The position numbers and the translations under genes are program-made. Below, in pieces: positions 1 to 64,000 of a stretch of 64,000 nt of DNA. Within the stretch, counting starts at the first letter, position 1. Every line of letters begins with the position of its first letter. The notes beneath the pieces are model-generated. The model was not told where the DNA came from, made no database searches, and was given only the letters and a program-made list of their open reading frames with translations. The stretch covers positions 74,976,671-75,040,670 of the forward strand of contig CM037598.1 in the NCBI GenBank assembly GCA_021018995.1, read 5' to 3'. The stretch comes from Chloranthus sessilifolius (Eukaryota > Streptophyta > Magnoliopsida > Chloranthales > Chloranthaceae).

Positions 1-2419
1 TCGACAAGTGTTAATCAAGTTTAGGCAATGCCCAAACTTCTTCTGTGTAACCGGTTTAATTAACATGTTCACTGCATTCTCTTTCATAAGTGCAAGTGTT
101 AACGGAATCATGTCCTTAAACTTTTCATGACGTTTCTTCATCCTCTCTGATCTTCTCAAGGTAGTCTGAGCCGGTACCTGGGACTGTAAGTCTTGAGAAA
201 TTGTGTCATCTTCATTATCTTTCTCATCTTGCTCATGCCTTTCAACATCAACTTGTACCTGAGGTTCACCAGATGACTGAGGTTTGTCTTCCGCCTTTTT
301 CATCGGAAACTCATCTTCGTTGAAAGTAACATTTCTTTCAACTATCACTTTGTGAGATTGTGTATCCCACAAACAATAACCCTTGACTCCTTCACCATAG
401 TCAATCAAGACATACTTTTTGGATTTTGGATCCAACTTGGATCGTGCACTTCCTTGAAGTAATACATAACCCGCACATCCAAACACCCTTAAGTGAGAGT
501 AGCTCCCATGTCTTTCATAGCAAACCTCATCTGCAGTTTTCGAGTTCAATGCCGCTAAAGGCGACCAGTTGACCAAGTAACATGCCGTGTTCACTGCCTC
601 TGCCCAAAACCCATGACTCAAGTCGGAATGGTTCAACATACACCTCGTTTTTTCTAATAGTGTTTTGTTCATCCTCTCTGCTACACCATTTTGCTGAGGA
701 TTTTCAGAAACTGTTAAGTGCCTAACAATCCCTTGATTTTCACAGTAAACCTTGAACTCTGATGACAAGTATTCCCCACCATTATCTGATCTAAGAATCT
801 TTACCTTTCTATCTGTCTACTTTTCAACTATACTCTGCCACTGTCTGAATTTCTGAAACACATCTGATTTATTTTTAATCGAATACACTCAAACTTTCCT
901 AGAGTAGTCATCTATAAATGCCACAAAGTAGTTGGCTCCACCTACCGAAGTGACTTTAGCCGGCCCCCATACATCTGAATGTATGTAATCAATCAGCCCC
1001 TTCGAAGTGTATTTTTCAGTAGAGAAACTGACTTTCTTCTGTTTTCCAAACATACAATCTTCACAAAAATTTAGTTTACAAGTTTGAATTTTAGAAATCA
1101 CCTTATTCTTTATGAGCTCTATCAGCCCACGTTCACTCATGTGACCAAGCCTTTTGTGCCACAAATCTGAGAGATCCTTAGAATCTTTTGTAGCCGCAAC
1201 ACCACTGCCGCTGATTGTGTTGCCTACAAAAGCATACGGATTCCCCATCTTTTCACCTTTCATCAAGGTCATAGCACCACGCGCGACCTTTAGTTTACCG
1301 GATTCTAGAATTACTCGACATCCTATCTCATCCAATGCCCCAACGAAATCAGATTTTTCTTCAGATCAGGCACATGCCTAACCTCAGTAAGAGTGCGAAT
1401 ACAACCATGAAACATCTTGATTCTGATCGAACCGATACCCACTACTTCACATACACTATCATTCCCCATCAAAATCGTCCCACCATTGGCTACCTTATAC
1501 TGGTCAAATCAATCCCTGTACGGACACATGTGATACGATGCCCCTGAATCTAAGATTCATCTATAATCAAACTGACTGGAGCTTAACAATACACATAATA
1601 GGTCTTCACCAGAATCTGACTTAGCAACACTAGCCTGTTGCGAAGTCCCTTCATCACCCTTATTATTATTCAATGAAATATTTGCAAATATGTCCAACTT
1701 GCTTATAGAAGTAACAGATAATATCCTTTCTGTCACCCCTAGATTTTGACCTGATATTTCTTCTCGTTGATTTATTATCCCCTCTAAATTTGTCTCTTTT
1801 GCGATCATGGTTTCGACCCCTTTCGCTTAAGAGACTAATCCCTTCGGAGTTAGATTCGGTATTTTTCTCAATTAAATGAAAAAAAGTGCGTGATCACTTC
1901 TTCTTTACCATAAATTAATGTGGTAACAAGGTGCTCATAAGATGGTGGTAATGAGGTGAGCAAGAGAAATGTTAGATCTTCTTCTTCAAGTTTCACCTCA
2001 ATGCTCAATAATTCACTAACTATTTTATTAAACAAATTTAAATGGTCATGAATACACGTACCAGCCTTCATACGAAGGGTGTAGAGTTGCTTCTTCATGA
2101 AGAGTCGGTTGGACAACGACTTTGTCATGTAGAGAGATTCCATCTTCTTCCACAGATCCACAGTCGTCTTCTCGTGAAGAATGTTGTACAGAACTTTATC
2201 GGACAAGCACAATCGGATAGTGCTTACGGCCCTCTTATCAATAGAGTTCCACTCTTCATCTGACATCTCTACCTTCTTCCCCATCTCTTTTTCAAGTAGG
2301 GCATCATCAATGTCTTATTGGACAAGGAGATCTGTGACCTTGACTTGCCACAAAGCGAAGTTATTCTTCCCAGAAAACTTCTCCACCTCAAATCGTGCAT
2401 TCAAGACCTTCATCGCCAT
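1..2419 (-). pseudogene. Copia (Tork/TNT1-like) gag-pol, broken and cut by the window edge
   Basis: Reading down from an ATG at 2419, the frame shows a UBN2-type gag domain (about 2284-1868), a degraded CCHC zinc knuckle near 1690 in which some expected Cys codons have become Tyr, an aspartic protease with the DSGAS motif near 1535, the GAG-pre-integrase motif HKRLGHMSERGL (about 1155) and the integrase core (SDVWGP, then SDNGGEY near 785), followed by the linker to reverse transcriptase. RT and RNase H lie outside the window. Stops break the frame near 2310, 1550, 1520, 890 and 820. Most can be read as C-to-T type changes at Trp or Gln codons (TGG to TGA, CAA or CAG to a stop). The copy is therefore inactive. 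Lineage assignment rests on overall resemblance to TNT1-94-type polyproteins. Confidence 0.85.
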
Positions 2420-2430
2420 TATAGCATAAA

Positions 2431-2446
2431 CCTCACTCTGATACCA
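2431..2446 (-). other. Copia primer binding site (initiator tRNA-Met)
   Basis: On the minus strand the sequence TGGTATCAGAGTGAGG begins two bases inside the LTR end. TGGTATCAGAG is the classical plant match to the 3' end of initiator tRNA-Met. It fixes the LTR boundary at 2449 and shows that the LTR at 2449-3259 is the 5' LTR. Confidence 0.85.
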
Positions 2447-2448
2447 CT

Positions 2449-3259
2449 TGTTAGAAATTCTACCCACTCTACGAACTCCCTATTGCGATGAATGCGGAAA
2501 AATAAGAAGATTTAGGTAAAAATTAATGACACGCATAACACAAAGATTTACGTGGTTCACCCAATCGAGGGCTACGTCCACGGGAGTATATGCACTATTT
2601 TTATTGAATGTTTACATCATACACACTCTTCTCTCTAGTGCAAACTCAATCAAGATCTAACACGATCTTCAATAACAAATCTGTTGTTAAACCAAGGACG
2701 CGGTCCTTCAAATAATAGAGAAGAGATCTACTGGAATATAATCACGATTCTGACACAAGAACGACTTCAATCGGATCTTCAATCTCCAAGCTATTCTTCA
2801 ATATTTTTTCTCTCAAAGTATTCTCACAGATTTCTCACATGAAACTTTTTCCAAGCTCTCTCTTTCCCTAAAGAAAAAACCTTCTCACAATAGGCTCTAA
2901 GCTTTTTTTGGATACGTAACTCTCAAATCTCCTAAGAGTTGCAAGTATTCAAAACACTTCCAAAATAGTCTCATAATTACTTAGGAAACCTTGGCTAAAG
3001 TGAGATTCCCGAAAATAGCCAATTATATAAAACTTTCGGATCTATGTCAGCCCATCAGTCAATCGATTGACATCCCAACCTCAATCGATTGACACAACTC
3101 AATAGTCAATCCTGCGGGTCTGCTTCCGCTCATCAGTCAATCGATTGACTTTCCAATCTCAATCGATTGACACCGGTAGTTGACTTCACAAACTCAATCG
3201 ATTGATTTTCCTACCTCAATCGATTGATACCAATGGTTGGGATTAAACCTTATTCAACA
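2449..3259 (-). repeat. Copia 5' LTR
   Basis: On the plus strand the LTR begins TGTTAGAAATTC beside the primer binding site. The outer end is placed at CAACA (3259), giving short inverted ends (TGTTGAA.. and ..TTTCTAACA). It contains the block ACGTGGTTCACCC..CTACGTCCACGGG at about 2551-2583, common in plant Copia LTRs. The partner LTR is outside the window, so the outer boundary and target duplication cannot be confirmed. The outer 200 bp carry six palindromes, listed separately. Confidence 0.7.
3059..3227. repeat. Palindrome array A: six TCAATCGATTGA sites in three pairs
   Basis: Perfect copies of TCAATCGATTGA start at 3059, 3081, 3137, 3159, 3194 and 3216. They form three pairs, each with an exact 22-bp start-to-start distance, while the pairs themselves are 78 and 57 bp apart. 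The 10-bp spacers are not alike beyond a short pyrimidine-rich stretch. Location is the outer (U3) part of the Copia LTR. Confidence 0.9.
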
Positions 3260-3520
3260 CTTCTTTCTGGATCTAAGGATGTGTAGGATCATAAGCATGT
3301 GATGGCTTTTGATCACATGCCTATGCAAGTTTCATGCCCAAATGAAAAAGGAGTAGGGTTGGCATCAAATAAATATGAAAAATTATAAACCCCAAACAAC
3401 AATGCATGTGTCTAGGATTTGTCTGCAATTTAACGCTTGGGATATAACATAATAAATAATTGGTTGTAAAAACTCATTTGGCAACTCATAAATGTTAGTG
3501 ACTTAGTGTTTGCAACCCCA

Positions 3521-3621
3521 CCCAAAAATATGGGAATAAATGTAAGGGAGATTATGATGATGATGTTGTGACTCATCATCATCATCATAATCTCCTTTCC
3601 ATTTATTCCTACATTTTTGGG
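3521..3621. repeat. Long hairpin (foldback or pre-miRNA-like)
   Basis: Arms 3521-3565 and about 3577-3621 pair over 45 positions with only four non-Watson-Crick positions, two of which would be G-U in RNA. The arms start with CCCAAAAAT and end in ATGATG units, with a loop of roughly 8-11 nt. Either a tiny foldback element or a precursor-like hairpin; no target duplication was recognised. Confidence 0.7.
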
Positions 3622-4081
3622 ATTTAGGGTTTAGGGCTCTTGAGCATGTGGTGGCCTTCTTTCTAGATAGAGAGGTTTAGAAAATTATGGCACACATCAA
3701 ACTTAAGCATGATTTTTAGGTTACTTTTTGGGACCGTTGTGCGAAAGATTGGGATAAAATCTCGATCATCTTCTTAAAAGCAGTCAATGGTTTTTGACGA
3801 AGGTGCCCTCAAAGAGTCAATGGGCGCAAATAAAGGTACGCTTTCTCTAGGGACACTTTGTTATGTGTTTTCTTATATTGGACATTGAAGGTGCCCAATC
3901 TCACTCAGTACCATAAGTAGTCTTGTATTTTCTGTATCACCCCTTCAACCCATCGTCATTCTTGTCATTGCCGAATGGTGATCCCTTTGCTCGGGATGGA
4001 GCCATATAGAGCAGTATGAGCTATAGTGTCATTTAACTTTTAAAATTGTATAAGATAGGTTTCTTATACCGCCTTCTCTTA

Positions 4082-4083
<2 letters not shown>

Positions 4084-4131
<48 letters not shown>
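4084..4131. repeat. (AT)n microsatellite
   Basis: Uninterrupted alternating AT of about 48 bp. Confidence 0.95.
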
Positions 4132-4132
<1 letters not shown>

Positions 4133-5222
4133 CCTCAAATCTCTGATAAATAATTATTAACATTTACGAATAGCGCTAGCACTCATCAGACAACTCCTGG
4201 CTACGCTCCACAAACAACTTTTCAGTGGAACCTGAAGAGATATTAACCATTGTTGGTCCCTGTACAGCTTTCGTGGGCCACAGGGTGTATGAGATTGGAG
4301 TATCCGATCAAAAATAATTATTAATGGAAGAGGCACAACTCAATATTTTAATGTATTGAGAGAACATTTGAGCATGCTCCTCCTCATATCTATGAGGGTT
4401 GTAGAGGGACCCAAGTCCCAACAACCATCTACCATATAAGTGAACTGGTGGGCAAAGTTCTATAACTGGTACATATCCGTAAAATAACAGCCGGGTATTA
4501 GGCCAATACATATAAGACACCTTTCTAGTTAGTGGTAATGCAAGTTATCACTAATTGGTAATGCTAAGGTTCTATAATAGTGATGGTGCAAGTTATAACA
4601 CATCTTTCTAATTAGCTTGCACAATGACAAGTTGGGGTTATCAAACATTTTAATACGTTTCTAGTTTTGGTCTTATCTCTCTTCGGTTGTATTTTACGAG
4701 GTGATGGCAATGCCGAAGCTCCATATTGTATAACCTAGACTCTCTCACGGAAGCATTGCACCACTCTGAAGGCGCTCAGAATATTATTTTAAATTTGATG
4801 CATCAACTAGCAATGAATGAAAATATGTGGGCGGTGATATGCAGTGAAATATGATGATATTTTACCCCTAAAGACCTACATCTAGCTACCCGATGAAAGC
4901 CATTTAACATGTTTTATATAGTTTTAGTGATTTACAGGTCGGGAGATGCGTTGAGCATGAAATAACCCAAAAGTTCAGAATATAACGTCAAATTCGTGCT
5001 ACCTTGGATCATTTGGAACTTATCTCGACTTGGAGCTCAATTTGAACCTTCAAAACGTCAGATTCAAAAAATTGTCAAAACACAAAAGTTATAGAGCGCG
5101 TCGTCCGCTTTCCAATGCCACAAGACTCGCCTCAATCCGACTTCGGAATAAAAAGTTATGGCCGAAATACCAAGGAAATGTCTGATGTAAAGTGTAGCGA
5201 GAGTTCACGAAAATCTGGGAGG

Positions 5223-5335
5223 TCGATTGATCGACCCTTTTTGGTCGATCGATCGACCTAATCCGGAAGATTTGAAATTTCTAAAACAAAATCTGATATG
5301 GTCGATCGGTCGACCCTCTTTAGTCGATCAATCGA
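5223..5335. repeat. Palindrome array B1 in 5' LTR (two pairs, 22-bp spacing)
   Basis: Sites of the TCGATCGATCGA type start at 5223, 5245, 5302 and 5324, each pair exactly 22 bp apart. Some carry one changed base. The 3' LTR holds the matching set at 18116, 18138, 18195 and 18217 with the same spacing. Confidence 0.9.
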
Positions 5336-6017
5336 CAAAGTTTGAATTTGACTTCGGAATTGTCTTTGGCCGCGAGAATCTCGGTACTCTTTTCACGGAA
5401 TAAAATCTTGGATTCAAGGAGGAAAAAGCGGCTTCTGTTTTGGAAATTAGGGGGAAATATATTCTTGGAGATATATTCATTCGGAGAGCCTTCTGTTTTA
5501 GAGAGTTTTTATTATTTATTTTTTTTCTGCATTCTTCTGTTTTAGTTCTCTGCGTTTTAAAGTGTAAAGGCATTGAGTCTCAGTTTCTTGAACTATCTTT
5601 TTATTATTTATTTTTGAGAAGGAAGATAAGTCTTAGTTTTCTTATTTTGATCCACTTTCAAGAAGGAGGTGTACATACTTTGGATTAAAGCTTTCGTGGA
5701 TTTTTGTGGATAATTCTTTACGGTATTTTAATGGCATTTTCAACTTCTGCATTTATTTTATTACTTATTTCAGTTATGTGTGGCTAGTTTCATTAAGGAT
5801 GGGGATCTAATGAACCCCATCCGAGGTATTCATTTATATTAATATAAATCTGTGTGATTGAGATGTCAGATACTTTTTAAGACCCTAATATTCATTAAAA
5901 ATGGTGAAATCATTATTTCAGTTTGAGATCTAGGAGCTAATCATGCCCTATGATTTCAGATCTACAATAATGATTTTATCATAATTATACCCATCTCGGG
6001 GTGAAGTTTTACTGTCA

Positions 6018-6300
6018 TCTGAGGTGTGAGCGTTAATCACACACTCATGGGGAGTTAATCATACATCTCCTTGATCTTAGATTGATGGTGTGACTTTATC
6101 CCAGTGGTGAGTTCCAATCACTATTTGAGGTGTGGGTGTTAATCACACACTCATGGGGTGTTAATCATACATCTCCTTGATCTTAGATCGTACTTTAGAA
6201 ATTACCCTGGAGATTGGGTTCTAAATGTTGTCCAAGGTGTGAGTGTTAATCATACACCCATGGGATGTTAATCACACATCTCTGTGATCTCAGATCTATA
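6018..6300 (+). repeat. LTR minisatellite, three units of about 107 bp
   Basis: Three imperfect units each contain GAGGTGTGRGYGTTAATC, ACACTCATGGG and TTAATCATACATCTCCTTGATC blocks, starting near 6020, 6127 and 6235. The same three units occur in the 3' LTR at about 18914-19190, so the expansion predates this insertion. Confidence 0.8.
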
Positions 6301-6672
6301 TTTTAGAACTCACGTGTGTATGGGGCAGTGCTTCTTTTGAGAAATCTGTTAAAGATCTCACATCTCAATCCATAGATTGGTATTCTGTAAATGATAAACC
6401 TACAATGGGAAGATTTAGCATCCCAATCCTTATCTTTCATTAATTGCTTAATTCTTAGATTTCGTTATTATTTATCTCATTTATCAGAAGCTCTCAAAAT
6501 TCTAGGTTGTTGGTTACTGTGATAGATCTGTGAAAATTCTTTTAGTTAATTACTATTTTTTATTTTAAATTTTATAACCAATCCTCGTGGGAATGATCTC
6601 GTACTTTGCACCCACTGACTACATCACGATTCGTGCACTTGCGAGTACAACTTAATCAACACATCAAGTTTT

Positions 6673-6689
6673 TGGCGTCGTTGCCGGGG
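6673..6689 (+). other. Primer binding site, tRNA-Asp type
   Basis: TGGCGTCGTTGCCGGGG matches the complement of the plant tRNA-Asp 3' end at all but one position. This primer is typical of Athila-type elements. It lies 6 bp after the LTR. Confidence 0.88.
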
Positions 6690-6816
6690 ACTGGGCGTAG
6701 AAAATTAAATATTTTTGAAAAATAGAAAATTAATTTTTAAGAATCTTTGTAGGTTTGAACTCAGAAACTTTAAATTTTTTTTTTTTTTTTTTAATTTCAA
6801 ATTTTCAATATTGAGA

Positions 6817-7121
6817 TCGATCGATCGACCTGAACTGTCGATCAATCGACTCTTTTTTTTTAAATATATATATATATATATATTATTTTTTTTTGAGTAT
6901 CGATCGATCGACCAAAACAGTCGATCAATCGACCCTCCAAAATCTGTAAAAATCTTGCTCTTAATCTCCGGATTTCGAATTTTTTGAATTTAAAAAAAAT
7001 AAATAATAAATAATAAAAAAAATTTAATTCAAATTTTGAATCCTCGATCGATCGACCTTAAACGTCGATCAATCGAACATTCTCTTGGTCGATCAATCGA
7101 CCTAAACAGTCGATTAATCGA
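6817..7121. repeat. Palindrome array B2 in the untranslated leader
   Basis: Eight sites start at 6817, 6838, 6900, 6921, 7044, 7065, 7089 and 7110. They form four pairs at 21 bp. Typically a TCGATCGATCGA is followed by TCGATCAATCGA. They sit between the primer site and the gag ATG in AT-rich sequence. Confidence 0.9.
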
Positions 7122-7169
7122 AAAAAAAAAAAAAATAATAATAAAATAAAATTTCTTTGCACTTTGTGT

Positions 7170-9100
7170 ATGCACACGAGGTCTTCTAGAGATAAATCTT
7201 TAGAACCTCTGAATCCTGAGATTGAGCGAGCGTGTCGTTTAAAACGAAAAGAAGTTAGAACAGGTCGAGAAGCGAGAACCGAACCATCAATTCAATTCAA
7301 AATGAATGCAAACGGTTGTGAAAATCAATATCATGAAAATGAGGAGGAACCAACCCTGAGGGAGTTGTTTGCCCCAATTACTACTAATACTCCATCCTGC
7401 ATCACGTATCCCGCCACACCTGATGGCAGATTCGAAATCCGTACCAATGTGACACAAATCTTACCAATTTTTCACGGTATGGATAGAGAAGATCCATATC
7501 AACATATCAAAGACTTTGTTGAAGTCTGTTCATTAGTATATCAAAATTTCAATGAAGAATCTGTGAGATTACGTCTATTTCCTTTCTCTATAAAGGATAA
7601 GGCCAAAGCATGGTTAAACTCGTTACCAGCTGGATCCATAACCACCTGGGATCAAATGGTTAAGAAATTTTTGTCAAAATTCTTCCCCATGGCTAAGACT
7701 AATGCCTTAAGATGTGAAATCACCGACTTTACATAAGAAGATGATGAAAGATTCTATGAAGCCTGGGATAGATTCATGGATATCCTATTGAAATGTCCAC
7801 ACCATGGATTCTCGAAATGGAGATTGGTCCAATGTTTTTATAATGGATTGGATCAGGCAAACCGACATTTGATTGAATCCATGAACAGTGGAGGATTCTT
7901 GGGATTGAGAGAAAATGAATCATATCAATTCTTGGAAAAGTTAGCGGAAGACTCAAAATAATGGGACTTCTCTAGCAGTCGAGATCAGCCGAAGAAAAAT
8001 CGAGATCAAGCAGGAAGCTCAGCAAAGAAAGGAGGATTGTATGTGGTGAAAGAAACACCTGACCTGATGACAAAAATTGATTTCCTCACTCAACAAATTG
8101 AGGAATTGAAATTGAAGAAAAATATGCGTGTTGTAAATGTACAACCAGATCCATGCTCATACTGTGCAAGTCCAATGCACACATCCGACGGTTGCCCATC
8201 ACTACAAACTTACTCAGAAGATCCTAGTGAACAATTGAATGCATTGAACACTTATGGGCAGAATCAGGGAAATGTTTTTAATGAAAACAATCCAAATAGT
8301 TGGAAATATCATCAGAATTTCTCATGGAAACAAGGAAACCAAGGCAGAGGTCAAGGGATGAATTTATACCCAAATTAAAATTTCAGTCAGGGACCACAAC
8401 AACAGTTTGGTCAAGGACAATTCCAACATCACTATGGAGGAGGAAACCAATTTTACCCAAATCAAAATCAAAATGTGCAACCTAGGCAATCGAATCAGAA
8501 TTATCAGTTCTCACAATCAACAAGTCAACAAGGGTTTGCACAAAAATTTCCTCCACCAGGGTCAATAATCAACAAGGAAATGTTGCGCCACGTCAGCACT
8601 AGAATCAATACCCTCAAAGTGAGGATATATGGAAGTTTATTCAATCCAATACCTCTTCGATATCAAGGATAGAGACACAACTTAGGCAACTGGCGACACT
8701 CCTCTGCGAGACAGAGAAGGGATCATTCCCGAGCCAGCCAATTCTGAATTCAAGAGGACAGATGGCTATTGAGTAGACCTCGACCTCATCTCAGGAGGAG
8801 AGCCAAAAACAGATCAAGGCCATCACTACATTGTGATCTGGGAAGCAAATCGATAGCAAAGTAGAAATGCCAGAAGAGGAGGAGAAGCATGAACCTGAAG
8901 TCGAAATTGAGAAGAACAAAGCAGGAGCAGAAGAGAAACAAGGAAATCAAGAGAAGAAGATGGAAGATAAGAGCGAGAGAGAGAAGAGTTTCATACCCAA
9001 GGCCTCATAGCCTCAAAGGCTAGTGGGACCAAAGAAGAATCGCTATCAGGAAGGAATCATTGAAATGTTTAAGCAACTGAAGATAAATATTCCCTTCCTA
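7170..9100 (+). pseudogene. gag: Athila-like gag, broken
   Basis: The ATG at 7170 opens a basic N-terminus (HTRSSRDKS.., EIERACRLKRK). It leads into a retrotransposon gag domain (about residues 85-200) with the usual DPYQHIKDFVEVC and AWLNSLPAGSITTWD blocks. A CCHC knuckle is visible at about 8155-8197: Cys-2-Cys-4-His-4-Cys (CSYCASPMHTSDGC). Gln-rich repeats follow. In-frame stops fall at 7734, about 7959 and 8376, then a frameshift lies between about 8590 and 9000, with more stops near 8775, 8842, 9008 and 9113. Many are explained by single C-to-T changes at Gln or Arg codons. Gag forms the particle and packages element RNA; this copy cannot. Confidence 0.85.
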
Positions 9101-9115
9101 GACGCCATTCAGTAG

Positions 9116-9655
9116 GTGCCAGCATATGCTAGGTTTCTAAAGGATTTGGTCACGATAAAGCGAAAGACTAATGTCCCAAAGAAAGCCTTCTTAGCAGAAC
9201 AAGTAAGCTCAGTTCTACAAGCAAGACTTTCAATTAAATATAAGGACCCTGGATGTCCTACAATTTCAATCATCATTGGGGAGAATCGCATCGATCAAGC
9301 ACTCCTAGACCTTGGAGCAAGTGTCAATTTGTTGCCATACACAGTGTACAAGGAACTTGAGTTGGGGGAACTAAAACCCACAGCTATGACCCTTCAACTT
9401 GCAGATAGGTCAATCAAGATTCCTAGGGGCATAGTCAAAGATGTCCTGATCAAAGTAGACACTTTCTACTTTCTAGTTGACTTTATTGTATTGGATACGG
9501 AACTCATTCCTCAACACAGAAATAATGTCCCCATAACTTTAGGAAGACCATTCCTGGCAACATCAAATGCACTAATCAACTGCCGAAATGGGATAATGAA
9601 TTTGTCATTTGGGAACATGACTGTGGAACTGAATATTTTTCATATTACAAAATAG
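9116..9655 (+). pseudogene. Athila-like aspartic protease region
   Basis: This retropepsin-like segment of pol would cut the polyprotein. The active-site motif appears as LLDLGASVNLLP, the DLGAS form usual in this lineage, around 9304-9340. It is followed by TLGRPFLATSNALI, the second half of the fold. It reads in a different frame from gag but the same frame as the following RT. A stop at 9653 (TAG, probably from CAG) separates it from an acidic linker read through 9911. No initiation codon of its own is expected because it is part of the gag-pol polyprotein. Confidence 0.83.
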
Positions 9656-9952
9656 CCTGCTGAAGATGAGGAACATGCACAAGTTTGCATGATTGATAAC
9701 ATTGTGAAAAATAAATTTTTTGCTTCAGAATATGAGGACCCTTTAGAGGCCTGTTTAGCACATTTTGGTAAAGACTTCGATGTGGATAAGATGATACACG
9801 AGATTAATGAGATGCTAGACTCAACACCACTCTTGAGAGAAAATGAATGTGAACTGAAAGATGAGAAAAAGGAAGAAGATAGCAAAGAAGAATCGCATCG
9901 ATCAAATGAATGAGAGAAACCAAGGCTGAAACTAAAACCCCTCCCTGCGGAT

Positions 9953-11428
9953 TTGAAATATGCATACCTGGGTATAGATGAAACTGAGCCAGTAATTATT
10001 TCGACAAATTTAAATAAAGATCAAGAAGAAAAGCACATCAAAGTGCTTCAAGACCACAAGAGTGCGATCGGATGGTCTATCAAAGACATTAAAGGAATCA
10101 GCCCAACGGTGTGTATGCACCGAATTCATTTGGAAGAAAGCGCTAAACCCTCAAGAGAACCACAACGTAGATTGAATCCAATAATGAAAGAAGTGGTGAG
10201 AAATGAGGTCATTAAGCTGCTAGATGTTGGGATCATATATCCAATCTCCGATAGCACATGGGTAAGCCCAACACAAGTGGTACCCAAAAAGTCTGGAGTT
10301 ACAGTGGTGAAAAATGAGGAGAATGAGCTAGTACCAACGAAAGTTCAAACTGGCTGGAGAGTGTGTATTGACTACAGGAAGTTAAATTCAATGACTAGAA
10401 AGGATCACTTTCCTCTCCCATTCATTGACCAAATGTTAGAAAGATTGGCCAGGCACCAATACTATTGTTTCCTTGATGGCTATTCTGGATATAATCAGAT
10501 AGTCATTGCACCAGAAGATCAGTAAAAGACAACGTTGACATGTCTCTTTGGAACGTTTTCTTACCGTCGAATGCCGTTCGGACTTTGCAATGCTCCAGCT
10601 ACATTCCAAAGGTGTATGCTGAGTATATTCTCTGATATGGTGGAAAGATTCCTGGAAGTCTTCATGGATATTTTTTCTATTTATGGAGACAACTTCGGTG
10701 ATTGTTTGTATCATCTATCTCTTGTTCTTGCGAGATGTGAAGAGAAAAATCTGGTTCTGAATTGGGAAAAATGTCATTTTATGGTGCAACATGGTATTGT
10801 TCTGGGACATATTATATCATCCCGAGGAATTGAAGTGGACAAAGCTAAGGTGGAATTGATTTCAAACCTTCCACCACCAAGAACAGTCAAAGAAGTAAGG
10901 TCATTCCTTGGACACGTCGGTTTTTATCGGCGTTTCATAAAGGATTTCAACAAAGTTGCAAAACCGTTGTGCAACCTACTGGCTAAAGATGCGCCATTCA
11001 GCTTTGATGAAAAGTGTACAAATGCCTTTGAAAGTATTAAGGCAGAATTGGTCAGAGCCCCTATAATCCAACCACCAGATTGGAAGCTCCCATTCGAAAT
11101 CATGTGTGACGCATCAAATTATGCGATCGGAGCTGTTCTTGGACAAAGGGTAGAGAAAGTGCCGCATGTCATCTACTATGCAAGTCGCACTTTCAATAAT
11201 GCACAATTGAATTATTCTACCATAGAAAAAGAACTCGTAGCAGTAGTCTTTGCCTTGGACAAATTCCGATCTTATTTGTTGGGATCAAAAGTGGTAGTGT
11301 TTACTGACCATGCAGCTCTTCGCTACCTCTTTTCAAAGAAAGATGTAAAAGCTCGATTAATTCGATGGATTCTACTCTTACAAAAATTTGATCTGGAATC
11401 AAAGACAAAAAGGGATCAGAAAATGTAG
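9953..11428 (+). pseudogene. Athila-like reverse transcriptase and RNase H
   Basis: RT blocks are seen in order: VSPTQVVPKKSG, WRVCIDYRKLNSMTRKDHFPLPFIDQM, FLDGYSGYNQI, then a stop at 10523, [29 protein letters not shown], and the catalytic box. The box reads FMDIFSIYG where FMDDFSVYG is expected, so the second catalytic Asp is gone. RNase H follows ([41 protein letters not shown]). One base is missing near 11398, which shifts the frame and ends it at 11428. Reverse transcription by this copy is not possible. Confidence 0.88.
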
Positions 11429-11439
11429 TTGCTAATCAT

Positions 11440-12831
11440 TTGTCTCGAATTATTGTTGAAAAATCTGAGGATCTGATTTCAATTTTGGAAAGTTTTCCTG
11501 ATGAACAATTACTCGCTGTTAAAAATCTACCATGGTATGCAGATCTGGTTAATTATTTAGTGACAGATCAGATACTTGAGCATTGGAATAAAAATGAGAA
11601 AGCTATCTTTCTAGCACGAGCCAAGCATTACTTCTTTAAGGACCCGTACCTGTTCAAATATTGTGCTGATCAAATCATCAGAAGGTGCATTCCAGAACAG
11701 GAGCAGTCAAAAATCATATCATTCTGTCATGAGTTGTCCTGTGGAGGACATTTTAGCTCAAGGAAGACTGCAACGAAGATTTTCCAATGTGGATTTTACT
11801 GGCCAACAGTCTTTAAAGATTGTCATCAGCACTGCATTTCATGCAGTAATTATCAAATGCTAGGCAGAATTTCAAAAAGAAATATGATGCCTTTAAATCC
11901 AATCCTAGAAGTTGAACTGTTTGACGTATGGGGAATAGACTTCATGGGCCCATTCCCCAATTCTTTTGGAAATTTATACGTCTTAGTTGCAATGGACTAT
12001 GTCTCAAAGTGGGTGGAAGCACTGGCCTGTAAAACTAATGACCATAGAGTAGTGGCTAAGTTTCTTAAAAATGAGTTATTTCCAAGATTTGGTACTCCAC
12101 GTGTGATTATTAGTGACGGTGGAAAGCACTTTTGTAATAAAGCTTTCGCTTTGCTGATGAAGAAGTATGGGATCACACACAGAGTGGCTATACCATACCA
12201 CCCTCAAACTAGTGGACAATTCGAAGTTTCAAATCGAGAAATCAAACGTATTCTAGAGAAAACGATAAGGCCCAATCGGAAGGATTGGTCGTTGAAATTA
12301 AACGACGCACTCTAGGCATATCGGACAGCGTTCAAGGCCCCCATAGGAATGTCTCCCTATCGAATGGTCTTTGGCAAGGGTTGTCATTTACCTGTTGAAT
12401 TGGAGCATCGGGCCTATTGGGCTGTTAAGTCTTTGAACTTCGATTTGCACAAAGCTGGGGAGAAGCGAAAATTGGACATTACAGAATTAGAGGAAGTGAG
12501 AGCTGATGCATATGAGTGTGCCAGATCTTACAAAGACCGCATGAAGCGTGTTCATGATCCATCTATTTTGAGGAAATCATTCACTGTGGGACAGAAGGTG
12601 TTATTGTATGACTCAAGATTACATTTGTTCCCCGGTAAGCTCAAAACCCGATGGAGCGGTCCTTTCTTGGTAAATCAAATATTTTCAAACGGGGCAGTTG
12701 AGCTATGCAATTTGCGAAATGAAAGTACGTTTCGAGTCAACGGGCAACGGGTAAAACCGTTTTTGGAAAATTATATTAACAAGATTGATGAACTTGTGTT
12801 GAGAAATCCCGATCAATCGGGATCAAACTGA
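11440..12831 (+). pseudogene. Athila-like integrase
   Basis: The zinc-binding HHCC region is visible (CHELSCGGH.., CHQHCISC). It is followed by the catalytic core with the first Asp in WGIDFMGPF, the second in IISDGGKHF and the Glu in [13 protein letters not shown] at 12313 falls at the usual Trp of the ALWAYRT block. The C-terminal domain continues to 12831 ([27 protein letters not shown]), with no chromodomain. The polyprotein ends at the TGA after 12828. Integrase would join the cDNA ends to host DNA; the target duplication of 5 bp fits Gypsy integrases. Confidence 0.88.
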
Positions 12832-12944
12832 AAATTTTGAAATGTCGGGCTAGCGACGTTAAACTTAGCGCTTCTTGGGAGGCATCCCATGTTGTTTTCA
12901 GTGATTTACACTTTCGAAAAAAAAAAAAAAAAAATTTGAATTCG

Positions 12945-13266
12945 GTCGATCGATCACCTATAAGACAAATGTCGATCGATCGACCTAAACAGTCGATCGA
13001 TCGTCAATTGAATGTGGGCATTAATCACTGCGCCAATTTTTTATTATTATTATTTTTTTTTAAATTTGTCTTTATGAGTCGAACGATCGCTCTTCTTGGT
13101 TGATGGATCGACTCTACACATTGAAAATTGAATTCAAGGTCGTGTCAGTTCCAATTCTGCATGCGCCGACGTCGATCGATCGACATTTATTAGGGCATCG
13201 CGCTTTGATTGCGCGTCTTTTTAACGCCTCTGTCGATCAATCGACATATACATGTCGATCGATTGA
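12945..13266. repeat. Palindrome array B3 between pol and ORF3
   Basis: Sites start at 12945, 12972, 12993, about 13172, 13232 and 13255. Neighbouring spacings are 21-27 bp where they are paired. The sequence is otherwise non-coding. Short open frames here are only translations of the palindromes (RSIDR-like). Confidence 0.85.
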
Positions 13267-13402
13267 CCTATATGTCGTGTCCGAACAGAGGGGGTGCCTT
13301 TGTGTTTATTTAAAGGACCGAGCGTCTCTCATTTTCCACATCCCCTTCAGCATTGGAAGTTCTCTGCAGAGGTCTCTGACATTCTTTCTGACATTCTTTG
13401 TG

Positions 13403-14524
13403 ATGGCGTCATCCTCTTCTGCCAGACTTCCGTAGCGTCCTGATGGCATTTTTCGAGAACGACCCAAAGGTCATTTTGCCACCAAGGAGATGTCCTCTGA
13501 ATACACTTACGATCTACCGGCATTCCAAGCAATGCCCGAGTGCGCCATCTCTCTTGCGTACATTGCTGCTCTCAACCTTCATTTCTTGATGAATCCACCT
13601 GATATCAACATCTCAAAGCGGGTCGTCCGCTTGTTTTATCAAAACATGGTTTGGGTGGCTGCCTCAACCATAACCAATGAGGCGGCCCATTTCACCGTTT
13701 CCATCGATGGTTGGAAGCGGAAAATCTATCTGCGCATGATCGCGGATGTATTTGGAATCATTGATGAGCGACCAATGGATCACCCACTTGGTGAAGAACT
13801 CGACGTTGAGCATGGCCCAATGATCGATGATATGTGCAATGGTGTCTATGCTGCCAGAGGAATTGCTACTAAACGATTGGCTCTCCCGCGCGACATTCTA
13901 CTTTGGGACATCATCGTTTCCTGTAGTCTATGTCCACGAGGACATACCTCTGAAAGAACTGGACCTCGGGTGAAGGCCCTATATGGTGGCTACAAGCGCT
14001 CGTGGTTGAACATCCCATGGTTTTTGCACTATTCAATGTGGCGATGCCACGATGAAATTGTTAACCCTCCTACTGGTGATGCTGCCCTCATCTACTTCCC
14101 TCATCTGGTGATGCAACTTCTACATCACCTTGATTTCCCTTTTTATCTTGATGATAATATTGGGAACTTGACATTCTATCGCTATGGGCCGTCATAGTGG
14201 AATCGGAGCATGCGTATGTTGGGCAATGTGGATGCACCACCTGCAACCCATGCCCGTCAACGCCGTCGAGTGCACCATGAAGAGGCTGCCGCAGAAACGG
14301 AACAAGCACCCGAGCCACCCCGCAATGAGGGAATCTCCCTCGAACTAATGCAGGCTCATATCAACTCTTTGATCGATGAGCAACAGCGGCAATATAATCA
14401 CAATCTCCGTCGTAGCCGATATGATCAGTCATTTATGCATCAGTTGGGTCAACACCTGTGGCCCGATGGCTATGACGAGATGAGGGCTCGTGCACGACAA
14501 GCAGAAGAAGAAGATGATGATTAG
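13403..14524 (+). pseudogene. ORF3: accessory protein resembling the 'putative plant transposon protein' family
   Basis: One frame runs from ATG 13403 (MASSSSARLP) to 14524, interrupted only by TAG near 13433 and TAG at 14195. The central part has a hydrophobic SISLAYIAALNLHFLMNPPDI start, then KRVVRLFYQN and VSIDGWKRKIYLRMIADVFGI, then a Cys/Trp-containing segment. The C-terminus is helical, Gln/Arg-rich and ends in acidic residues. The pattern V-x-R-x-FY followed by a short strand-like motif and a leucine-rich helix recalls the plant transposon-associated domain often predicted next to Gypsy elements. A related ORF occurs in the chromovirus at 34240-35802. Function is not known; I infer a nucleic-acid or regulatory role only from its position. 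Confidence 0.65.
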
Positions 14525-15117
14525 GATTAGGATTTCTTTTTGCGTTATTTGTATTAATCTATTTTTCTTTGATTTCTTAGTATCTTAGGACTAGATTTTA
14601 CTTTTCATCTTTATTAGGTTTATAAAAATATTGTATTAAAAAATAATAAATAAATAAATAATCAATAAAAATATCGAAAAATCTTCTCTTAATTTCTGCG
14701 TCAATAATGTCAGTCGATCAATCGACCATTCATGGTCGATCGATCGACTTTGCAAAATTATTTTTGATGATTCTGTTTGGATTCATCTGTCGATCGATCG
14801 ACCAAGAAAGGTCGATCAATTGCGCTTATAAAAAGTCAACTTCCGTTGACTGGATTAGTCGATCAATCGACCCCTTTTTGGTCGATCGATCGACTACTCG
14901 GCATTAAAAAAAAAAAAAAAAATTAGAAAAAAATAGGACGAGCAATACACTCCGTTGAACTTTTCTTTTTAGTAGTTTAATTCTTTTAGGAGTCTTTGTT
15001 TTCCTTCGTAGAACTCTTTCGGCCATTCTCAAACACTCCTTTTCTATTTATACCAAACTCCCTGGATCATTGCTTCCATCATTTTTTCGTCCACCCCCTC
15101 CTTCTCATATTTCTTTA
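14525..15117. other. Spacer between ORF3 and ORF4 with palindrome array B4
   Basis: AT-rich, non-coding. Palindromes start at 14714, 14736, 14790, 14812, 14859 and 14882, three pairs at 22, 22 and 23 bp. The stretch just before ORF4 (15038-15117) is pyrimidine-rich. Confidence 0.75.
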
Positions 15118-15654
15118 ATGGCCGGCAAAACTTACTTCACAAGGTTTACTCTAAGGAAGATGGATGAACCAGCAAGGAAACGAGAACGGATTTCGGGAAC
15201 ACACCCTCCGTTGGATCTCACCAACGTTAATGTGGTCGATCTGGACCCCATCCCTGTTCCATTGTGGGAAGAGCCAGCACGTAAAAGAGTGAATCGTTCC
15301 GTCAAATCCACCCCATCCTTCTCCATCGATATCGAGATGATTGATTTGGATGCGCTTCCGTCACCGCCCCTTATCCCAAATTCACCATCTATACCACCAC
15401 CTACTCCATTGGCTGCTTTAATCCCTAAATCAATTCCCAAGGAGGTTATTGATCTCATACCGATTGAGACTTGGGCGAAATGGTATCCGGCTCCAACACT
15501 TCGGGATCTGACCTCGAGTAGTACGCCAAACCCTTCACCACCACCGCCGGATGTGATTCCTGCTTCCTTAAATCCGAGGAGGATCACCACTGCAATGTGG
15601 GATTTCGCGTTTCCCAAGCCAAAGCCAAGAGAGTGGACCGACGCGGATGTTTGA
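15118..15654 (+). CDS. ORF4: intact proline-rich accessory protein, unknown
   Basis: From the ATG at 15118 (MAGKTYFTRFTLRKMDEP) an uninterrupted frame of 178 residues runs to TGA at 15654. It is the only sizeable frame of the element without a stop or frameshift. Two repeated EPARKR boxes (about residues 16-21 and 51-56) look like short basic patches and could serve in nuclear import. Two VDLDPIPVP / IDLDALPSPP segments follow each of them, then a proline-rich middle and a C-terminus rich in Trp and Pro (TTAMWDFAFPKPKPREW). No catalytic motif, membrane segment or zinc finger is seen. I do not recognise the family. It could be an accessory protein or a chance frame in a low-complexity region. 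Confidence 0.5.
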   Translation: MAGKTYFTRFTLRKMDEPARKRERISGTHPPLDLTNVNVVDLDPIPVPLWEEPARKRVNRSVKSTPSFSIDIEMIDLDALPSPPLIPNSPSIPPPTPLAALIPKSIPKEVIDLIPIETWAKWYPAPTLRDLTSSSTPNPSPPPPDVIPASLNPRRITTAMWDFAFPKPKPREWTDADV

Positions 15655-15892
15655 GTGTCGAAATCAAAGAGTTTTTTCGGATGTTCTACGAAGTTTAGGA
15701 TATTTTAGGATGTTTAGGATTAAATTTTTAGATGTTATTTTCTGTTCTTAGGTAGCTTTAGGATTTCCCTTTTTTTTTTTGGATTGAAAAAAAAAAGTAA
15801 TTTCTAATAATTTTCTTCAATCAATTTTATTTCAGTTTCACTTATGCGTCTCACTTCCTTTGCCTGTTTGGTCTTTGAGTATTTTTCATTGC

Positions 15893-15958
15893 AGGTTTGG
15901 GGGTGCCCCCGTTAATTTTGGTCCAATGAGGACATTGCACAAACTAGGTTTGGGGGTG
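15893..15958 (+). other. Two internal polypurine-tract-like copies
   Basis: AGGTTTGGGGGTG occurs at 15893-15905 and 15946-15958. The terminal tract just before the 3' LTR is AGGTTTGGGGGTA (17715-17727). All three share the same 12 bases. Confidence 0.75.
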
Positions 15959-16008
15959 TAGTCTCTCTTACATTTTGAAAAATAAAAAATAAAAAAAATC
16001 AGATTTGG

Positions 16009-16063
16009 TCGATCAATCGACCCTTCTTGGTTGATCAATCGACTCTCTTGGTCGATCGATCGA
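16009..16063. repeat. Palindrome array B5
   Basis: Three sites start at 16009, 16031 and 16052 (spacing 22 and 21 bp), directly after the internal polypurine-like copies. Confidence 0.88.
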
Positions 16064-17714
16064 CTGAGCACAGTGATGTTTTGTGTGGAATTTAAAAATT
16101 GATAAATTATCTGATCTAAAATGAATATTAAATGCAATTTCGTTTCATTGTTCTTAGGAGAGAAGAGCTAAGGTGAAATTGACATATAAATCTTAAACCC
16201 GCTCTTGAGGAGTTTTTGATGTTTGATTCAGTTCAAAGAGTTTAAATCATGAAAATTTATCAAAATTGTGAACTGTAAGGATTTTAGTGGAGATTAAAAT
16301 CCGGTGAGCTTTAGCGCCAATTTTCCGTCCTTGATGAGTGCTTAAATAAACTCGAAGTTATCTTTGAATACGAATTATTCTTGCATAAGCTCATACATTT
16401 TATTTTGACTTGTGACTTTGTATGACATTAAATTTATATTATTGTACTATAACATATCATAAGTTTGCTCAAGACAAATAGGCAGAGTTACCATCTTTTG
16501 AGGGCGTGATTGAAGGCCATCATTGGCTCGTTTGTGCTTAAAATACTCCACCTCATATAAATTTATCCTTCTAGTACCCCTTTGAGCCTATTAAAAAATT
16601 TACCTTTATATATTCTTTGATAAGCCACGTTAACCTTTACCCCTTCACCATTTCTGAAAACTCAACCTTACCCCTCTTATTTCTGAGAAATTAGGAACGA
16701 GGGATGAGAGTGAGTGAAAAGAGAGTAAGTGGAGAGATACCGAGTTGTGATGTTTACTGAGAGTGTATGACAAAAATATTAAAAAAAAAAGAGGAGAAAA
16801 AGAAAAAGAAAATTTGAAAAAGAATGAAAAATATGAGGTGCTGTAAGAAGATGAAATTCAAAAGAAGGTTGAGAAAAATAGTGAGAGATTACGAAAAAAA
16901 AAAAAAGGAGAAAAGAGAAATAGAAGAGTCAAAAGTTAGTTTTATATTCCAATTTCTCAGAAATTTTGAATCCCAACTTCCATTTCTTTCTTACCCTTAC
17001 CTAAGCCCCATTATAACCCTATAAAAGACCTTCATGATCCGATCTTGCATTGGTAATTGCCTAGTGGAGAGCAAATATGTGATACCTATGGAACTTGATA
17101 TGACATGCTTAGAATATACAAGTATCTGTTCTTATGAAATTTATCTTTGTTCATTGATTACATCGTGTTTCACTTATCATGTGAGACCTTTTTGCTTGCT
17201 TTGTATTGATCTCTCACATGTGTGCGAAAACTTACCCATCATCAGAGTGATTTTAGTTTGAGAAGTATACTTATTGTGAGGTTTGAATCAAAGCAAAAAT
17301 CTATGCAGTTCACAAATAAGATAAATTCTCAAATAAAAATTATTTGATATGATGACCACATTGAAACATCTAAAGATGGGCGAAAAAAATTTATCTGTAA
17401 ATTGAAGCATTAGTTTAGCTTAACAAACCATCAATGGAAATGACATGGCATGCATAGTACTTGTGGAAGAAATGCATAATGAGATCAATTAATAAATTCC
17501 ACATAAATTAATGCCTTGAAGTTTGTGGGTAACTTCACTGAAAACCCTTAGGAGACAAAACTCCTCCACTAGGGATCACCCAGCGGTTTAAAGGCTTGTT
17601 GCATATGCTAAATGCAATCGTGCTCCCTACGAAAGTGGCATTTATTTTCTTAGGTTGTTAGTTTATTTTTCAGTTTTATTTATCTTCTCCTTTGCTCGAG
17701 GACTAGCAAAGTGT
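16064..17714 (+). other. Athila-like 3' non-coding tail
   Basis: No gene is seen. The stretch holds poly-A/GA-rich tracts around 16770-16925 and the block CTCGAGGACTAGCAAAGTG just before the polypurine tract, a sequence style common at the 3' end of Athila/Tat elements. Open frames at 16824-17261 are short and featureless. Confidence 0.6.
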
Positions 17715-17727
17715 AGGTTTGGGGGTA
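17715..17727 (+). other. Polypurine tract of the Athila-like element
   Basis: AGGTTTGGGGGTA directly abuts the 3' LTR start TGATGTG at 17728. It would prime plus-strand DNA synthesis. Confidence 0.85.
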
Positions 17728-19245
17728 TGATGTGCAGTAAAATATGATGATATTTTACCCCTAAAGACCTATATCTAGCTACCCGATGAAAGCCATTTAA
17801 TATGTTTTATATAGTTTTAGTGATTTACAGGTCGGGAGATGCGTTGAGCATGAAATAACCCAAAAGTTCATAATATAACATCAAATTCGTGCTACAATGG
17901 ATCATTCGAAACGTATCCCGACTTCGAGCTCAATTTGAACCTTCAATACGTCAGATTCAGAAAATTATCAAAACACAAACGTTGTAGAGCTCGTCGTTAG
18001 CTTTCCAACTCCGCAAGCATCGCCTTAATCTGACTTCGAGATAGAAAGTTATGGCTGAAATATCGAGGTAGTGTCTGATGTAAAGTGTAGCGGGAGTTCA
18101 CGAAAATCTGGGAAGTCGATTGATTGACCCTTTTTGGTCGATCGATCGACCTAATCCGGAAGATTTGAAATTTCTAAAACAGAATCTGATATGGTCGATC
18201 GACCGACCCTCTTTAGTCGATCAATCGACCAAGTTTGAATTTGAGTTCGGAATTGTCTTTGGCCGCGAGAATCTCGGTACTCTTTTCACGGAATAAAATC
18301 TTGGATTCAATGAGGAAAAAGCGGCTTCTATTTTGGCAATTAGGGGGAAATATATTCTTGGAGATATATTCATTCGGAGAGCCTTCTGTTTTAGAGAGTT
18401 TTTATTATTTATTTCTTTTCTGCATTCTTCTGTTTTAGTTCTCTGCATTTTAAAGTGTAAGGGCATTGAGTCCCAGTTTTTTGAACTATCTTTTTATTAT
18501 TTATTTTTGAGAAGGAAGATAAGTCTTAGTTTTCTTATTTGGATCCACTTTCAAGAAGGAGGTGTACGTGCTTTGGATTAAAGCTTTCGTGAATTTTTGT
18601 GGATAATTCTTTACGGTATTTTAATGGCATTTTCAACTTCTGCATTTATTTTATTACTTATTTCAATTATGTGTGGCTAGTTTCATTAAGGATGGGGATC
18701 TAATGAACCCCATCCGAGGTATTCATTTATATTAATATAAATCTGTGTGATTGAGATGTCAGATACTTTTTAAGACCCTAATATTCATTGAAAATGATGA
18801 AATCATTATTTCAGTCTGAGATCTAGGAGCTAATCATGCCCTATGATTTCAGATCTGCAATAATGATTTTATCATAATTATACCCATCTCGGGGTGAAGT
18901 TTTACTGTCATTTGAGGTGTGAGCGTTAATCACACACTCATGGGGTGTTAATTATACATCTCCTTGATCTTTGATTGATGGTGTGACTTTATCCCAGTGG
19001 TGAGTTCCAATCACTATCTGAGGTGTGGGTGTTAATCACACACTCATGGGATGTTAATCATACATCTCCTTGATCTTAGATCGTACTTTGGAAATTATCT
19101 TGGAGATTGGGTTCTAAATGTTGTCCGAGGTGTGAGTGTTAATCATACACTCATGGGATGTTAATCATACATCTCCGTGATCTCAGATCTATATTTTAGA
19201 ACTCACGTGTGTATGGGGCAGTGCTTCTTTTGAGAAATCTGTTAA
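17728..19245 (+). repeat. Athila-like 3' LTR, direct part
   Basis: It aligns with 4835-6350 of the 5' LTR with scattered substitutions, including the four palindromes at the same spacing and the three-unit minisatellite. It stops about 316 bp short of the LTR end, at ..GAGAAATCTGTTAA. Confidence 0.92.
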
Positions 19246-19458
19246 GTTCAAATTGAGTTCCAAGTCGGGATAAGTTCCGAATGATCCAAGGTAGCACGAA
19301 TTTGACGTTATATTCTGAACTTTTGGGTTATTTCATGCTCAACGCATCTCCCGACCTGTAAATCACTAAAACTATATAAAACATGTTAAATGGCTTTCAT
19401 CGGGTATCTAGATGTAGGTCTTTAGGAGTGAAATATTATCATATTTCACTACACATCA
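19246..19458 (-). repeat. Inverted LTR-start fragment forming the right end of the element
   Basis: Read on the minus strand it starts TGATGTGTAGTG at 19458 and matches 4835-5047 of the 5' LTR for 213 bp. The junction with the direct LTR has only two or three bases of shared sequence. Its outer end is exactly flanked by the second GGCGG. Both ends of the inserted unit therefore carry the same LTR terminus in inverted orientation. Confidence 0.9.
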
Positions 19459-19463
19459 GGCGG

Positions 19464-19550
19464 ACTCGGGCCTGTAGCATAATGGAAGGTTGACAATATT
19501 GCAACCTCAAAGTTGTAGGTTCGAGACCACCTTAACGAAGAAAGAAAATG
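19464..19550 (+). repeat. tRNA-like promoter boxes, SINE-like head
   Basis: TAGCATAATGG at 19475-19485 fits the pol III A box and GGTTCGAGACC at 19518-19528 fits the B box, 43 bp apart. No cloverleaf with a CCA-less acceptor end could be drawn, so this is a SINE-like or tRNA-derived relic, not a working tRNA. The Athila-like element landed at its 5' edge. Confidence 0.5.
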
Positions 19551-19639
19551 CATAGAGAACAATAGTTAACAAAGTTGAAGCCTCTCTGATTCAAAGTAAT
19601 AAGATTCAAAATGTGATCCCAGGCACCGGACCAACAAAA

Positions 19640-19990
19640 AAACTTAACATTGCAAGATGTTAAGCTTCCATAACGCTATCAAAGGTTGAAATATCAGGAG
19701 ACGACGCGAGAATAGATAAGTATTTGGGGTCAGCATTGCGAGTCTTATTTCTCCACTTGTTTCTTATCAGCACTAAGTTCTCTATAATTCTGCAATCCTT
19801 TATATCTCTTCTCACGGCTACCCTCCAAGTCATGACAGGGTCTTCCTCTTCTACTTCCTTGTGTTCGTAGCGCCTCGACGCTTTGTATAAAGTCAGTTTT
19901 ATACATCCGACGAATATGTCCTAATCATCTCAAACGACATTCTGTCATTTTTTCCTTGGTAAGTGTCACTCTCAAATTTTCTTTCATTTG
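19640..19990 (-). pseudogene. LINE 3' fragment (C-terminal part of a reverse-transcriptase ORF)
   Basis: On the minus strand the segment resembles the C-terminal motif of plant LINE ORF2: KMTECRLR followed by a stop and LGHIRRM near 19955-19910, then, after a frame change, TWRVAVRRDIKDCRI. The stop falls where Trp is usual (TGG to TGA). It is a short, dead 5'-truncated copy. Confidence 0.6.
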
Positions 19991-20420
19991 CAGAGTCAAA
20001 ATGAACTTCTAACTCACTTGATTTTAAGCTTGCCCGTTGCACGAATTCCTTCGTGTTTTATTACTTGCCTCTATAATCTCAATCTTTCCATTTTGAAAAT
20101 GTAACCATATTCAGCTCCTCTTTTATGTACTCTACCCGATCAACATTAATCCCCTATCAAATTTGTTTTCGGATTATACCTTCTGTTTTTTTCAATTGTT
20201 TTATTACAAGATGGACTAAAGTCACTAAACCATGCATATGCAAGCTCATTGAATCTGTCACCACTAAAGGTATATGGATCTAATGTGTGTTAAAAGTCTC
20301 GGTAGACAATTGGAAGATGAGAATTCAACGAGTAGCTTGTAGAAGACTTGGAAAAACCACATAAAGGGTTAAGACAAATGTCACCTCGAGAATCATGCAG
20401 TTTTAAAATTTTGAAGGTCT
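19991..20420. other. Non-coding stretch before the CACTA element
   Basis: No gene or clear repeat is seen. It ends at the CACTA target site AGA (20421-20423). Confidence 0.5.
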
Positions 20421-20435
20421 AGACACTACAAAAAA

Positions 20436-20700
20436 AAAGACTTTTGGAGACCGTTATTAGAGACGGCTTTTCGAAGCCGTCTCCAATAACCACTTATTGA
20501 AGACGGCCATCCAAAAGCTGTCTTGAATGCTTTTATCAGAGACGGCTAAAGCCGTCTCCCTCTATAAAATAACATATAGAGAGACCTTCTCCATAAGGTT
20601 CACTTCATGTATAGGTTGATGAAAACTTTAGAGACTATATGAAAAGTCGTCTCTAAAAGTCTCCTTAACACCAATAGAGACTTCAACCTGTCTCGGTTAG
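20436..20700. repeat. CACTA left subterminal repeats
   Basis: Multiple copies of GGAGACNG / GAGACGGCTTTT and the inverse GCCGTCTCCAATAA occur within 260 bp of the left end. In CACTA elements such repeats are transposase binding sites. Confidence 0.85.
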
Positions 20701-22720
20701 TATTTTAGTGTACAGGCCTTCCTACTTCTATTTAGCACTTAATAAAAACTCTTTTCCTATAATATGAACTCAAACCACGACTCCATTCCTCCTATCATCA
20801 GCTATCGATTCCCTATCCTTCGTATTCATTTCTCCTATCATCAGCTACATTTAGGGTTTAAGCTCCAATTTTAAAGACAAACTCTAACAGTTAGGATTTG
20901 GGGTACGATCTGATCTCCTCACTCCATATTTGAGCTCTGATTTTGGTTTAGATTCGATGGCATCTGAGCTGGGATTTGATCCAGGATTTGATTATCGGCT
21001 AGGTTAGGGTTTGAGCTTCGATTTCAAAGAAGAAGCCTAACAGATAGGGTTTGAGCTCAAATTTGAACTCCTCACTCCAGATTTGAGCTCTGCTTTGAGC
21101 TCGATTGGTTCAGATCTCTGATTTGACTTGGATTTCCATTCTACCTCCTCTCTCCAGGTTCAGATCTCCAATTTTAACTCAATTCATAATTTAATTTTAA
21201 TTTTTTATGTTAATTGCTCAACCGAGAAAATGCGATGGCTGGGGGATCGGACTCCTCAATTTTCATAGTACTTTGGTGTTTTTTTGCTTGTTTTATGGAT
21301 TATTTCGGTGTTTTATTGCAGGGTGTATATTTTGCATTTGAAGTGAATCTGGTTGATCATGATGCATATTTCGGACAGTAAAAGCAATGTGAAAAAAGCT
21401 TTATTTCAACAAATACCTCAAAAATAAAAAAAATCTCAAATGACATTGACAAGCTTTCAATTTCCAATGTCGCTTCTCGTTCCAAAAGGTTAGAGCATAT
21501 TTTCCTCCATCTTTCTCTACTTTATGTTGTTCCGTATAGATTTAATACTTTTTTTTCGGGAGCATTGTATAGAAAAGGTTGTATTGAACACTTTTTTGTT
21601 GGAGTAGTTCTTTATTATATAAGATTTTAAAGCAGGTTGTAATTTCTTTGCTCCCCTAATAGACGAGACAAGGCAATAGTGATGATATTTTTGTTCTCTG
21701 AGGCTAAGTACTGGATAGCATGCCTTGAAAATCTCTCATGTCAACAAAAAATCTAAATGTGATAATATTTTTTCCATTTACTCTGCTACCACTAGTAAAT
21801 AGGGGTATATTTTCAGAGACTGAATGGGCCTTTTGAGAGCTAATCCCTTCATGTGCACCACTTTGCCTTGAGTAACACAAGTGTTGATTAAAACTAAATA
21901 CAATATAGTTATTTCTTTATACTGTTTATTTCCTGCTATTGAATATGGGGCTAATGCGAGGAATATTTCCAAAGATTGAATTAGGCTTTCTGATAGATGA
22001 TGCCTGACATGTGCTAGTATCTCTTACAATTAGTTTGTATTGTAATGATCCTACACTTTAAAATAAGTTCCAGACTAGAGAAACTGTTATTTATGATTGA
22101 AAAATTGGCTTGCCAAATTTAATTCATAAATAAGTTTCGAGCTTTAGTAACATTAGATTGGTTTATGGGTAAATGTGAAGTTGTGACATTACTAATTTGA
22201 CAAATGGAAGTTGAGATCTTTTCACGGAGGTGAAGTTCCCCTTGTAACTGTATGACCATTGAAAGACATGTAAATTTTCGATATTTAATTTGTCATGCTT
22301 ATTATCTTTTAGATTCTAATAATTCTTACCTATAAGAAAAAGATTCTAATAATTTTTGCTAGCTGGATCCCTCTATCAAGAGTGGCAGTACTAGTCATGA
22401 TTAATGTCGGGATGTCGCATTCTTAAATCGCTTTATATCTTCCCTCTTCCTTGAACGAGCCAAGAAGGAGTGGTCGTATCTTCCTATTCTCCTTGACGGT
22501 TGCCAAGGTGTAATGGCCTTTTTATGCACTCATTCACCCTTGAACCAGCCAAGAATCAATTAAAATAACTTTTATGCCCTTCTTTTTGTTGAAGGTTTGT
22601 TGATTTTGTTAATCATAATGATTGGTATTTTTGTCATTAGAGAGAAAAAATAATAGTTGATAATATTTGATATTTTCTCATTATAATAGTAAGGATTTAC
22701 TTATTACTATTTATGCATTT
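20701..22720. other. CACTA interior with an imperfect tandem duplication
   Basis: Two related segments at about 20849-20960 and 21003-21112 share TAGGGTTTRAGCT, CCTAACAG-type and CTCCTCACTCCA-type blocks. The rest shows no recognisable coding sequence. Confidence 0.6.
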
Positions 22721-22835
22721 TGAAGAAATAGAGGAGCTGATTGCTGATGTCCTTGGAGTAGAAGTGCTCAAGCAAACAATAGCTGGAAACATCCTGGTAG
22801 GCAATTACTGCACATTCTCCAACAAAGGGAGATTG
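22721..22835 (+). pseudogene. Captured exon of translation initiation factor 6 (eIF6)
   Basis: The frame gives [20 protein letters not shown] and then [18 protein letters not shown], which I recognise as the eIF6 segment following the TDLD..EE region. The exon ends in a usable GTGAGA donor, so the fragment came from genomic DNA and not from mRNA. eIF6 normally keeps the 60S ribosomal subunit from joining early; only one exon (about 38 of some 245 residues) is here, so no factor is made. No other eIF6 exon was found nearby. Confidence 0.85.
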
Positions 22836-25800
22836 GTGAGAACTAAACCTTTGTTTCTTGTTGCATTTCTCTGAAAGCACAACAGATTTCTCCCCATTAA
22901 AATGCCAGAAGATTTTTCCTTTCCAAAAAAAAATAAAAATAAATTATGGGTAAGCTAAATAAACCTGCAAACACCTCACCATTAAAATATAAGAAGATTT
23001 CTCTACCTTTTTTATTCTTTTAATTTTTAAACAATGGATAAACTGAAATTGAACCTCCCATACCTCCCCATTAAAAATGTGAGAAAATTTCTCCATTTTT
23101 CTTATTGATTAATACTTTATTTTGTATTTTTTTAAATGGGTAAGCTGAGATTGAACCTGCGAATAAAACTCCCCATTAAAAAGCCAGAAACCTTCATCTA
23201 ATTCCCGTACCATGAACAAGCAACAGAGGAGAAATCTGAGTCCACATGGTTGTGTGAAAATTCAGGTTTAGGCTATTTGGCTTTTATTTAAATTCATTTA
23301 ACTGATTTTCACTTCCTTCTATTGTAGGACACATCAATTCATCATCTTTGGGGGCATTTTATAATATAACCTTCGTTTTAGCTAATGTTATTTGTTTTTT
23401 GTTTTTTTTCATTATTACATGCTTCGTTGGGTTGAAGCTGTAGAGAACTATGATATATGTTTTTGTGTAGGATCTTAGTGTAGGTCTTCTGGCTAACATT
23501 TCTAATTTTCTTTATTATATAGATAAATCTAGATTTATTATATAATTGTGGTTAATGTCATATTAATATTACTATGCTTTCACTAGCTCGGTTTCTTAGG
23601 AAGCACTACAAAAAAATAATCCTGTGCCAACGGTTGTTATATGAAGTCGAGATATATAAAGAGAATACTCTAAAATGAATAAACTATGGAGAATGCGTTG
23701 GCAGTTTCTATCATAACATTTGTTACACCCAAAAGGTATCCATATTGTGGTGTGAAAGAAATTGACAATTTGATGATGAAAATGATGGGTAGCTAGTAGA
23801 ACTATAAGTTAATCCACTCCTATTAAGATCAATCAATGAAGTCTAAGAAAAAACTAAAATTCTGGCATGATTATACTTAATACAAACACCATTTTTTAAG
23901 GCCAAATCAGTTGACGCAACTGATTTGAGTCCGAGCTTGGACAAACCAAACACACTTGGACTATAGAATCAATAATTTGTGGGTTGATAAATAGCTTGAC
24001 ACTTCCCAACGTTTAACCATTAAAATAAAAAATTTGACTTCTTCACATTTAAGATTGAATACGTTAGTTACCCTACAACAATTGTTTATAAAAATCAAAT
24101 AATTAATAATGTTGGGTTCACCCAAGCAGGTTGACATCATGCATTGATACTATGATAGTAAATAGAGTCAGTAATAGTTAATGATCTTGGGACTAAAATT
24201 TGAAAACCATGGCAAAATACATTTCGGTATTTGCCACAATGAGTTGTGAAAAATAAGTTCATATCATTCAGAATCCCTTGAGCTGTACCCTCCAATTCTT
24301 ATCATCCAATATTGAAAGGGAGCTAAAACTAGCACACGAGATGATAGAGATCATGCTTCGTGCAAATTATCGGCCACAGATTTTTACATCATGGTCTTCA
24401 AATCAGATGAGTTCGATTGTTTTCTACGTGGCATAGATCCCAAAAATAAGTCTTTCTTTTTAACCATGTGCTATGGTACAACTCCTGTGTCCAAGTTTTA
24501 GTTTCCATATTCGAATTTCTCTCATATAAAGCAATTAATTTGACAATAAAAACTGCATTTGAAATAGACCATTATAGCTTAATGAGATCCTCGGCAAACA
24601 CTTATCATCCATTATAGCTTAATGAGAATAGATCAAAATCTTGCATATAATCTCTAACATAAACTTGATATAGGGTGCATATATATTAACAATCAAGTTA
24701 ATTTAAATTTTGCAATTAAAGAAGTGCAGATGTCTATTGTTCCAATTTGAAATCAACTATTTTTACAATTCGTTAGGGAACCTATAACTTGCGAACAATA
24801 AAAAATAAGCATATAGTATAAGACACAACATGACACTGAAAGTGAACTTTATAAGCTCTAAATAATTAGCAAGAACATATATTACTTACATCCCATGAAC
24901 ATGCAAACTATAAAAATTATAAAAAAGGCATCCTTTACTGGGCAGTTTGTTGATAGTAACCTGCAAATGGGTTTCGAAATTATACTTCAAATCCAGTTGT
25001 CAATGCCTTGATGTCTCCATCCAAATGTATGGCAATCAAAATCTGATCAATTGAATGGATGTTATTATTTTGACACTCCAGACAAAAAAATTGTCCGGAG
25101 TGGCCATCTGAGTCAAGAACCTGGTCATGGGGAGACTCTGCAGCTTGTTTATATTTTTCTGCTCTTATCCCTGTATGCGTGATGGTTTAAGTTGGTTTAT
25201 TTTTTCTCTACTTGTTTGACATAGGTACCCATGTTTGTACCTATACCAGCTTGTCTTGGTTAAGAACCTCTCTTAGCCTCTGTATTTCTTATTTTTTTAA
25301 ATGTGGACTACTTAACTGACCAAATAAAGTATGGGGCAAAAATCAGGAGGCTGGTGGATCCTACGGTACTGCTCGTGAGGTGCAAAAGTGATCCATATCC
25401 TCAACCCTTCAGACCCATATGCTCTTTAGATTTCTACTCACCCATACAGCCAAACTCACAAATATTACTGTGAGAACACGGAAACTATCATGACTAAAGT
25501 TGTTAATCAAAATTCAACGATTTCAGATAAAACCTTTAAAGTCATTAGAGGATCTGATAATTAAAAGGTTTGGGATAAAATTTTCTATATGGAATAGCCA
25601 CATGCTATGATTTGGGTGACGTATGTATGACTCTCATTAGGCATTTTCTATAATCTAAAGGTCTCAATTTAATCTTGGCTAAAACTAATTGTCTATAATC
25701 TTTGGAACAACAAATCTGCCTAACACAGCATAAAATAATTATTAAAGAATGGAGTTATTGTGGTCTTCTCAGGAAGACTCCTCAGTAAGTGATGCAAATC

Positions 25801-25985
25801 GGATAATAACAACATCTAGAAGATCTCCGACATCAGTTCTGTCACTTTCTGATGAAATTTTTTAGGAAAACTTCTCTTTCTAGAAAAATCTGTGTTTGAG
25901 CATGGGCTTAGCTATAATTTTATGCTCCTTAACCATATTTAGCTAAGGAATGCTATGGTGAGCCCCATAATATGGTTGTGTTCCA
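22836..25985. other. CACTA interior, no gene recognised
   Basis: AT-rich. A CACTACAAAAAAATAAT motif at 23604-23620 looks like another CACTA-type terminus, but no partner end was found. The phrase CATTATAGCTTAATGAG is repeated at about 24573 and 24611. Otherwise nothing supported. Confidence 0.5.
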
Positions 25986-26174
25986 ATGGGGCTAGCCATT
26001 TTTGAGGTTGATAACTATGGTGAAGAAACTGTGGTAGAGGAGTCTGCAACTTCATTTCCAGACTCGGTGAATGCTGTGATGGAACCCCCTCATCCAGCCT
26101 CAAATGAGGAGCTTGTTGGTGAATCCCTGAAGCATACTTACCCTTCTTTTTTTTTGGACTGTAGCTTAATATGA
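25986..26174 (+). other. Unidentified possible captured coding fragment
   Basis: A 62-codon frame reads EVDNYGEETVVEESATSF and later EPPHPASNEELVGESLK. The acidic, non-repetitive composition looks coding and not random. I do not recognise the source gene. Confidence 0.35.
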
Positions 26175-27074
26175 AGCATGAGCTGCATTGCAGTTAGCTA
26201 TTTGGTTATTTGTGATTTGTGAATTTCTTTCTTTGATTACTTCAAATTTGTTATTTTATCCATAAAAGTTTACCTGTTGACATACTATTATTGTAATTCT
26301 AAACTCATTTTTATTAAAATTCCATAGCATGTGCAAGCCAATGCCCTCTCTTTCAATCTTTTGTTGGACTGAATTATCTGAATTTTGGACTAAAGGGAAG
26401 CCCTCAGTCTCACGTGTCATGATTCAGATACTATTATCCATTTTGAATCAAACCGATGATTCAAAATGGATAAATACACCTCTGTTCTTGTCAGTGCTTT
26501 GATCATTGATATAGTGAATTATTAATATAGTTGAGTCAGGTTCACAACCGATTTTTCTGAACTGGTTTATGCCTTTTGACTCTTTCCTTGCCACATCACA
26601 ATCAGCAATCTAAAATTGGGAGGTTAAAATGATTTCAAGAAACAGCTCCATCCGGAAGGTGTATTATTCGAATGATTAGAAGCCACAGATGGATTGATCT
26701 TTGGTGGTATTCCATCTATATGCTGGAACGTCATGTGTATGGGATTGGTCCTTGATCATGTGTGAATCATGTACAGTACACATGGCTGGAACACCACTTG
26801 GTGCTTATACCTAACACACACATATTTGTTATTTATTTATAAGAAACTTATACAACATATTAAGAATCCATTAAGATTGTTGATTTGTTTCTTTTTAGCT
26901 ACTTCTTGGCGCAGGTTTGAATATTAGAAACTGCCCTGTCAAAGTTATTATAAATGAGTTCACAAAACTTGACGAAAACTTAGTCAGGCCAATGAAGCTA
27001 ATCACGTTCTTTTTATTGCATTAAGGACTTCTTTTTCGCTAAGCTGATACCATGTTTATTTGAATGCCACGCAG
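26175..27074. other. CACTA interior with a short perfect hairpin
   Basis: A perfect 17-bp inverted repeat lies at 26434-26450 and 26457-26473 with a 6-nt loop (TTATCCATTTTGAATCA arm). The right part precedes the VPS37 exon and probably derives from an intron of that gene. Confidence 0.55.
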
Positions 27075-27162
27075 TGTGGACGAATTAAGAAAGCTTTTAA
27101 CTAACAAAGATATGCACAACACCTTTCTGAATTCACTGGAGCAAGTGAAAATTCAAAATAAG
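27075..27162 (+). pseudogene. Captured exon of VPS37 (ESCRT-I subunit)
   Basis: Between a GCAG acceptor (27071-27074) and an AAG/GTAAGT donor (27163) the frame reads VDELRKLLTNKDMHNTF and LNSLEQVKIQNK. This matches the start of the Mod(r)/VPS37 domain of plant VPS37 proteins (VDELRKLL.DKDAY..FL.SLEQV..QN). VPS37 works in endosomal sorting. Only this 88-bp exon is kept and both splice sites are intact. The solo LTR inserted 50 bp downstream. Confidence 0.83.
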
Positions 27163-27212
27163 GTAAGTTGTATTGTTTATTGCTTTTCATATTTCTATAA
27201 TCTGTCTGTTAA

Positions 27213-29719
27213 TGTAATATCCTGAAAAATCACGTTAAACTGTGACCTCGGGATCCGTGCCCGACTGGTCATAGGTTTGACCATGTAGGAGTTCACTAGT
27301 TGACGTAGGATATGATGAACGGATGAGATGTGAGAATTTGAGTAAATGTGTGGAGAGTGAGGTAAGTCTGGAGTCACATACGCCTATTAAGGTGCATGTG
27401 CTCAATACACAAGCTTGAAGGGAGATAAAAGGGTTTAATAACCCTAAAATCAATGTTGAGTTGTTGGAGAGAGTAAAGAAGAGAGAGAGAGAGAGGGAGA
27501 ACATAGTTAATGAAAGGAGTAATGGTGGGTGTTTGGAAGGGGGATTCAACCAATTAAAAGGCCGATTCGATACGAGAGATCCGCTAAAAGCGAAGCTGGA
27601 AACCCTAGCCTTTCCAACCACTTGACCTAATCAATTGGAGATTGATTGAAGGTAAAATTCTTGTAAATTAAATACATAGATTGAAGGGTTTAATTGTAGT
27701 TAGAAATAGCTAAAATCATAGGATAATGGCTTAGAAAAGAAAGAAAAATTAGTTGGAAGAAGATTGGGAAGAACAGCCCAAAAAGGGGGCTGAATCTGGC
27801 CAATTCGATTAATCGAATTGCGCCAAGAAGTTGAAAAGTCAGAGGACCCGAATTCGATTAATCGAACTGAGTTTCAATTAATCGACCTTGATTTTCGATT
27901 AATCGATTTTGGTGTCGATTAATCGACTGAGAGCCTCCAGTGGACTCCAGTGGATGGAGGAAAAGGACCTGGGGAATTCGACTAGTCGAAATAGGATTTC
28001 GATTAATCGATTTCGAATTTCGATTAATCGATTAATCGATTTTGGGAATTCGATTACTCGAATTGATAATCGAATGGATAGAGTAGAGAATTTTGATTAA
28101 TCAAATGGGAATCTCTATTAATCAATTTTGAGAATCGATTAATCGACTTTGAATTTCGATTAATCGATTTTGGGAATTGATTAATCGAATCAAATTCGAT
28201 TAATCGACTTTGGAGTTTGATTAATCGACTGTGCCAATTTTTGTTGACTTTTGAGTTTGACTTTGAGATTCTTGAGGGGTCTCAGACCTTCTTTGTTACA
28301 TCTTTAGTGATGTATTACATGTGTTATGTTGTACCATAGGTGGTACGTGTGAGCTTGGGCACAAGGAGCCACGTGGGACCTTGATGCATGATCAAACAGA
28401 GACTTGAGGTAAGGAACATCTTAAACATGTACTTTATTTTGTAAGAGCATGTATGTAGTGATATAGAATTTAATTTAAAACTGTTTTAATTGCTTAAGGA
28501 TTTGTGAAAAGGGTGTGTGTGTGACATCTATAAGAGGAATCATAATGAACCATCCCCAGGGGATGAGGAAGTGAAGTAATAAGGGCATCAGGTGTGATGC
28601 AAGTATGTGGATACATCCCAGGGATGTATCTATGATTGAATAATGTCTGATAGGGCCTAACTGATATAAGATACCACACTTATACGGTGAATAACTATAT
28701 GTAAAGCACCTGATATTTTTATTATTTGAGGTTTGATAGGATACCCCACCGACGTGATGGGATACCCACGACTGACGCGACAGGATATCCGTGACCGATA
28801 CGACGGCGAAACCTTAGGCCAGTGCGGAGGCATATCTGTACACAGTAAGTACACCCCAGGGGTGTTAAATTGAGATAAGTTGAAACCCCGCCACCGATCC
28901 CCAGGGGAAAGGGGCTTGGGTACTATTAGTATTCCCAGGGAATACGTTTAAAACTGTCTATATAAATGACGATGAAGGGTATCTCATTGAAGCTGATGCT
29001 ATATTGCTCGGAGATTACTTAAGTTGAAAGGTTAAGTTTTGCTTTAGGCCTTTTCAGCATCATTCATGAGTAACTAAAAGACATGTGTAAACTACCAGTA
29101 AAATGGGACTCTTTTCTACTGTTTTCTCAGTACTTGCATAGATAAATCATGCATGGCATATCATGGAATATATGTGAGTTTTAATTTATATGTTCACTGT
29201 GTTTGTTCCCTATTGAGCTAGGATGTAGCTCACCCTTTAGACTATACGTCGCAGGTTCATTGTTAGCAGTTGTTGACGCTTCCGGGGACGTTGACCCTGG
29301 TGAGTCAGACCCGGTACCTGGTGACGAGTTAGAGCCACCTCCTGAGGACTTCTTCTAGAGGACTCTGTTGCGCAGCTTTGAGAGTTTTGTGAGCTGGTTT
29401 TGTACGGCTTGGTATGTCAAGCCTTATTTTTGTTAAATAATGTAATTAACTCATGAGATTATTCTTTTGGGGCGAACCATCATTGATGATAAGCGATCAT
29501 CGATGGTTCGGATCGGTTCTCCACTCATGCAGAGGCATGAGGGTAGAATTATCTTTTGAAAGGTTTTTAAAATGATATTTGTTCCCACAATATTAGTCAC
29601 TATTTTTAGTTCATCATTGTTGCTTGATATACCAATGTTCCGTGCTTAGTCAAAGGGCACGGTCAAGATGATCATGCTAATGGAAAGGGTTTCGGAGTGC
29701 CGAAATCCGGGCTGTCACA
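27213..29719 (+). mobile_element. Solo LTR of the Del/Tekay-like family (2507 bp)
   Basis: It starts TGTAATATCC and ends GGGCTGTCACA, flanked on both sides by GTTAA (27208-27212, 29720-29724). It is the same LTR as in the element at 31463-44564 but in the opposite orientation. Such solo LTRs arise by recombination between the two LTRs of an element. Open frames inside it are LTR shadows. Confidence 0.92.
27805..28229. repeat. Palindrome array C1 in the solo LTR
   Basis: Sites of TCGATTAATCGA start at 27805, 27854, 27874 (one change), 27895, 27915, 27978 (TCGACTAGTCGA), 27999, 28020, 28028, 28050 and further to 28229. Dominant spacing is 20-22 bp. Confidence 0.9.
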
Positions 29720-29724
29720 GTTAA

Positions 29725-31457
29725 GTTGTTGGATGGTGTAGCTTGATGCAATTAATGGATGAGGATTTGATGATGTGAGAATTAGAATTGGTTATTTTCA
29801 GCCAAAATATGCATAGAATGATGATGTCAATGATGGAATTTTGAGATTGGCAAAAATAGAAAGACCAAGCAATGAAGTAAACGATGAAGCACATGTAGGA
29901 ACATTGCTTCCCATACATCATGCCATGGTTAATTATGATGATTTCAGTATTGAAATCCACATTTTTTCAGTTCTATCTATTATTATTTGCTAAGCCAACA
30001 TCTGATTTGGAATTTTGGCATTAGGATAGCATCATGATAATTCTCTCTCTATATTTTAGTGTTTTCTATCTGCTCTTCTGTAGGGTGATTGGAATGGTTT
30101 CTTTGGAAACTTGGCAGTAACATGGTGTTAAGAGCAGTCTATATAATTAAAAATAAAAAAAAAGAGCAGTCTATATAATCTCAAGAACCTTGTATGGCTG
30201 TTAAAATACCTCTATTAGCCATTGATGGTCAAAATAAGTGAATTTTAAAAAGGCTGCACACACTTTTAAAAAAAGATCTAATTAAGGATTCTGAAACCTA
30301 CATAATAATGAAACTCTAATATTGAGACATTTTTTTATCTCCAAGAATGAGGATTGGATGGCCCACTACTTGACAACCACAGTAGTCCTATAACCTCGAA
30401 AATAAAATGAAGGAGAATGTATGAATGAGGATAGGTAATTCCAGCTCATAGTTGTGGACATCGCAAACCTCACCTTCCAATTTGAGAAAAATCATGGGTC
30501 ATTAAAATCCATAAGAGGTTTTAAAGGTCGGAGAATTATTAGTTTGATTTATAGTAAACGGGATGATCTGAGTTTAATCCATATTTTTGTATCTCCATAT
30601 TAAGTAGTGGCTCCTACAGCAAATTTAATCTGGCGAATACCTTCTTCTAAGTTTTTATCTATTTGTTTAATCCGAGTAGATACTTCAAGTATTCTCCTCT
30701 CAGTCTCAGATCCTATCTGTAATTTCTTAATGATTTCTAAAAGCTTATCAACTTTAAGTATGTAAAGTTTTGTCTAGATCTTGTTTTGTTATGAGTTTGC
30801 TAATTATCATTTCGATATTTTCTATTAGCAACTTCTGATTATATTTATTAGAGTCATCTACAAGTTTCTGATCACAATGGGAAAAGTCTTCAAGAATCTG
30901 ATTATCTAGATCAAATATCTCTTTTACAAGATCTAGTATCCGTTTACAAGATCTAGTATCCGTTTAGAAATCTTAGCACTAAGGGCTAAATTCCAATGAG
31001 CTCTATCAACAAGAGTGTTGCAGATAGCTGCAATGTTCTAGTTATTATTAGTTGGTTCTGTGCTAATATGATCCTATTTTATAGCCTATGGATTCAAAGA
31101 ACCAACAATGACCTGAATTTACAAGAGATTCTTGTGTGGCTAAAGGGGAGTAAGGTAAGTCTGAGTTCCAAATATCCAATTATATATTTAGGGAAGTAAT
31201 CTGGACATAGAAATGTACAAGGACAACTGTACACTTTATGTGTGTCTAGCAGGGCAACCTTATATATCTGTAATTTCCATATCTGCTTTCCTCAATAAAT
31301 TTTGCCTTTAAACAAGGCTCTGAGACCGTTAAACACACTGTGTCGCCAAATCTGTGGCAACTAGTAACTATTGTGTGTGCAACTAGATATGCTCATAATA
31401 AGACAAAGAGAGTGTGAACCACAAGTATCACAAGAGCTCTTTGAGAACCGTATATGG
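29725..31457. other. CACTA interior between solo LTR and chromovirus, with a degraded coding-like segment
   Basis: On the minus strand about 31015-30605 a coding-like stretch rich in Lys, Glu, Ile and Leu can be followed, broken by an exact 20-bp tandem duplication around 30923-30962 and by a further frameshift near 30770. I could not assign it to a family. A tandem copy of GAGCAGTCTATATAAT lies at about 30132-30180. No intact gene. Confidence 0.4.
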
Positions 31458-31462
31458 GTAAA

Positions 31463-33947
31463 TGTGACAGCCCGAATTTCGGCACCCCGAAACCCGTGCC
31501 ATCAGCACGGTCATCTTGACCGTGCCCCTTGACTAAGCACGGAACATTGGTATATCAAGCAACAATAATGAACTGAAAATAGTAATTAGAATTGCAGAAT
31601 AAATATCATTTTAAAACTTTTCAAAAGACAGTTCTACCCTCATGCCTCTGCATGAATGGAGAACCAATCCGAACCATCGATGATAGTTAATCATCAGATG
31701 GTTCGCCCAAAAGAATAATCCCAAACTTTAATTACATTGTTTAACCAAAAATCAGGCTTGACATACCAAGCCGCCCCAATAATCTCACAAAACTCTCAAA
31801 GTCCATGAGTCCTCTAGAAGAAGTCCTCCGGAGGTGGCTCTAACTTCGTCACACCGGTCCGACTCACCAAGGTCAACGTCCCTGGCGTCAACTCAAAAGG
31901 GTGAGCTACATCCTAGCTCAATAGGGAACAGAACACAATTGAACATATAAATTACAACTCACATATATTCCATGATATGCCATGCATGATGTGTCTATGC
32001 AGTTACTGATAAAAACAGTTGAAAAGAATCATAGTTTACTGGTAGTTTACTCAGGTCTTTTAATTATTCATGAATGACACTGAAAAGGCCTAAAGCAAAA
32101 CTTAACCTTTCAACTTAAGTAATCCCCGAGCAATATAGCATCGAGCCCCGATTAGATACCCTTCATCGTCATCTATATAGATAGTTTTAAACGTATTCCC
32201 TGGGAATATAAATAGTACCCAAGCCCCTTTCCCCTGGGGATTGGTGGCGGGGTTTCACTTTTCTCAATTCAACACCCCTGGGGTGTACTTACTATGTACG
32301 GATAAGCCTCCGCACTGGCTTACGATTTCGCCGCCGTATCGGTCACGGATATCCTGCCGCTAGTCGGGTATCCTATCAAATCTCAATTAACAAAAATATT
32401 AGGTACTTTATATATAGTTATTCACCGTATAAGTGTGCTATCTTATATCAGTTAGGCCTTATCAGACATAATTCAATCTTGGATACATCCCTGGGATGTA
32501 TCCATTCACTTGCATCACACCTGGTGCTCTTATTTCTTTACTTCCTCATCCCCTGGGGATGGCTCATTATGATTACTCTTTTAGATGTCACACACGCACA
32601 CTTTTCACAAACTCTTAAAAAAATAAAAGTAATTTGAATTAAATTCTATATCACTACATACATGCTCTTACAAAATAAAGTACATGTTCAAGGTGTTCCC
32701 TACCTCAAGTCTCTGTTTGATCATGCATCAAGGTCCCTCGTGGCTCCTTGTGCCCAAGCTCACACGTACCACCTATGGTACAATATAGCACATATAATAC
32801 ATCACTAAAGATGCAATAAGGAAGGTCCAAGACCCCCCGAGAATCTTGAAGTCAAACTAAAAATTTCAACAAAACTGGCACAGTCGATTAATCAAACTCC
32901 AAAGTTGATTAATCGAATATGATTCGATTAATCGATTCCTAAAATCGATTAATCAAAATTCAAAGTCGATTAATCGATTCCCAAAATTGATTAATCGAAA
33001 TTCCCATTCGCTTAATCGAATCCCAATTCGATTAATCGAAATTCTCTACTCTATCCATTCGATTCTCAATTCGAGTAATCAAATTCCCAAAATCGATTAA
33101 TCGAACCGAACTCGATTAATCAAAATTCAAACTCGACTAATCGAAATCCCAATTCGATTAGTCGATTTCCCCAGACTACATTTCTCCATCCACTGGAAGT
33201 TCCCAGTCGATTAATCGACTCTAAAATCGATTAATCAAAATCCAAAGTCGATTAATTGAAACTCAGTTCGATTAATCGAAATCGTGTCTTTTGACTTTTC
33301 AACTTTTTGGCAAAAATCGATTAATCGAATCTCACTTTCGATTAATCAAAATGGCCAGATTCAGCCCCCTTTTGGGCTGTTCTTCCCAATCTTCTTCCAA
33401 CTAATTTCTCTTTCTTTTCTAAGCCATTATCCTATGATTTTAGCTATTTCTAACTACAATTTAAACCCTTCAATCTATGCATTTAATTTACAAGAATTTT
33501 ACCTTCAATCAATCTCCAATTGATTTGGTCAAAAGGGTTGGAAAGGCTAGTATTCCAGCTTTGCTTCAAGCGGATCCTTCGCGTCGAATCCGCTATTAAG
33601 TGCTTGAATCCCCCTTCCAAACCATTGCAATAACTCCTTAATCACCCACCTTCTTTACTCCTCTCTCTCCCTCTCTTCTTTACTCTCTCTCAACAACCAA
33701 CATTGATTTTAGGGTTATTAAACCCTTTTATCTCCCATCAAACTTGTGTATTTAGCACATGCACCGTAATAGGTGTATGTGACTTTGGATTTACATCAAT
33801 CTCCACACATTCACTTGAATTCTCACATCTCATCCGTTCATCGCACCCTATGCCAACTATTGAACTCCTATTTGGTCAAACCTATGATCGGTCAGACACG
33901 GATCCCGAGGTCACTGTTTGACGTGATTTTTTTTTCGGGATATTACA
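31463..33947 (-). repeat. Chromovirus 3' LTR (2485 bp)
   Basis: Read on the minus strand it starts TGTAATATCCCG and ends GGGCTGTCACA. Compared with the 5' LTR it lacks short segments near 31810, 31855-31895 and 32355. A palindrome array lies at 32884-33349. Confidence 0.93.
32884..33349. repeat. Palindrome array C2 in 3' LTR
   Basis: About twenty TCGATTAATCGA-type sites, many with one changed base (for example ..AATCAAA), at roughly 20-22 bp spacing. Matching sites in the 5' LTR at 43517-43961 are better preserved. Confidence 0.88.
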
Positions 33948-33960
33948 TCCTTCCCACCTT
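33948..33960 (-). other. Chromovirus polypurine tract
   Basis: AAGGTGGGAAGGA on the minus strand abuts the LTR start TGTAATATCC. Confidence 0.85.
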
Positions 33961-34239
33961 GAGAATTTTCGTCTTCAAAAATAACCCAAGGGTGCATTGG
34001 TCTGCCCCACCCCCCACACTTCAGGTGAGGTGGCCCAGTTGATTCCAGATATAGCAAAGCAAGTATAAAAAATACAAGTATAGAATAGAAAATACGGTGA
34101 TACTAGAAAATTTACACCAAAATTTGTGATTTCTATTAAGTGTCTGAAAATTATTTTTTTACAAATTGCCCGATAGGTTGGCATACAAACACTCATACAT
34201 ACAAGGAAACCACTCAAAAAGAAGATGAGAGCACGAGGC

Positions 34240-35802
34240 TCATGCCGTCCTCTCGTCAGGCAGGTCGGGTGGTGGAGCTGGCTGCTCCATCTGAGTTGGC
34301 AGAGCTATGGGGGCAGGCGGGTTTGCTGGAGCTGGCTGGGTGGTCGGAGGTAGCGGCGGCTGCTGTGACTGTGGCATCTCGATAGACGGAATTGGTGCAG
34401 AAGTGGAAGTACCAGCGTCGGTAGCCGCGGTGGCCGGACGAAAGACGGGACCCCTATGGAAGGCGGTCCGTCCCGCGGTCCACTCCTCATCCTGAGCTAA
34501 GTACCGCTGATAGTCGAACGGGTAGATGTAGCGGAGCGTATGGAACATAAGGAAGTCCATCCTCCGGTTCATCCGCTCGTTGTTGGCCTCCATACGTGCC
34601 AACACCTCCTCGACGGTAGGGCCGGATTGAGCTACGCAGAGGATGATGTGGGTGTAGGTGAATGGGATGGGCAGTTGGTGAAGCGGTGGTATGAGAGGGT
34701 GCCCCCTCCGCTGAAGGCTCAGTCGGGTGCGCCCCACCCACGGGTGGGTCCTGATGTGGTGGTGGGGGTGGTGGTGGTGCTACGCCACGTCATGCTGAAC
34801 TGACCCGGCTTCAGAAGGTCCTCTTCAACAAGTTATAACTACGGCTCCATGAAGACTTCGAAAATGTCTTCACTCGGTCCGTCGCCCGCACCTCGTGGGG
34901 CGATACCGCATACTCGGGAGCGTTGGAGTAACACTCCAACATGCTCGAGATCAATCGAGCATACGGCATTTTCTCCTTGGGCCTCAAGTTACGCTTCATT
35001 AGTTTTCCTTTTATATACTTCATCCCCTCTAGGATGAGCATGGTCGCTAAACCACCCGTACCACAAAAGGTCAGATATAGTGCCTGTTGCACTACCTCAA
35101 TCTGCTCGGTGTCATGCCGCAACGGGTAAAGGTTACACTTGATTATGGAATCAAGCATCCACATGTAGTGGGGAAGGTCGACCCTCTTGATGGAGGATCC
35201 CGACTCCTTTTTCCCGTTAGTCATGCGGGTCATAATCTCTTCAAATTTAACTTCCTCTTCAAAGGGTGGGAAGAGGGTGGTCTCTGGGGTGAAATCGAGG
35301 TAACACTCGAGTACCTCGTGTATGTGGCGACGGGTAATGGTGTAGTCTCGACCCTCTATCTTGGTCAAAACCACGTCGTTCGTAGGGCCGTCTACAAGCC
35401 CTTGATAAAATAATCTAACTAATCTAGGGTAGTAGGAACCAGGATTGGTTTGAGAAGGTTGCCGAGACCGGCATTTTGGAGGTAGTTGCGAGCCCATTGG
35501 GTCTCGCCCGGTACATCGGGATTCGTAAAGAGGGTTGGGTCGATGATGTATTCGACCTCAAAGGTCTTCGCCTCCCACCACTCATTGGGTTGTAGTACGT
35601 TAGTGGGTGGTGGCGGCATGGGTGTCGATTCGCATGAAGACTCACACGAGAATGCGCTCGTCGAACCGGAGGTGGTCTCCGATGCCGACGGTGATGGAGT
35701 CCTCACCGGCGATGGGGTAGGTGGTGGTGGTGCGGCGTTCTTACGCCGAACCGGGAGTTTAAAGGTTGCCTTCTTCGAAGACATTCGGGTTTTCGGCAGC
35801 AT
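34240..35802 (-). pseudogene. ORF3 of the chromovirus: accessory protein related to ORF3 of the Athila-like element
   Basis: The frame opens at ATG 35802 with a basic, Pro/Ser-rich N-terminus (KLPVRRKNAAPPPPTPSPV). It shifts by one base near 35450-35470 and continues to 34811 with YYPRLVRLFYQGLVDG, TKIEGRDYTITRRHIHEVL, and LPHYMWMLDSIIKCNLYPLRH. After a further shift it ends at 34240 with a helical segment (EEVLARMEANNERMNRRMDF) and a Pro/Gln-rich tail. The order of motifs (VRLFYQ, a short V/I-G-x-x-Y-x-I strand, a Cys-Leu-Tyr-Pro block, a helical tail) parallels the ORF at 13403-14524. It lies downstream of the chromodomain and upstream of the polypurine tract. Function unknown. Confidence 0.62.
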
Positions 35803-36050
35803 TATGGTGAAAATTCAAGAAATTAGGGTTTTTATGGCTCGAATTTGAAGAAAAAGAGTTGAACTAGGGTTTACCGTAGGTTTCATGGTAAAAGTTAGCG
35901 TCCTTGGTCCGAAATCGACGAAGGAGATCCAAAACCCTAGCTCGGATGGTTGAAGGAAGAAGGAGAAGCAACAGCGCCCAAATGCAAAAATCCCAAATGA
36001 TTTCGATTGAAATGAAAAAACTTCATCGATTCATATATATAGGCTCCGAC

Positions 36051-36752
36051 TCGATTAATCTATTTCTGAAGTCGATTAATCGAAATTTAAAATTAGGTTA
36101 AGCCACGTGAAATCGATTAATCGATTTCCAAAATCGATTAGTCAAAACTCAAAATCGATTAGTCGAAACCATTTCGACTAATCGAAATCGTATCCGTTTA
36201 AAATTTCAAGTTTTAGAGCTCACTGGCGCGAGCTAGTCGATTAATCGAAATCCATTTCGATTAATCGAAATTCCAAAATCGATTAATTGAAATTCACTTC
36301 GATTAATCGAAATCATGCAGTCCCTTCCAAAGTTTTCAGGATTCTTTAAGTTACTCGATTAGTCGAACTATGATTCGATTAATCGAAATCGTTTCTCATA
36401 CTTCAAATTTGCTAATTTCCTTAAGTTAATTGATTAATCAAACTTCCAGTTCGATTAATAAAAATTATAAATCGATTAATCAAATTTCTCCTCGATTAAT
36501 CGAAATTTCATAAAATCCCTCTAAGTTCTTCTAAAATTCTCAATTTGTTTGATTAATCGAACCCTCGATTCGATTAATCGAAAACCTAAATCGATTGATC
36601 GAAACCAATATCAATTAATCAAAATTTCACTCTGTCATTTTTCTAATCCTTATTCAAGTTCCCAGTCACTGGCGCATGCCAGTGGACTAATCGAACAAAT
36701 CGATTAATCGAATTTCCAAATCGATTAATCGATTTGAAAATTGATTAATCGG
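36051..36752. repeat. Palindrome array C3 between pol and ORF3
   Basis: Some thirty TCGATTAATCGA-type sites, perfect and decayed, spread over 700 bp between the end of pol (36969) and the start of ORF3 (35802). Spacing is mostly near 20-22 bp with some larger gaps. Confidence 0.85.
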
Positions 36753-36968
36753 TTTTGATCAAATTCTGTTGGTTTTCAAATTTCTCTGTCTATTTAATTT
36801 GTCTTGGTAATTTATGATATCAAGTGATCCTGGGTTCTACAAAACACATCATCATGGTCATGTGTGTATATAAAAAAAAAAAATTTCGTCATACTTTGAT
36901 CAAAAATTTCATTGGATTACAAGTTTTGTCAAAATCCACAAACACACTTGCAAGGGTATAATTGATTC

Positions 36969-38240
36969 TCAAGTGGTTAGAAACAAGGCTGGATATTGTT
37001 CCTTCACATCGGCCTTTCTTTCTCATGTAGCTTCCTCGGCCGTATGATGGTTCCATCTGACAAGTACGAGTGGAATCACTTTCATTCGCAGTACTTGTTT
37101 CTTTCGATCCAAAATCTCCACCGGCTCTTCGATCATGGTCATGTCCTCATGCATCTCTAACTCTTGACCGCTCAACACGTGGTCAGGGTCGTTAATGTAC
37201 TTTCTAAGCATTGATACGTGAAAAACATTATGTACTGAATCAAACAACAGTGGCAATCCAATGCGGTAAGCAACTTCCCCTACTCGTCCCAAAACCTCAA
37301 ATGGTCTAAGGTAGCGGGGACTTAGCTTCCCTCTCTTTCCAAATCTCATCACCCCTTTCATAGGTGATACTTTCACAAACACGTGGTCACCCACCTTGTA
37401 GTCTACGCTCGTCCGCTTGATATCGGTGTAGCTTTTCTGTCTGCTTTGTACTGTTTTAAGTTTTGCCCTTATCATACGAATATAGGCAGCATTATCTTGA
37501 AATAATTCGGGTCCCAAAATAAACTTCTCACCCGTTTCTTTCCAATTGATGGGCGATCTACATCGCCGTCCGTAGAGTGCTTTATATGGTGTCATCCCAA
37601 TGCTCGTCTGAAAACTGTTATTATATGCGAACTCAATCAAAGGTAGGTGCTGATCCCATGATCCTTGTAGCTCTAACATACATGCCCTAAGCATGTCCTC
37701 GATAATCTGGTTGACCCTCTCAGTTTGTCCGTCAGTTTGCGGATGGAATGCCGTACTGAAATCCAGTCGCGTTCCCATTCCTTCTTGAAATTTCTTCCAG
37801 AACTTTGATGTATACAATGGGTCACGGTCCGAAACAATGCTACTCGGAATCCCATGCAAATGGACAATCTCCTTCATATATAGTTGTGCCAGTCTCCCCA
37901 CCGTGTACATCGTGTTGTAAGACAAGAAGTGTGCTGACTTGGTCAATCGATCGACCACTACCCAAATGGCATTGTATTTCTTGGCAGTACATGGTAATCC
38001 AATAATGAAATCCATCGAGATCGATTCCCACTTCCATTCTAGTATTGGTAAAGGTTGCAATAGTCCAGCAGGATGCCTATGGTCAATCTTTACCTGCTGA
38101 CAGCTCAAACACCGTGACACGTATTCAGCCACGTCTTGTTTCAAACCTCTCTACCAATAGTTCTTTTTCAAGTCTTAGTACATTTTGGTGCTACCAGGGT
38201 GGATAGCATAATTTGACTTGTGGGCTTCATCAAGAATCGT
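36969..38240 (-). pseudogene. Chromovirus integrase with chromodomain-like C-terminus
   Basis: The zinc-binding end (RCLSCQQVK) is followed by the core: Asp in ISMDFIIGLP, Asp in SIVSDRDPLY and Glu in GQTERVNQIIEDMLR. The C-terminal region has the GPFEV-type motif (here RPFEVLGRVGEVAYRI) and then the Del/Tekay tail IPLVLVRWNHHTAEEAT. A TGA at about 37022, where Trp is usual, cuts the tail; the frame continues to a TGA at 36969. Further stops lie near 38150-38240. The chromodomain tail in this lineage steers integration to marked chromatin. Confidence 0.87.
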
Positions 38241-38890
38241 TCATCTTAGTTCGGCATTGTCCGGAATGCAAAGATGGCCCTTAAACAATAAAGAACCATC
38301 TTCTTTCACTGAGAAGTCCGGCCTGATGCCTTCAATCACATCTTGATGAATCTTTGTTAACATCGGATCCTTCATCTGTAAATCGTGGATATTCTCAAAT
38401 AATACTGGTCTCACTGATATGTTAGCCAAAAAGGATCCTGTATCTTTCGACTTAATGTTTGCATCATAGAGTGCCAGGTCTTCCAATAATTTCCACCAGT
38501 GCATACCCAAAATCAAACAAGCTAACTGAGCTGAACTCTTTCGACTCAAAGTGTTGGCTACCATGTTAGCCTTGCCTGGATGGTACTGTATAGAACAATC
38601 ATAATCCTTGAGGAACTCCATCCATCTGCGCTGTCTCATGTTGAGCTCTTTCTGTGTAAATAGGTATCGGAGGCTCTTATGATCAGTGAAAATTTCAAAC
38701 GTCTCCCCATACAAGTAGTGTCTCCAAATCTTCAGCGTAAAAATGACTGCTGCTAGCTCCAAGTCATGAGTCGGGTAATTTTTCTCGTGTTCTTTCAGCT
38801 GTCTTTATCCGTAAGCTATCACCTTCTTGTGTTGGTTGAGCACGTAACCCAAACCATTGTATGACGATCATCAGACACCATATCCTCCAT
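38241..38890 (-). pseudogene. Chromovirus RNase H and connection region
   Basis: [33 protein letters not shown] and [21 protein letters not shown] mark the RNase H domain, followed by a linker to integrase. A frameshift near 38860-38880 and a stop near 38805 separate it from RT. Confidence 0.85.
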
Positions 38891-39996
38891 CGCTCAAGGA
38901 ATCGCTAGCACTGGAGCTGAAGTGAGTCTCGTCTTGAGTTCTTGAAAACTCTTCTCGCATACCTCACTCCACTCAAATCTTGAATCTTTTCGTGTCAGCT
39001 TCGTGAGAGGTCCCGAAATCCTTGAAAACCCCTCGACGAAATGTCGATAATAGCCTGCTAACCCAAGAAAACTTCGAACATCGGTCACTGTCTTTGGTTG
39101 CTACCATTTAACCACTGCTTCTATCTTTGCTGGATCTACCGTGACACCGTGCTTTGAGACAACATGTCCCAAAAAGCTAACCTCTTCCAACCAAAACTCA
39201 CATTTGCTGAGTTTGGCGTACAATTGGTGTTCACGTAGCGTCTGTAGAGCAATCCTCAAATGTTCTTCGTGTTCCGTCTTGGATTTGGAGTATATCAAAA
39301 TATCATCAACGAATACTACTACGCAGGAGTCCAAGTATGGTTTAAACACTCGATTCATCAGATCCATAAATGACGCTGGAGCATTCGTCAACCCGAACGG
39401 CATTACAAGGAATTCATAGTGTCCATACCATGTCCTGAAAGATGTCTTCTGGATGTCCTCTGCCTTGACTCTCAACTGATGGTATCCAGATCTCAGGTCG
39501 ATCTTGGAAAAGTGCTTCGCTCCTTACAGTTGATCAAACAGATCATCGATTCTAGGCAAAGGGTAACGGTTCTTGACAGTGAGTTTCTTCAGTTGTCGAT
39601 AGTCAATGCACAGACGCATTGACCCATCTTTCTTCTTAACAAACAAGACCGGTGCTCCCCAGGAGACACGCTCGGTCTGACAAACCCCTTATCCATGAGC
39701 TCTTGTAGTTGCTCTTTCAACTCCTTCAACTCAGCAGGAGCCATTCTATATGGTGCTTTTGAAACAGGCTCCGTTCCCGGTGCTAAGTCAATGGCAAATT
39801 CTACTTCTCTCTCTGGAGGTAATCCAGGCAACTCTTCTGGAAAGACGTCGGCGAAGTCTCGCACAACTGCTATCTCAGAGATGACATTCTTTTCTTTCTT
39901 GTCCTCCTTTAAGAAAGCCAAGTACCCACTGCAACCCTTCCTGATCATTCGCTCGGCCCTTACTGCTGAGATTAGTGGCATAGGTGATGACCTCAC
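38891..39996 (-). pseudogene. Chromovirus reverse transcriptase
   Basis: Blocks [54 protein letters not shown] and the catalytic box [11 protein letters not shown] (both Asp kept) are visible, then [21 protein letters not shown] one-base loss near 39660 shifts the frame, and stops fall near 39530 and 39101. The RT active site is intact in sequence but the frame is not. Confidence 0.88.
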
Positions 39997-40074
39997 TCCT
40001 TGAAACCGAAATGATCTTCTTGTGTTGGGTCTGAAAATGACTACCTTGTTCTTACAATCGACTGTTGCACAATG

Positions 40075-40379
40075 CTACGCCAACCAATCCATGCCAAGGA
40101 TCACATCAAACCCTTGCATGTCCAGCAGTATCAACTTTGCCTCCAATTCATGCACATCCCGATCTCGAATTGCTACGATGACGGATTTGCAAGCTAACTT
40201 TGTGTCCACTAACTCTCCAGTCGGAATAGACACAGACAAGACAAAGTCCAACGCCTCTGAAACAATCTTCATCCTCTTGGCAAAACGTGGAGTGACGAAT
40301 GAGTGGGTAGACCCTGAGTCTATCAACACTCTAGCATCATATCATACGAAGCATCCCTTCTCATATACAGTTAAAGTAC
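40075..40379 (-). pseudogene. Chromovirus protease
   Basis: The active-site motif LIDSGSTHSFV begins at about 40323 and is followed by FDVILGMDWLA at the end of the fold. Upstream the frame can be followed to 40379, where it meets an AG acceptor of the candidate intron. Stops fall near 40344 and 40075. Confidence 0.83.
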
Positions 40380-40545
40380 CTATAGTATACATACATACAT
40401 ATAATAATTTACACATCAATTTACACCCCTAATTCACATATAATTTTAGTGTCTAGACTAAGAATCTACACAACTCCTAATAAATGCACATTCTCTATCT
40501 AAAATTTTAATGAAATTGGAATTGCTTTATTTAAAAGAATCTCAC
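40380..40545 (-). other. Candidate spliceosomal intron between gag and protease
   Basis: A 166-bp AT-rich segment starts with GTGAGA after ..ATCCAAG and ends with CTATAG before GTACTTTAAC. Joining the two sides restores the reading frame between the CCHC region and the protease. The unspliced frame meets a TAG about 17 codons into the intron. 166 is not a multiple of three, so a frame change would result without removal. Confidence 0.65.
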
Positions 40546-41938
40546 CTTGGATGACGTCGTGCACGTTCCCTGCTTCCTAAGCAGTGACTGCATAGGCTCT
40601 CCCATGAACGACCGACTTTCGTACTTGAATGGGTCGTGGCGCTGCAACTGAAGCCGTCTTTCCTTTATAAACCACGGGGCAGTCTTTGATCAAGTGGCCC
40701 ACCTTGCCACATCGGAAACAACCCCTGGTTCCCACTCTGCAATCCACGATCCTGTGAGGCTTGCCACACTTGGCACAAGTCTCTCGAGGCGTGGAAGAAA
40801 TTGTACGAGAACCCTGTGTGACAGTCGCGCCAATAGACATAGCAGGGCTCTCATAGCGTAAAGGTATCCCCGACGCAAGTAGTGGAAATCTTTGTTGGTG
40901 GTGCTGCTGTGCCGGTCTTCCGAAACCCCCTTGGAACTGTGGTCTCTGATTTTGGGCCACGAACCTCGGCTTTTTATTCACCGGTTCGTAGTTCCCCATT
41001 CTTCCTTGATCATTGCTTCCTCTTTGTTGCTCTCTCTGTCTATATCTATTTGTATTCTCCTCTTCAACCACAAGTGCTTTACTCATGACCTCTTCATAGG
41101 TCCTTAATTGAAATGGAGCTACTCCTCCCCTAACTTCAGGCTTCAAGCCTTGCTGAAACCTCTTCAACTTCATCACGTCGGTAGCGACATAATCCGGAGC
41201 AAAACGGGCAAGTCATTGAAACTCAACCCCATACTCTCTCAAGGTCATCCTCCCTTGCACTAGTTGCAAAAATTGAATTTCCAATTGATTTCTTACCACC
41301 TCTGGAAAATACTATTTGTTGAACTCCTCAACAAACTCCTCCCAAGTCCACGACAACTCTGGGGTCTCCTGGGCCCTATTCCATATCACGGACTTCCACC
41401 AAGGCCCAGCTTCCCCGTCTAGCATGTAGGTTGCCCATCTTACACTCTCGTCATCCGTGCATGTCAACACGCTAAAAACTTTCTCCATTTCTATCAACCA
41501 ATTTTTTGCTGCCATCGTGTCTGCCTGCCCAGAAAATGAAGGAGGTTTCATCCTCCTAAACTCCGTGAAGGATGAAGGCACAGGCAGTGCGGGTCCTACA
41601 GGTGGTGTAGGTGGTTGTTGTTCTCTCGTTGCATGAGCTGCAAAGGATGCGGCTTGTTGTGCCATGGCAGCTGCCATGGTCTCCATGGTATGCATCATCC
41701 TTTGTCGCTCCTCTTTATCCTCTTGTCTTTCTCTAACTCTCTCATGTTCTCTTTGATCTCGATCCTGACGATCTCGATCCTCATCCTCCTGTTGTCCACT
41801 ACTGCTGCCCCCTGGGGCCTCACTACCTCCTAAAGGTACTCGATTGATAGGAGAGATGTAATCATCTCCACTACGCAAACTTCTCTGTTGACCTCCCCTC
41901 GGTCGGCCCCTTCCTCTAGATGACATTGACGGCTGCAT
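40546..41938 (-). pseudogene. gag: Chromovirus gag
   Basis: ATG at 41938 opens MQPSMSSRGRGRPRGG, an acidic/basic region, then the gag domain (FRRMKPPSFSGQADTMAAKN, VRWATYMLDGEAGPWW). Stops at about 41312 and 41215 interrupt it. The second half has GLKPEVRGGVAPFQLRTYEE and a zinc knuckle region with CAKCGKPH and CFRCGKVGHLIKDC (Cys-2-Cys-4-His-4-Cys) near 40690. A TAG at 40575 is the last break before the candidate splice donor. Confidence 0.87.
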
Positions 41939-42013
41939 TTGAAACTAAAGTTTTGTTAGCAGAAGTCCCTATGTTCTGACAAAAAGAATGATTGTCAGAA
42001 TTGCTAAAAGAAA

Positions 42014-42026
42014 TGCTTTGATACCA
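42014..42026 (-). other. Chromovirus primer binding site (initiator tRNA-Met)
   Basis: TGGTATCAAAGCA on the minus strand, two bases from the 5' LTR, matches the initiator tRNA-Met 3' end with one or two differences. Confidence 0.85.
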
Positions 42027-42028
42027 AC

Positions 42029-44564
42029 TGTGACAGCCCGAATTTCGGCACCTCGAAACCCATGCCATCAGCACAATCATCTTGACTGTGCCCCTTGACT
42101 AAGCACGGAACACTGGTATATCAAGCAACAATAATGAACTAAAAATAGTAATTAGAATTGTAGAATAAATATCATTTTAAAACCTTTCAAAAGACAGTTC
42201 TACCCTCATGCCTCTGCATGAATGGAGAACCAATCCGAACCATCGATGATAGTTAATCATCAGATGGTTCGCCCAAAAGAATAATCCCAAACTTTAATTA
42301 CATTGTTTAACCAAAAATCAGGCTTGACATACCAAGCCGCCCCAATAATCTCATAAAACTCTCAAAGCTGCGCAACAGAGTCCTCTAGAAGAAGTCCTCT
42401 GGAGGTGGCTCTAACTCATCACCAGGCACCGGGTCTGACTCACCAGGGTCAACATCCCCTGAAGCGTCAACAGCTGCTAACAATGGACCTGCGACGTATA
42501 GTCAAAAGGGTGAGCTACATCCTAGCTCAATAGGGAACAGAACACAATTGAACATATAAATTATAACTCATATATATTTCATGATATGCCATACATGATG
42601 TGTCTATGTAGTTATTGATGAAAACAGTTGAAAAGAATCATATTTTACTGGTAGTTTACTCAGGTCTTTTAATTATTCATGAATGACACTGAAAAGGCCT
42701 AAAGCAAAACTTAACCTTTCAACTTAAGTAATCCCCCAGCAATATAGCATCGAGCCCTGATGAGATACCCTTCATCGTCATCTATATAGATAGTTTTAAA
42801 CGTATTCCCTGGGAATATAAATAGTACCCAAGCCCCTTTCCCCTGGGGATTGGTGGCGGGGTTTCACTTTTCTCAATTCAACACCCTGGGGTATACTTAC
42901 TATGTACGGATAAGCCTCCGCACTGGCTTACGGTTTCGCCGCCGTATCGGTCACGGATATCCTGCCGCGTCAGTCGTGGGTATCTCGCCACGTCGGTGGG
43001 GTATCCTATCAAATCTCAAATAACAAAAATATTAGGTACTTTATATATAGTTATTCACCGTATAAGTGTGCTATCTTATATCAGTTAGGCCTTATCAGAC
43101 ATAATTCAATCTTGGATACATCCCTGGGATGTATCCATTCACTTGCATCACACCTGGTGCTCTTATTTCTTTACTTCCTCATCCCCTGGGGATGGCTCAT
43201 TATGATTACTCTTTTAGATGTCACACACGCACACTTTTCACAAACTCTTAAAAAAATAAAAGTAATTTGAATTAAATTCTATATCACTACATACATGCTC
43301 TTACAAAATAAAGTACATGTTCAAGGTGTTCCCTACCTCAAGTCTCTGTTTGATCATGCATCAAGGTCCCTCGTGGCTCCTTGTGCCCAAGCTCACACGT
43401 ACCACCTATGGTACAATATAACACATGCAATACATCACTAAAGATACAATAAGGAAGGTCCAAGACCCCCTGAGAATCTTGAAGTCAAACTAAAATTTTT
43501 AACAAAACTGGCACAGTCGATTAATCGAACTCCAAAGTCGATTAATCGAATATGATTCGATTAATCGATTCCCAAAATCGATTAATCGAAATTCAAAGTC
43601 GATTAATCGATTCCCAAAATCGATTAATCAAATCCCAATTCGATTAATCGAAATTCTCTACTCTATCCATTTGATTCTCAATTCGAGTAATCGAATTCCC
43701 AAAATCGATTAATCGAACCGAACTCGATTAATCGAAATTCAAACTCGACTAATCGAAATCCCAATTCGATTAGTCGATTTCCCCATACTACATTTCTCCA
43801 TCCACTGGAGGTTCCCAGTCGATTAATCGAGTCTAAAATCGATTAATCGAAATCCAAAGTCGATTAATCGAAACTCAGTTTGATTAATCGAAATCGTGTC
43901 TTTTGACTTTTCAACTTCTTGGCAAAAATCGATTAATCGAATCTCACTTTCGATTAATCGAAATGGCTGATTCAAATTTCACTTCTTTGGGCTGTTCTTC
44001 CCAATCTTCTTCCAACTGATTTCTCTTTCTTTTCTAAGCCATTATCCTATGATTTTAGCTATTTCTAACTACAATTTAAACCCTTCAATCTATGCATTTA
44101 ATTTACAAGAATTTTACCTTCAATCAATCTCCAATTGATTTGGTCAAAGGGGTTGGAAAGGCTAGGGTTCCAGCTTTGCTTCTAGCGGATCCTTCGCGTC
44201 AAATCCGGTGTTAAGTGCTTGAATCCCCCTTCCAAACTGTTACAATAACTCCTTAATCACCCACCTTCTTTACTCCTCTCTCTCTCTCTCTCTTCTTTAC
44301 TCTCTCTCAACAACCAACATTGATTTTAGGGTTATTAAACCCTTTTATCTCCCCTCAAACTTGTGTATTTAGCACATGCACCGTAATAGGTGTATGTGAC
44401 TTCGGATTTACATCAATCTCCACACATTCACTCGAATTCTCACATCTCATCCGTTCATCGCACCTTATGCCAACTATTGAACTCCTATTTGGTCAAACCT
44501 ATGAACGGTCGGGCACGGATCCCGAGGTTATTGTTTAACGTGATTTTTTTTTCGGGATATTACA
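42029..44564 (-). repeat. Chromovirus 5' LTR (2536 bp)
   Basis: Same termini as the 3' LTR. It carries a CT-rich tract near 44270-44310 and a palindrome array at 43517-43961. Confidence 0.93.
43517..43961. repeat. Palindrome array C4 in 5' LTR
   Basis: About twenty TCGATTAATCGA-type sites at mostly 20-22 bp spacing, including TCGACTAATCGA and TCGAGTAATCGA variants. Better preserved than the 3' LTR set. Confidence 0.9.
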
Positions 44565-44569
44565 GTAAA

Positions 44570-46354
44570 AATGTCTTAATATGGTATTTTAGATTATAAG
44601 GGTCTAAAAGCGACAATTATGATTAGCAAGGTATTTTTAACGTCAAGTCGCATTAACTTAATCATGAATAAGTAAATAATTTATAATATTGAGTTCTTCT
44701 ACATACTCCACATAAATATTACACGCAAAGCATGATGATGGCGTGTCTTTTCCGTCTCCAAGCTAAAATGATGTAAGGCGAGACTTTTTTGTAGGACTTC
44801 TTCCAACCAACCAAAAGTCTCCAATTTCCAAACTCCCAAGTGAAGGATAGACCCCTGCTTCTCATATTAGCTCCTGATCATCACCAGTCATAGTTTTATA
44901 CGTTAGAGCCAACAGACAACCTACACTTCCATTTACTTAAGAGCACCTTATTGAAATTTCTCTAAAGCCCAAACAACCCTTATTTAAGCTCTTCTTTATC
45001 CTTTCCCAATTGACTAGATGCATCGTTTGCTCTAAAGTCCAAACAATCATTTAAGCAAATTATCCTAGTGGTCACTAGGATAATGTAGCGATTGCTACAC
45101 TATAACCAACACCAAAATAAAGATATATTAAAGTATAACAAACACCAAAATAAAGTAGCGATCTCTACTTTGGCCTAGCGACCACTACTATATAGTAGCA
45201 ACTGCTAGGATAATGTAACGATCACTGCACTATCATAGTGACTACTACTATATCGTATGGATCACTATGATAATGTAGTGACCGCTATTCTGCCATTGTT
45301 TTACTCTATATCTGTCACCTCTATAGTTTATAAGATTTTTAAAAAAATATCTTTTCAGCATCCCACGGTCCTCCATGTTGGTGTCAGATTTTGAATTATT
45401 TTTTAAAACTTTTCTTTCTTTACCGGTATCTACTCTCACGGAAAGGGCTGTAGAGGAGTGAGGTGCAATAGAACAACCAAAAATGAGAGAGAAGTAGAAG
45501 AGAGCAGTGCAAACGAAAAGAAAGGGGCATTTGGCACATTTAGGATAACTTTTCTGGCATGGAAACGGCTTGGCTCGGAGCCGTCCATTTATGCAAGGAT
45601 CGAAACTATAGGGCAATTTTCCCATTTTATATTTCTTTTATTAGTTGTGTATGCAGCTAATTGAAATTATCATATGGGAGTGATACATTAATTTGTAAAA
45701 GTTAGCCTTCTAGATTTTAAGCCTTATAGTGCATCCAGTTACGAGTGAAATTGAGGACCTGTCATATTGTCACAAGTCTGTCTTAATTATTAGTTGAATG
45801 GTCTCCTATTTATTGATAAGTACTCAAATATCATTAAGTAGTGAAATGATCTCATATTTGTTCAATAGGATCAGCATTTGAAAAAGCATTTCCTAGAATG
45901 CAAAGATGTTGGCCTAATGTCCTCTTCAGATTAAGGAAGAGAGGAGGATTGGGAGGAGTGAGAGTTGCACAGAGCAATCACAGGATTTCAACTTGGATAT
46001 CCCCTTTGCTCATCCTATCAAAAGTCCGTTTTAAACAAAGATATCTCTCAACCATTGGAGTTATAAAGAATGAAAGAAAGAACAAGTAACATAATCCATA
46101 ATACATAGTATATCTAAATCTAAAAAAATGAATATAGTTGTCTCATCCTTAAGTAATTCACAATCACCATAATAGAATAGAGATTTACATGCATGATTGA
46201 TTGCCTGTAGAAGAATTTTAAAGTGTGCGTTATGTTATTACTGCAAATTATATTTGTTTTTATTCAATTTTCCATTGAAAAATTCAAGATAGCCATTACA
46301 TCTAATATTGAGATACTTGATGTTGCTGACTTTAAACTGCAACTTATTTTGGAG
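44570..46354. other. CACTA interior with a cluster of small palindromes
   Basis: Between 45061 and 45300 several short inverted repeats follow each other: arms TATCCTAGTG with a 2-bp centre at 45061-45082, TGTAGC/GCTACA just after, and TATCATAGTGA/TCACTATGATA near 45230-45273. No gene is recognised; open frames on either strand at 45248-45664 and 45898-46089 are featureless. Confidence 0.55.
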
Positions 46355-47064
46355 GACAAAAATCCCTGAGTACCAAAGTTTGCCGAGCTTCCTGTTTGGA
46401 CAGTCTATGGGTAGAGTTGTGGCTTTGATGGTGCACTTAAAACAACCTAGTGCATGGGATGGTGCAATTCTTCTTGCACCCATGTGCAAAGTAATTTTTT
46501 ACACCTTGACTTTATTTAGGGCTTTTTATTACTCTGTACCTTCAATGAATTGAAAACTCTATAGATTGCAGAGGATATGGTTCCCCCTTTGCCAGTGAAA
46601 TGGCTTCTGATTGGTATAGCTAAAATACTTCCCAAAGCAAATTTAGTTTCGTAAAAGAATTTTGCAGAGTTGACATTCCAGGACTTGAGGAAGAGAAAGC
46701 TGGTGGGTGTCTGTACTTATTATCATACTTTTTCATAAATTAAACTTGAGCATACATTTAATATTGGCATGGAAATTGGGTCATAGGTTGCCTTCGCATC
46801 AGTTATTAACGGCATTATATTCCTCATCTATAGTGTGCCTACATGCTGCACGTGCTCCGTACAATCCGCAGATTTTTGTGACATAGTGCCTATTGAAGTA
46901 TGTTACTTTATGATTTTTATAATGTTAATATATGTCTAAATATTTTTGTTCTCTTATGAATGCAGGCTTCTTATAATGTTATTGCTTACAAGGATAAGCC
47001 ACGGTTGCAAACTGCTGTGCAGTTACTTAGCACCACCCAAAAGATAGAACATCATTGGAAGAAG
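46355..47064 (+). pseudogene. Captured fragment of a monoacylglycerol lipase / caffeoylshikimate esterase-like gene (three exons)
   Basis: Exon 1 (about 46355-46490) reads LPSFLFGQSMGRVVALMVHL then AWDGAILLAPMCK and ends AAA/GTAATT. Exon 2 (46565-46702) reads IAEDMVPPLPVKWLLIGI then AKILPKAN, with one stop, and ends at GTGGGT. Exon 3 (46966-about 47064) reads SYNVIAYKDKPRLQTAVQLL. These are the nucleophile-elbow region and the following part of the plant alpha/beta-hydrolase family that includes MAGL and CSE. The GQSMG motif has the nucleophile Ser; the Asp and His of the triad are not present. Introns are kept, so genomic DNA was captured by the CACTA element. Confidence 0.85.
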
Positions 47065-48301
47065 TACGAAAATCCCTTACTCTTTTGTTTTTTACATTTG
47101 AGGTATTTTATCTTATTTGGGTGTGTTTGTAGAAATTAGAAGTTATAGAAGGGCATATGTTTGGTGGATAATTTTCCCTAGTCAAGATTAGGAATAAATA
47201 AATAAATAAAAATTAGTGAGATTTTGATCGATCCAGTAAAATCATGACAATGTTAAATTCATTTATATTTAGAGTACTATTAGTTTTTGACCTACTAGCA
47301 CTTGAAGCATATTTTTTTCATATGGTTCACACCCCACAATCGGAATATAATGTCTGAATATTGGTAACTTTGGATAAGAGGCAAATAAAATAATACTAAA
47401 TAGTACATTGTAACCAACAATTCTGTATGGCATTGCCTTCATAAATTGTAACCAACAATTTATTAAGGAAGGCATCAAACCGGTTCACAGTTTGCATGGC
47501 ATTGCCTTCATAAATTGTAACGAACAATTTATTAAGGCACAAATCGGGCCTATTGCTAACGCTATATATTGACAAGACCTTTTTTTATTATTCTACTGAT
47601 GTGGAACTAACTGTGTAATAGGCCTATGCTTTGATGTGTGTTCTCCGACCTTCAGTTGTCATACTCTTTAAGATTTTGGTGCACCATATTCTCATAAGTA
47701 ACAATGCAATGTGGTATGACTGGAAAACAAGCATTTGTGTTCTCTACTTGTATGATGTTACTTTTGATGATTTAGCTTTTTTGGGAGGGCTATTGAGCAT
47801 TGTTGTGGTTCGATCATGCAGCAAGCGTAGGGTGTGATTCACAGGGCAAGCTCTCATAATAGAATTGATGAATATGCTCTTTAATGTCGAAGCATATAGG
47901 TAACAAATTATCTCTCTACTTGATTATCCGGTCTGTTTTACTATAGGTGATGCTAAAAGGTCAATCCTACCTTTTGCAGGGCTGCTATGATGGAGTTTGA
48001 GGTCAATATGTCAGAATATGTTATGCTTGTTTCTTATGTAACACTGTAGCAAGAAAAATGGGAGTCATTATTTGTACACATAAATTTATTGTGAAAGAAA
48101 TTACTGTGTTGTGAATTAAAATTTACTTTTCTGAATGAGTTTTGGACATGTTAATGTGTTTATGCTAATATGAATGAAAATTTGAGCATGTAAATGCAGG
48201 TTATGAATTTTCATAAATAAAAAAAAAATACAGGTTAAAAATGTGTACTGCTAGGAAATATGGTCATTGGAGCAAAAAAATTAAATAGCAATAAAAAAAA
48301 A
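47065..48301. other. CACTA interior, right part
   Basis: A near-repeat of TGGCATTGCCTTCATAAATTG occurs at about 47429 and 47496. A frame at 47631-47837 and a possible exon near 47976-48048 (after TTTTGCAG) are not recognised. Possibly remaining introns of captured genes. Confidence 0.4.
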
Positions 48302-48623
48302 ATTTATTGGAGATCACTTGTTGGATAAAGCCGTCTCCAATAACATCATATCACTTATTGGAGACCGCCAAAAGTCATCTCCAATAACAAGAGATGACTT
48401 ATTAGAGACGACTTTAAAGTGTCTCCAACATATCTTTGGAGACAGCTTATGGCCGTCTCCAATAACTTTGACTTTTAGAGACGGCCCTCATTTGGTCTCC
48501 AAAGATGATGGAGACGGAACTATTTGGGACTACATGAAGGCCGTCTCCAATAGTATTGGAGACGGCTTAGACACCTTTGGAGACGGCTAAAAGTCGTCTC
48601 CAATAAACACATTTTTTGTAGTG
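48302..48623. repeat. CACTA right subterminal repeats and terminus
   Basis: At least a dozen GGAGACGGC-like or inverse GCCGTCTCCAATA units in 320 bp, ending in TTTTTTGTAGTG. The 90-codon open frame across this block is a translation of the repeats. Confidence 0.88.
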
Positions 48624-48626
48624 AGA

Positions 48627-48885
48627 GCATGGTATTAACTATCAGCCGATACCGATATATATCGATTTTTTGGTATACCGATAAGTATCAATGCCAATAC
48701 GTATTGAGTATCTAACTTGGTGTCGGTATCTGTGTCTGCCGATACGTATCGGGTATCAGCCTATACCTATATTTTTATTTTTTATTTTTTTATTTAAATT
48801 GGCCGATCCAAATCGGTATCGGCCGATTAGTCCTCTAAGGACCAATACCCGATACCGATACCGATACCGAATTTGTTACCTTGGT
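48627..48885. repeat. CGATAC-rich dispersed repeat, copy 1
   Basis: Starts GCATGGTATTAACTATCAGCC and is built of CCGATACCGAT, CGATACGTATCG and GGTATCGGCCGAT motifs. A second copy with the same start is at 59015-59235 and a third, more diverged, at 50337-50545. Confidence 0.75.
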
Positions 48886-48901
48886 CTATATATATATATA
48901 T

Positions 48902-49282
48902 GGGAAAGGTGAAGGTACTCCAAGTGGAATACCCTCACCATACTCCAACATTCACATTGAGGTCCATATGACCACCCAAATACTGTTTTGTTGCCACATA
49001 AAGCTTCAGCAGCCTGTATAAATTAATTAATAAATAAATAAATTAAAACTGAATTTTAAAATTTAAAGTCAAATTTTAAGTGTGATTCAAGGATCTAAAT
49101 TTTACGACCCAAAAAATACATGGTGAGAATGTTATTTTGTATTTTTCATTTTCATAAACGATCTAAACAATGTTACCTTACTCCATGTAGCACCTAAAAT
49201 ATGTTTTCACTGTCACATGAATCTCTATGTGGATATCGGAGTACGGTAAAATTACTCCACCTGAAGTACCTTCCACCTTCCC
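48902..49282. mobile_element. MITE-like element with 27-bp inverted ends
   Basis: Left GGGAAAGGTGAAGGTACTCC and right, on the other strand, GGGAAGGTGGAAGGTACTTC correspond over about 27 bp. No coding sequence. No target duplication was recognised, so the superfamily is open. Confidence 0.65.
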
Positions 49283-49648
49283 GACTCGCTACATATACTT
49301 AATTTCATAAACCCACTTCAATCCATATGTAGAAGGAAGGAAAGTCAAGAGTGACAAATCTCTATGATTGATGAAGCTTTGGAACTAGCTGTCCTTTGGA
49401 TTTCAAGACTGGCTACCAAGAGTGGCAATTCATTTCATTTTCTTGTTTCAGTAAGTGTCTCGCTTAGTTTTTCAGGAGGGGCATAATTTTGTTTCGCAAT
49501 AAAATTGCATCTTCCTAAAAAAACAAATGAGACCACTCTCTACATGAATATAACAAATACAAAGCAAGGCTAATTGCAAGTCTCAATGTGCCGAGAGTGC
49601 AAATTTTATAATTAGAGAGCGAAAATACTTAAAAAAGTTTATCATATC

Positions 49649-50228
49649 TAGGGCTGTGCAAAAAATTGATCAAACCGATCGAAATTTTAGTTCGATTTTA
49701 GTTTTGGGACATATCGGTTCGGTTTCGATTTCAAAAATAGAAACCAATAGTTATCGGTTCATTTTCGATTTTAACGTTAAAAAACCGAAACCGAACTAAT
49801 AAAAAACTGATAATGATATATATATGAATTATAGTATATCTATGTTTAATTTTAATGGTGTGTGAGGCCTATTGTAAAAAGCCAACTCTTGCTGCTTTAG
49901 TTTGCTAATCACCAAAAGTCTTAAAATCAGTTGAACCATAAGAGTTTGTAAAAACAGTTTATATAAATCGTTCTGTTTGTATAAATTTTAAAAACTCTAA
50001 GCTGAAACCAAAAAAATCAATTCGATTCGATTAAATGCTACAAATAAAGAAAAGTTTAAAAAATGAGGTTCAGAAACCAAAAACCGACCGAACCGATAGC
50101 TATCAGTTCGGTTTTGGTTTTGAACCTTATCGATTTGATTTTTAGTTTCATAAAACAAAAATCGATAGTTATCGGTTCGATTTTAGTTTTGCATGAAACC
50201 GACCCGAACCGACCCAATAACACCCCTA
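49649..50228. mobile_element. hAT-like MITE
   Basis: Ends TAGGGCTGT and, inverted, TAGGGGTGT. ATCATATC (49641-49648) and ATTATATC (50229-50236) make an 8-bp target duplication with one difference, as in hAT elements. The interior is a foldback of CGGTTCGGTTT-type and AAACCGAACCGA-type repeats. Confidence 0.72.
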
Positions 50229-50336
50229 ATTATATCAATGATAACTTAAAAGCTAGTCATAATCAAAGGAAATCAAAGGTCATCACCCAGTGCTTCTCCT
50301 GTAATTACGAGGGGCGGGAAAGGGTGGAAGGGATAT

Positions 50337-50545
50337 AGACCCATGGGTCAAAATATCGTCCGATATCGATACGAATCGAACGATACGTATCAGTTCCGAA
50401 CCTCACCAATACAGTACATTTAAAGTTCCGAATCGTGCCTCCCATACATAAATCGAAAATATCGGACGATACATTAGAATGTATTATCCAATACCGATAC
50501 GTATCGATTTTGGGGCTGAACGATACTTATCATTTTTCTAATATT
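50337..50545. repeat. CGATAC-rich dispersed repeat, diverged copy
   Basis: Contains ATCGTCCGATATCGATACG, GAACGATACGTATCAG and CCGATACGTATCG motifs. Related in style to the copy at 48627. Confidence 0.6.
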
Positions 50546-51739
50546 TTAACCCCTATATAGACCTATCCTTCAGCTTTTTAATGCACAAAGTCACCGTTTC
50601 ACCGAACCGTGTACTTTTAACAGCTTTTTTAAACTTTAGACCATCGCACTAAGCAATGCCTCCCTACATCTGACACGAAGTTTAACAAGAAATAAATTGT
50701 AAAAGAATTCTAAAAAGCTTAAAATCCAAGAATTTGTTTACACAAAGGGCTCATTGCATTGAGTGAACCCTGAGACAGAGACTTTGGAGAGCATAAAAAT
50801 CCGTTAGTCTCAAAGACATAAATGCACAGCTAACAAAACGTCGGCTCATTATTTAGGATGAATCTGCCATAAATCAATGGCTCATTGCAGCAAATTTTAA
50901 ATTGGATGCCTAAACATCTTGAACCCTAAACATGAACAAGACAAATGAACAAAAATAGTTTAAAGGAAACTAGATACTCTTTCCAAAGACCCTAAACCCA
51001 TTTTACTCATCATATAAGATAGTTTGCCAAACAGCAATTTTGGGTACTTTTTACCCTAAAAAATTAGGGTGATACTTTCACATATGAAGGGTAAGGTAGG
51101 AGACATCTCTATTTTTCACCGGGAGACCCACTTTAGAATTACTACTGCTTAGCTTTCAATTCGCCTTTGACCATCAAATGAAGGGAGGGAAGCAAAATCA
51201 GTTGAAGCGTAAAATGTAAAAAATCCCGTCAATAAATAGGGCAATTGGACACTTCTGTGAGGCAAGCAAAAGCTACAAGTACACAAGTAGTTAAGTAATA
51301 GCTGACAATGAATTAACAAACTAAACACAAGTGCCAACTAGAGGACTAGCTTTAACAACAAATAAAATTGCAAAAGAATTCTTAAAAAAGCATATAAATC
51401 AAATAGCTAAGGAACCTAAACATCCTTAATCCTAACCATTCTGATCTCCTCTTCCTATCTTACATGTACAAAGACCCCAAAAGAACAAATCAATGAAGAA
51501 AAATAGTTAAAAGAAAACTAGTACCCTTTCTGATGATGGATGATACTCGACGATTTGATTCTCGAGCAGGTCCTAGTACCAAGTTTCATACTAAGTCTTT
51601 CGAAAATTTGCCGAGTTGACTCGAAAATTTTCATCTGCAAATCACTAACTAGCCGAATTTGAGTTCTTAAACTATATATCCAAATCAAATAACAAAACCG
51701 TCTGACCTAAAATCCGATCTCTCTCGTTCCCCGACTACC
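50546..51739. other. 3' flank of the GATA gene, with an imperfect duplication
   Basis: Segments at about 50680-50975 and 51340-51530 share AATAAATTGTAAAAGAATTC-like, CTAAACATC..AACCCTAA and AAAAATAGTTTAAAGGAAACTAG-like blocks. No gene is seen. The 3' untranslated region of the GATA gene must start here, but no clear poly-A signal could be chosen. Confidence 0.5.
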
Positions 51740-53498
51740 TCAGACAGAATCGATCAAATGGATATTCTCCAAAGCAAATCCCTCCTTGTGGCCACCCTTC
51801 ATCCTCATCTCCATTACCTTCTTGTGTGAACACGAGTGCTCGGACGCAACAAACGTAGGGCTAGCTGCGGGTCGATATTCAGGATAGAGCCTACCTGACA
51901 TGTATCGGACACCACAAGCATTACATAAAGTACGGGGGCCCATCGGCCCAGCCCTCCATTGTGGGGTCTTCTCTATTCCACAATGCAAGCACTTACGCGG
52001 CGACCCCAATCGAAGCTTCCTCTTCTTCTTTTTCTTCTCCTCTTGTTCGTCATCATCCGAATTTGGTAGTATCTTTGAAGAGGGGGAGACAAATGAGATG
52101 GAGCTGGTTTCGGAGGATGTGGGGGAGAGGTGGGAGACAGAGCGGGATGATAAGGAAGCAGGGCGGGGACGCTTGCTACGAGCACGGCTAGGGACCAGGG
52201 TTTTGAGGGGGATGAATTCTTTAGAGCAAGTGCTACTTTCAAGGACCGAGATAGGGCTCGCAGCAGTTTGATAAGTGGAGTCGTTGTTGGGGCTATGGTT
52301 ATCGAGGTCTATGATATTCCTGGCCGAAAAAGAATCTTCGACAAAATTCGAAAGCCATTCCAATTGTGCAATGTCTTCACACTGAAAGAGATAAGAAATG
52401 GGTCAATTCAAAATGGTCAAGCTGGATATCGGGTGATGAAATCAGATATCGCTTACTCATAAATAAAATTAAATAAGGCTATGACGATAGTGACGATGAA
52501 AATCAGATCAATTTATTTGGGCCATACCATCCGATATGACTCAATCGGACGATAACTAATCCAATCGTCTCAGTATCGAATCTGGGTAACCTGTATGCTA
52601 ATATTTGGGCCCGGTTCGGCCCATTCACACCTACTTGGAAGTTTTTCTTGGGTTCGACTCCCTAGCTCATAAGAGCCCCATCAAACCTTCAAGCTTGGGC
52701 TCAAAGATGGCCCATGGATCTCAGTGTAGCCTCTCACTGGCCCAAAGGCCACCCACCCATCACATTATATTAGCCTATAACTAATGGGTTGGTAGTGAAC
52801 GATAGTCCCTCATCGCCTTGGCCAATGGCCTTGAGTTATATATAAACCTAGGCAAAACCTCACCTTACAAGCTGGTTCTGTGAGGTTGAGTTAGCCCCAT
52901 GAAATTCTACAGGTATTAGGTACCCGACCCAAGTGCCAGCCTTGCCATCCGAGTTAATCTCCTTCCTACACCCTTGGGTAATGCATAGATTTTGCCGCCA
53001 AATCATTGAAATGTCAAAAGTGTATTTCTATTGATTTGTGTGCTCATAAATAACTGAGCACTTCCCGAGGCTTGACCATTTGATAAGGAGATTGACCACT
53101 CGAGTCGAGAACCTAATATGAAATTAATCTACTAATTAATCCTAACCATATGATCAATGCACTATCTAACTTAAAAAATTCATACATAAACTAAGCTAAA
53201 TTGTGGATATTGATCGGATGGTTAGAATTATTTGATCTCTCGAGTGATTCCCCTGGGCAATTCATATCAATGAACACTTTCATTTCTAGAATCTGAAAAA
53301 ACCGGGTTGGAAATTTACCGGCACAGAGAGTTCCGTTAAAAGGCTATCTCCAGTTGAAGTAGAGCTAGACATAGCCAAAACATCTTCGAAGACACCACCT
53401 CCCTCTCCACCGAGAACGAAGCCTCCCAAGTCATCATTTGGGAAAACCAATAAATCATCGATCTGGTCAAAAAAGTCGCCGCACATCTCTGCGCCCAT
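51740..53498 (-). CDS. GATA-type zinc-finger transcription factor (plant subfamily A), two coding exons
   Basis: Exon 1 is 53498-53319 (60 codons from [20 protein letters not shown]). A 937-bp intron (GTAAAT..TTTCAG) follows, then exon 2 from 52381 to the stop at 51740; the total is 273 residues. The N-terminal acidic part and the junction motif (SLLTELSVP / [19 protein letters not shown]) match plant GATA1-4-type proteins. A Lys-rich stretch (about 176-183) is a probable nuclear signal. The zinc finger is Cys191-X2-Cys194-X18-Cys213-X2-Cys216 ([16 protein letters not shown].. CNACGVRY), with the [13 protein letters not shown] tail typical of the subfamily. Such factors bind WGATAR in the nucleus and act in light and hormone responses. 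The intron holds repeat debris. No break is seen, so the gene is probably functional. Confidence 0.93.
52382..53318 (-). other. GATA gene intron with repeat remnants
   Basis: Non-coding. About 52615-52975 looks like a degraded LTR or TRIM-like insertion: it has TTATATATAAACCTAGGC and CCTCACCTTACAAGCTGG-type blocks. The part near 52480-52600 has CGATA-type motifs. Confidence 0.5.
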
Positions 53499-53849
53499 TT
53501 CTTCCAAAAAGAAACTTGCCGAGATCTTCTTTTTCCCTTCTTTTCTCCCTGGACAAGTAAATTTTATTAGAAAAGTGTTGAATTTGAAAAAAATAAACAG
53601 GAAGAAAACACTGCAAAATCCTGCATGTTTTAAGTAAAGAACACAATGCACGTTTTAACTTTTAATAGAGTAAGCAAAATGCACCGTAATTCTTGCAGTC
53701 ATTCAAAATGGCTCAGTGGAAATAACTTTCGAATCAAAATGCCCTCAAAAGTCAATTATCATTTTCAATTGTTAAGCCACTTGTCAGAGACTGTTTAACC
53801 TTAGACGAAATGGGCCAACTCACGTCACATGCTACACAACACATGAACT

Positions 53850-53892
53850 AGCATTCTCTCCCAGGTTATGCATTTCAATTTCAATGCATCTT

Positions 53893-53944
<52 letters not shown>

Positions 53945-54011
53945 TAGCATTCTCTCCCAGGTTATGCATTTCAATTTCAATGCATCTTCCCTATATATAT
54001 ATATATATATA
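53850..54011. repeat. Duplicated block with (AT)n tracts
   Basis: CTAGCATTCTCTCCCAGG.. to ..ATCTTCCC occurs at about 53849-53895 and again at 53944-53991, each followed by an (AT)n tract. Confidence 0.85.
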
Positions 54012-54161
54012 GGGTAATGATCACCTAAATTGAGTCACGCTAGAGTCACACATGACTTGAGCAGATGGACCATCAGATCTGTTGCAGTCAAACATTGGCT
54101 GCGACGTGATCTGACTATCATCCGCTCGAGTCATATGTGACTCGAGTCAGGTGATCATTAA

Positions 54162-54164
<3 letters not shown>
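54012..54164. mobile_element. Short foldback MITE inside an AT tract
   Basis: Left GGTAATGATCACCT..GAGTCAC and right, on the other strand, GGTTAATGATCACCTGACTC..GAGTCAC form inverted ends of about 26 bp. TA on both sides fits a Tc1/Mariner- or Tourist-like origin. Confidence 0.7.

Positions 54165-54224
<60 letters not shown>
54165..54224. repeat. (AT)n and (GA)n microsatellite
   Basis: About 45 bp of AT followed by GAGAGA repeats and a G run. Confidence 0.9.
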
Positions 54225-54227
<3 letters not shown>

Positions 54228-54316
54228 TGAGAGAGAGAGGGGGGAAGGCACTTGAATGGACTATGCAAGGAAGGTACACTAAACTTAAAGAAGGTTCTAA
54301 ACTTACCCAAGGAGTT

Positions 54317-54353
54317 CCACGTGGCACCGAAACACGGTTTTGGTGCCACGTGG
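54317..54353. promoter_or_regulatory. Hairpin with two G-boxes
   Basis: CCACGTGGCACC at 54317-54328 and its perfect inverse GGTGCCACGTGG at 54342-54353 each hold a CACGTG core; the loop is 13 nt. A further GCCACGTGG lies near 54582. G-boxes bind bZIP and bHLH light factors. The block may belong to a MITE related to that at 48902. Confidence 0.6.
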
Positions 54354-55498
54354 AGCTCGAACAAGTTGTATCGATCAACTTGAAAAAACTAAATTTAAAA
54401 TTTGAAAATAAATTTACTGCGAGTAAAATATCCAATTTTAAGCCTCCAAAATACACGATGGAGACGTTTTGATATGATGTATATGGATGCTCGGAAGGTA
54501 CTCAAAGTCTCAATCCTCAAATACCTTCACCATACAACAAGATCCACATGTAGCTCCACATGGCACTCAAATATGTTTTGAGCGCCACGTGGAGCATGGT
54601 CGCGGTGTTTCAATCAATTTAAGATGTAGCACACTTCATGAACCTATTTTGAGCACGGTAGCACTCAAAATACTTTTGGATGGAAAACCTACCTTTGACC
54701 TGTGAAAAAAGAAGGGTAAAAAAGTCTGAAAAAAAAAATCTAAAACCCTAGGGGATGAGGTGAACCCTTAGAAGATGTAGCATACTTCATGAACATATAC
54801 AACGACTGCGATCTAGCACTCGAATTCAGTATTTCACGCTACATTTGAATATACATTCCCATTCTCCATATACCTAACCCAATTTTTGTTGTCACACTAG
54901 AGAATAATTTGCCCCGCTGGACTCGACCTTTGAGTTGACCCAACCAGCATTGGAGCAAGGGGGCCTACAAAGTCCACGGCCTCCGCCACAAATTTTTACC
55001 CTTAAAAAGTTATGATACACCACGATTTTAGAAACCCAACCCAAACTTTACTTCTTTTTTCACTACCTAAAATAGGTATTCGCTTTCCATTTCTAATTTT
55101 CTATACCCCATCTATAAAAGCGCAACATTTCCTATCCTCCGCTATTATTTTGATTTACAAATCTATCCCTGATGTTTATAATTATTTCAAAAGTTACCCT
55201 TTTTGTCTGCCCATCGCTTCAAATCTCGGAAGATGCAACGATAGGTTTCAAGTCTCAACCATTTCACCAAGGCTGCTACCACTCCCACAACACTTTATCT
55301 TCCACCCACCTCACTAAAACAAAGGAAAAATCTGTTGAATGCATTGAACTAGACGATTATATACCATTTTTGGTCCCCAATCTTTCACACAATAAATCTT
55401 GAGATTATAGGCCTACCATCACACAGTCAGATGTTGATTCCTATCCTATTCAATGGCACTTCCTTACCCCTTAAATTAAGGGTAGTATGTTTTGGAAT

Positions 55499-55877
55499 AA
55501 AAGATTCTTGCAGCGCAACTAATGGTTTCACCATTCACACTGTAGACTGCCTTGAATCAGATGATAGAGGTTGTTTTTTGCCCCAAAATTTCAAAACTTA
55601 GATCCTGAAATCACGGATGACATATCAAACTGTCAGATGTTGATTACATGTGACACACATCCCCAAAGTGATTGTGGTCGTTGGATAACATGGTGCACTA
55701 TGAAAACGGTTGTATGCCACGTGATTGTGGTCGTGGGATAACATCTAACCTTCTTATATGTGGCCATGATTTGAAGATCTAATTTGTGAAAGATTAGGGC
55801 AAAAAACGACCTCTATCCTCTCATTCAAGGTAGGCAACAGTGTGAACGGGAACCATCAGTTGCACCGGAAGAATCTT
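55499..55877. mobile_element. Foldback MITE with inverted arms over 130 bp
   Basis: Arms starting AAGATTCTTGCAGCGCAACT on the left and AAGATTCTTCCGGTGCAACT on the right strand continue through TTCACACTGT, CTTGAAT and ATAGAGGTYGTTTTTTGCCC. No coding content. Confidence 0.75.
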
Positions 55878-56559
55878 TGGTTGCAAAATCGGCTAGCCTA
55901 AATTAAACGTGGAAAGAAAACTATGTCACCACCACAAGTGTACTGCCGCTCAATCGCAAGCCCTTTACTACAGTTGTTCCCTAATTTTGAGTTCCCAAAA
56001 TACTCTTAGTCCCATAAAAGTTTTGCCCCTTCCCATAAAAGTTTTTGGCTCCCGCCACGGATCCAACCCAAAGGTCAAGTCAGATGTTTCATGTCATACT
56101 CCGACCCAACTGGTCAACTTATGCGTCTCACCCAATTAAAATTTGGGGGCAAGTCAAGTAAGGATCGATCTGACCCATTGACAGCCCTAAATTATGTATT
56201 TAAGGTTTGTTGGTCCTTAGGACCAGCTAATTAAGGAGTCCATACTGCTTCGAACTTGATCACATGATCAGGTGCCACTTGAACAAGTGCCCAAGTTGGC
56301 ACTGCATAAGCGACCCTGTTCACTCTCATGTATGAACAAGACAATCTGCTATACTAAAATGGTCAACTAGTCAAACTTATACTTTCACTGATTTTCATGC
56401 TTATAAATAGTTGTGTATTTCCTTAAAGTTATTTCGGTATAAGGAGATTGACCTGTGTTCACACTATGGGTTACTCTATACCAACTCTGGAGATTAAAAT
56501 CCTCTCCATCCACCCAACTTTGCTTTTAATTAAATCTTAAGACAAAGTTAACCCCACCA

Positions 56560-56960
56560 ATAATCATTTTAAGTAGAAACTACTCTAAGCCCAGCCAGAC
56601 ATGGGCAGGGAATGGGATAAGTTACGTAGGCCCAATAAAAAAATGAGCTGACCCGGCCCAATTGGTAAATTGGGCTAGTTTTAAAAGCCCGAATAAAGTA
56701 ACCCGTTTCAATTGAGACTCTTTCTATAGAAATTTTACCAATAGTCTGGCCCAACTGGGCCTATCATGGGCAAAGGTAAATAAGCCTGACTCATAAATGG
56801 TCCCGGCCCGACAAATGAGTAGGTCCAATTTCCAAATGGCTTAATTATATTCGACCCATTTACGGACCGGTCCAGCCCGGCCCGACCCATTGCGACCCCT
56901 ATTCAAAAGGCCTAACCCGGCCCGACCCATTGCTACCCCTATTCAAAAGGCCTAGTAACA
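56560..56960. repeat. GGCCCGACCC-rich repeat with a 40-bp tandem duplication
   Basis: Rich in GGCCCAA and CCCGACCC motifs. Two near-identical 40-bp units begin at 56876 and 56916. Confidence 0.75.
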
Positions 56961-57413
56961 AAGGTGGAACACAGTTTAACGTCTTGTTAAGGCAAAAATT
57001 AATTACACCGAGACATTTACTAATTAACGCATTATATAATTATATAATGTCTTATTTAGGAAACACCTAATATTTACTATTACTGGGATATTGACTTCCC
57101 CTCCCTAAAAAGGGTAATTCAGAAGCTCAAGTATACGTTACGATAGAGAATACCCCATGACGGTCAACGCGCTTCTCCAACCATTGGATCTCTGGAGATC
57201 TGGTCGTGGGAAGACCATATGTATTTTTCAATTTTTCACTTTTCACCCTCCTAACCCCATAATTACGACTTGCATCATAAAACCCAAATTCAAAGTGCAG
57301 GTAGATTATCCCACGGTCAGAAACGTCGTATGAAGCTCAGCAGATATCTTCTGGTAGTGCTGCGAAGTGCTGAACAATAATTGATCTCGGCGAAAGTGAC
57401 AGATGACAGATCA

Positions 57414-57483
57414 CCAAAACTCTAAAAGCACCCACCAGCCCCACCTGTAAAATAATCTTTGGTGGGTGCTTTTAGAGCTTTGG
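57414..57483. ncRNA. 70-nt hairpin, miRNA-precursor-like
   Basis: Arms 57414-57437 and 57460-57483 are 24 nt long with one mismatch (G-U in one RNA strand); the loop is 22 nt. The arm reads CTCTAAAAGCACCCACCA. Arm length fits a small RNA duplex, but it could be a tiny MITE. No known plant miRNA was recognised. Confidence 0.45.
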
Positions 57484-57979
57484 TTCGTGCAAATAGATGT
57501 ACCCTACATCAAATTATAGCTTAAAAAACATGCCAAAACAGAAAAACAATGCGGTGTTTCTCGACAACACCAAAAATCCATGTTAGTCACTAATCTGCAC
57601 ATGAAAACAGCTGGATTCCACCAGATTCACCGTTTTTACAGCCATGATCTGCTCAAGCGCACAATCGTACAATGCTGGACAATATACACAGAAACATTAC
57701 CCATTTCCACATTGAAAGGAAATTACCGAAAAGGACAAATTGTAAAAAAAAAAATGACAGTCTTCCGCATTTTGCTGGTGCTCTGTCCGTTTACCCTGGT
57801 GCGCCCATAACTACCGCCAAGAACGTGGGACTAGAAATCGAACACAGATTTTCGGGCTCTAAATCTCTGCGAGCGTCCACAAGCCTGACGGTATGTACGG
57901 GAGCACCATGATAGTGCTCAGAAATACCATGTATTCTAATCAAAAGATTAAAAAAAAAAACTCAAAAGCTATTGCTTAC

Positions 57980-58085
57980 CTTCGAAACACCAACGTTATT
58001 CCCTGAAGCTCCTTCCCCTTCTTCTCTCTCGCTCTTCTCTCTCTCTCTCTAAAGCTGAAAAGCAATTAGAGCAAGAGAGGGGAAA
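57980..58085 (-). other. Probable untranslated first exon of the GATA gene
   Basis: It lies 30 bp downstream of a TATA box and ends at a GTAAGC donor. It carries a CT/GA repeat (58018-58050) typical of plant 5' leaders and has no ATG-initiated frame of note. Confidence 0.5.
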
Positions 58086-58300
58086 CTAATTTGTAAGGAG
58101 CGCGCACCCACGGTATATATGAAGGTGGGGTGAGGGTTCGAGTCGTCGGCAGCTTGTCGTCCACATGTTGGGCTACGTGGCACCGAATTGAGATGTAGTA
58201 ATTAGAGTATGGTGGATCCCACACCACGTAGTTACCACCAAATGCCAGCTGTTAGGACGTGCACCGACGTCACTCCGCACGTGATTTTCTCTTTTTTCAA
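58086..58300 (-). promoter_or_regulatory. Probable core promoter of the GATA gene
   Basis: TATATA at 58114-58119 (CATATATACC on the minus strand). Upstream lie an ACGTGG core at 58175-58180, GACGTCA at 58266-58272 and CACGTG at 58278-58283. These G-box/ABRE-like sites would suit light or abscisic-acid control. Confidence 0.5.
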
Positions 58301-59014
58301 ACTTCTTCAGCGGATACCCTCTCTTTAGTTATTAAATGACGTAACTACCCTCCACCGTCAAACAAAATACCACTAAAATATCTCTTATCTAACACACATA
58401 CACAACTTTCTCTATTAAGGATTTAGTTTAAAATAAAAAAATCCTTTAGTATTACACTGTTCTATATTTTACCATTTAGGTTATACTTTCTAATGGATGT
58501 AAATTTAAAGATGAAATCTCCGGTTGGATGAAATATAAGCAAGCAAGAAAATTACCATGTGAGCCATGAGTTTCAATTAGAATTGACATTTTCATAGTCA
58601 ACAGTTAGAGATGTCATATTTATTGAATCGATGTATGAAGTACCCAAAAACATAAATAAATCCAACTTGTAGCTTAATGAAAAATTCGAGAGTAACACTT
58701 GTAAAGGAAAAAAATTATAAAATATCATTTGAAATGGTATAGGCATATTTCTTAAAGGTCAAAAGTAAACCTTCTATAAACTACTGTGACGCTACAATTA
58801 TAAGAAAGTAGGAGAGAGTGAGAGCAATAAAGACTAAGAGAAGACTAGTGAAAAGAGTAAGAGCAATGACGACGGATTGGAAAAATAGGGAAGAGAGACA
58901 AAAAGAAATGCGAAGTTAGAAATACCTTACTGTTGATAAAAAATAGAAGAACGAGTGGTCAAATAAGAAACAAGAAAACAAGAAGTTAGCTCCAAATAGA
59001 TGAAAATAAGGTTC
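58301..59014. other. Upstream non-coding stretch
   Basis: AT-rich, with purine-rich repeats (GAGAGTGAGAGCAATAA-like) at about 58810-58960. No gene. Confidence 0.55.
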
Positions 59015-59235
59015 TTATCATGGTATTAAGTATCAGTCAATACCAATGCGTATCAGTATATTTGCCAATTAATATTGATATGGTCCTAATATAGTATTGG
59101 CATTATATCGGTATCCGCTAATATGAATCAGATATCAGCCGATACTTCTTTCATTTGATATTTTTTAAAAGGTGTACCATATCGGTATCGGCCGATACCC
59201 GATACCAATACCTAATACCAATACTCGATTTGACC
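59015..59235. repeat. CGATAC-rich dispersed repeat, copy 2
   Basis: Begins CATGGTATTAAGTATCAGTC like the copy at 48627 and ends in CGATACCC and CCAATACC motifs. It contains the 12-bp palindrome TATCGGCCGATA. Confidence 0.72.
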
Positions 59236-59850
59236 CATTGGCGGTGATGATGATAATCTTATTTTTATTTGCACTAAATCACAAGAAACACATAATGCTT
59301 TCAAATGATACGTGTGCATTCCAAAACATAACTCGAGTATCAATAGCGTCGACACTTTGATCGAATAACTACTACCAACTCAGATACAAATGCTTCATAC
59401 CCAATACTTTTCCTCCACTAGCTCTGTCAACGAAACATGTTCATGTAATTTCTTTGTGTTTGAAGGGTACCTTTGGTCATATAAAAAGACAACCGTATCT
59501 GGCAAGTGACCAAATTGGCCACCCTTAAAATAGTTCCATTTTACCGGTCGTGTCGGTGGCTTACATCGGCACCCGCCGACGCTCTTACCGGCTGCAACCG
59601 GTAACCTGCTCTTTTTAATCTAAGTAAAAGCAAAGACCGACACTTTTGGCCTTTGGGCGACAATGATGGCTGAGTTGGTGCGAGTAGTTTTCTAATCAGA
59701 GCGCGATCTACGCTATGACTAGGAACACCATACTATAGTCCTCCCTAGCGTCTCTCAACCATCAGATCTTGGATATCGAATGTGAATCGTGTATAGAATA
59801 CTTTATTATATACATGAGTCAATATGTATAGCGACAGTGTTATACATTGG
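59236..59850. other. Non-coding stretch
   Basis: No gene recognised. A GC-richer patch near 59540-59610 has CCGGTCG and ACCGGTAAC motifs. Confidence 0.5.
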
Positions 59851-60412
59851 ACAATTTTGCAGGCAGCTTATGTGGTGTGACGTAACTGGCTGCACACATA
59901 GTAGGGCCCAAGCACGACAGTCAGTCACGTTGCACCACAGAACAAAGTTACCTCTATTAGTGCCCACAAAATCCATGAAAGAGCCCACTTGTACAACTCC
60001 TTCAAAATCATTGACTACTTCAAATAGACGATGGAGATGCGTTTCACCACAATCTTCCATACATTGTTGGATCTTGAGATCACTTCGCACCTTTCAGACG
60101 GTCAATTTTTGATTTCATGTCACAGATTCCAAAAAAGTTTCCCTTTGAATTTTATGACACACATTACGCTGAAACATGAATTTATGGGGGCATTTTTTGA
60201 GAATGTGTGAAATGTGGAACAAAAACTTGACCGTCTAATAGGTGCGAAATGATCTCAAGATCCATTGTGTGGAAGATCAGGATGAATAGCGATCTCCATC
60301 CTTTGATCCGAACAAATCAATAATTTTTAAGTGGTTTTTGATATAGGCGCTTTTAGAGATTGTGTGGGCACTAATCCAGAAACCGTTACATAAGTTGCCT
60401 GCAAAATTATCT
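59851..60412. mobile_element. Long foldback element (about 560 bp)
   Basis: Outer arms AATTTTGCAGGCAGCTTATGT (left) and AATTTTGCAGGCAACTTATGT (right, inverted) and inner arms (TGGATCTTGAGATCA.. to ..CAGACGGTCAA at about 60066-60104, inverted at 60220-60263) make one long imperfect hairpin. Open frames on both strands at 59789-60112 are shadows of it. It shares the style of the element at 55499. Confidence 0.7.
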
Positions 60413-61449
60413 ATCAAAAACTGCCCACTGTTTATAAGTATGACCTTTAATTTTTAATGTGAATCATGATACTTTATTATATATATGGGTCAAGATTTCA
60501 GCCAAAAGCACGTTATATTATCTGTTTTGTATTGGTTTTGAAGCTAATCAGGTTGATATATACCATTGTATCGTCCAAGACTGATATGCATCGAGTTTGA
60601 AGTTGGCCGATAATTACTGGAAGTCCTAGATTATAACCTATTGATTGTGGGATTTCAGTACTGCACGCCAATCTTTGAATCTCAGCCATCTGATCTCTTA
60701 TATATATATAACCTTGACTCTAATCTACTGTACTAGAGCCTTTCATTTAATAGCCAGATATTTTTTATCACATTTTACTAATAAATACCCTACAGTACAC
60801 ATGCTATACGCGTGAGAATTTCTTTTTTTAAAAAGAGAATTATTCCCTTAGTAAATAAAGAACACTGTATGCAGCATGTGGCTATCACCGTCAACTATGA
60901 TGGTGCCCCCAATCCCTATGCACAAATTGGTACTTCTCTCTACCATGGGCCGGGCTCGGGCCTCAAGTTCTACTATAAACGGGCCATGTTCGAGACGGGC
61001 CCTTATTCAAAAATGGCAAAAATTCAAGCTCAAGCTCGGCCCCTTGCCACTGCCAGTTCTCTCTAAGGCTGTAAATGGGTCACGGGCCCGAGTTGGGTTC
61101 AAGTTGACAATCTTGACCCGTCGAATCGTGTCAGGTACGGTGTATTCGGTTTGGTTTGGTCGGTTTTGGACCAAAACCACAAACCAAACCAGTTCTAATC
61201 AGTTTCTAAATATTCAAACTAAACCAACTCATCCTACTGTTGAAACAAACCAACATGATTCGATACGGTTTTGGTTTTGGTTTGGTTGGGTCGGTTCGAT
61301 TTTTGTAATAATCCAAAAAATCAGACCTAAACTTGACTGGCCTCGTATGTGTGATCGACACGAAAATCGATGTCATCATAAATTTTTATATAATAATAAA
61401 TATTTAAATAATATTATGATAACTTTATGCGGACGGATTAAGGTTTAAA
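60413..61449. other. Non-coding stretch with low-complexity pyrimidine/purine repeats
   Basis: GGGCCGGGCTCGGGCC-type repeats near 60945-61050 and GGTTTTGGTTTGG-type repeats near 61140-61310 resemble the interior of the MITE at 49649. No gene is recognised. Confidence 0.5.
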
Positions 61450-64000
61450 TATGTGTTTGGGCCTTTAGTGTGAAAGCCGTGACCGACGCACTATGTGCCG
61501 CTCAACACCGAAACCAAACTCTATTTCAAATGGATAAGCCTAACACACTTTTGCAGTGTTATCGCTTCGCACCGAAACCAAGCCCTTTAGCTAATTAAAA
61601 GACAAAGCTTCTCAAAGAAGCTTCGCCCGGTTGCAAAGCTTTGGAGTTTGGATTTCTAGAGAGAGAAAGAAGAGAAAACTTTCGCCCTTCTTGAGATTTC
61701 GACGACGAGATCGTGATCACGCCGCAATATTTGCATTATTCACGAAGAACTCGACGCCGATCAACGCTTGAATCCCGCCTTTGGTGAATTTCGACCGTTT
61801 AAACCCTATTTTTCGAAGAATGATCATTTTACGATCATTTCCCGTGCTTGGAAGAGGTTAAGATCGACGCGTAAGGATGAGCAACGTCATCTTGAGTTCA
61901 TTGTGATCGATCTCTGTGGATTCGTTATAAAAATCCGAAGGTTTCGCTTTAAAACCCTCGTTCGGCAACATTTCTACTAATTCACGAAATCGATCGAAGA
62001 AAGGTTAATTTTCTTTAATTTAATGGTTTAGATTGTAGAATAAATCATTGTTTAGTTTAGTGTGTATGTGTGTGTGATTCGATGAAGATCGTAGAAGATT
62101 TGGATAGAAATAGATTAAAAAATGATAAAATCACATGTTGTGCATTTCTGAAGGTTTTGATCGATCAATTAGGTAATTGATCGATCAATTTGGGTATTGA
62201 TCGATCAACTTAGGTGGTTAATCGATCAAATCTGGTATTGATCGGTCAATCATCCATATTTATCGATCAAATTGTATATACAATGATAAAAACAGCAAGT
62301 TTATTATTGGAAGTTCATTCCCGACAGAATTGATCGATCAATGGTAAAATTGATCGATCAATGTGATGGTTGATCGATCACGGGTGAAATTGATTGATCA
62401 GTGTGGAATTGATCGATCAATATGATGGGTTGATCGATCAATTTGACTGTGCCGACACTGCTTCAGTGTTTTGGCCATAATTTTTTACTCCGAACTCCGA
62501 TTGATGCGATTCTTACGAAATTAGAAAGAGGACAACTAAATCTACAACTTTTATGAATTAACTAATTGATGAGTAAATTGTTTTGATGATCAAAATTAAG
62601 CTGGAAGTTTAGCCAAGTTCTAAGTTAGCACGTTTTGACTGAAGTATCGATATAGCTTCGGTATTTTGGTCATAACTCTTTGTCCCAAACTACGATTGAT
62701 GCGATTCTTGATGCGTTGGAAAGAGTACGACGAGATCTAAATTTTTTATGAATTAACCAAATCTTTAATCAAATATTTTGAGGGTCAAAATAAAGTGGGA
62801 AGTTGAGTCAAGTTTCGAGTCAATACAAAATTACCCATTTCCGTCTCAATTTTGAGAAAACACTTAAATACGTCAATATTATTAATAATTAGAATCAATT
62901 TTTATACATCATTATGTGCGTGATGTAGACTAAGAGTGGAGGCCGTGGATAAGAACTTTTCGATTGCTTTGGAACGGCGTTGGATTGCTTAGAAAGATCC
63001 GTTAAGGTATGGGAAATCCAACCTAAAATATATCTGACTATGATTTCATGATTCTTTCACATCAGTACCCTGATTTCTGTTTTAAAAAACATGTTTGTAT
63101 AGTGATAAAGTTCTGTCATCTTTGATTCCTGCATTCTGATTTTTGTATACTGAAACCTGTTCCTGATTTCTGTTATCTGATTTTTGAGGTTATATGTGTA
63201 TATGCGATTTAAGGATTTAACCAGATGATCCCCACCAACTCGGTGGTATATCCATATCCTGACACAATCGTGCATCTGCTTTGATAATCTCTTTGCACAA
63301 TTGCACTCCATAGATGAGGCATTGTTGCACTCTAAATAAATTGTTCATATGAACGACGATTGGTTGGGGTTTTCTATCGGCATATTCCTGATTACTCCGT
63401 GCTATATAGTCACGAGAGTTTCTTAAGTTAAAAATATTCACAGTTTAAGTCACAAAATATATATATGCATAACATCTGTTCTTATTTGAAAACTCAATAC
63501 ATGTCATATGATTTATCCTGTCTTCATATTCTGATTTGATTTTCTACTTTGAGATACTACCAGTAAATCATATCTTACATTTTCAGTATAATTTTAGTTG
63601 AGATTCTTCTACTGAGCTTAGATATAGCTCACCTTATTTTCTATAACATTAATAAGTTATGAGGCTAGATTTCCCGATACTGAGAGCGAACCTGACTACT
63701 AGCCTAATCCGGAGGCTGAGGTTGAGGAGGAGAATACCAATACCCCTGCTGACAATCACCACCCGTAGCTAGGGTATTTGATTAGACTGGATATTTTGGG
63801 ATCCATATATGTTTTGGGTTATTGTGGTTTTGGTGGCCACGATTTTGTACTTAAAACTTTGTAGATACTTTATTTTCTTTTGTATACATCTTATAGGAAC
63901 CACTACTTGGAACCATTGTTTTTGTGTGACGGATGTCCATCACTAGTGGTTCTTCTTGATTCCTTTTTGGGGATGTATTTTCTTTTGTTTTTATATATAA
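61450..64000 (+). repeat. Partial LTR of a further Gypsy-type element
   Basis: The order of blocks resembles the Del/Tekay-like LTR at 27213-29719. There is a leader-like part, an array of palindromes, and a region with CACCAACTCGGTGG. TGAGCTTAGATATAGCTCACC near 63620 corresponds to TGAGCTAGGATGTAGCTCACC at 29214. It is followed by an acidic pseudo-coding stretch. The right end is outside the window and the left boundary is unclear, so no target duplication can be tested. Confidence 0.6.
62157..62441. repeat. Palindrome array D: two runs of six TTGATCGATCAA sites
   Basis: Run 1 starts at 62157, 62177, 62197, 62218, 62238 and 62259; run 2 at 62330, 62350, 62370, 62390, 62409 and 62430. Spacing is 19-21 bp throughout. 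Some copies have one or two changes, which hit the outer units or the centre. Confidence 0.92.

Follow-up and report, generated by a model that had tools for sequence, protein, structure and literature searches.

Within a single plant genome, unrelated retrotransposons share a small set of 12-letter palindromes, which are spaced at fixed distances and number hundreds of thousands of copies. A DNA-binding protein that may help to keep the elements active would dock at the arrays formed by these palindromes. In the window (the whole 64,000-nt stretch of DNA that was analyzed), the arrays and the elements that contain them are located as follows.

2447..3259, minus strand: 5' LTR of the Copia element, one of an LTR pair
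3059..3227, minus strand: Copia array, 6 of 6 sites TCAATCGATTGA, in three pairs 22 bp apart
4835..19245, plus strand: element A, an Athila-like Gypsy element with RT, RNase H and integrase
5223..5335, plus strand: 5' LTR array of A, TCGATCGATCGA class
6817..7121, plus strand: leader array of A between PBS and gag, 8 sites, mostly 21-bp pairs
12972..13266, plus strand: array of A between pol and the extra ORF
13436..14521, plus strand: extra ORF aORF1 of A, Transposase_32-like (PF20167), two adjoining stretches with an intervening stop
14714..14893, plus strand: array of A between aORF1 and aORF2
14959..15654, plus strand: second extra ORF of A, aORF2, proline-rich
16009..16063, plus strand: array of A 3' of aORF2
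18116..18228, plus strand: 3' LTR array of A
27209..29722, plus strand: separate LTR copy of the B family, in the orientation opposite to B
27805..28228, plus strand: array of this separate LTR, TCGATTAATCGA class
31460..44568, minus strand: element B, a chromovirus-type Gypsy element with LTRs of ~2.5 kb
32884..33349, minus strand: 3' LTR array of B
34243..35814, minus strand: extra ORF region of B, Transposase_32-like, split over frames
36072..36732, minus strand: array of B between pol and the extra ORF
43517..43961, minus strand: 5' LTR array of B
62157..62441, plus strand: last array, TTGATCGATCAA, with a flank homologous to that of the second array of locus L023

The Copia 5' LTR has its partner at L025:7132-7943 (94% identical), and the two LTRs contain six and four motif sites, respectively. 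SH3_retrovirus and GAG-pre-integrase domains were found at 1-1365, and an iMet-type PBS is located at ~2446; this Copia copy is internally short. Element A has a PBS-like TGGCGTCGTTGCCGGGGA near 6673, and a chromodomain is present in L024, a relative of element B. On the basis of pol domains or similarity, A, B, L022, L023, L024 and L027 all belong to Gypsy. The last array is probably part of a Gypsy LTR. L023, with which it shares a homologous flank, is a Gypsy element, and this homology supersedes a weak similarity between the LTR of element B and that of the last array (z 3.1). No LTR pair was found for the last array (62157..62441).

The first-pass annotation had described arrays with named motif versions in four families, and these were recovered where it had placed them. 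Pattern counting gave 103 TYRATYRATYRA sites in the 64,000 nt, compared to a mean of 3.1 and a maximum of 8 in 50 runs of an order-3 Markov null. They comprise 6 sites in the Copia element, 26 in the Athila-like element, 63 in the chromovirus family (48 in element B, one lone site included, and 15 in the separate LTR) and 8 in the last array; 68 of the 103 are perfect palindromes, and their start-to-start distances peak at 19-22 bp. The proposed definition, TYRA three times, proved too narrow, as arrays of TCGACTAGTCGA and TCGATTAGTCGA also exist. When 10-mers repeated four times inside 500 bp were searched for, only these arrays and one CACTA-like region were listed. The reported avoidance of ORFs was borne out as well: a single site, at 37943 (TCAATCGATCGA), lies in a pol ORF, which is in line with a chance number, and all remaining sites are outside pol. 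We judged that the fixed 12-bp length and the differing spacers are incompatible with a microsatellite origin, which was rejected.

The same excess is seen across the 2.17-Gb genome, where TYRATYRATYRA occurs 676,872 times and its reversed pattern 26,494 times, and where three palindromic versions are present 42,168, 65,226 and 64,441 times, versus 84, 317 and 79. In a sample of 20 10-kb segments, whose positions were chosen manually and blind to sequence, there were 93 sites and two of the reversed pattern, as the predicted genome-wide enrichment implies. The predicted spacing of 20-22 bp was found in 38 of the 80 neighbor distances under 130 bp in this sample, only 4 of the 93 sites were isolated, and 60 of the 93 were palindromic, whereas independence of the three dinucleotides would give 33; palindromic symmetry is above chance in this sample too. 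A 10.4-bp periodicity was looked for and showed no peak, the signal being the 20-21 bp repeat itself, and a search of viral contigs with one pattern gave no match.

The versions found are TCGATCGATCGA, TCGATTAATCGA, TCAATCGATTGA, TTGATCGATCAA and TCGACTAGTCGA, and spacing depends on the version: 22 bp for TCAATCGATTGA, mainly 19-21 bp for TCGATTAATCGA and 20-21 bp for TTGATCGATCAA. Neighbors of TCAATCGATTGA under 30 bp are 22 bp apart in 10 of 10 cases in the window, L022 and L025, in 16 of 17 in L027, and in 28 of 34 among the genome matches listed (L027 included). Among the matches listed, TTGATCGATCAA shows 20-21 bp in 12/12 cases, and the TCGATTAATCGA type shows 19-21 bp in 33/35 (first 58 places).

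Related elements may carry different versions. Element A and L027 are both Athila-like (aORF1 32-41% identical, integrase end 50% identical; aORF2 of A, for which no Pfam match was obtained, also has a weak relative in L027) and have arrays at four corresponding places, with versions that differ in all four. In L027, TCAATCGATTGA accounts for 9/11, 6/6, 4/5 and 8/8 sites of these arrays, and in A for none; a 6-kb part of L027 contains 30 sites, 27 of them palindromic and of one version. Between these two elements the version has switched in every array compared, a result from one element pair in which L027 was chosen for its many listed sites. The sites of A itself are palindromic in 12 of 26 cases, and among the 26 there are ten of TCGATCAATCGA and one of its reverse complement; this large share of imperfect palindromes speaks against a palindrome-dimer reading.

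A homologous extra ORF was detected in A, B, L023, L024 and L027, all of which bear arrays. In A, B and L024, the Transposase_32 match falls short of Pfam's curated cut-off in every case. Between B and L024 the ORF is under coding constraint (pS 0.757 and pN 0.200, with pN > pS in shifted frames); as dS is saturated, no ratio is given. A loose first look at the genome yielded 42,797 candidates for this ORF. Of these, 150 were scored; their identities range from 74 to 100%, and more than 20 have open frames >500 aa. Arrays in the gap between pol and the extra ORF reach best z values of 11.8-26.5 in A, B, L023 and L024, and L027 has 11 sites upstream of the ORF. Two loci go against the extra-ORF protein as binder: L013 has the ORF, and the gap between its pol and this ORF contains no palindrome array that reaches significance (best z 2.8), and L012 is borderline, with a different 10-mer at z 5.4 against a shuffle maximum of 5.5. 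An AlphaFold model of the extra ORF, made from a two-sequence alignment, had a pLDDT of 29; P0001 had no relative in the protein database, and P0003 had none in the PDB. A nuclear signal is predicted for a sunflower Athila Transposase_32 protein in the cited report (PMC11728184), and the function of extra ORFs in plant LTR retrotransposons is treated as an open question in the sections drawn on here (PMC7264820, PMC11963269).

From the sites, their spacing and versions, the switch and the conserved ORF, we infer a mechanism that we tentatively favor, at slightly under an even chance: the arrays would bind cooperative homodimers, the likeliest binder being the extra-ORF protein, acting as an activator or anti-silencing factor on its own element. 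The proposal of dimeric-protein binding sites made in the first-pass annotation agrees with the dyad symmetry, the version-specific spacing and a motif better conserved than its spacers between separate insertions. Sequence-specific homodimeric proteins would bind neighboring sites cooperatively, each protein setting its own spacing; the sites occupy promoters and further non-coding sequence of LTR retrotransposons. The binder would be the Transposase_32-type protein, which is encoded next to the arrays in several of these elements, and it might act on its own element as VANC does for VANDAL. A change in protein specificity would then lead to concerted replacement of the element's arrays, partly via tandem duplication, and certain Copia elements and chromoviruses in which no extra ORF is visible might use the same factor via the same version. 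A conserved extra ORF beside a matching, switching palindrome allows a direct test of whether the proteins recognize their own versions at their own spacings; a positive answer would mean that retrotransposons have sequence-specific self-recognition, which other elements may exploit.

Sharing of one version by dissimilar elements bears on the identity of the binder. TCAATCGATTGA at 22 bp is common to the Copia LTR, a chromovirus-type LTR and an Athila-like element, among which no other similarity was detected. After masking of the motifs, the only match of the Copia LTR among the loci compared was its own partner, and L027 had no match in either L022 or the Copia region; on these grounds, descent of the elements from a common ancestor was rejected as the sole cause. 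The statement that common descent does not explain the pattern holds to that extent and fails beyond it, since the flanks of the last array and the L023 array are homologous and the extra ORFs of A, B, L023, L024 and L027 are related, so that shared ancestry accounts for part of it. Likewise, family-specific co-evolution agrees with the version difference in 4/4 compared arrays of the two Athila-like relatives, whereas the versions are not strictly family-specific, as Copia, chromovirus-type and Athila-like elements all carry TCAATCGATTGA. L022, which has an array in its LTR and also larger repeated units, showed no extra ORF in its pol-LTR interval, and the Copia copy, which also has an array, is internally short; both observations go against the extra-ORF protein as binder, and a host factor fits them better.

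It is possible, though in our estimate probably not the case, that the binders are one or a few host transcription factors, such as paralogues with slightly differing dimer sites, that the elements converged on or exchanged an enhancer, and that the switch reflects a change of host factor. The occurrence of TCAATCGATTGA at 22 bp in three kinds of element, one of them a chromovirus-type LTR in which no 3' extra ORF is visible, is in keeping with this, as are a TATA-like stretch (TATATAA, 3029-3023) ~30 bp downstream of the Copia array and the stress-factor sites mainly recovered in Sirevirus motifs, according to the cited part of Bousios et al. (PMC2829016). However, a large number of sites are in internal gaps, well away from the LTR promoter, and 27 of 30 sites of one version within 6 kb appear dense for a host enhancer in our judgement. 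If a host factor does bind, one regulator or a small family would face several hundred thousand sites in this one genome.

A wider form of the extra-ORF reading, which we regard as rather unlikely, would make the arrays a genome-wide password: a fast-changing homodimeric Transposase_32-type activator or anti-silencing protein, encoded by Athila-like elements and chromoviruses, would read palindrome and spacing as a specificity code, elements would switch as a whole, and Copia elements and ORF-less chromoviruses would forge the code of others. If true, such a system would be the first retrotransposon counterpart of VANC in the literature found, and one that spans superfamilies.

The spacers and the substitutions bear on whether any protein is needed. 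The spacers had been called unrelated, which is true of the last array, where they do not differ from 300 letter-shuffled sets, and not of the other four of five groups (Copia, with three spacers only; Athila-like; chromovirus LTR; and chromovirus internal arrays, which pass narrowly), where they are more alike than in all 300. Part of the Athila-like likeness is due to G and C letters that adjoin the motif and lengthen it. This likeness, the difference of one 21-bp unit between the two LTRs of element B and the larger repeated units of L022 are what one would expect if a 20-22 bp unit had spread by slippage and been homogenized by gene conversion with no protein involved. We nevertheless consider such neutral duplication improbable, because motif columns are better conserved than spacers between separate insertions. 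Outside CpG, B and the separate copy differ in 10/164 motif and 32/205 spacer columns (p=0.005), and in a second comparison in 8/168 and 30/204 (p=0.002); the two LTRs of B show no significant difference in non-CpG columns (0/144 and 5/223, p=0.16). Neutral duplication is also at odds with an identical version and spacing in three elements without other detected similarity, with four separate arrays differing together between A and L027, and with palindromy above independence (60/93 versus 33). A role in RNA, in which the palindromes of a transcript could all pair with one another and so serve packaging, dimerization or small-RNA production, is highly improbable, as C>T, which keeps a G-U pair, is not clearly favored over G>A in the element sense (18 versus 13 in B; 4 versus 11 in A without its 3' LTR) and a fixed spacing of about two helical turns would have no clear meaning in RNA.

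Departures within families are mostly one-sided (17 one-change and 2 symmetric in the chromovirus family; 12 and 1 in the Athila-like element). Symmetric change within families, as the first-pass annotation had it, was accordingly rejected at the site level, and the argument that random deamination would not produce the variants fails there for the same reason. In raw counts, CpG loss in motifs is comparable to that in the rest of the LTR: changed CpGs number 11/36 in motifs and 14/60 elsewhere for the B LTR pair, 7/32 and 21/66 for the B 5' LTR and the separate LTR, 8/30 and 20/67 for the B 3' LTR and the separate LTR, and 1/10 and 10/42 for the A LTR pair. It gives no clear sign of lasting demethylation.

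Several known systems resemble these arrays. Thirteen Sireviruses (Copia) have been reported to carry repeated motifs, which in 12 of these elements have a CGG-CCG core; the motifs are short and palindromic, number from 8 to 32 per element, occupy the LTRs and, where there is an env-like extra ORF, also the region upstream of it, and were absent from the classic Ty1/copia elements compared by Bousios et al. 2010, as given in the sections of that paper used here (PMC2829016). Here, too, versions differ among elements, copies number at least 8 per element, LTRs included (A 26, element B 48, L027 30), and internal copies lie upstream of the extra ORF in A, B, L023, L024 and L027, with L013 lacking them and L012 borderline. 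The motif of Sirevirus Tnd-1, ACAATCGATTGT, which is without the CGG-CCG core, is two letters off TCAATCGATTGA (PMC2829016). In contrast to Sireviruses, A, B, L022, L023, L024 and L027 are Gypsy, the class here spans Athila-like, chromovirus-type and Copia elements, and the core is absent from the versions found. Spacing that depends on the version, and a switch that took in every array compared, likewise set these arrays apart from the Sirevirus report in the sections used.

VANC targets in VANDAL elements are described in the cited sources as short motifs that crowd the non-coding sequence and come and go as tandem repeats; they differ between relatives and evolve together per element, and the trans protein is element-encoded (PMC5735166, PMC10398659). 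The arrays described here are similarly dense in non-coding regions, gain or lose tandem units and change motif together between relatives (A and L027, four arrays, one pair). Unlike these elements, VANDALs are DNA transposons (Mutator-like), and their YAGTATTAY motif is non-palindromic and has a single orientation; according to the same sources, binding and demethylation have been demonstrated for VANC, whereas both are conjectural here (PMC5735166, PMC10398659). The extra ORF shares its place between pol and the 3' LTR and its Transposase_32 similarity with additional-ORF elements, among which the cited texts describe an Athila 3' aORF with partial Transposase_32 similarity, TRP28 of Retand with predicted DNA binding, and common tandem arrays in the extra-ORF region; the portions drawn on do not tie the ORF to a repeated palindrome or version (PMC7264820, PMC11728184, PMC11963269).

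Considered together, the best reading seems to be one of cooperative dimer sites evolving in concert, like Sirevirus motifs and VANC targets. En/Spm, a DNA transposon unlike the retrotransposons here, has many short repeated subterminal binding sites for its TnpA. This protein is element-encoded and activates its own element, in correlation with demethylation, according to the source cited (PMC10398659). New in the present arrays are the version-specific spacing, the presence of TCAATCGATTGA across unrelated elements, the four-array switch and a related extra ORF in five array-bearing elements.

The window lies at C15:74976671-75040670 of the 2.17-Gb assembly and contains 103 matches to the three-TYRA palindrome class TYRATYRATYRA, against an order-3 Markov expectation of 3.1 (maximum 8 in 50 runs). 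Sixty-eight of the 103 are perfect palindromes, and the distance between neighbouring sites peaks at 19-22 bp. A search of the window for 10-mers repeated four times in 500 bp picked out, besides the palindrome arrays, a single further region, 48304-48813, whose sequence looks like CACTA subterminal repeats; at 48304-48627, a CACTA-like terminal region carries many GGAGACGGC-type subterminal repeats and ends in ttttttgtagtg. Genome counts were set against the reversed pattern as a control, and all TYRA forms together reached 676,872 copies (26,494 reversed), with 42,168 for TCGATCGATCGA (84 reversed), 65,226 for TTGATCGATCAA (317 reversed) and 64,441 for TCAATCGATTGA (79 reversed). Twenty hand-placed 10-kb stretches of the same genome (L005-L024) held 93 sites versus 2 reversed, and six of them had at least 10 sites. 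The arrays described in the first-pass annotation are thus confirmed, at a greater extent than was claimed. Its three-TYRA formula is too narrow, because TCGACTAGTCGA, the fourth commonest non-simple 12-bp palindrome in this sample (6 copies, after TCGATTAATCGA with 36, TCAATCGATTGA with 13 and TTGATCGATCAA with 10), is not of TYRA form.

Elements carrying the arrays, and a recurrent module (window coordinates unless a locus is named)
2447-3259: Copia LTR with array, 813 bp; its partner LTR, 94% identical, lies just left of the window
4835-19245: element A, Athila-like; RT, RNase H, integrase, Athila-type PBS-like site
27209-29722: separate LTR of the B family
31460-44568, minus strand: element B, chromovirus type; zinc knuckle, SH3_Tf2-1
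5013-5182; 62454-62623; 62649-62814: recurrent module
L016:8574-8734; L023:8347-8509; L021:1318-1445: recurrent module in other loci

A TATA-like stretch follows the Copia array about 30 bp downstream. The Copia element, which runs from position 7132 of the adjoining locus L025 to window position 3259, is probably non-autonomous, since only about 2.5 kb separate its LTRs. The Athila lineage of A is presumed from the domains and PBS-like site together with general Athila features. Past 19245, where the 3' LTR match of A ends, the LTR's initial 213 bp are repeated in inverted orientation (19246-19458), and a tandem repeat of 106-107 bp occurs within both LTRs (6022-6308 and 18913-19189). L024, which shares 82% integrase identity with B, has a chromodomain. 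With motifs masked, about 1 kb flanking the last array shows homology to the flank of the second array of the Gypsy element in L023 (E 1e-104); no LTR pair for the last-array sequence was found within 10 kb to the right. The recurrent module (about 130-170 bp, about 69-74% identical, in either orientation) is found close to palindromes within A and next to the last array. At 51740-52402 lies a probable host gene, an ORF encoding a GATA zinc finger (PF00320).

Spacing depends on the palindrome version. In the window, L022 and L025, all 10 pairs of TCAATCGATTGA neighbours closer than 30 bp are 22 bp apart, as are 16 of 17 in L027, a relative of A; among neighbours at the genome-listed TCAATCGATTGA places, L027 included, 28 of 34 fall at 22 bp and none at 19-21 bp. 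For TTGATCGATCAA, 9 of 12 listed neighbour distances are 20 bp and 3 are 21 bp, and for the TCGATTAATCGA type 19/35 are 21 bp, 10/35 are 20 bp and 4/35 are 19 bp; the places listed are the first on one chromosome and not a random draw. Spacing in A is 21-24 bp.

It had been proposed that each family has its own version. The different versions in A and L027 agree with this; TCAATCGATTGA at 22 bp, shared by three kinds of element (the Copia LTR, L022 and L027), does not. In L022, pol ends in SH3_Tf2-1, the integrase is 58% identical to that of B, and the LTR appears, from this single sequence, to begin at about 893 directly after pol, with the array (1670-2246) inside it. After masking of the motifs, the Copia LTR matched only its own partner LTR among the loci then compared, and L027 had no match to L022 or to the Copia region.

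Identity between L027 and A is about 68.5% across a 1.6-kb stretch surrounding the 3' end, 50% for the end of the integrase and 32-41% for extra ORF 1, and the two elements have arrays in the same four places (between pol and ORF 1, between ORF 1 and ORF 2, downstream of ORF 2, and within the LTR). In A, all four hold the TCGATCGATCGA class and no TCAATCGATTGA; in L027, TCAATCGATTGA accounts for 9/11, 6/6, 4/5 and 8/8 sites, in a switch seen in a single element pair, with L027 selected because many of its sites were listed. Four separate arrays of one version would not arise through local slippage alone. A second, looser case is B versus L023 (integrase 62% identical), where the versions differ in the gap between pol and the extra ORF and in the downstream array. 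L024 carries a mixture: forms of TCGACTAGTCGA and TCGATTAGTCGA predominate in its gap, TCGATTAATCGA and TCGATTAGTCGA in the downstream array.

Between B and the separate LTR, non-CpG columns differed less often in motifs than in spacers (10/164 vs 32/205, p=0.005; in the other comparison 8/168 vs 30/204, p=0.002), two tests that share one sequence. The LTR pair of B, which has diverged since insertion, showed no significant difference (0/144 vs 5/223). A stricter test (A/T columns and transversions, motif versus the remaining sequence) yielded p values of 0.05 and 0.02 with the separate copies and no significance with the LTR pair of either B or A. Raw counts of CpG change in motifs and elsewhere were 11/36 and 14/60 (B LTR pair), 7/32 and 21/66 (B 5' LTR vs separate LTR), 8/30 and 20/67 (B 3' LTR vs separate LTR), and 1/10 and 10/42 (A LTR pair); therefore, motif CpGs are not clearly protected. 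The symmetric change asserted in the first-pass annotation did not hold within families, where changes are mostly one-sided. Sites in A are oriented rather than strictly symmetric, since 10 of 26 are TCGATCAATCGA and one is its reverse complement. A reading with symmetry kept in mobile lineages and one-sided decay in dead copies fits B better than A.

Palindromes are strongly enriched in the non-coding gaps of A, B, L023 and L024, where the best z values are 11.8-26.5 and the shuffle maxima 4.6-5.2. Controls, nine in all and either pol or random sequence, gave z 2.6-5.2, with B pol slightly above its own shuffle maximum (5.2 vs 4.6). The extra ORF is of Transposase_32 type in A and B (E 5e-6 and 4e-8) and L024 (E 4e-5), all matches under the Pfam curated cut-off. 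Those of A and B match each other (E 1e-9), tblastn links B's to L024 (E 4e-77) and L023 (E 5e-36), and that of L027 matches A's. Between B and L024, pS is 0.757 and pN 0.200 in this ORF, with pN exceeding pS in shifted frames; pN in pol is 0.118. A loose first look at the genome gave 42,797 candidates, and the 150 scored were all at least 74% identical, over 20 with open frames longer than 500 aa. Arrays and the ORF are strongly but not strictly associated, because enrichment is borderline in L012 and negative in the L013 gap, L021, with a pol of chromovirus type (54% to B), has zero TYRA sites, and L022 has an array without a Transposase_32-type ORF. L012 has a different-motif array around TCGCGA (CGCGAGATTC, a 10-mer present 11 times versus a shuffle maximum of 8) at 4080-4580, between pol and the Transposase_32-related ORF, and some copies have CG changed to CA or TG. 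At L013:9320-9380, two to three TCGATTTNNAAATCGA-form sites, few in number, lie about 20 bp apart before the extra ORF.

We infer that the arrays are cooperative dimer sites, in which a dimeric protein would bind neighbouring palindromes cooperatively. The binder may be element-encoded; a host factor binding the arrays is slightly less probable. In sunflower, an Athila extra ORF is partly similar to Transposase_32, and a nuclear signal is predicted for it (PMC11728184). Among the open-access papers listed, no title or abstract opening reports arrays of this kind in Athila or chromovirus elements, a single version across superfamilies or a comparable switch. The closest known parallel is the palindromic repeated motifs of Sireviruses, which Bousios et al. 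(PMC2829016) located in the LTRs and ahead of the env-like ORF, and the targets of VANC (PMC5735166, PMC10398659) offer a model for co-evolution.
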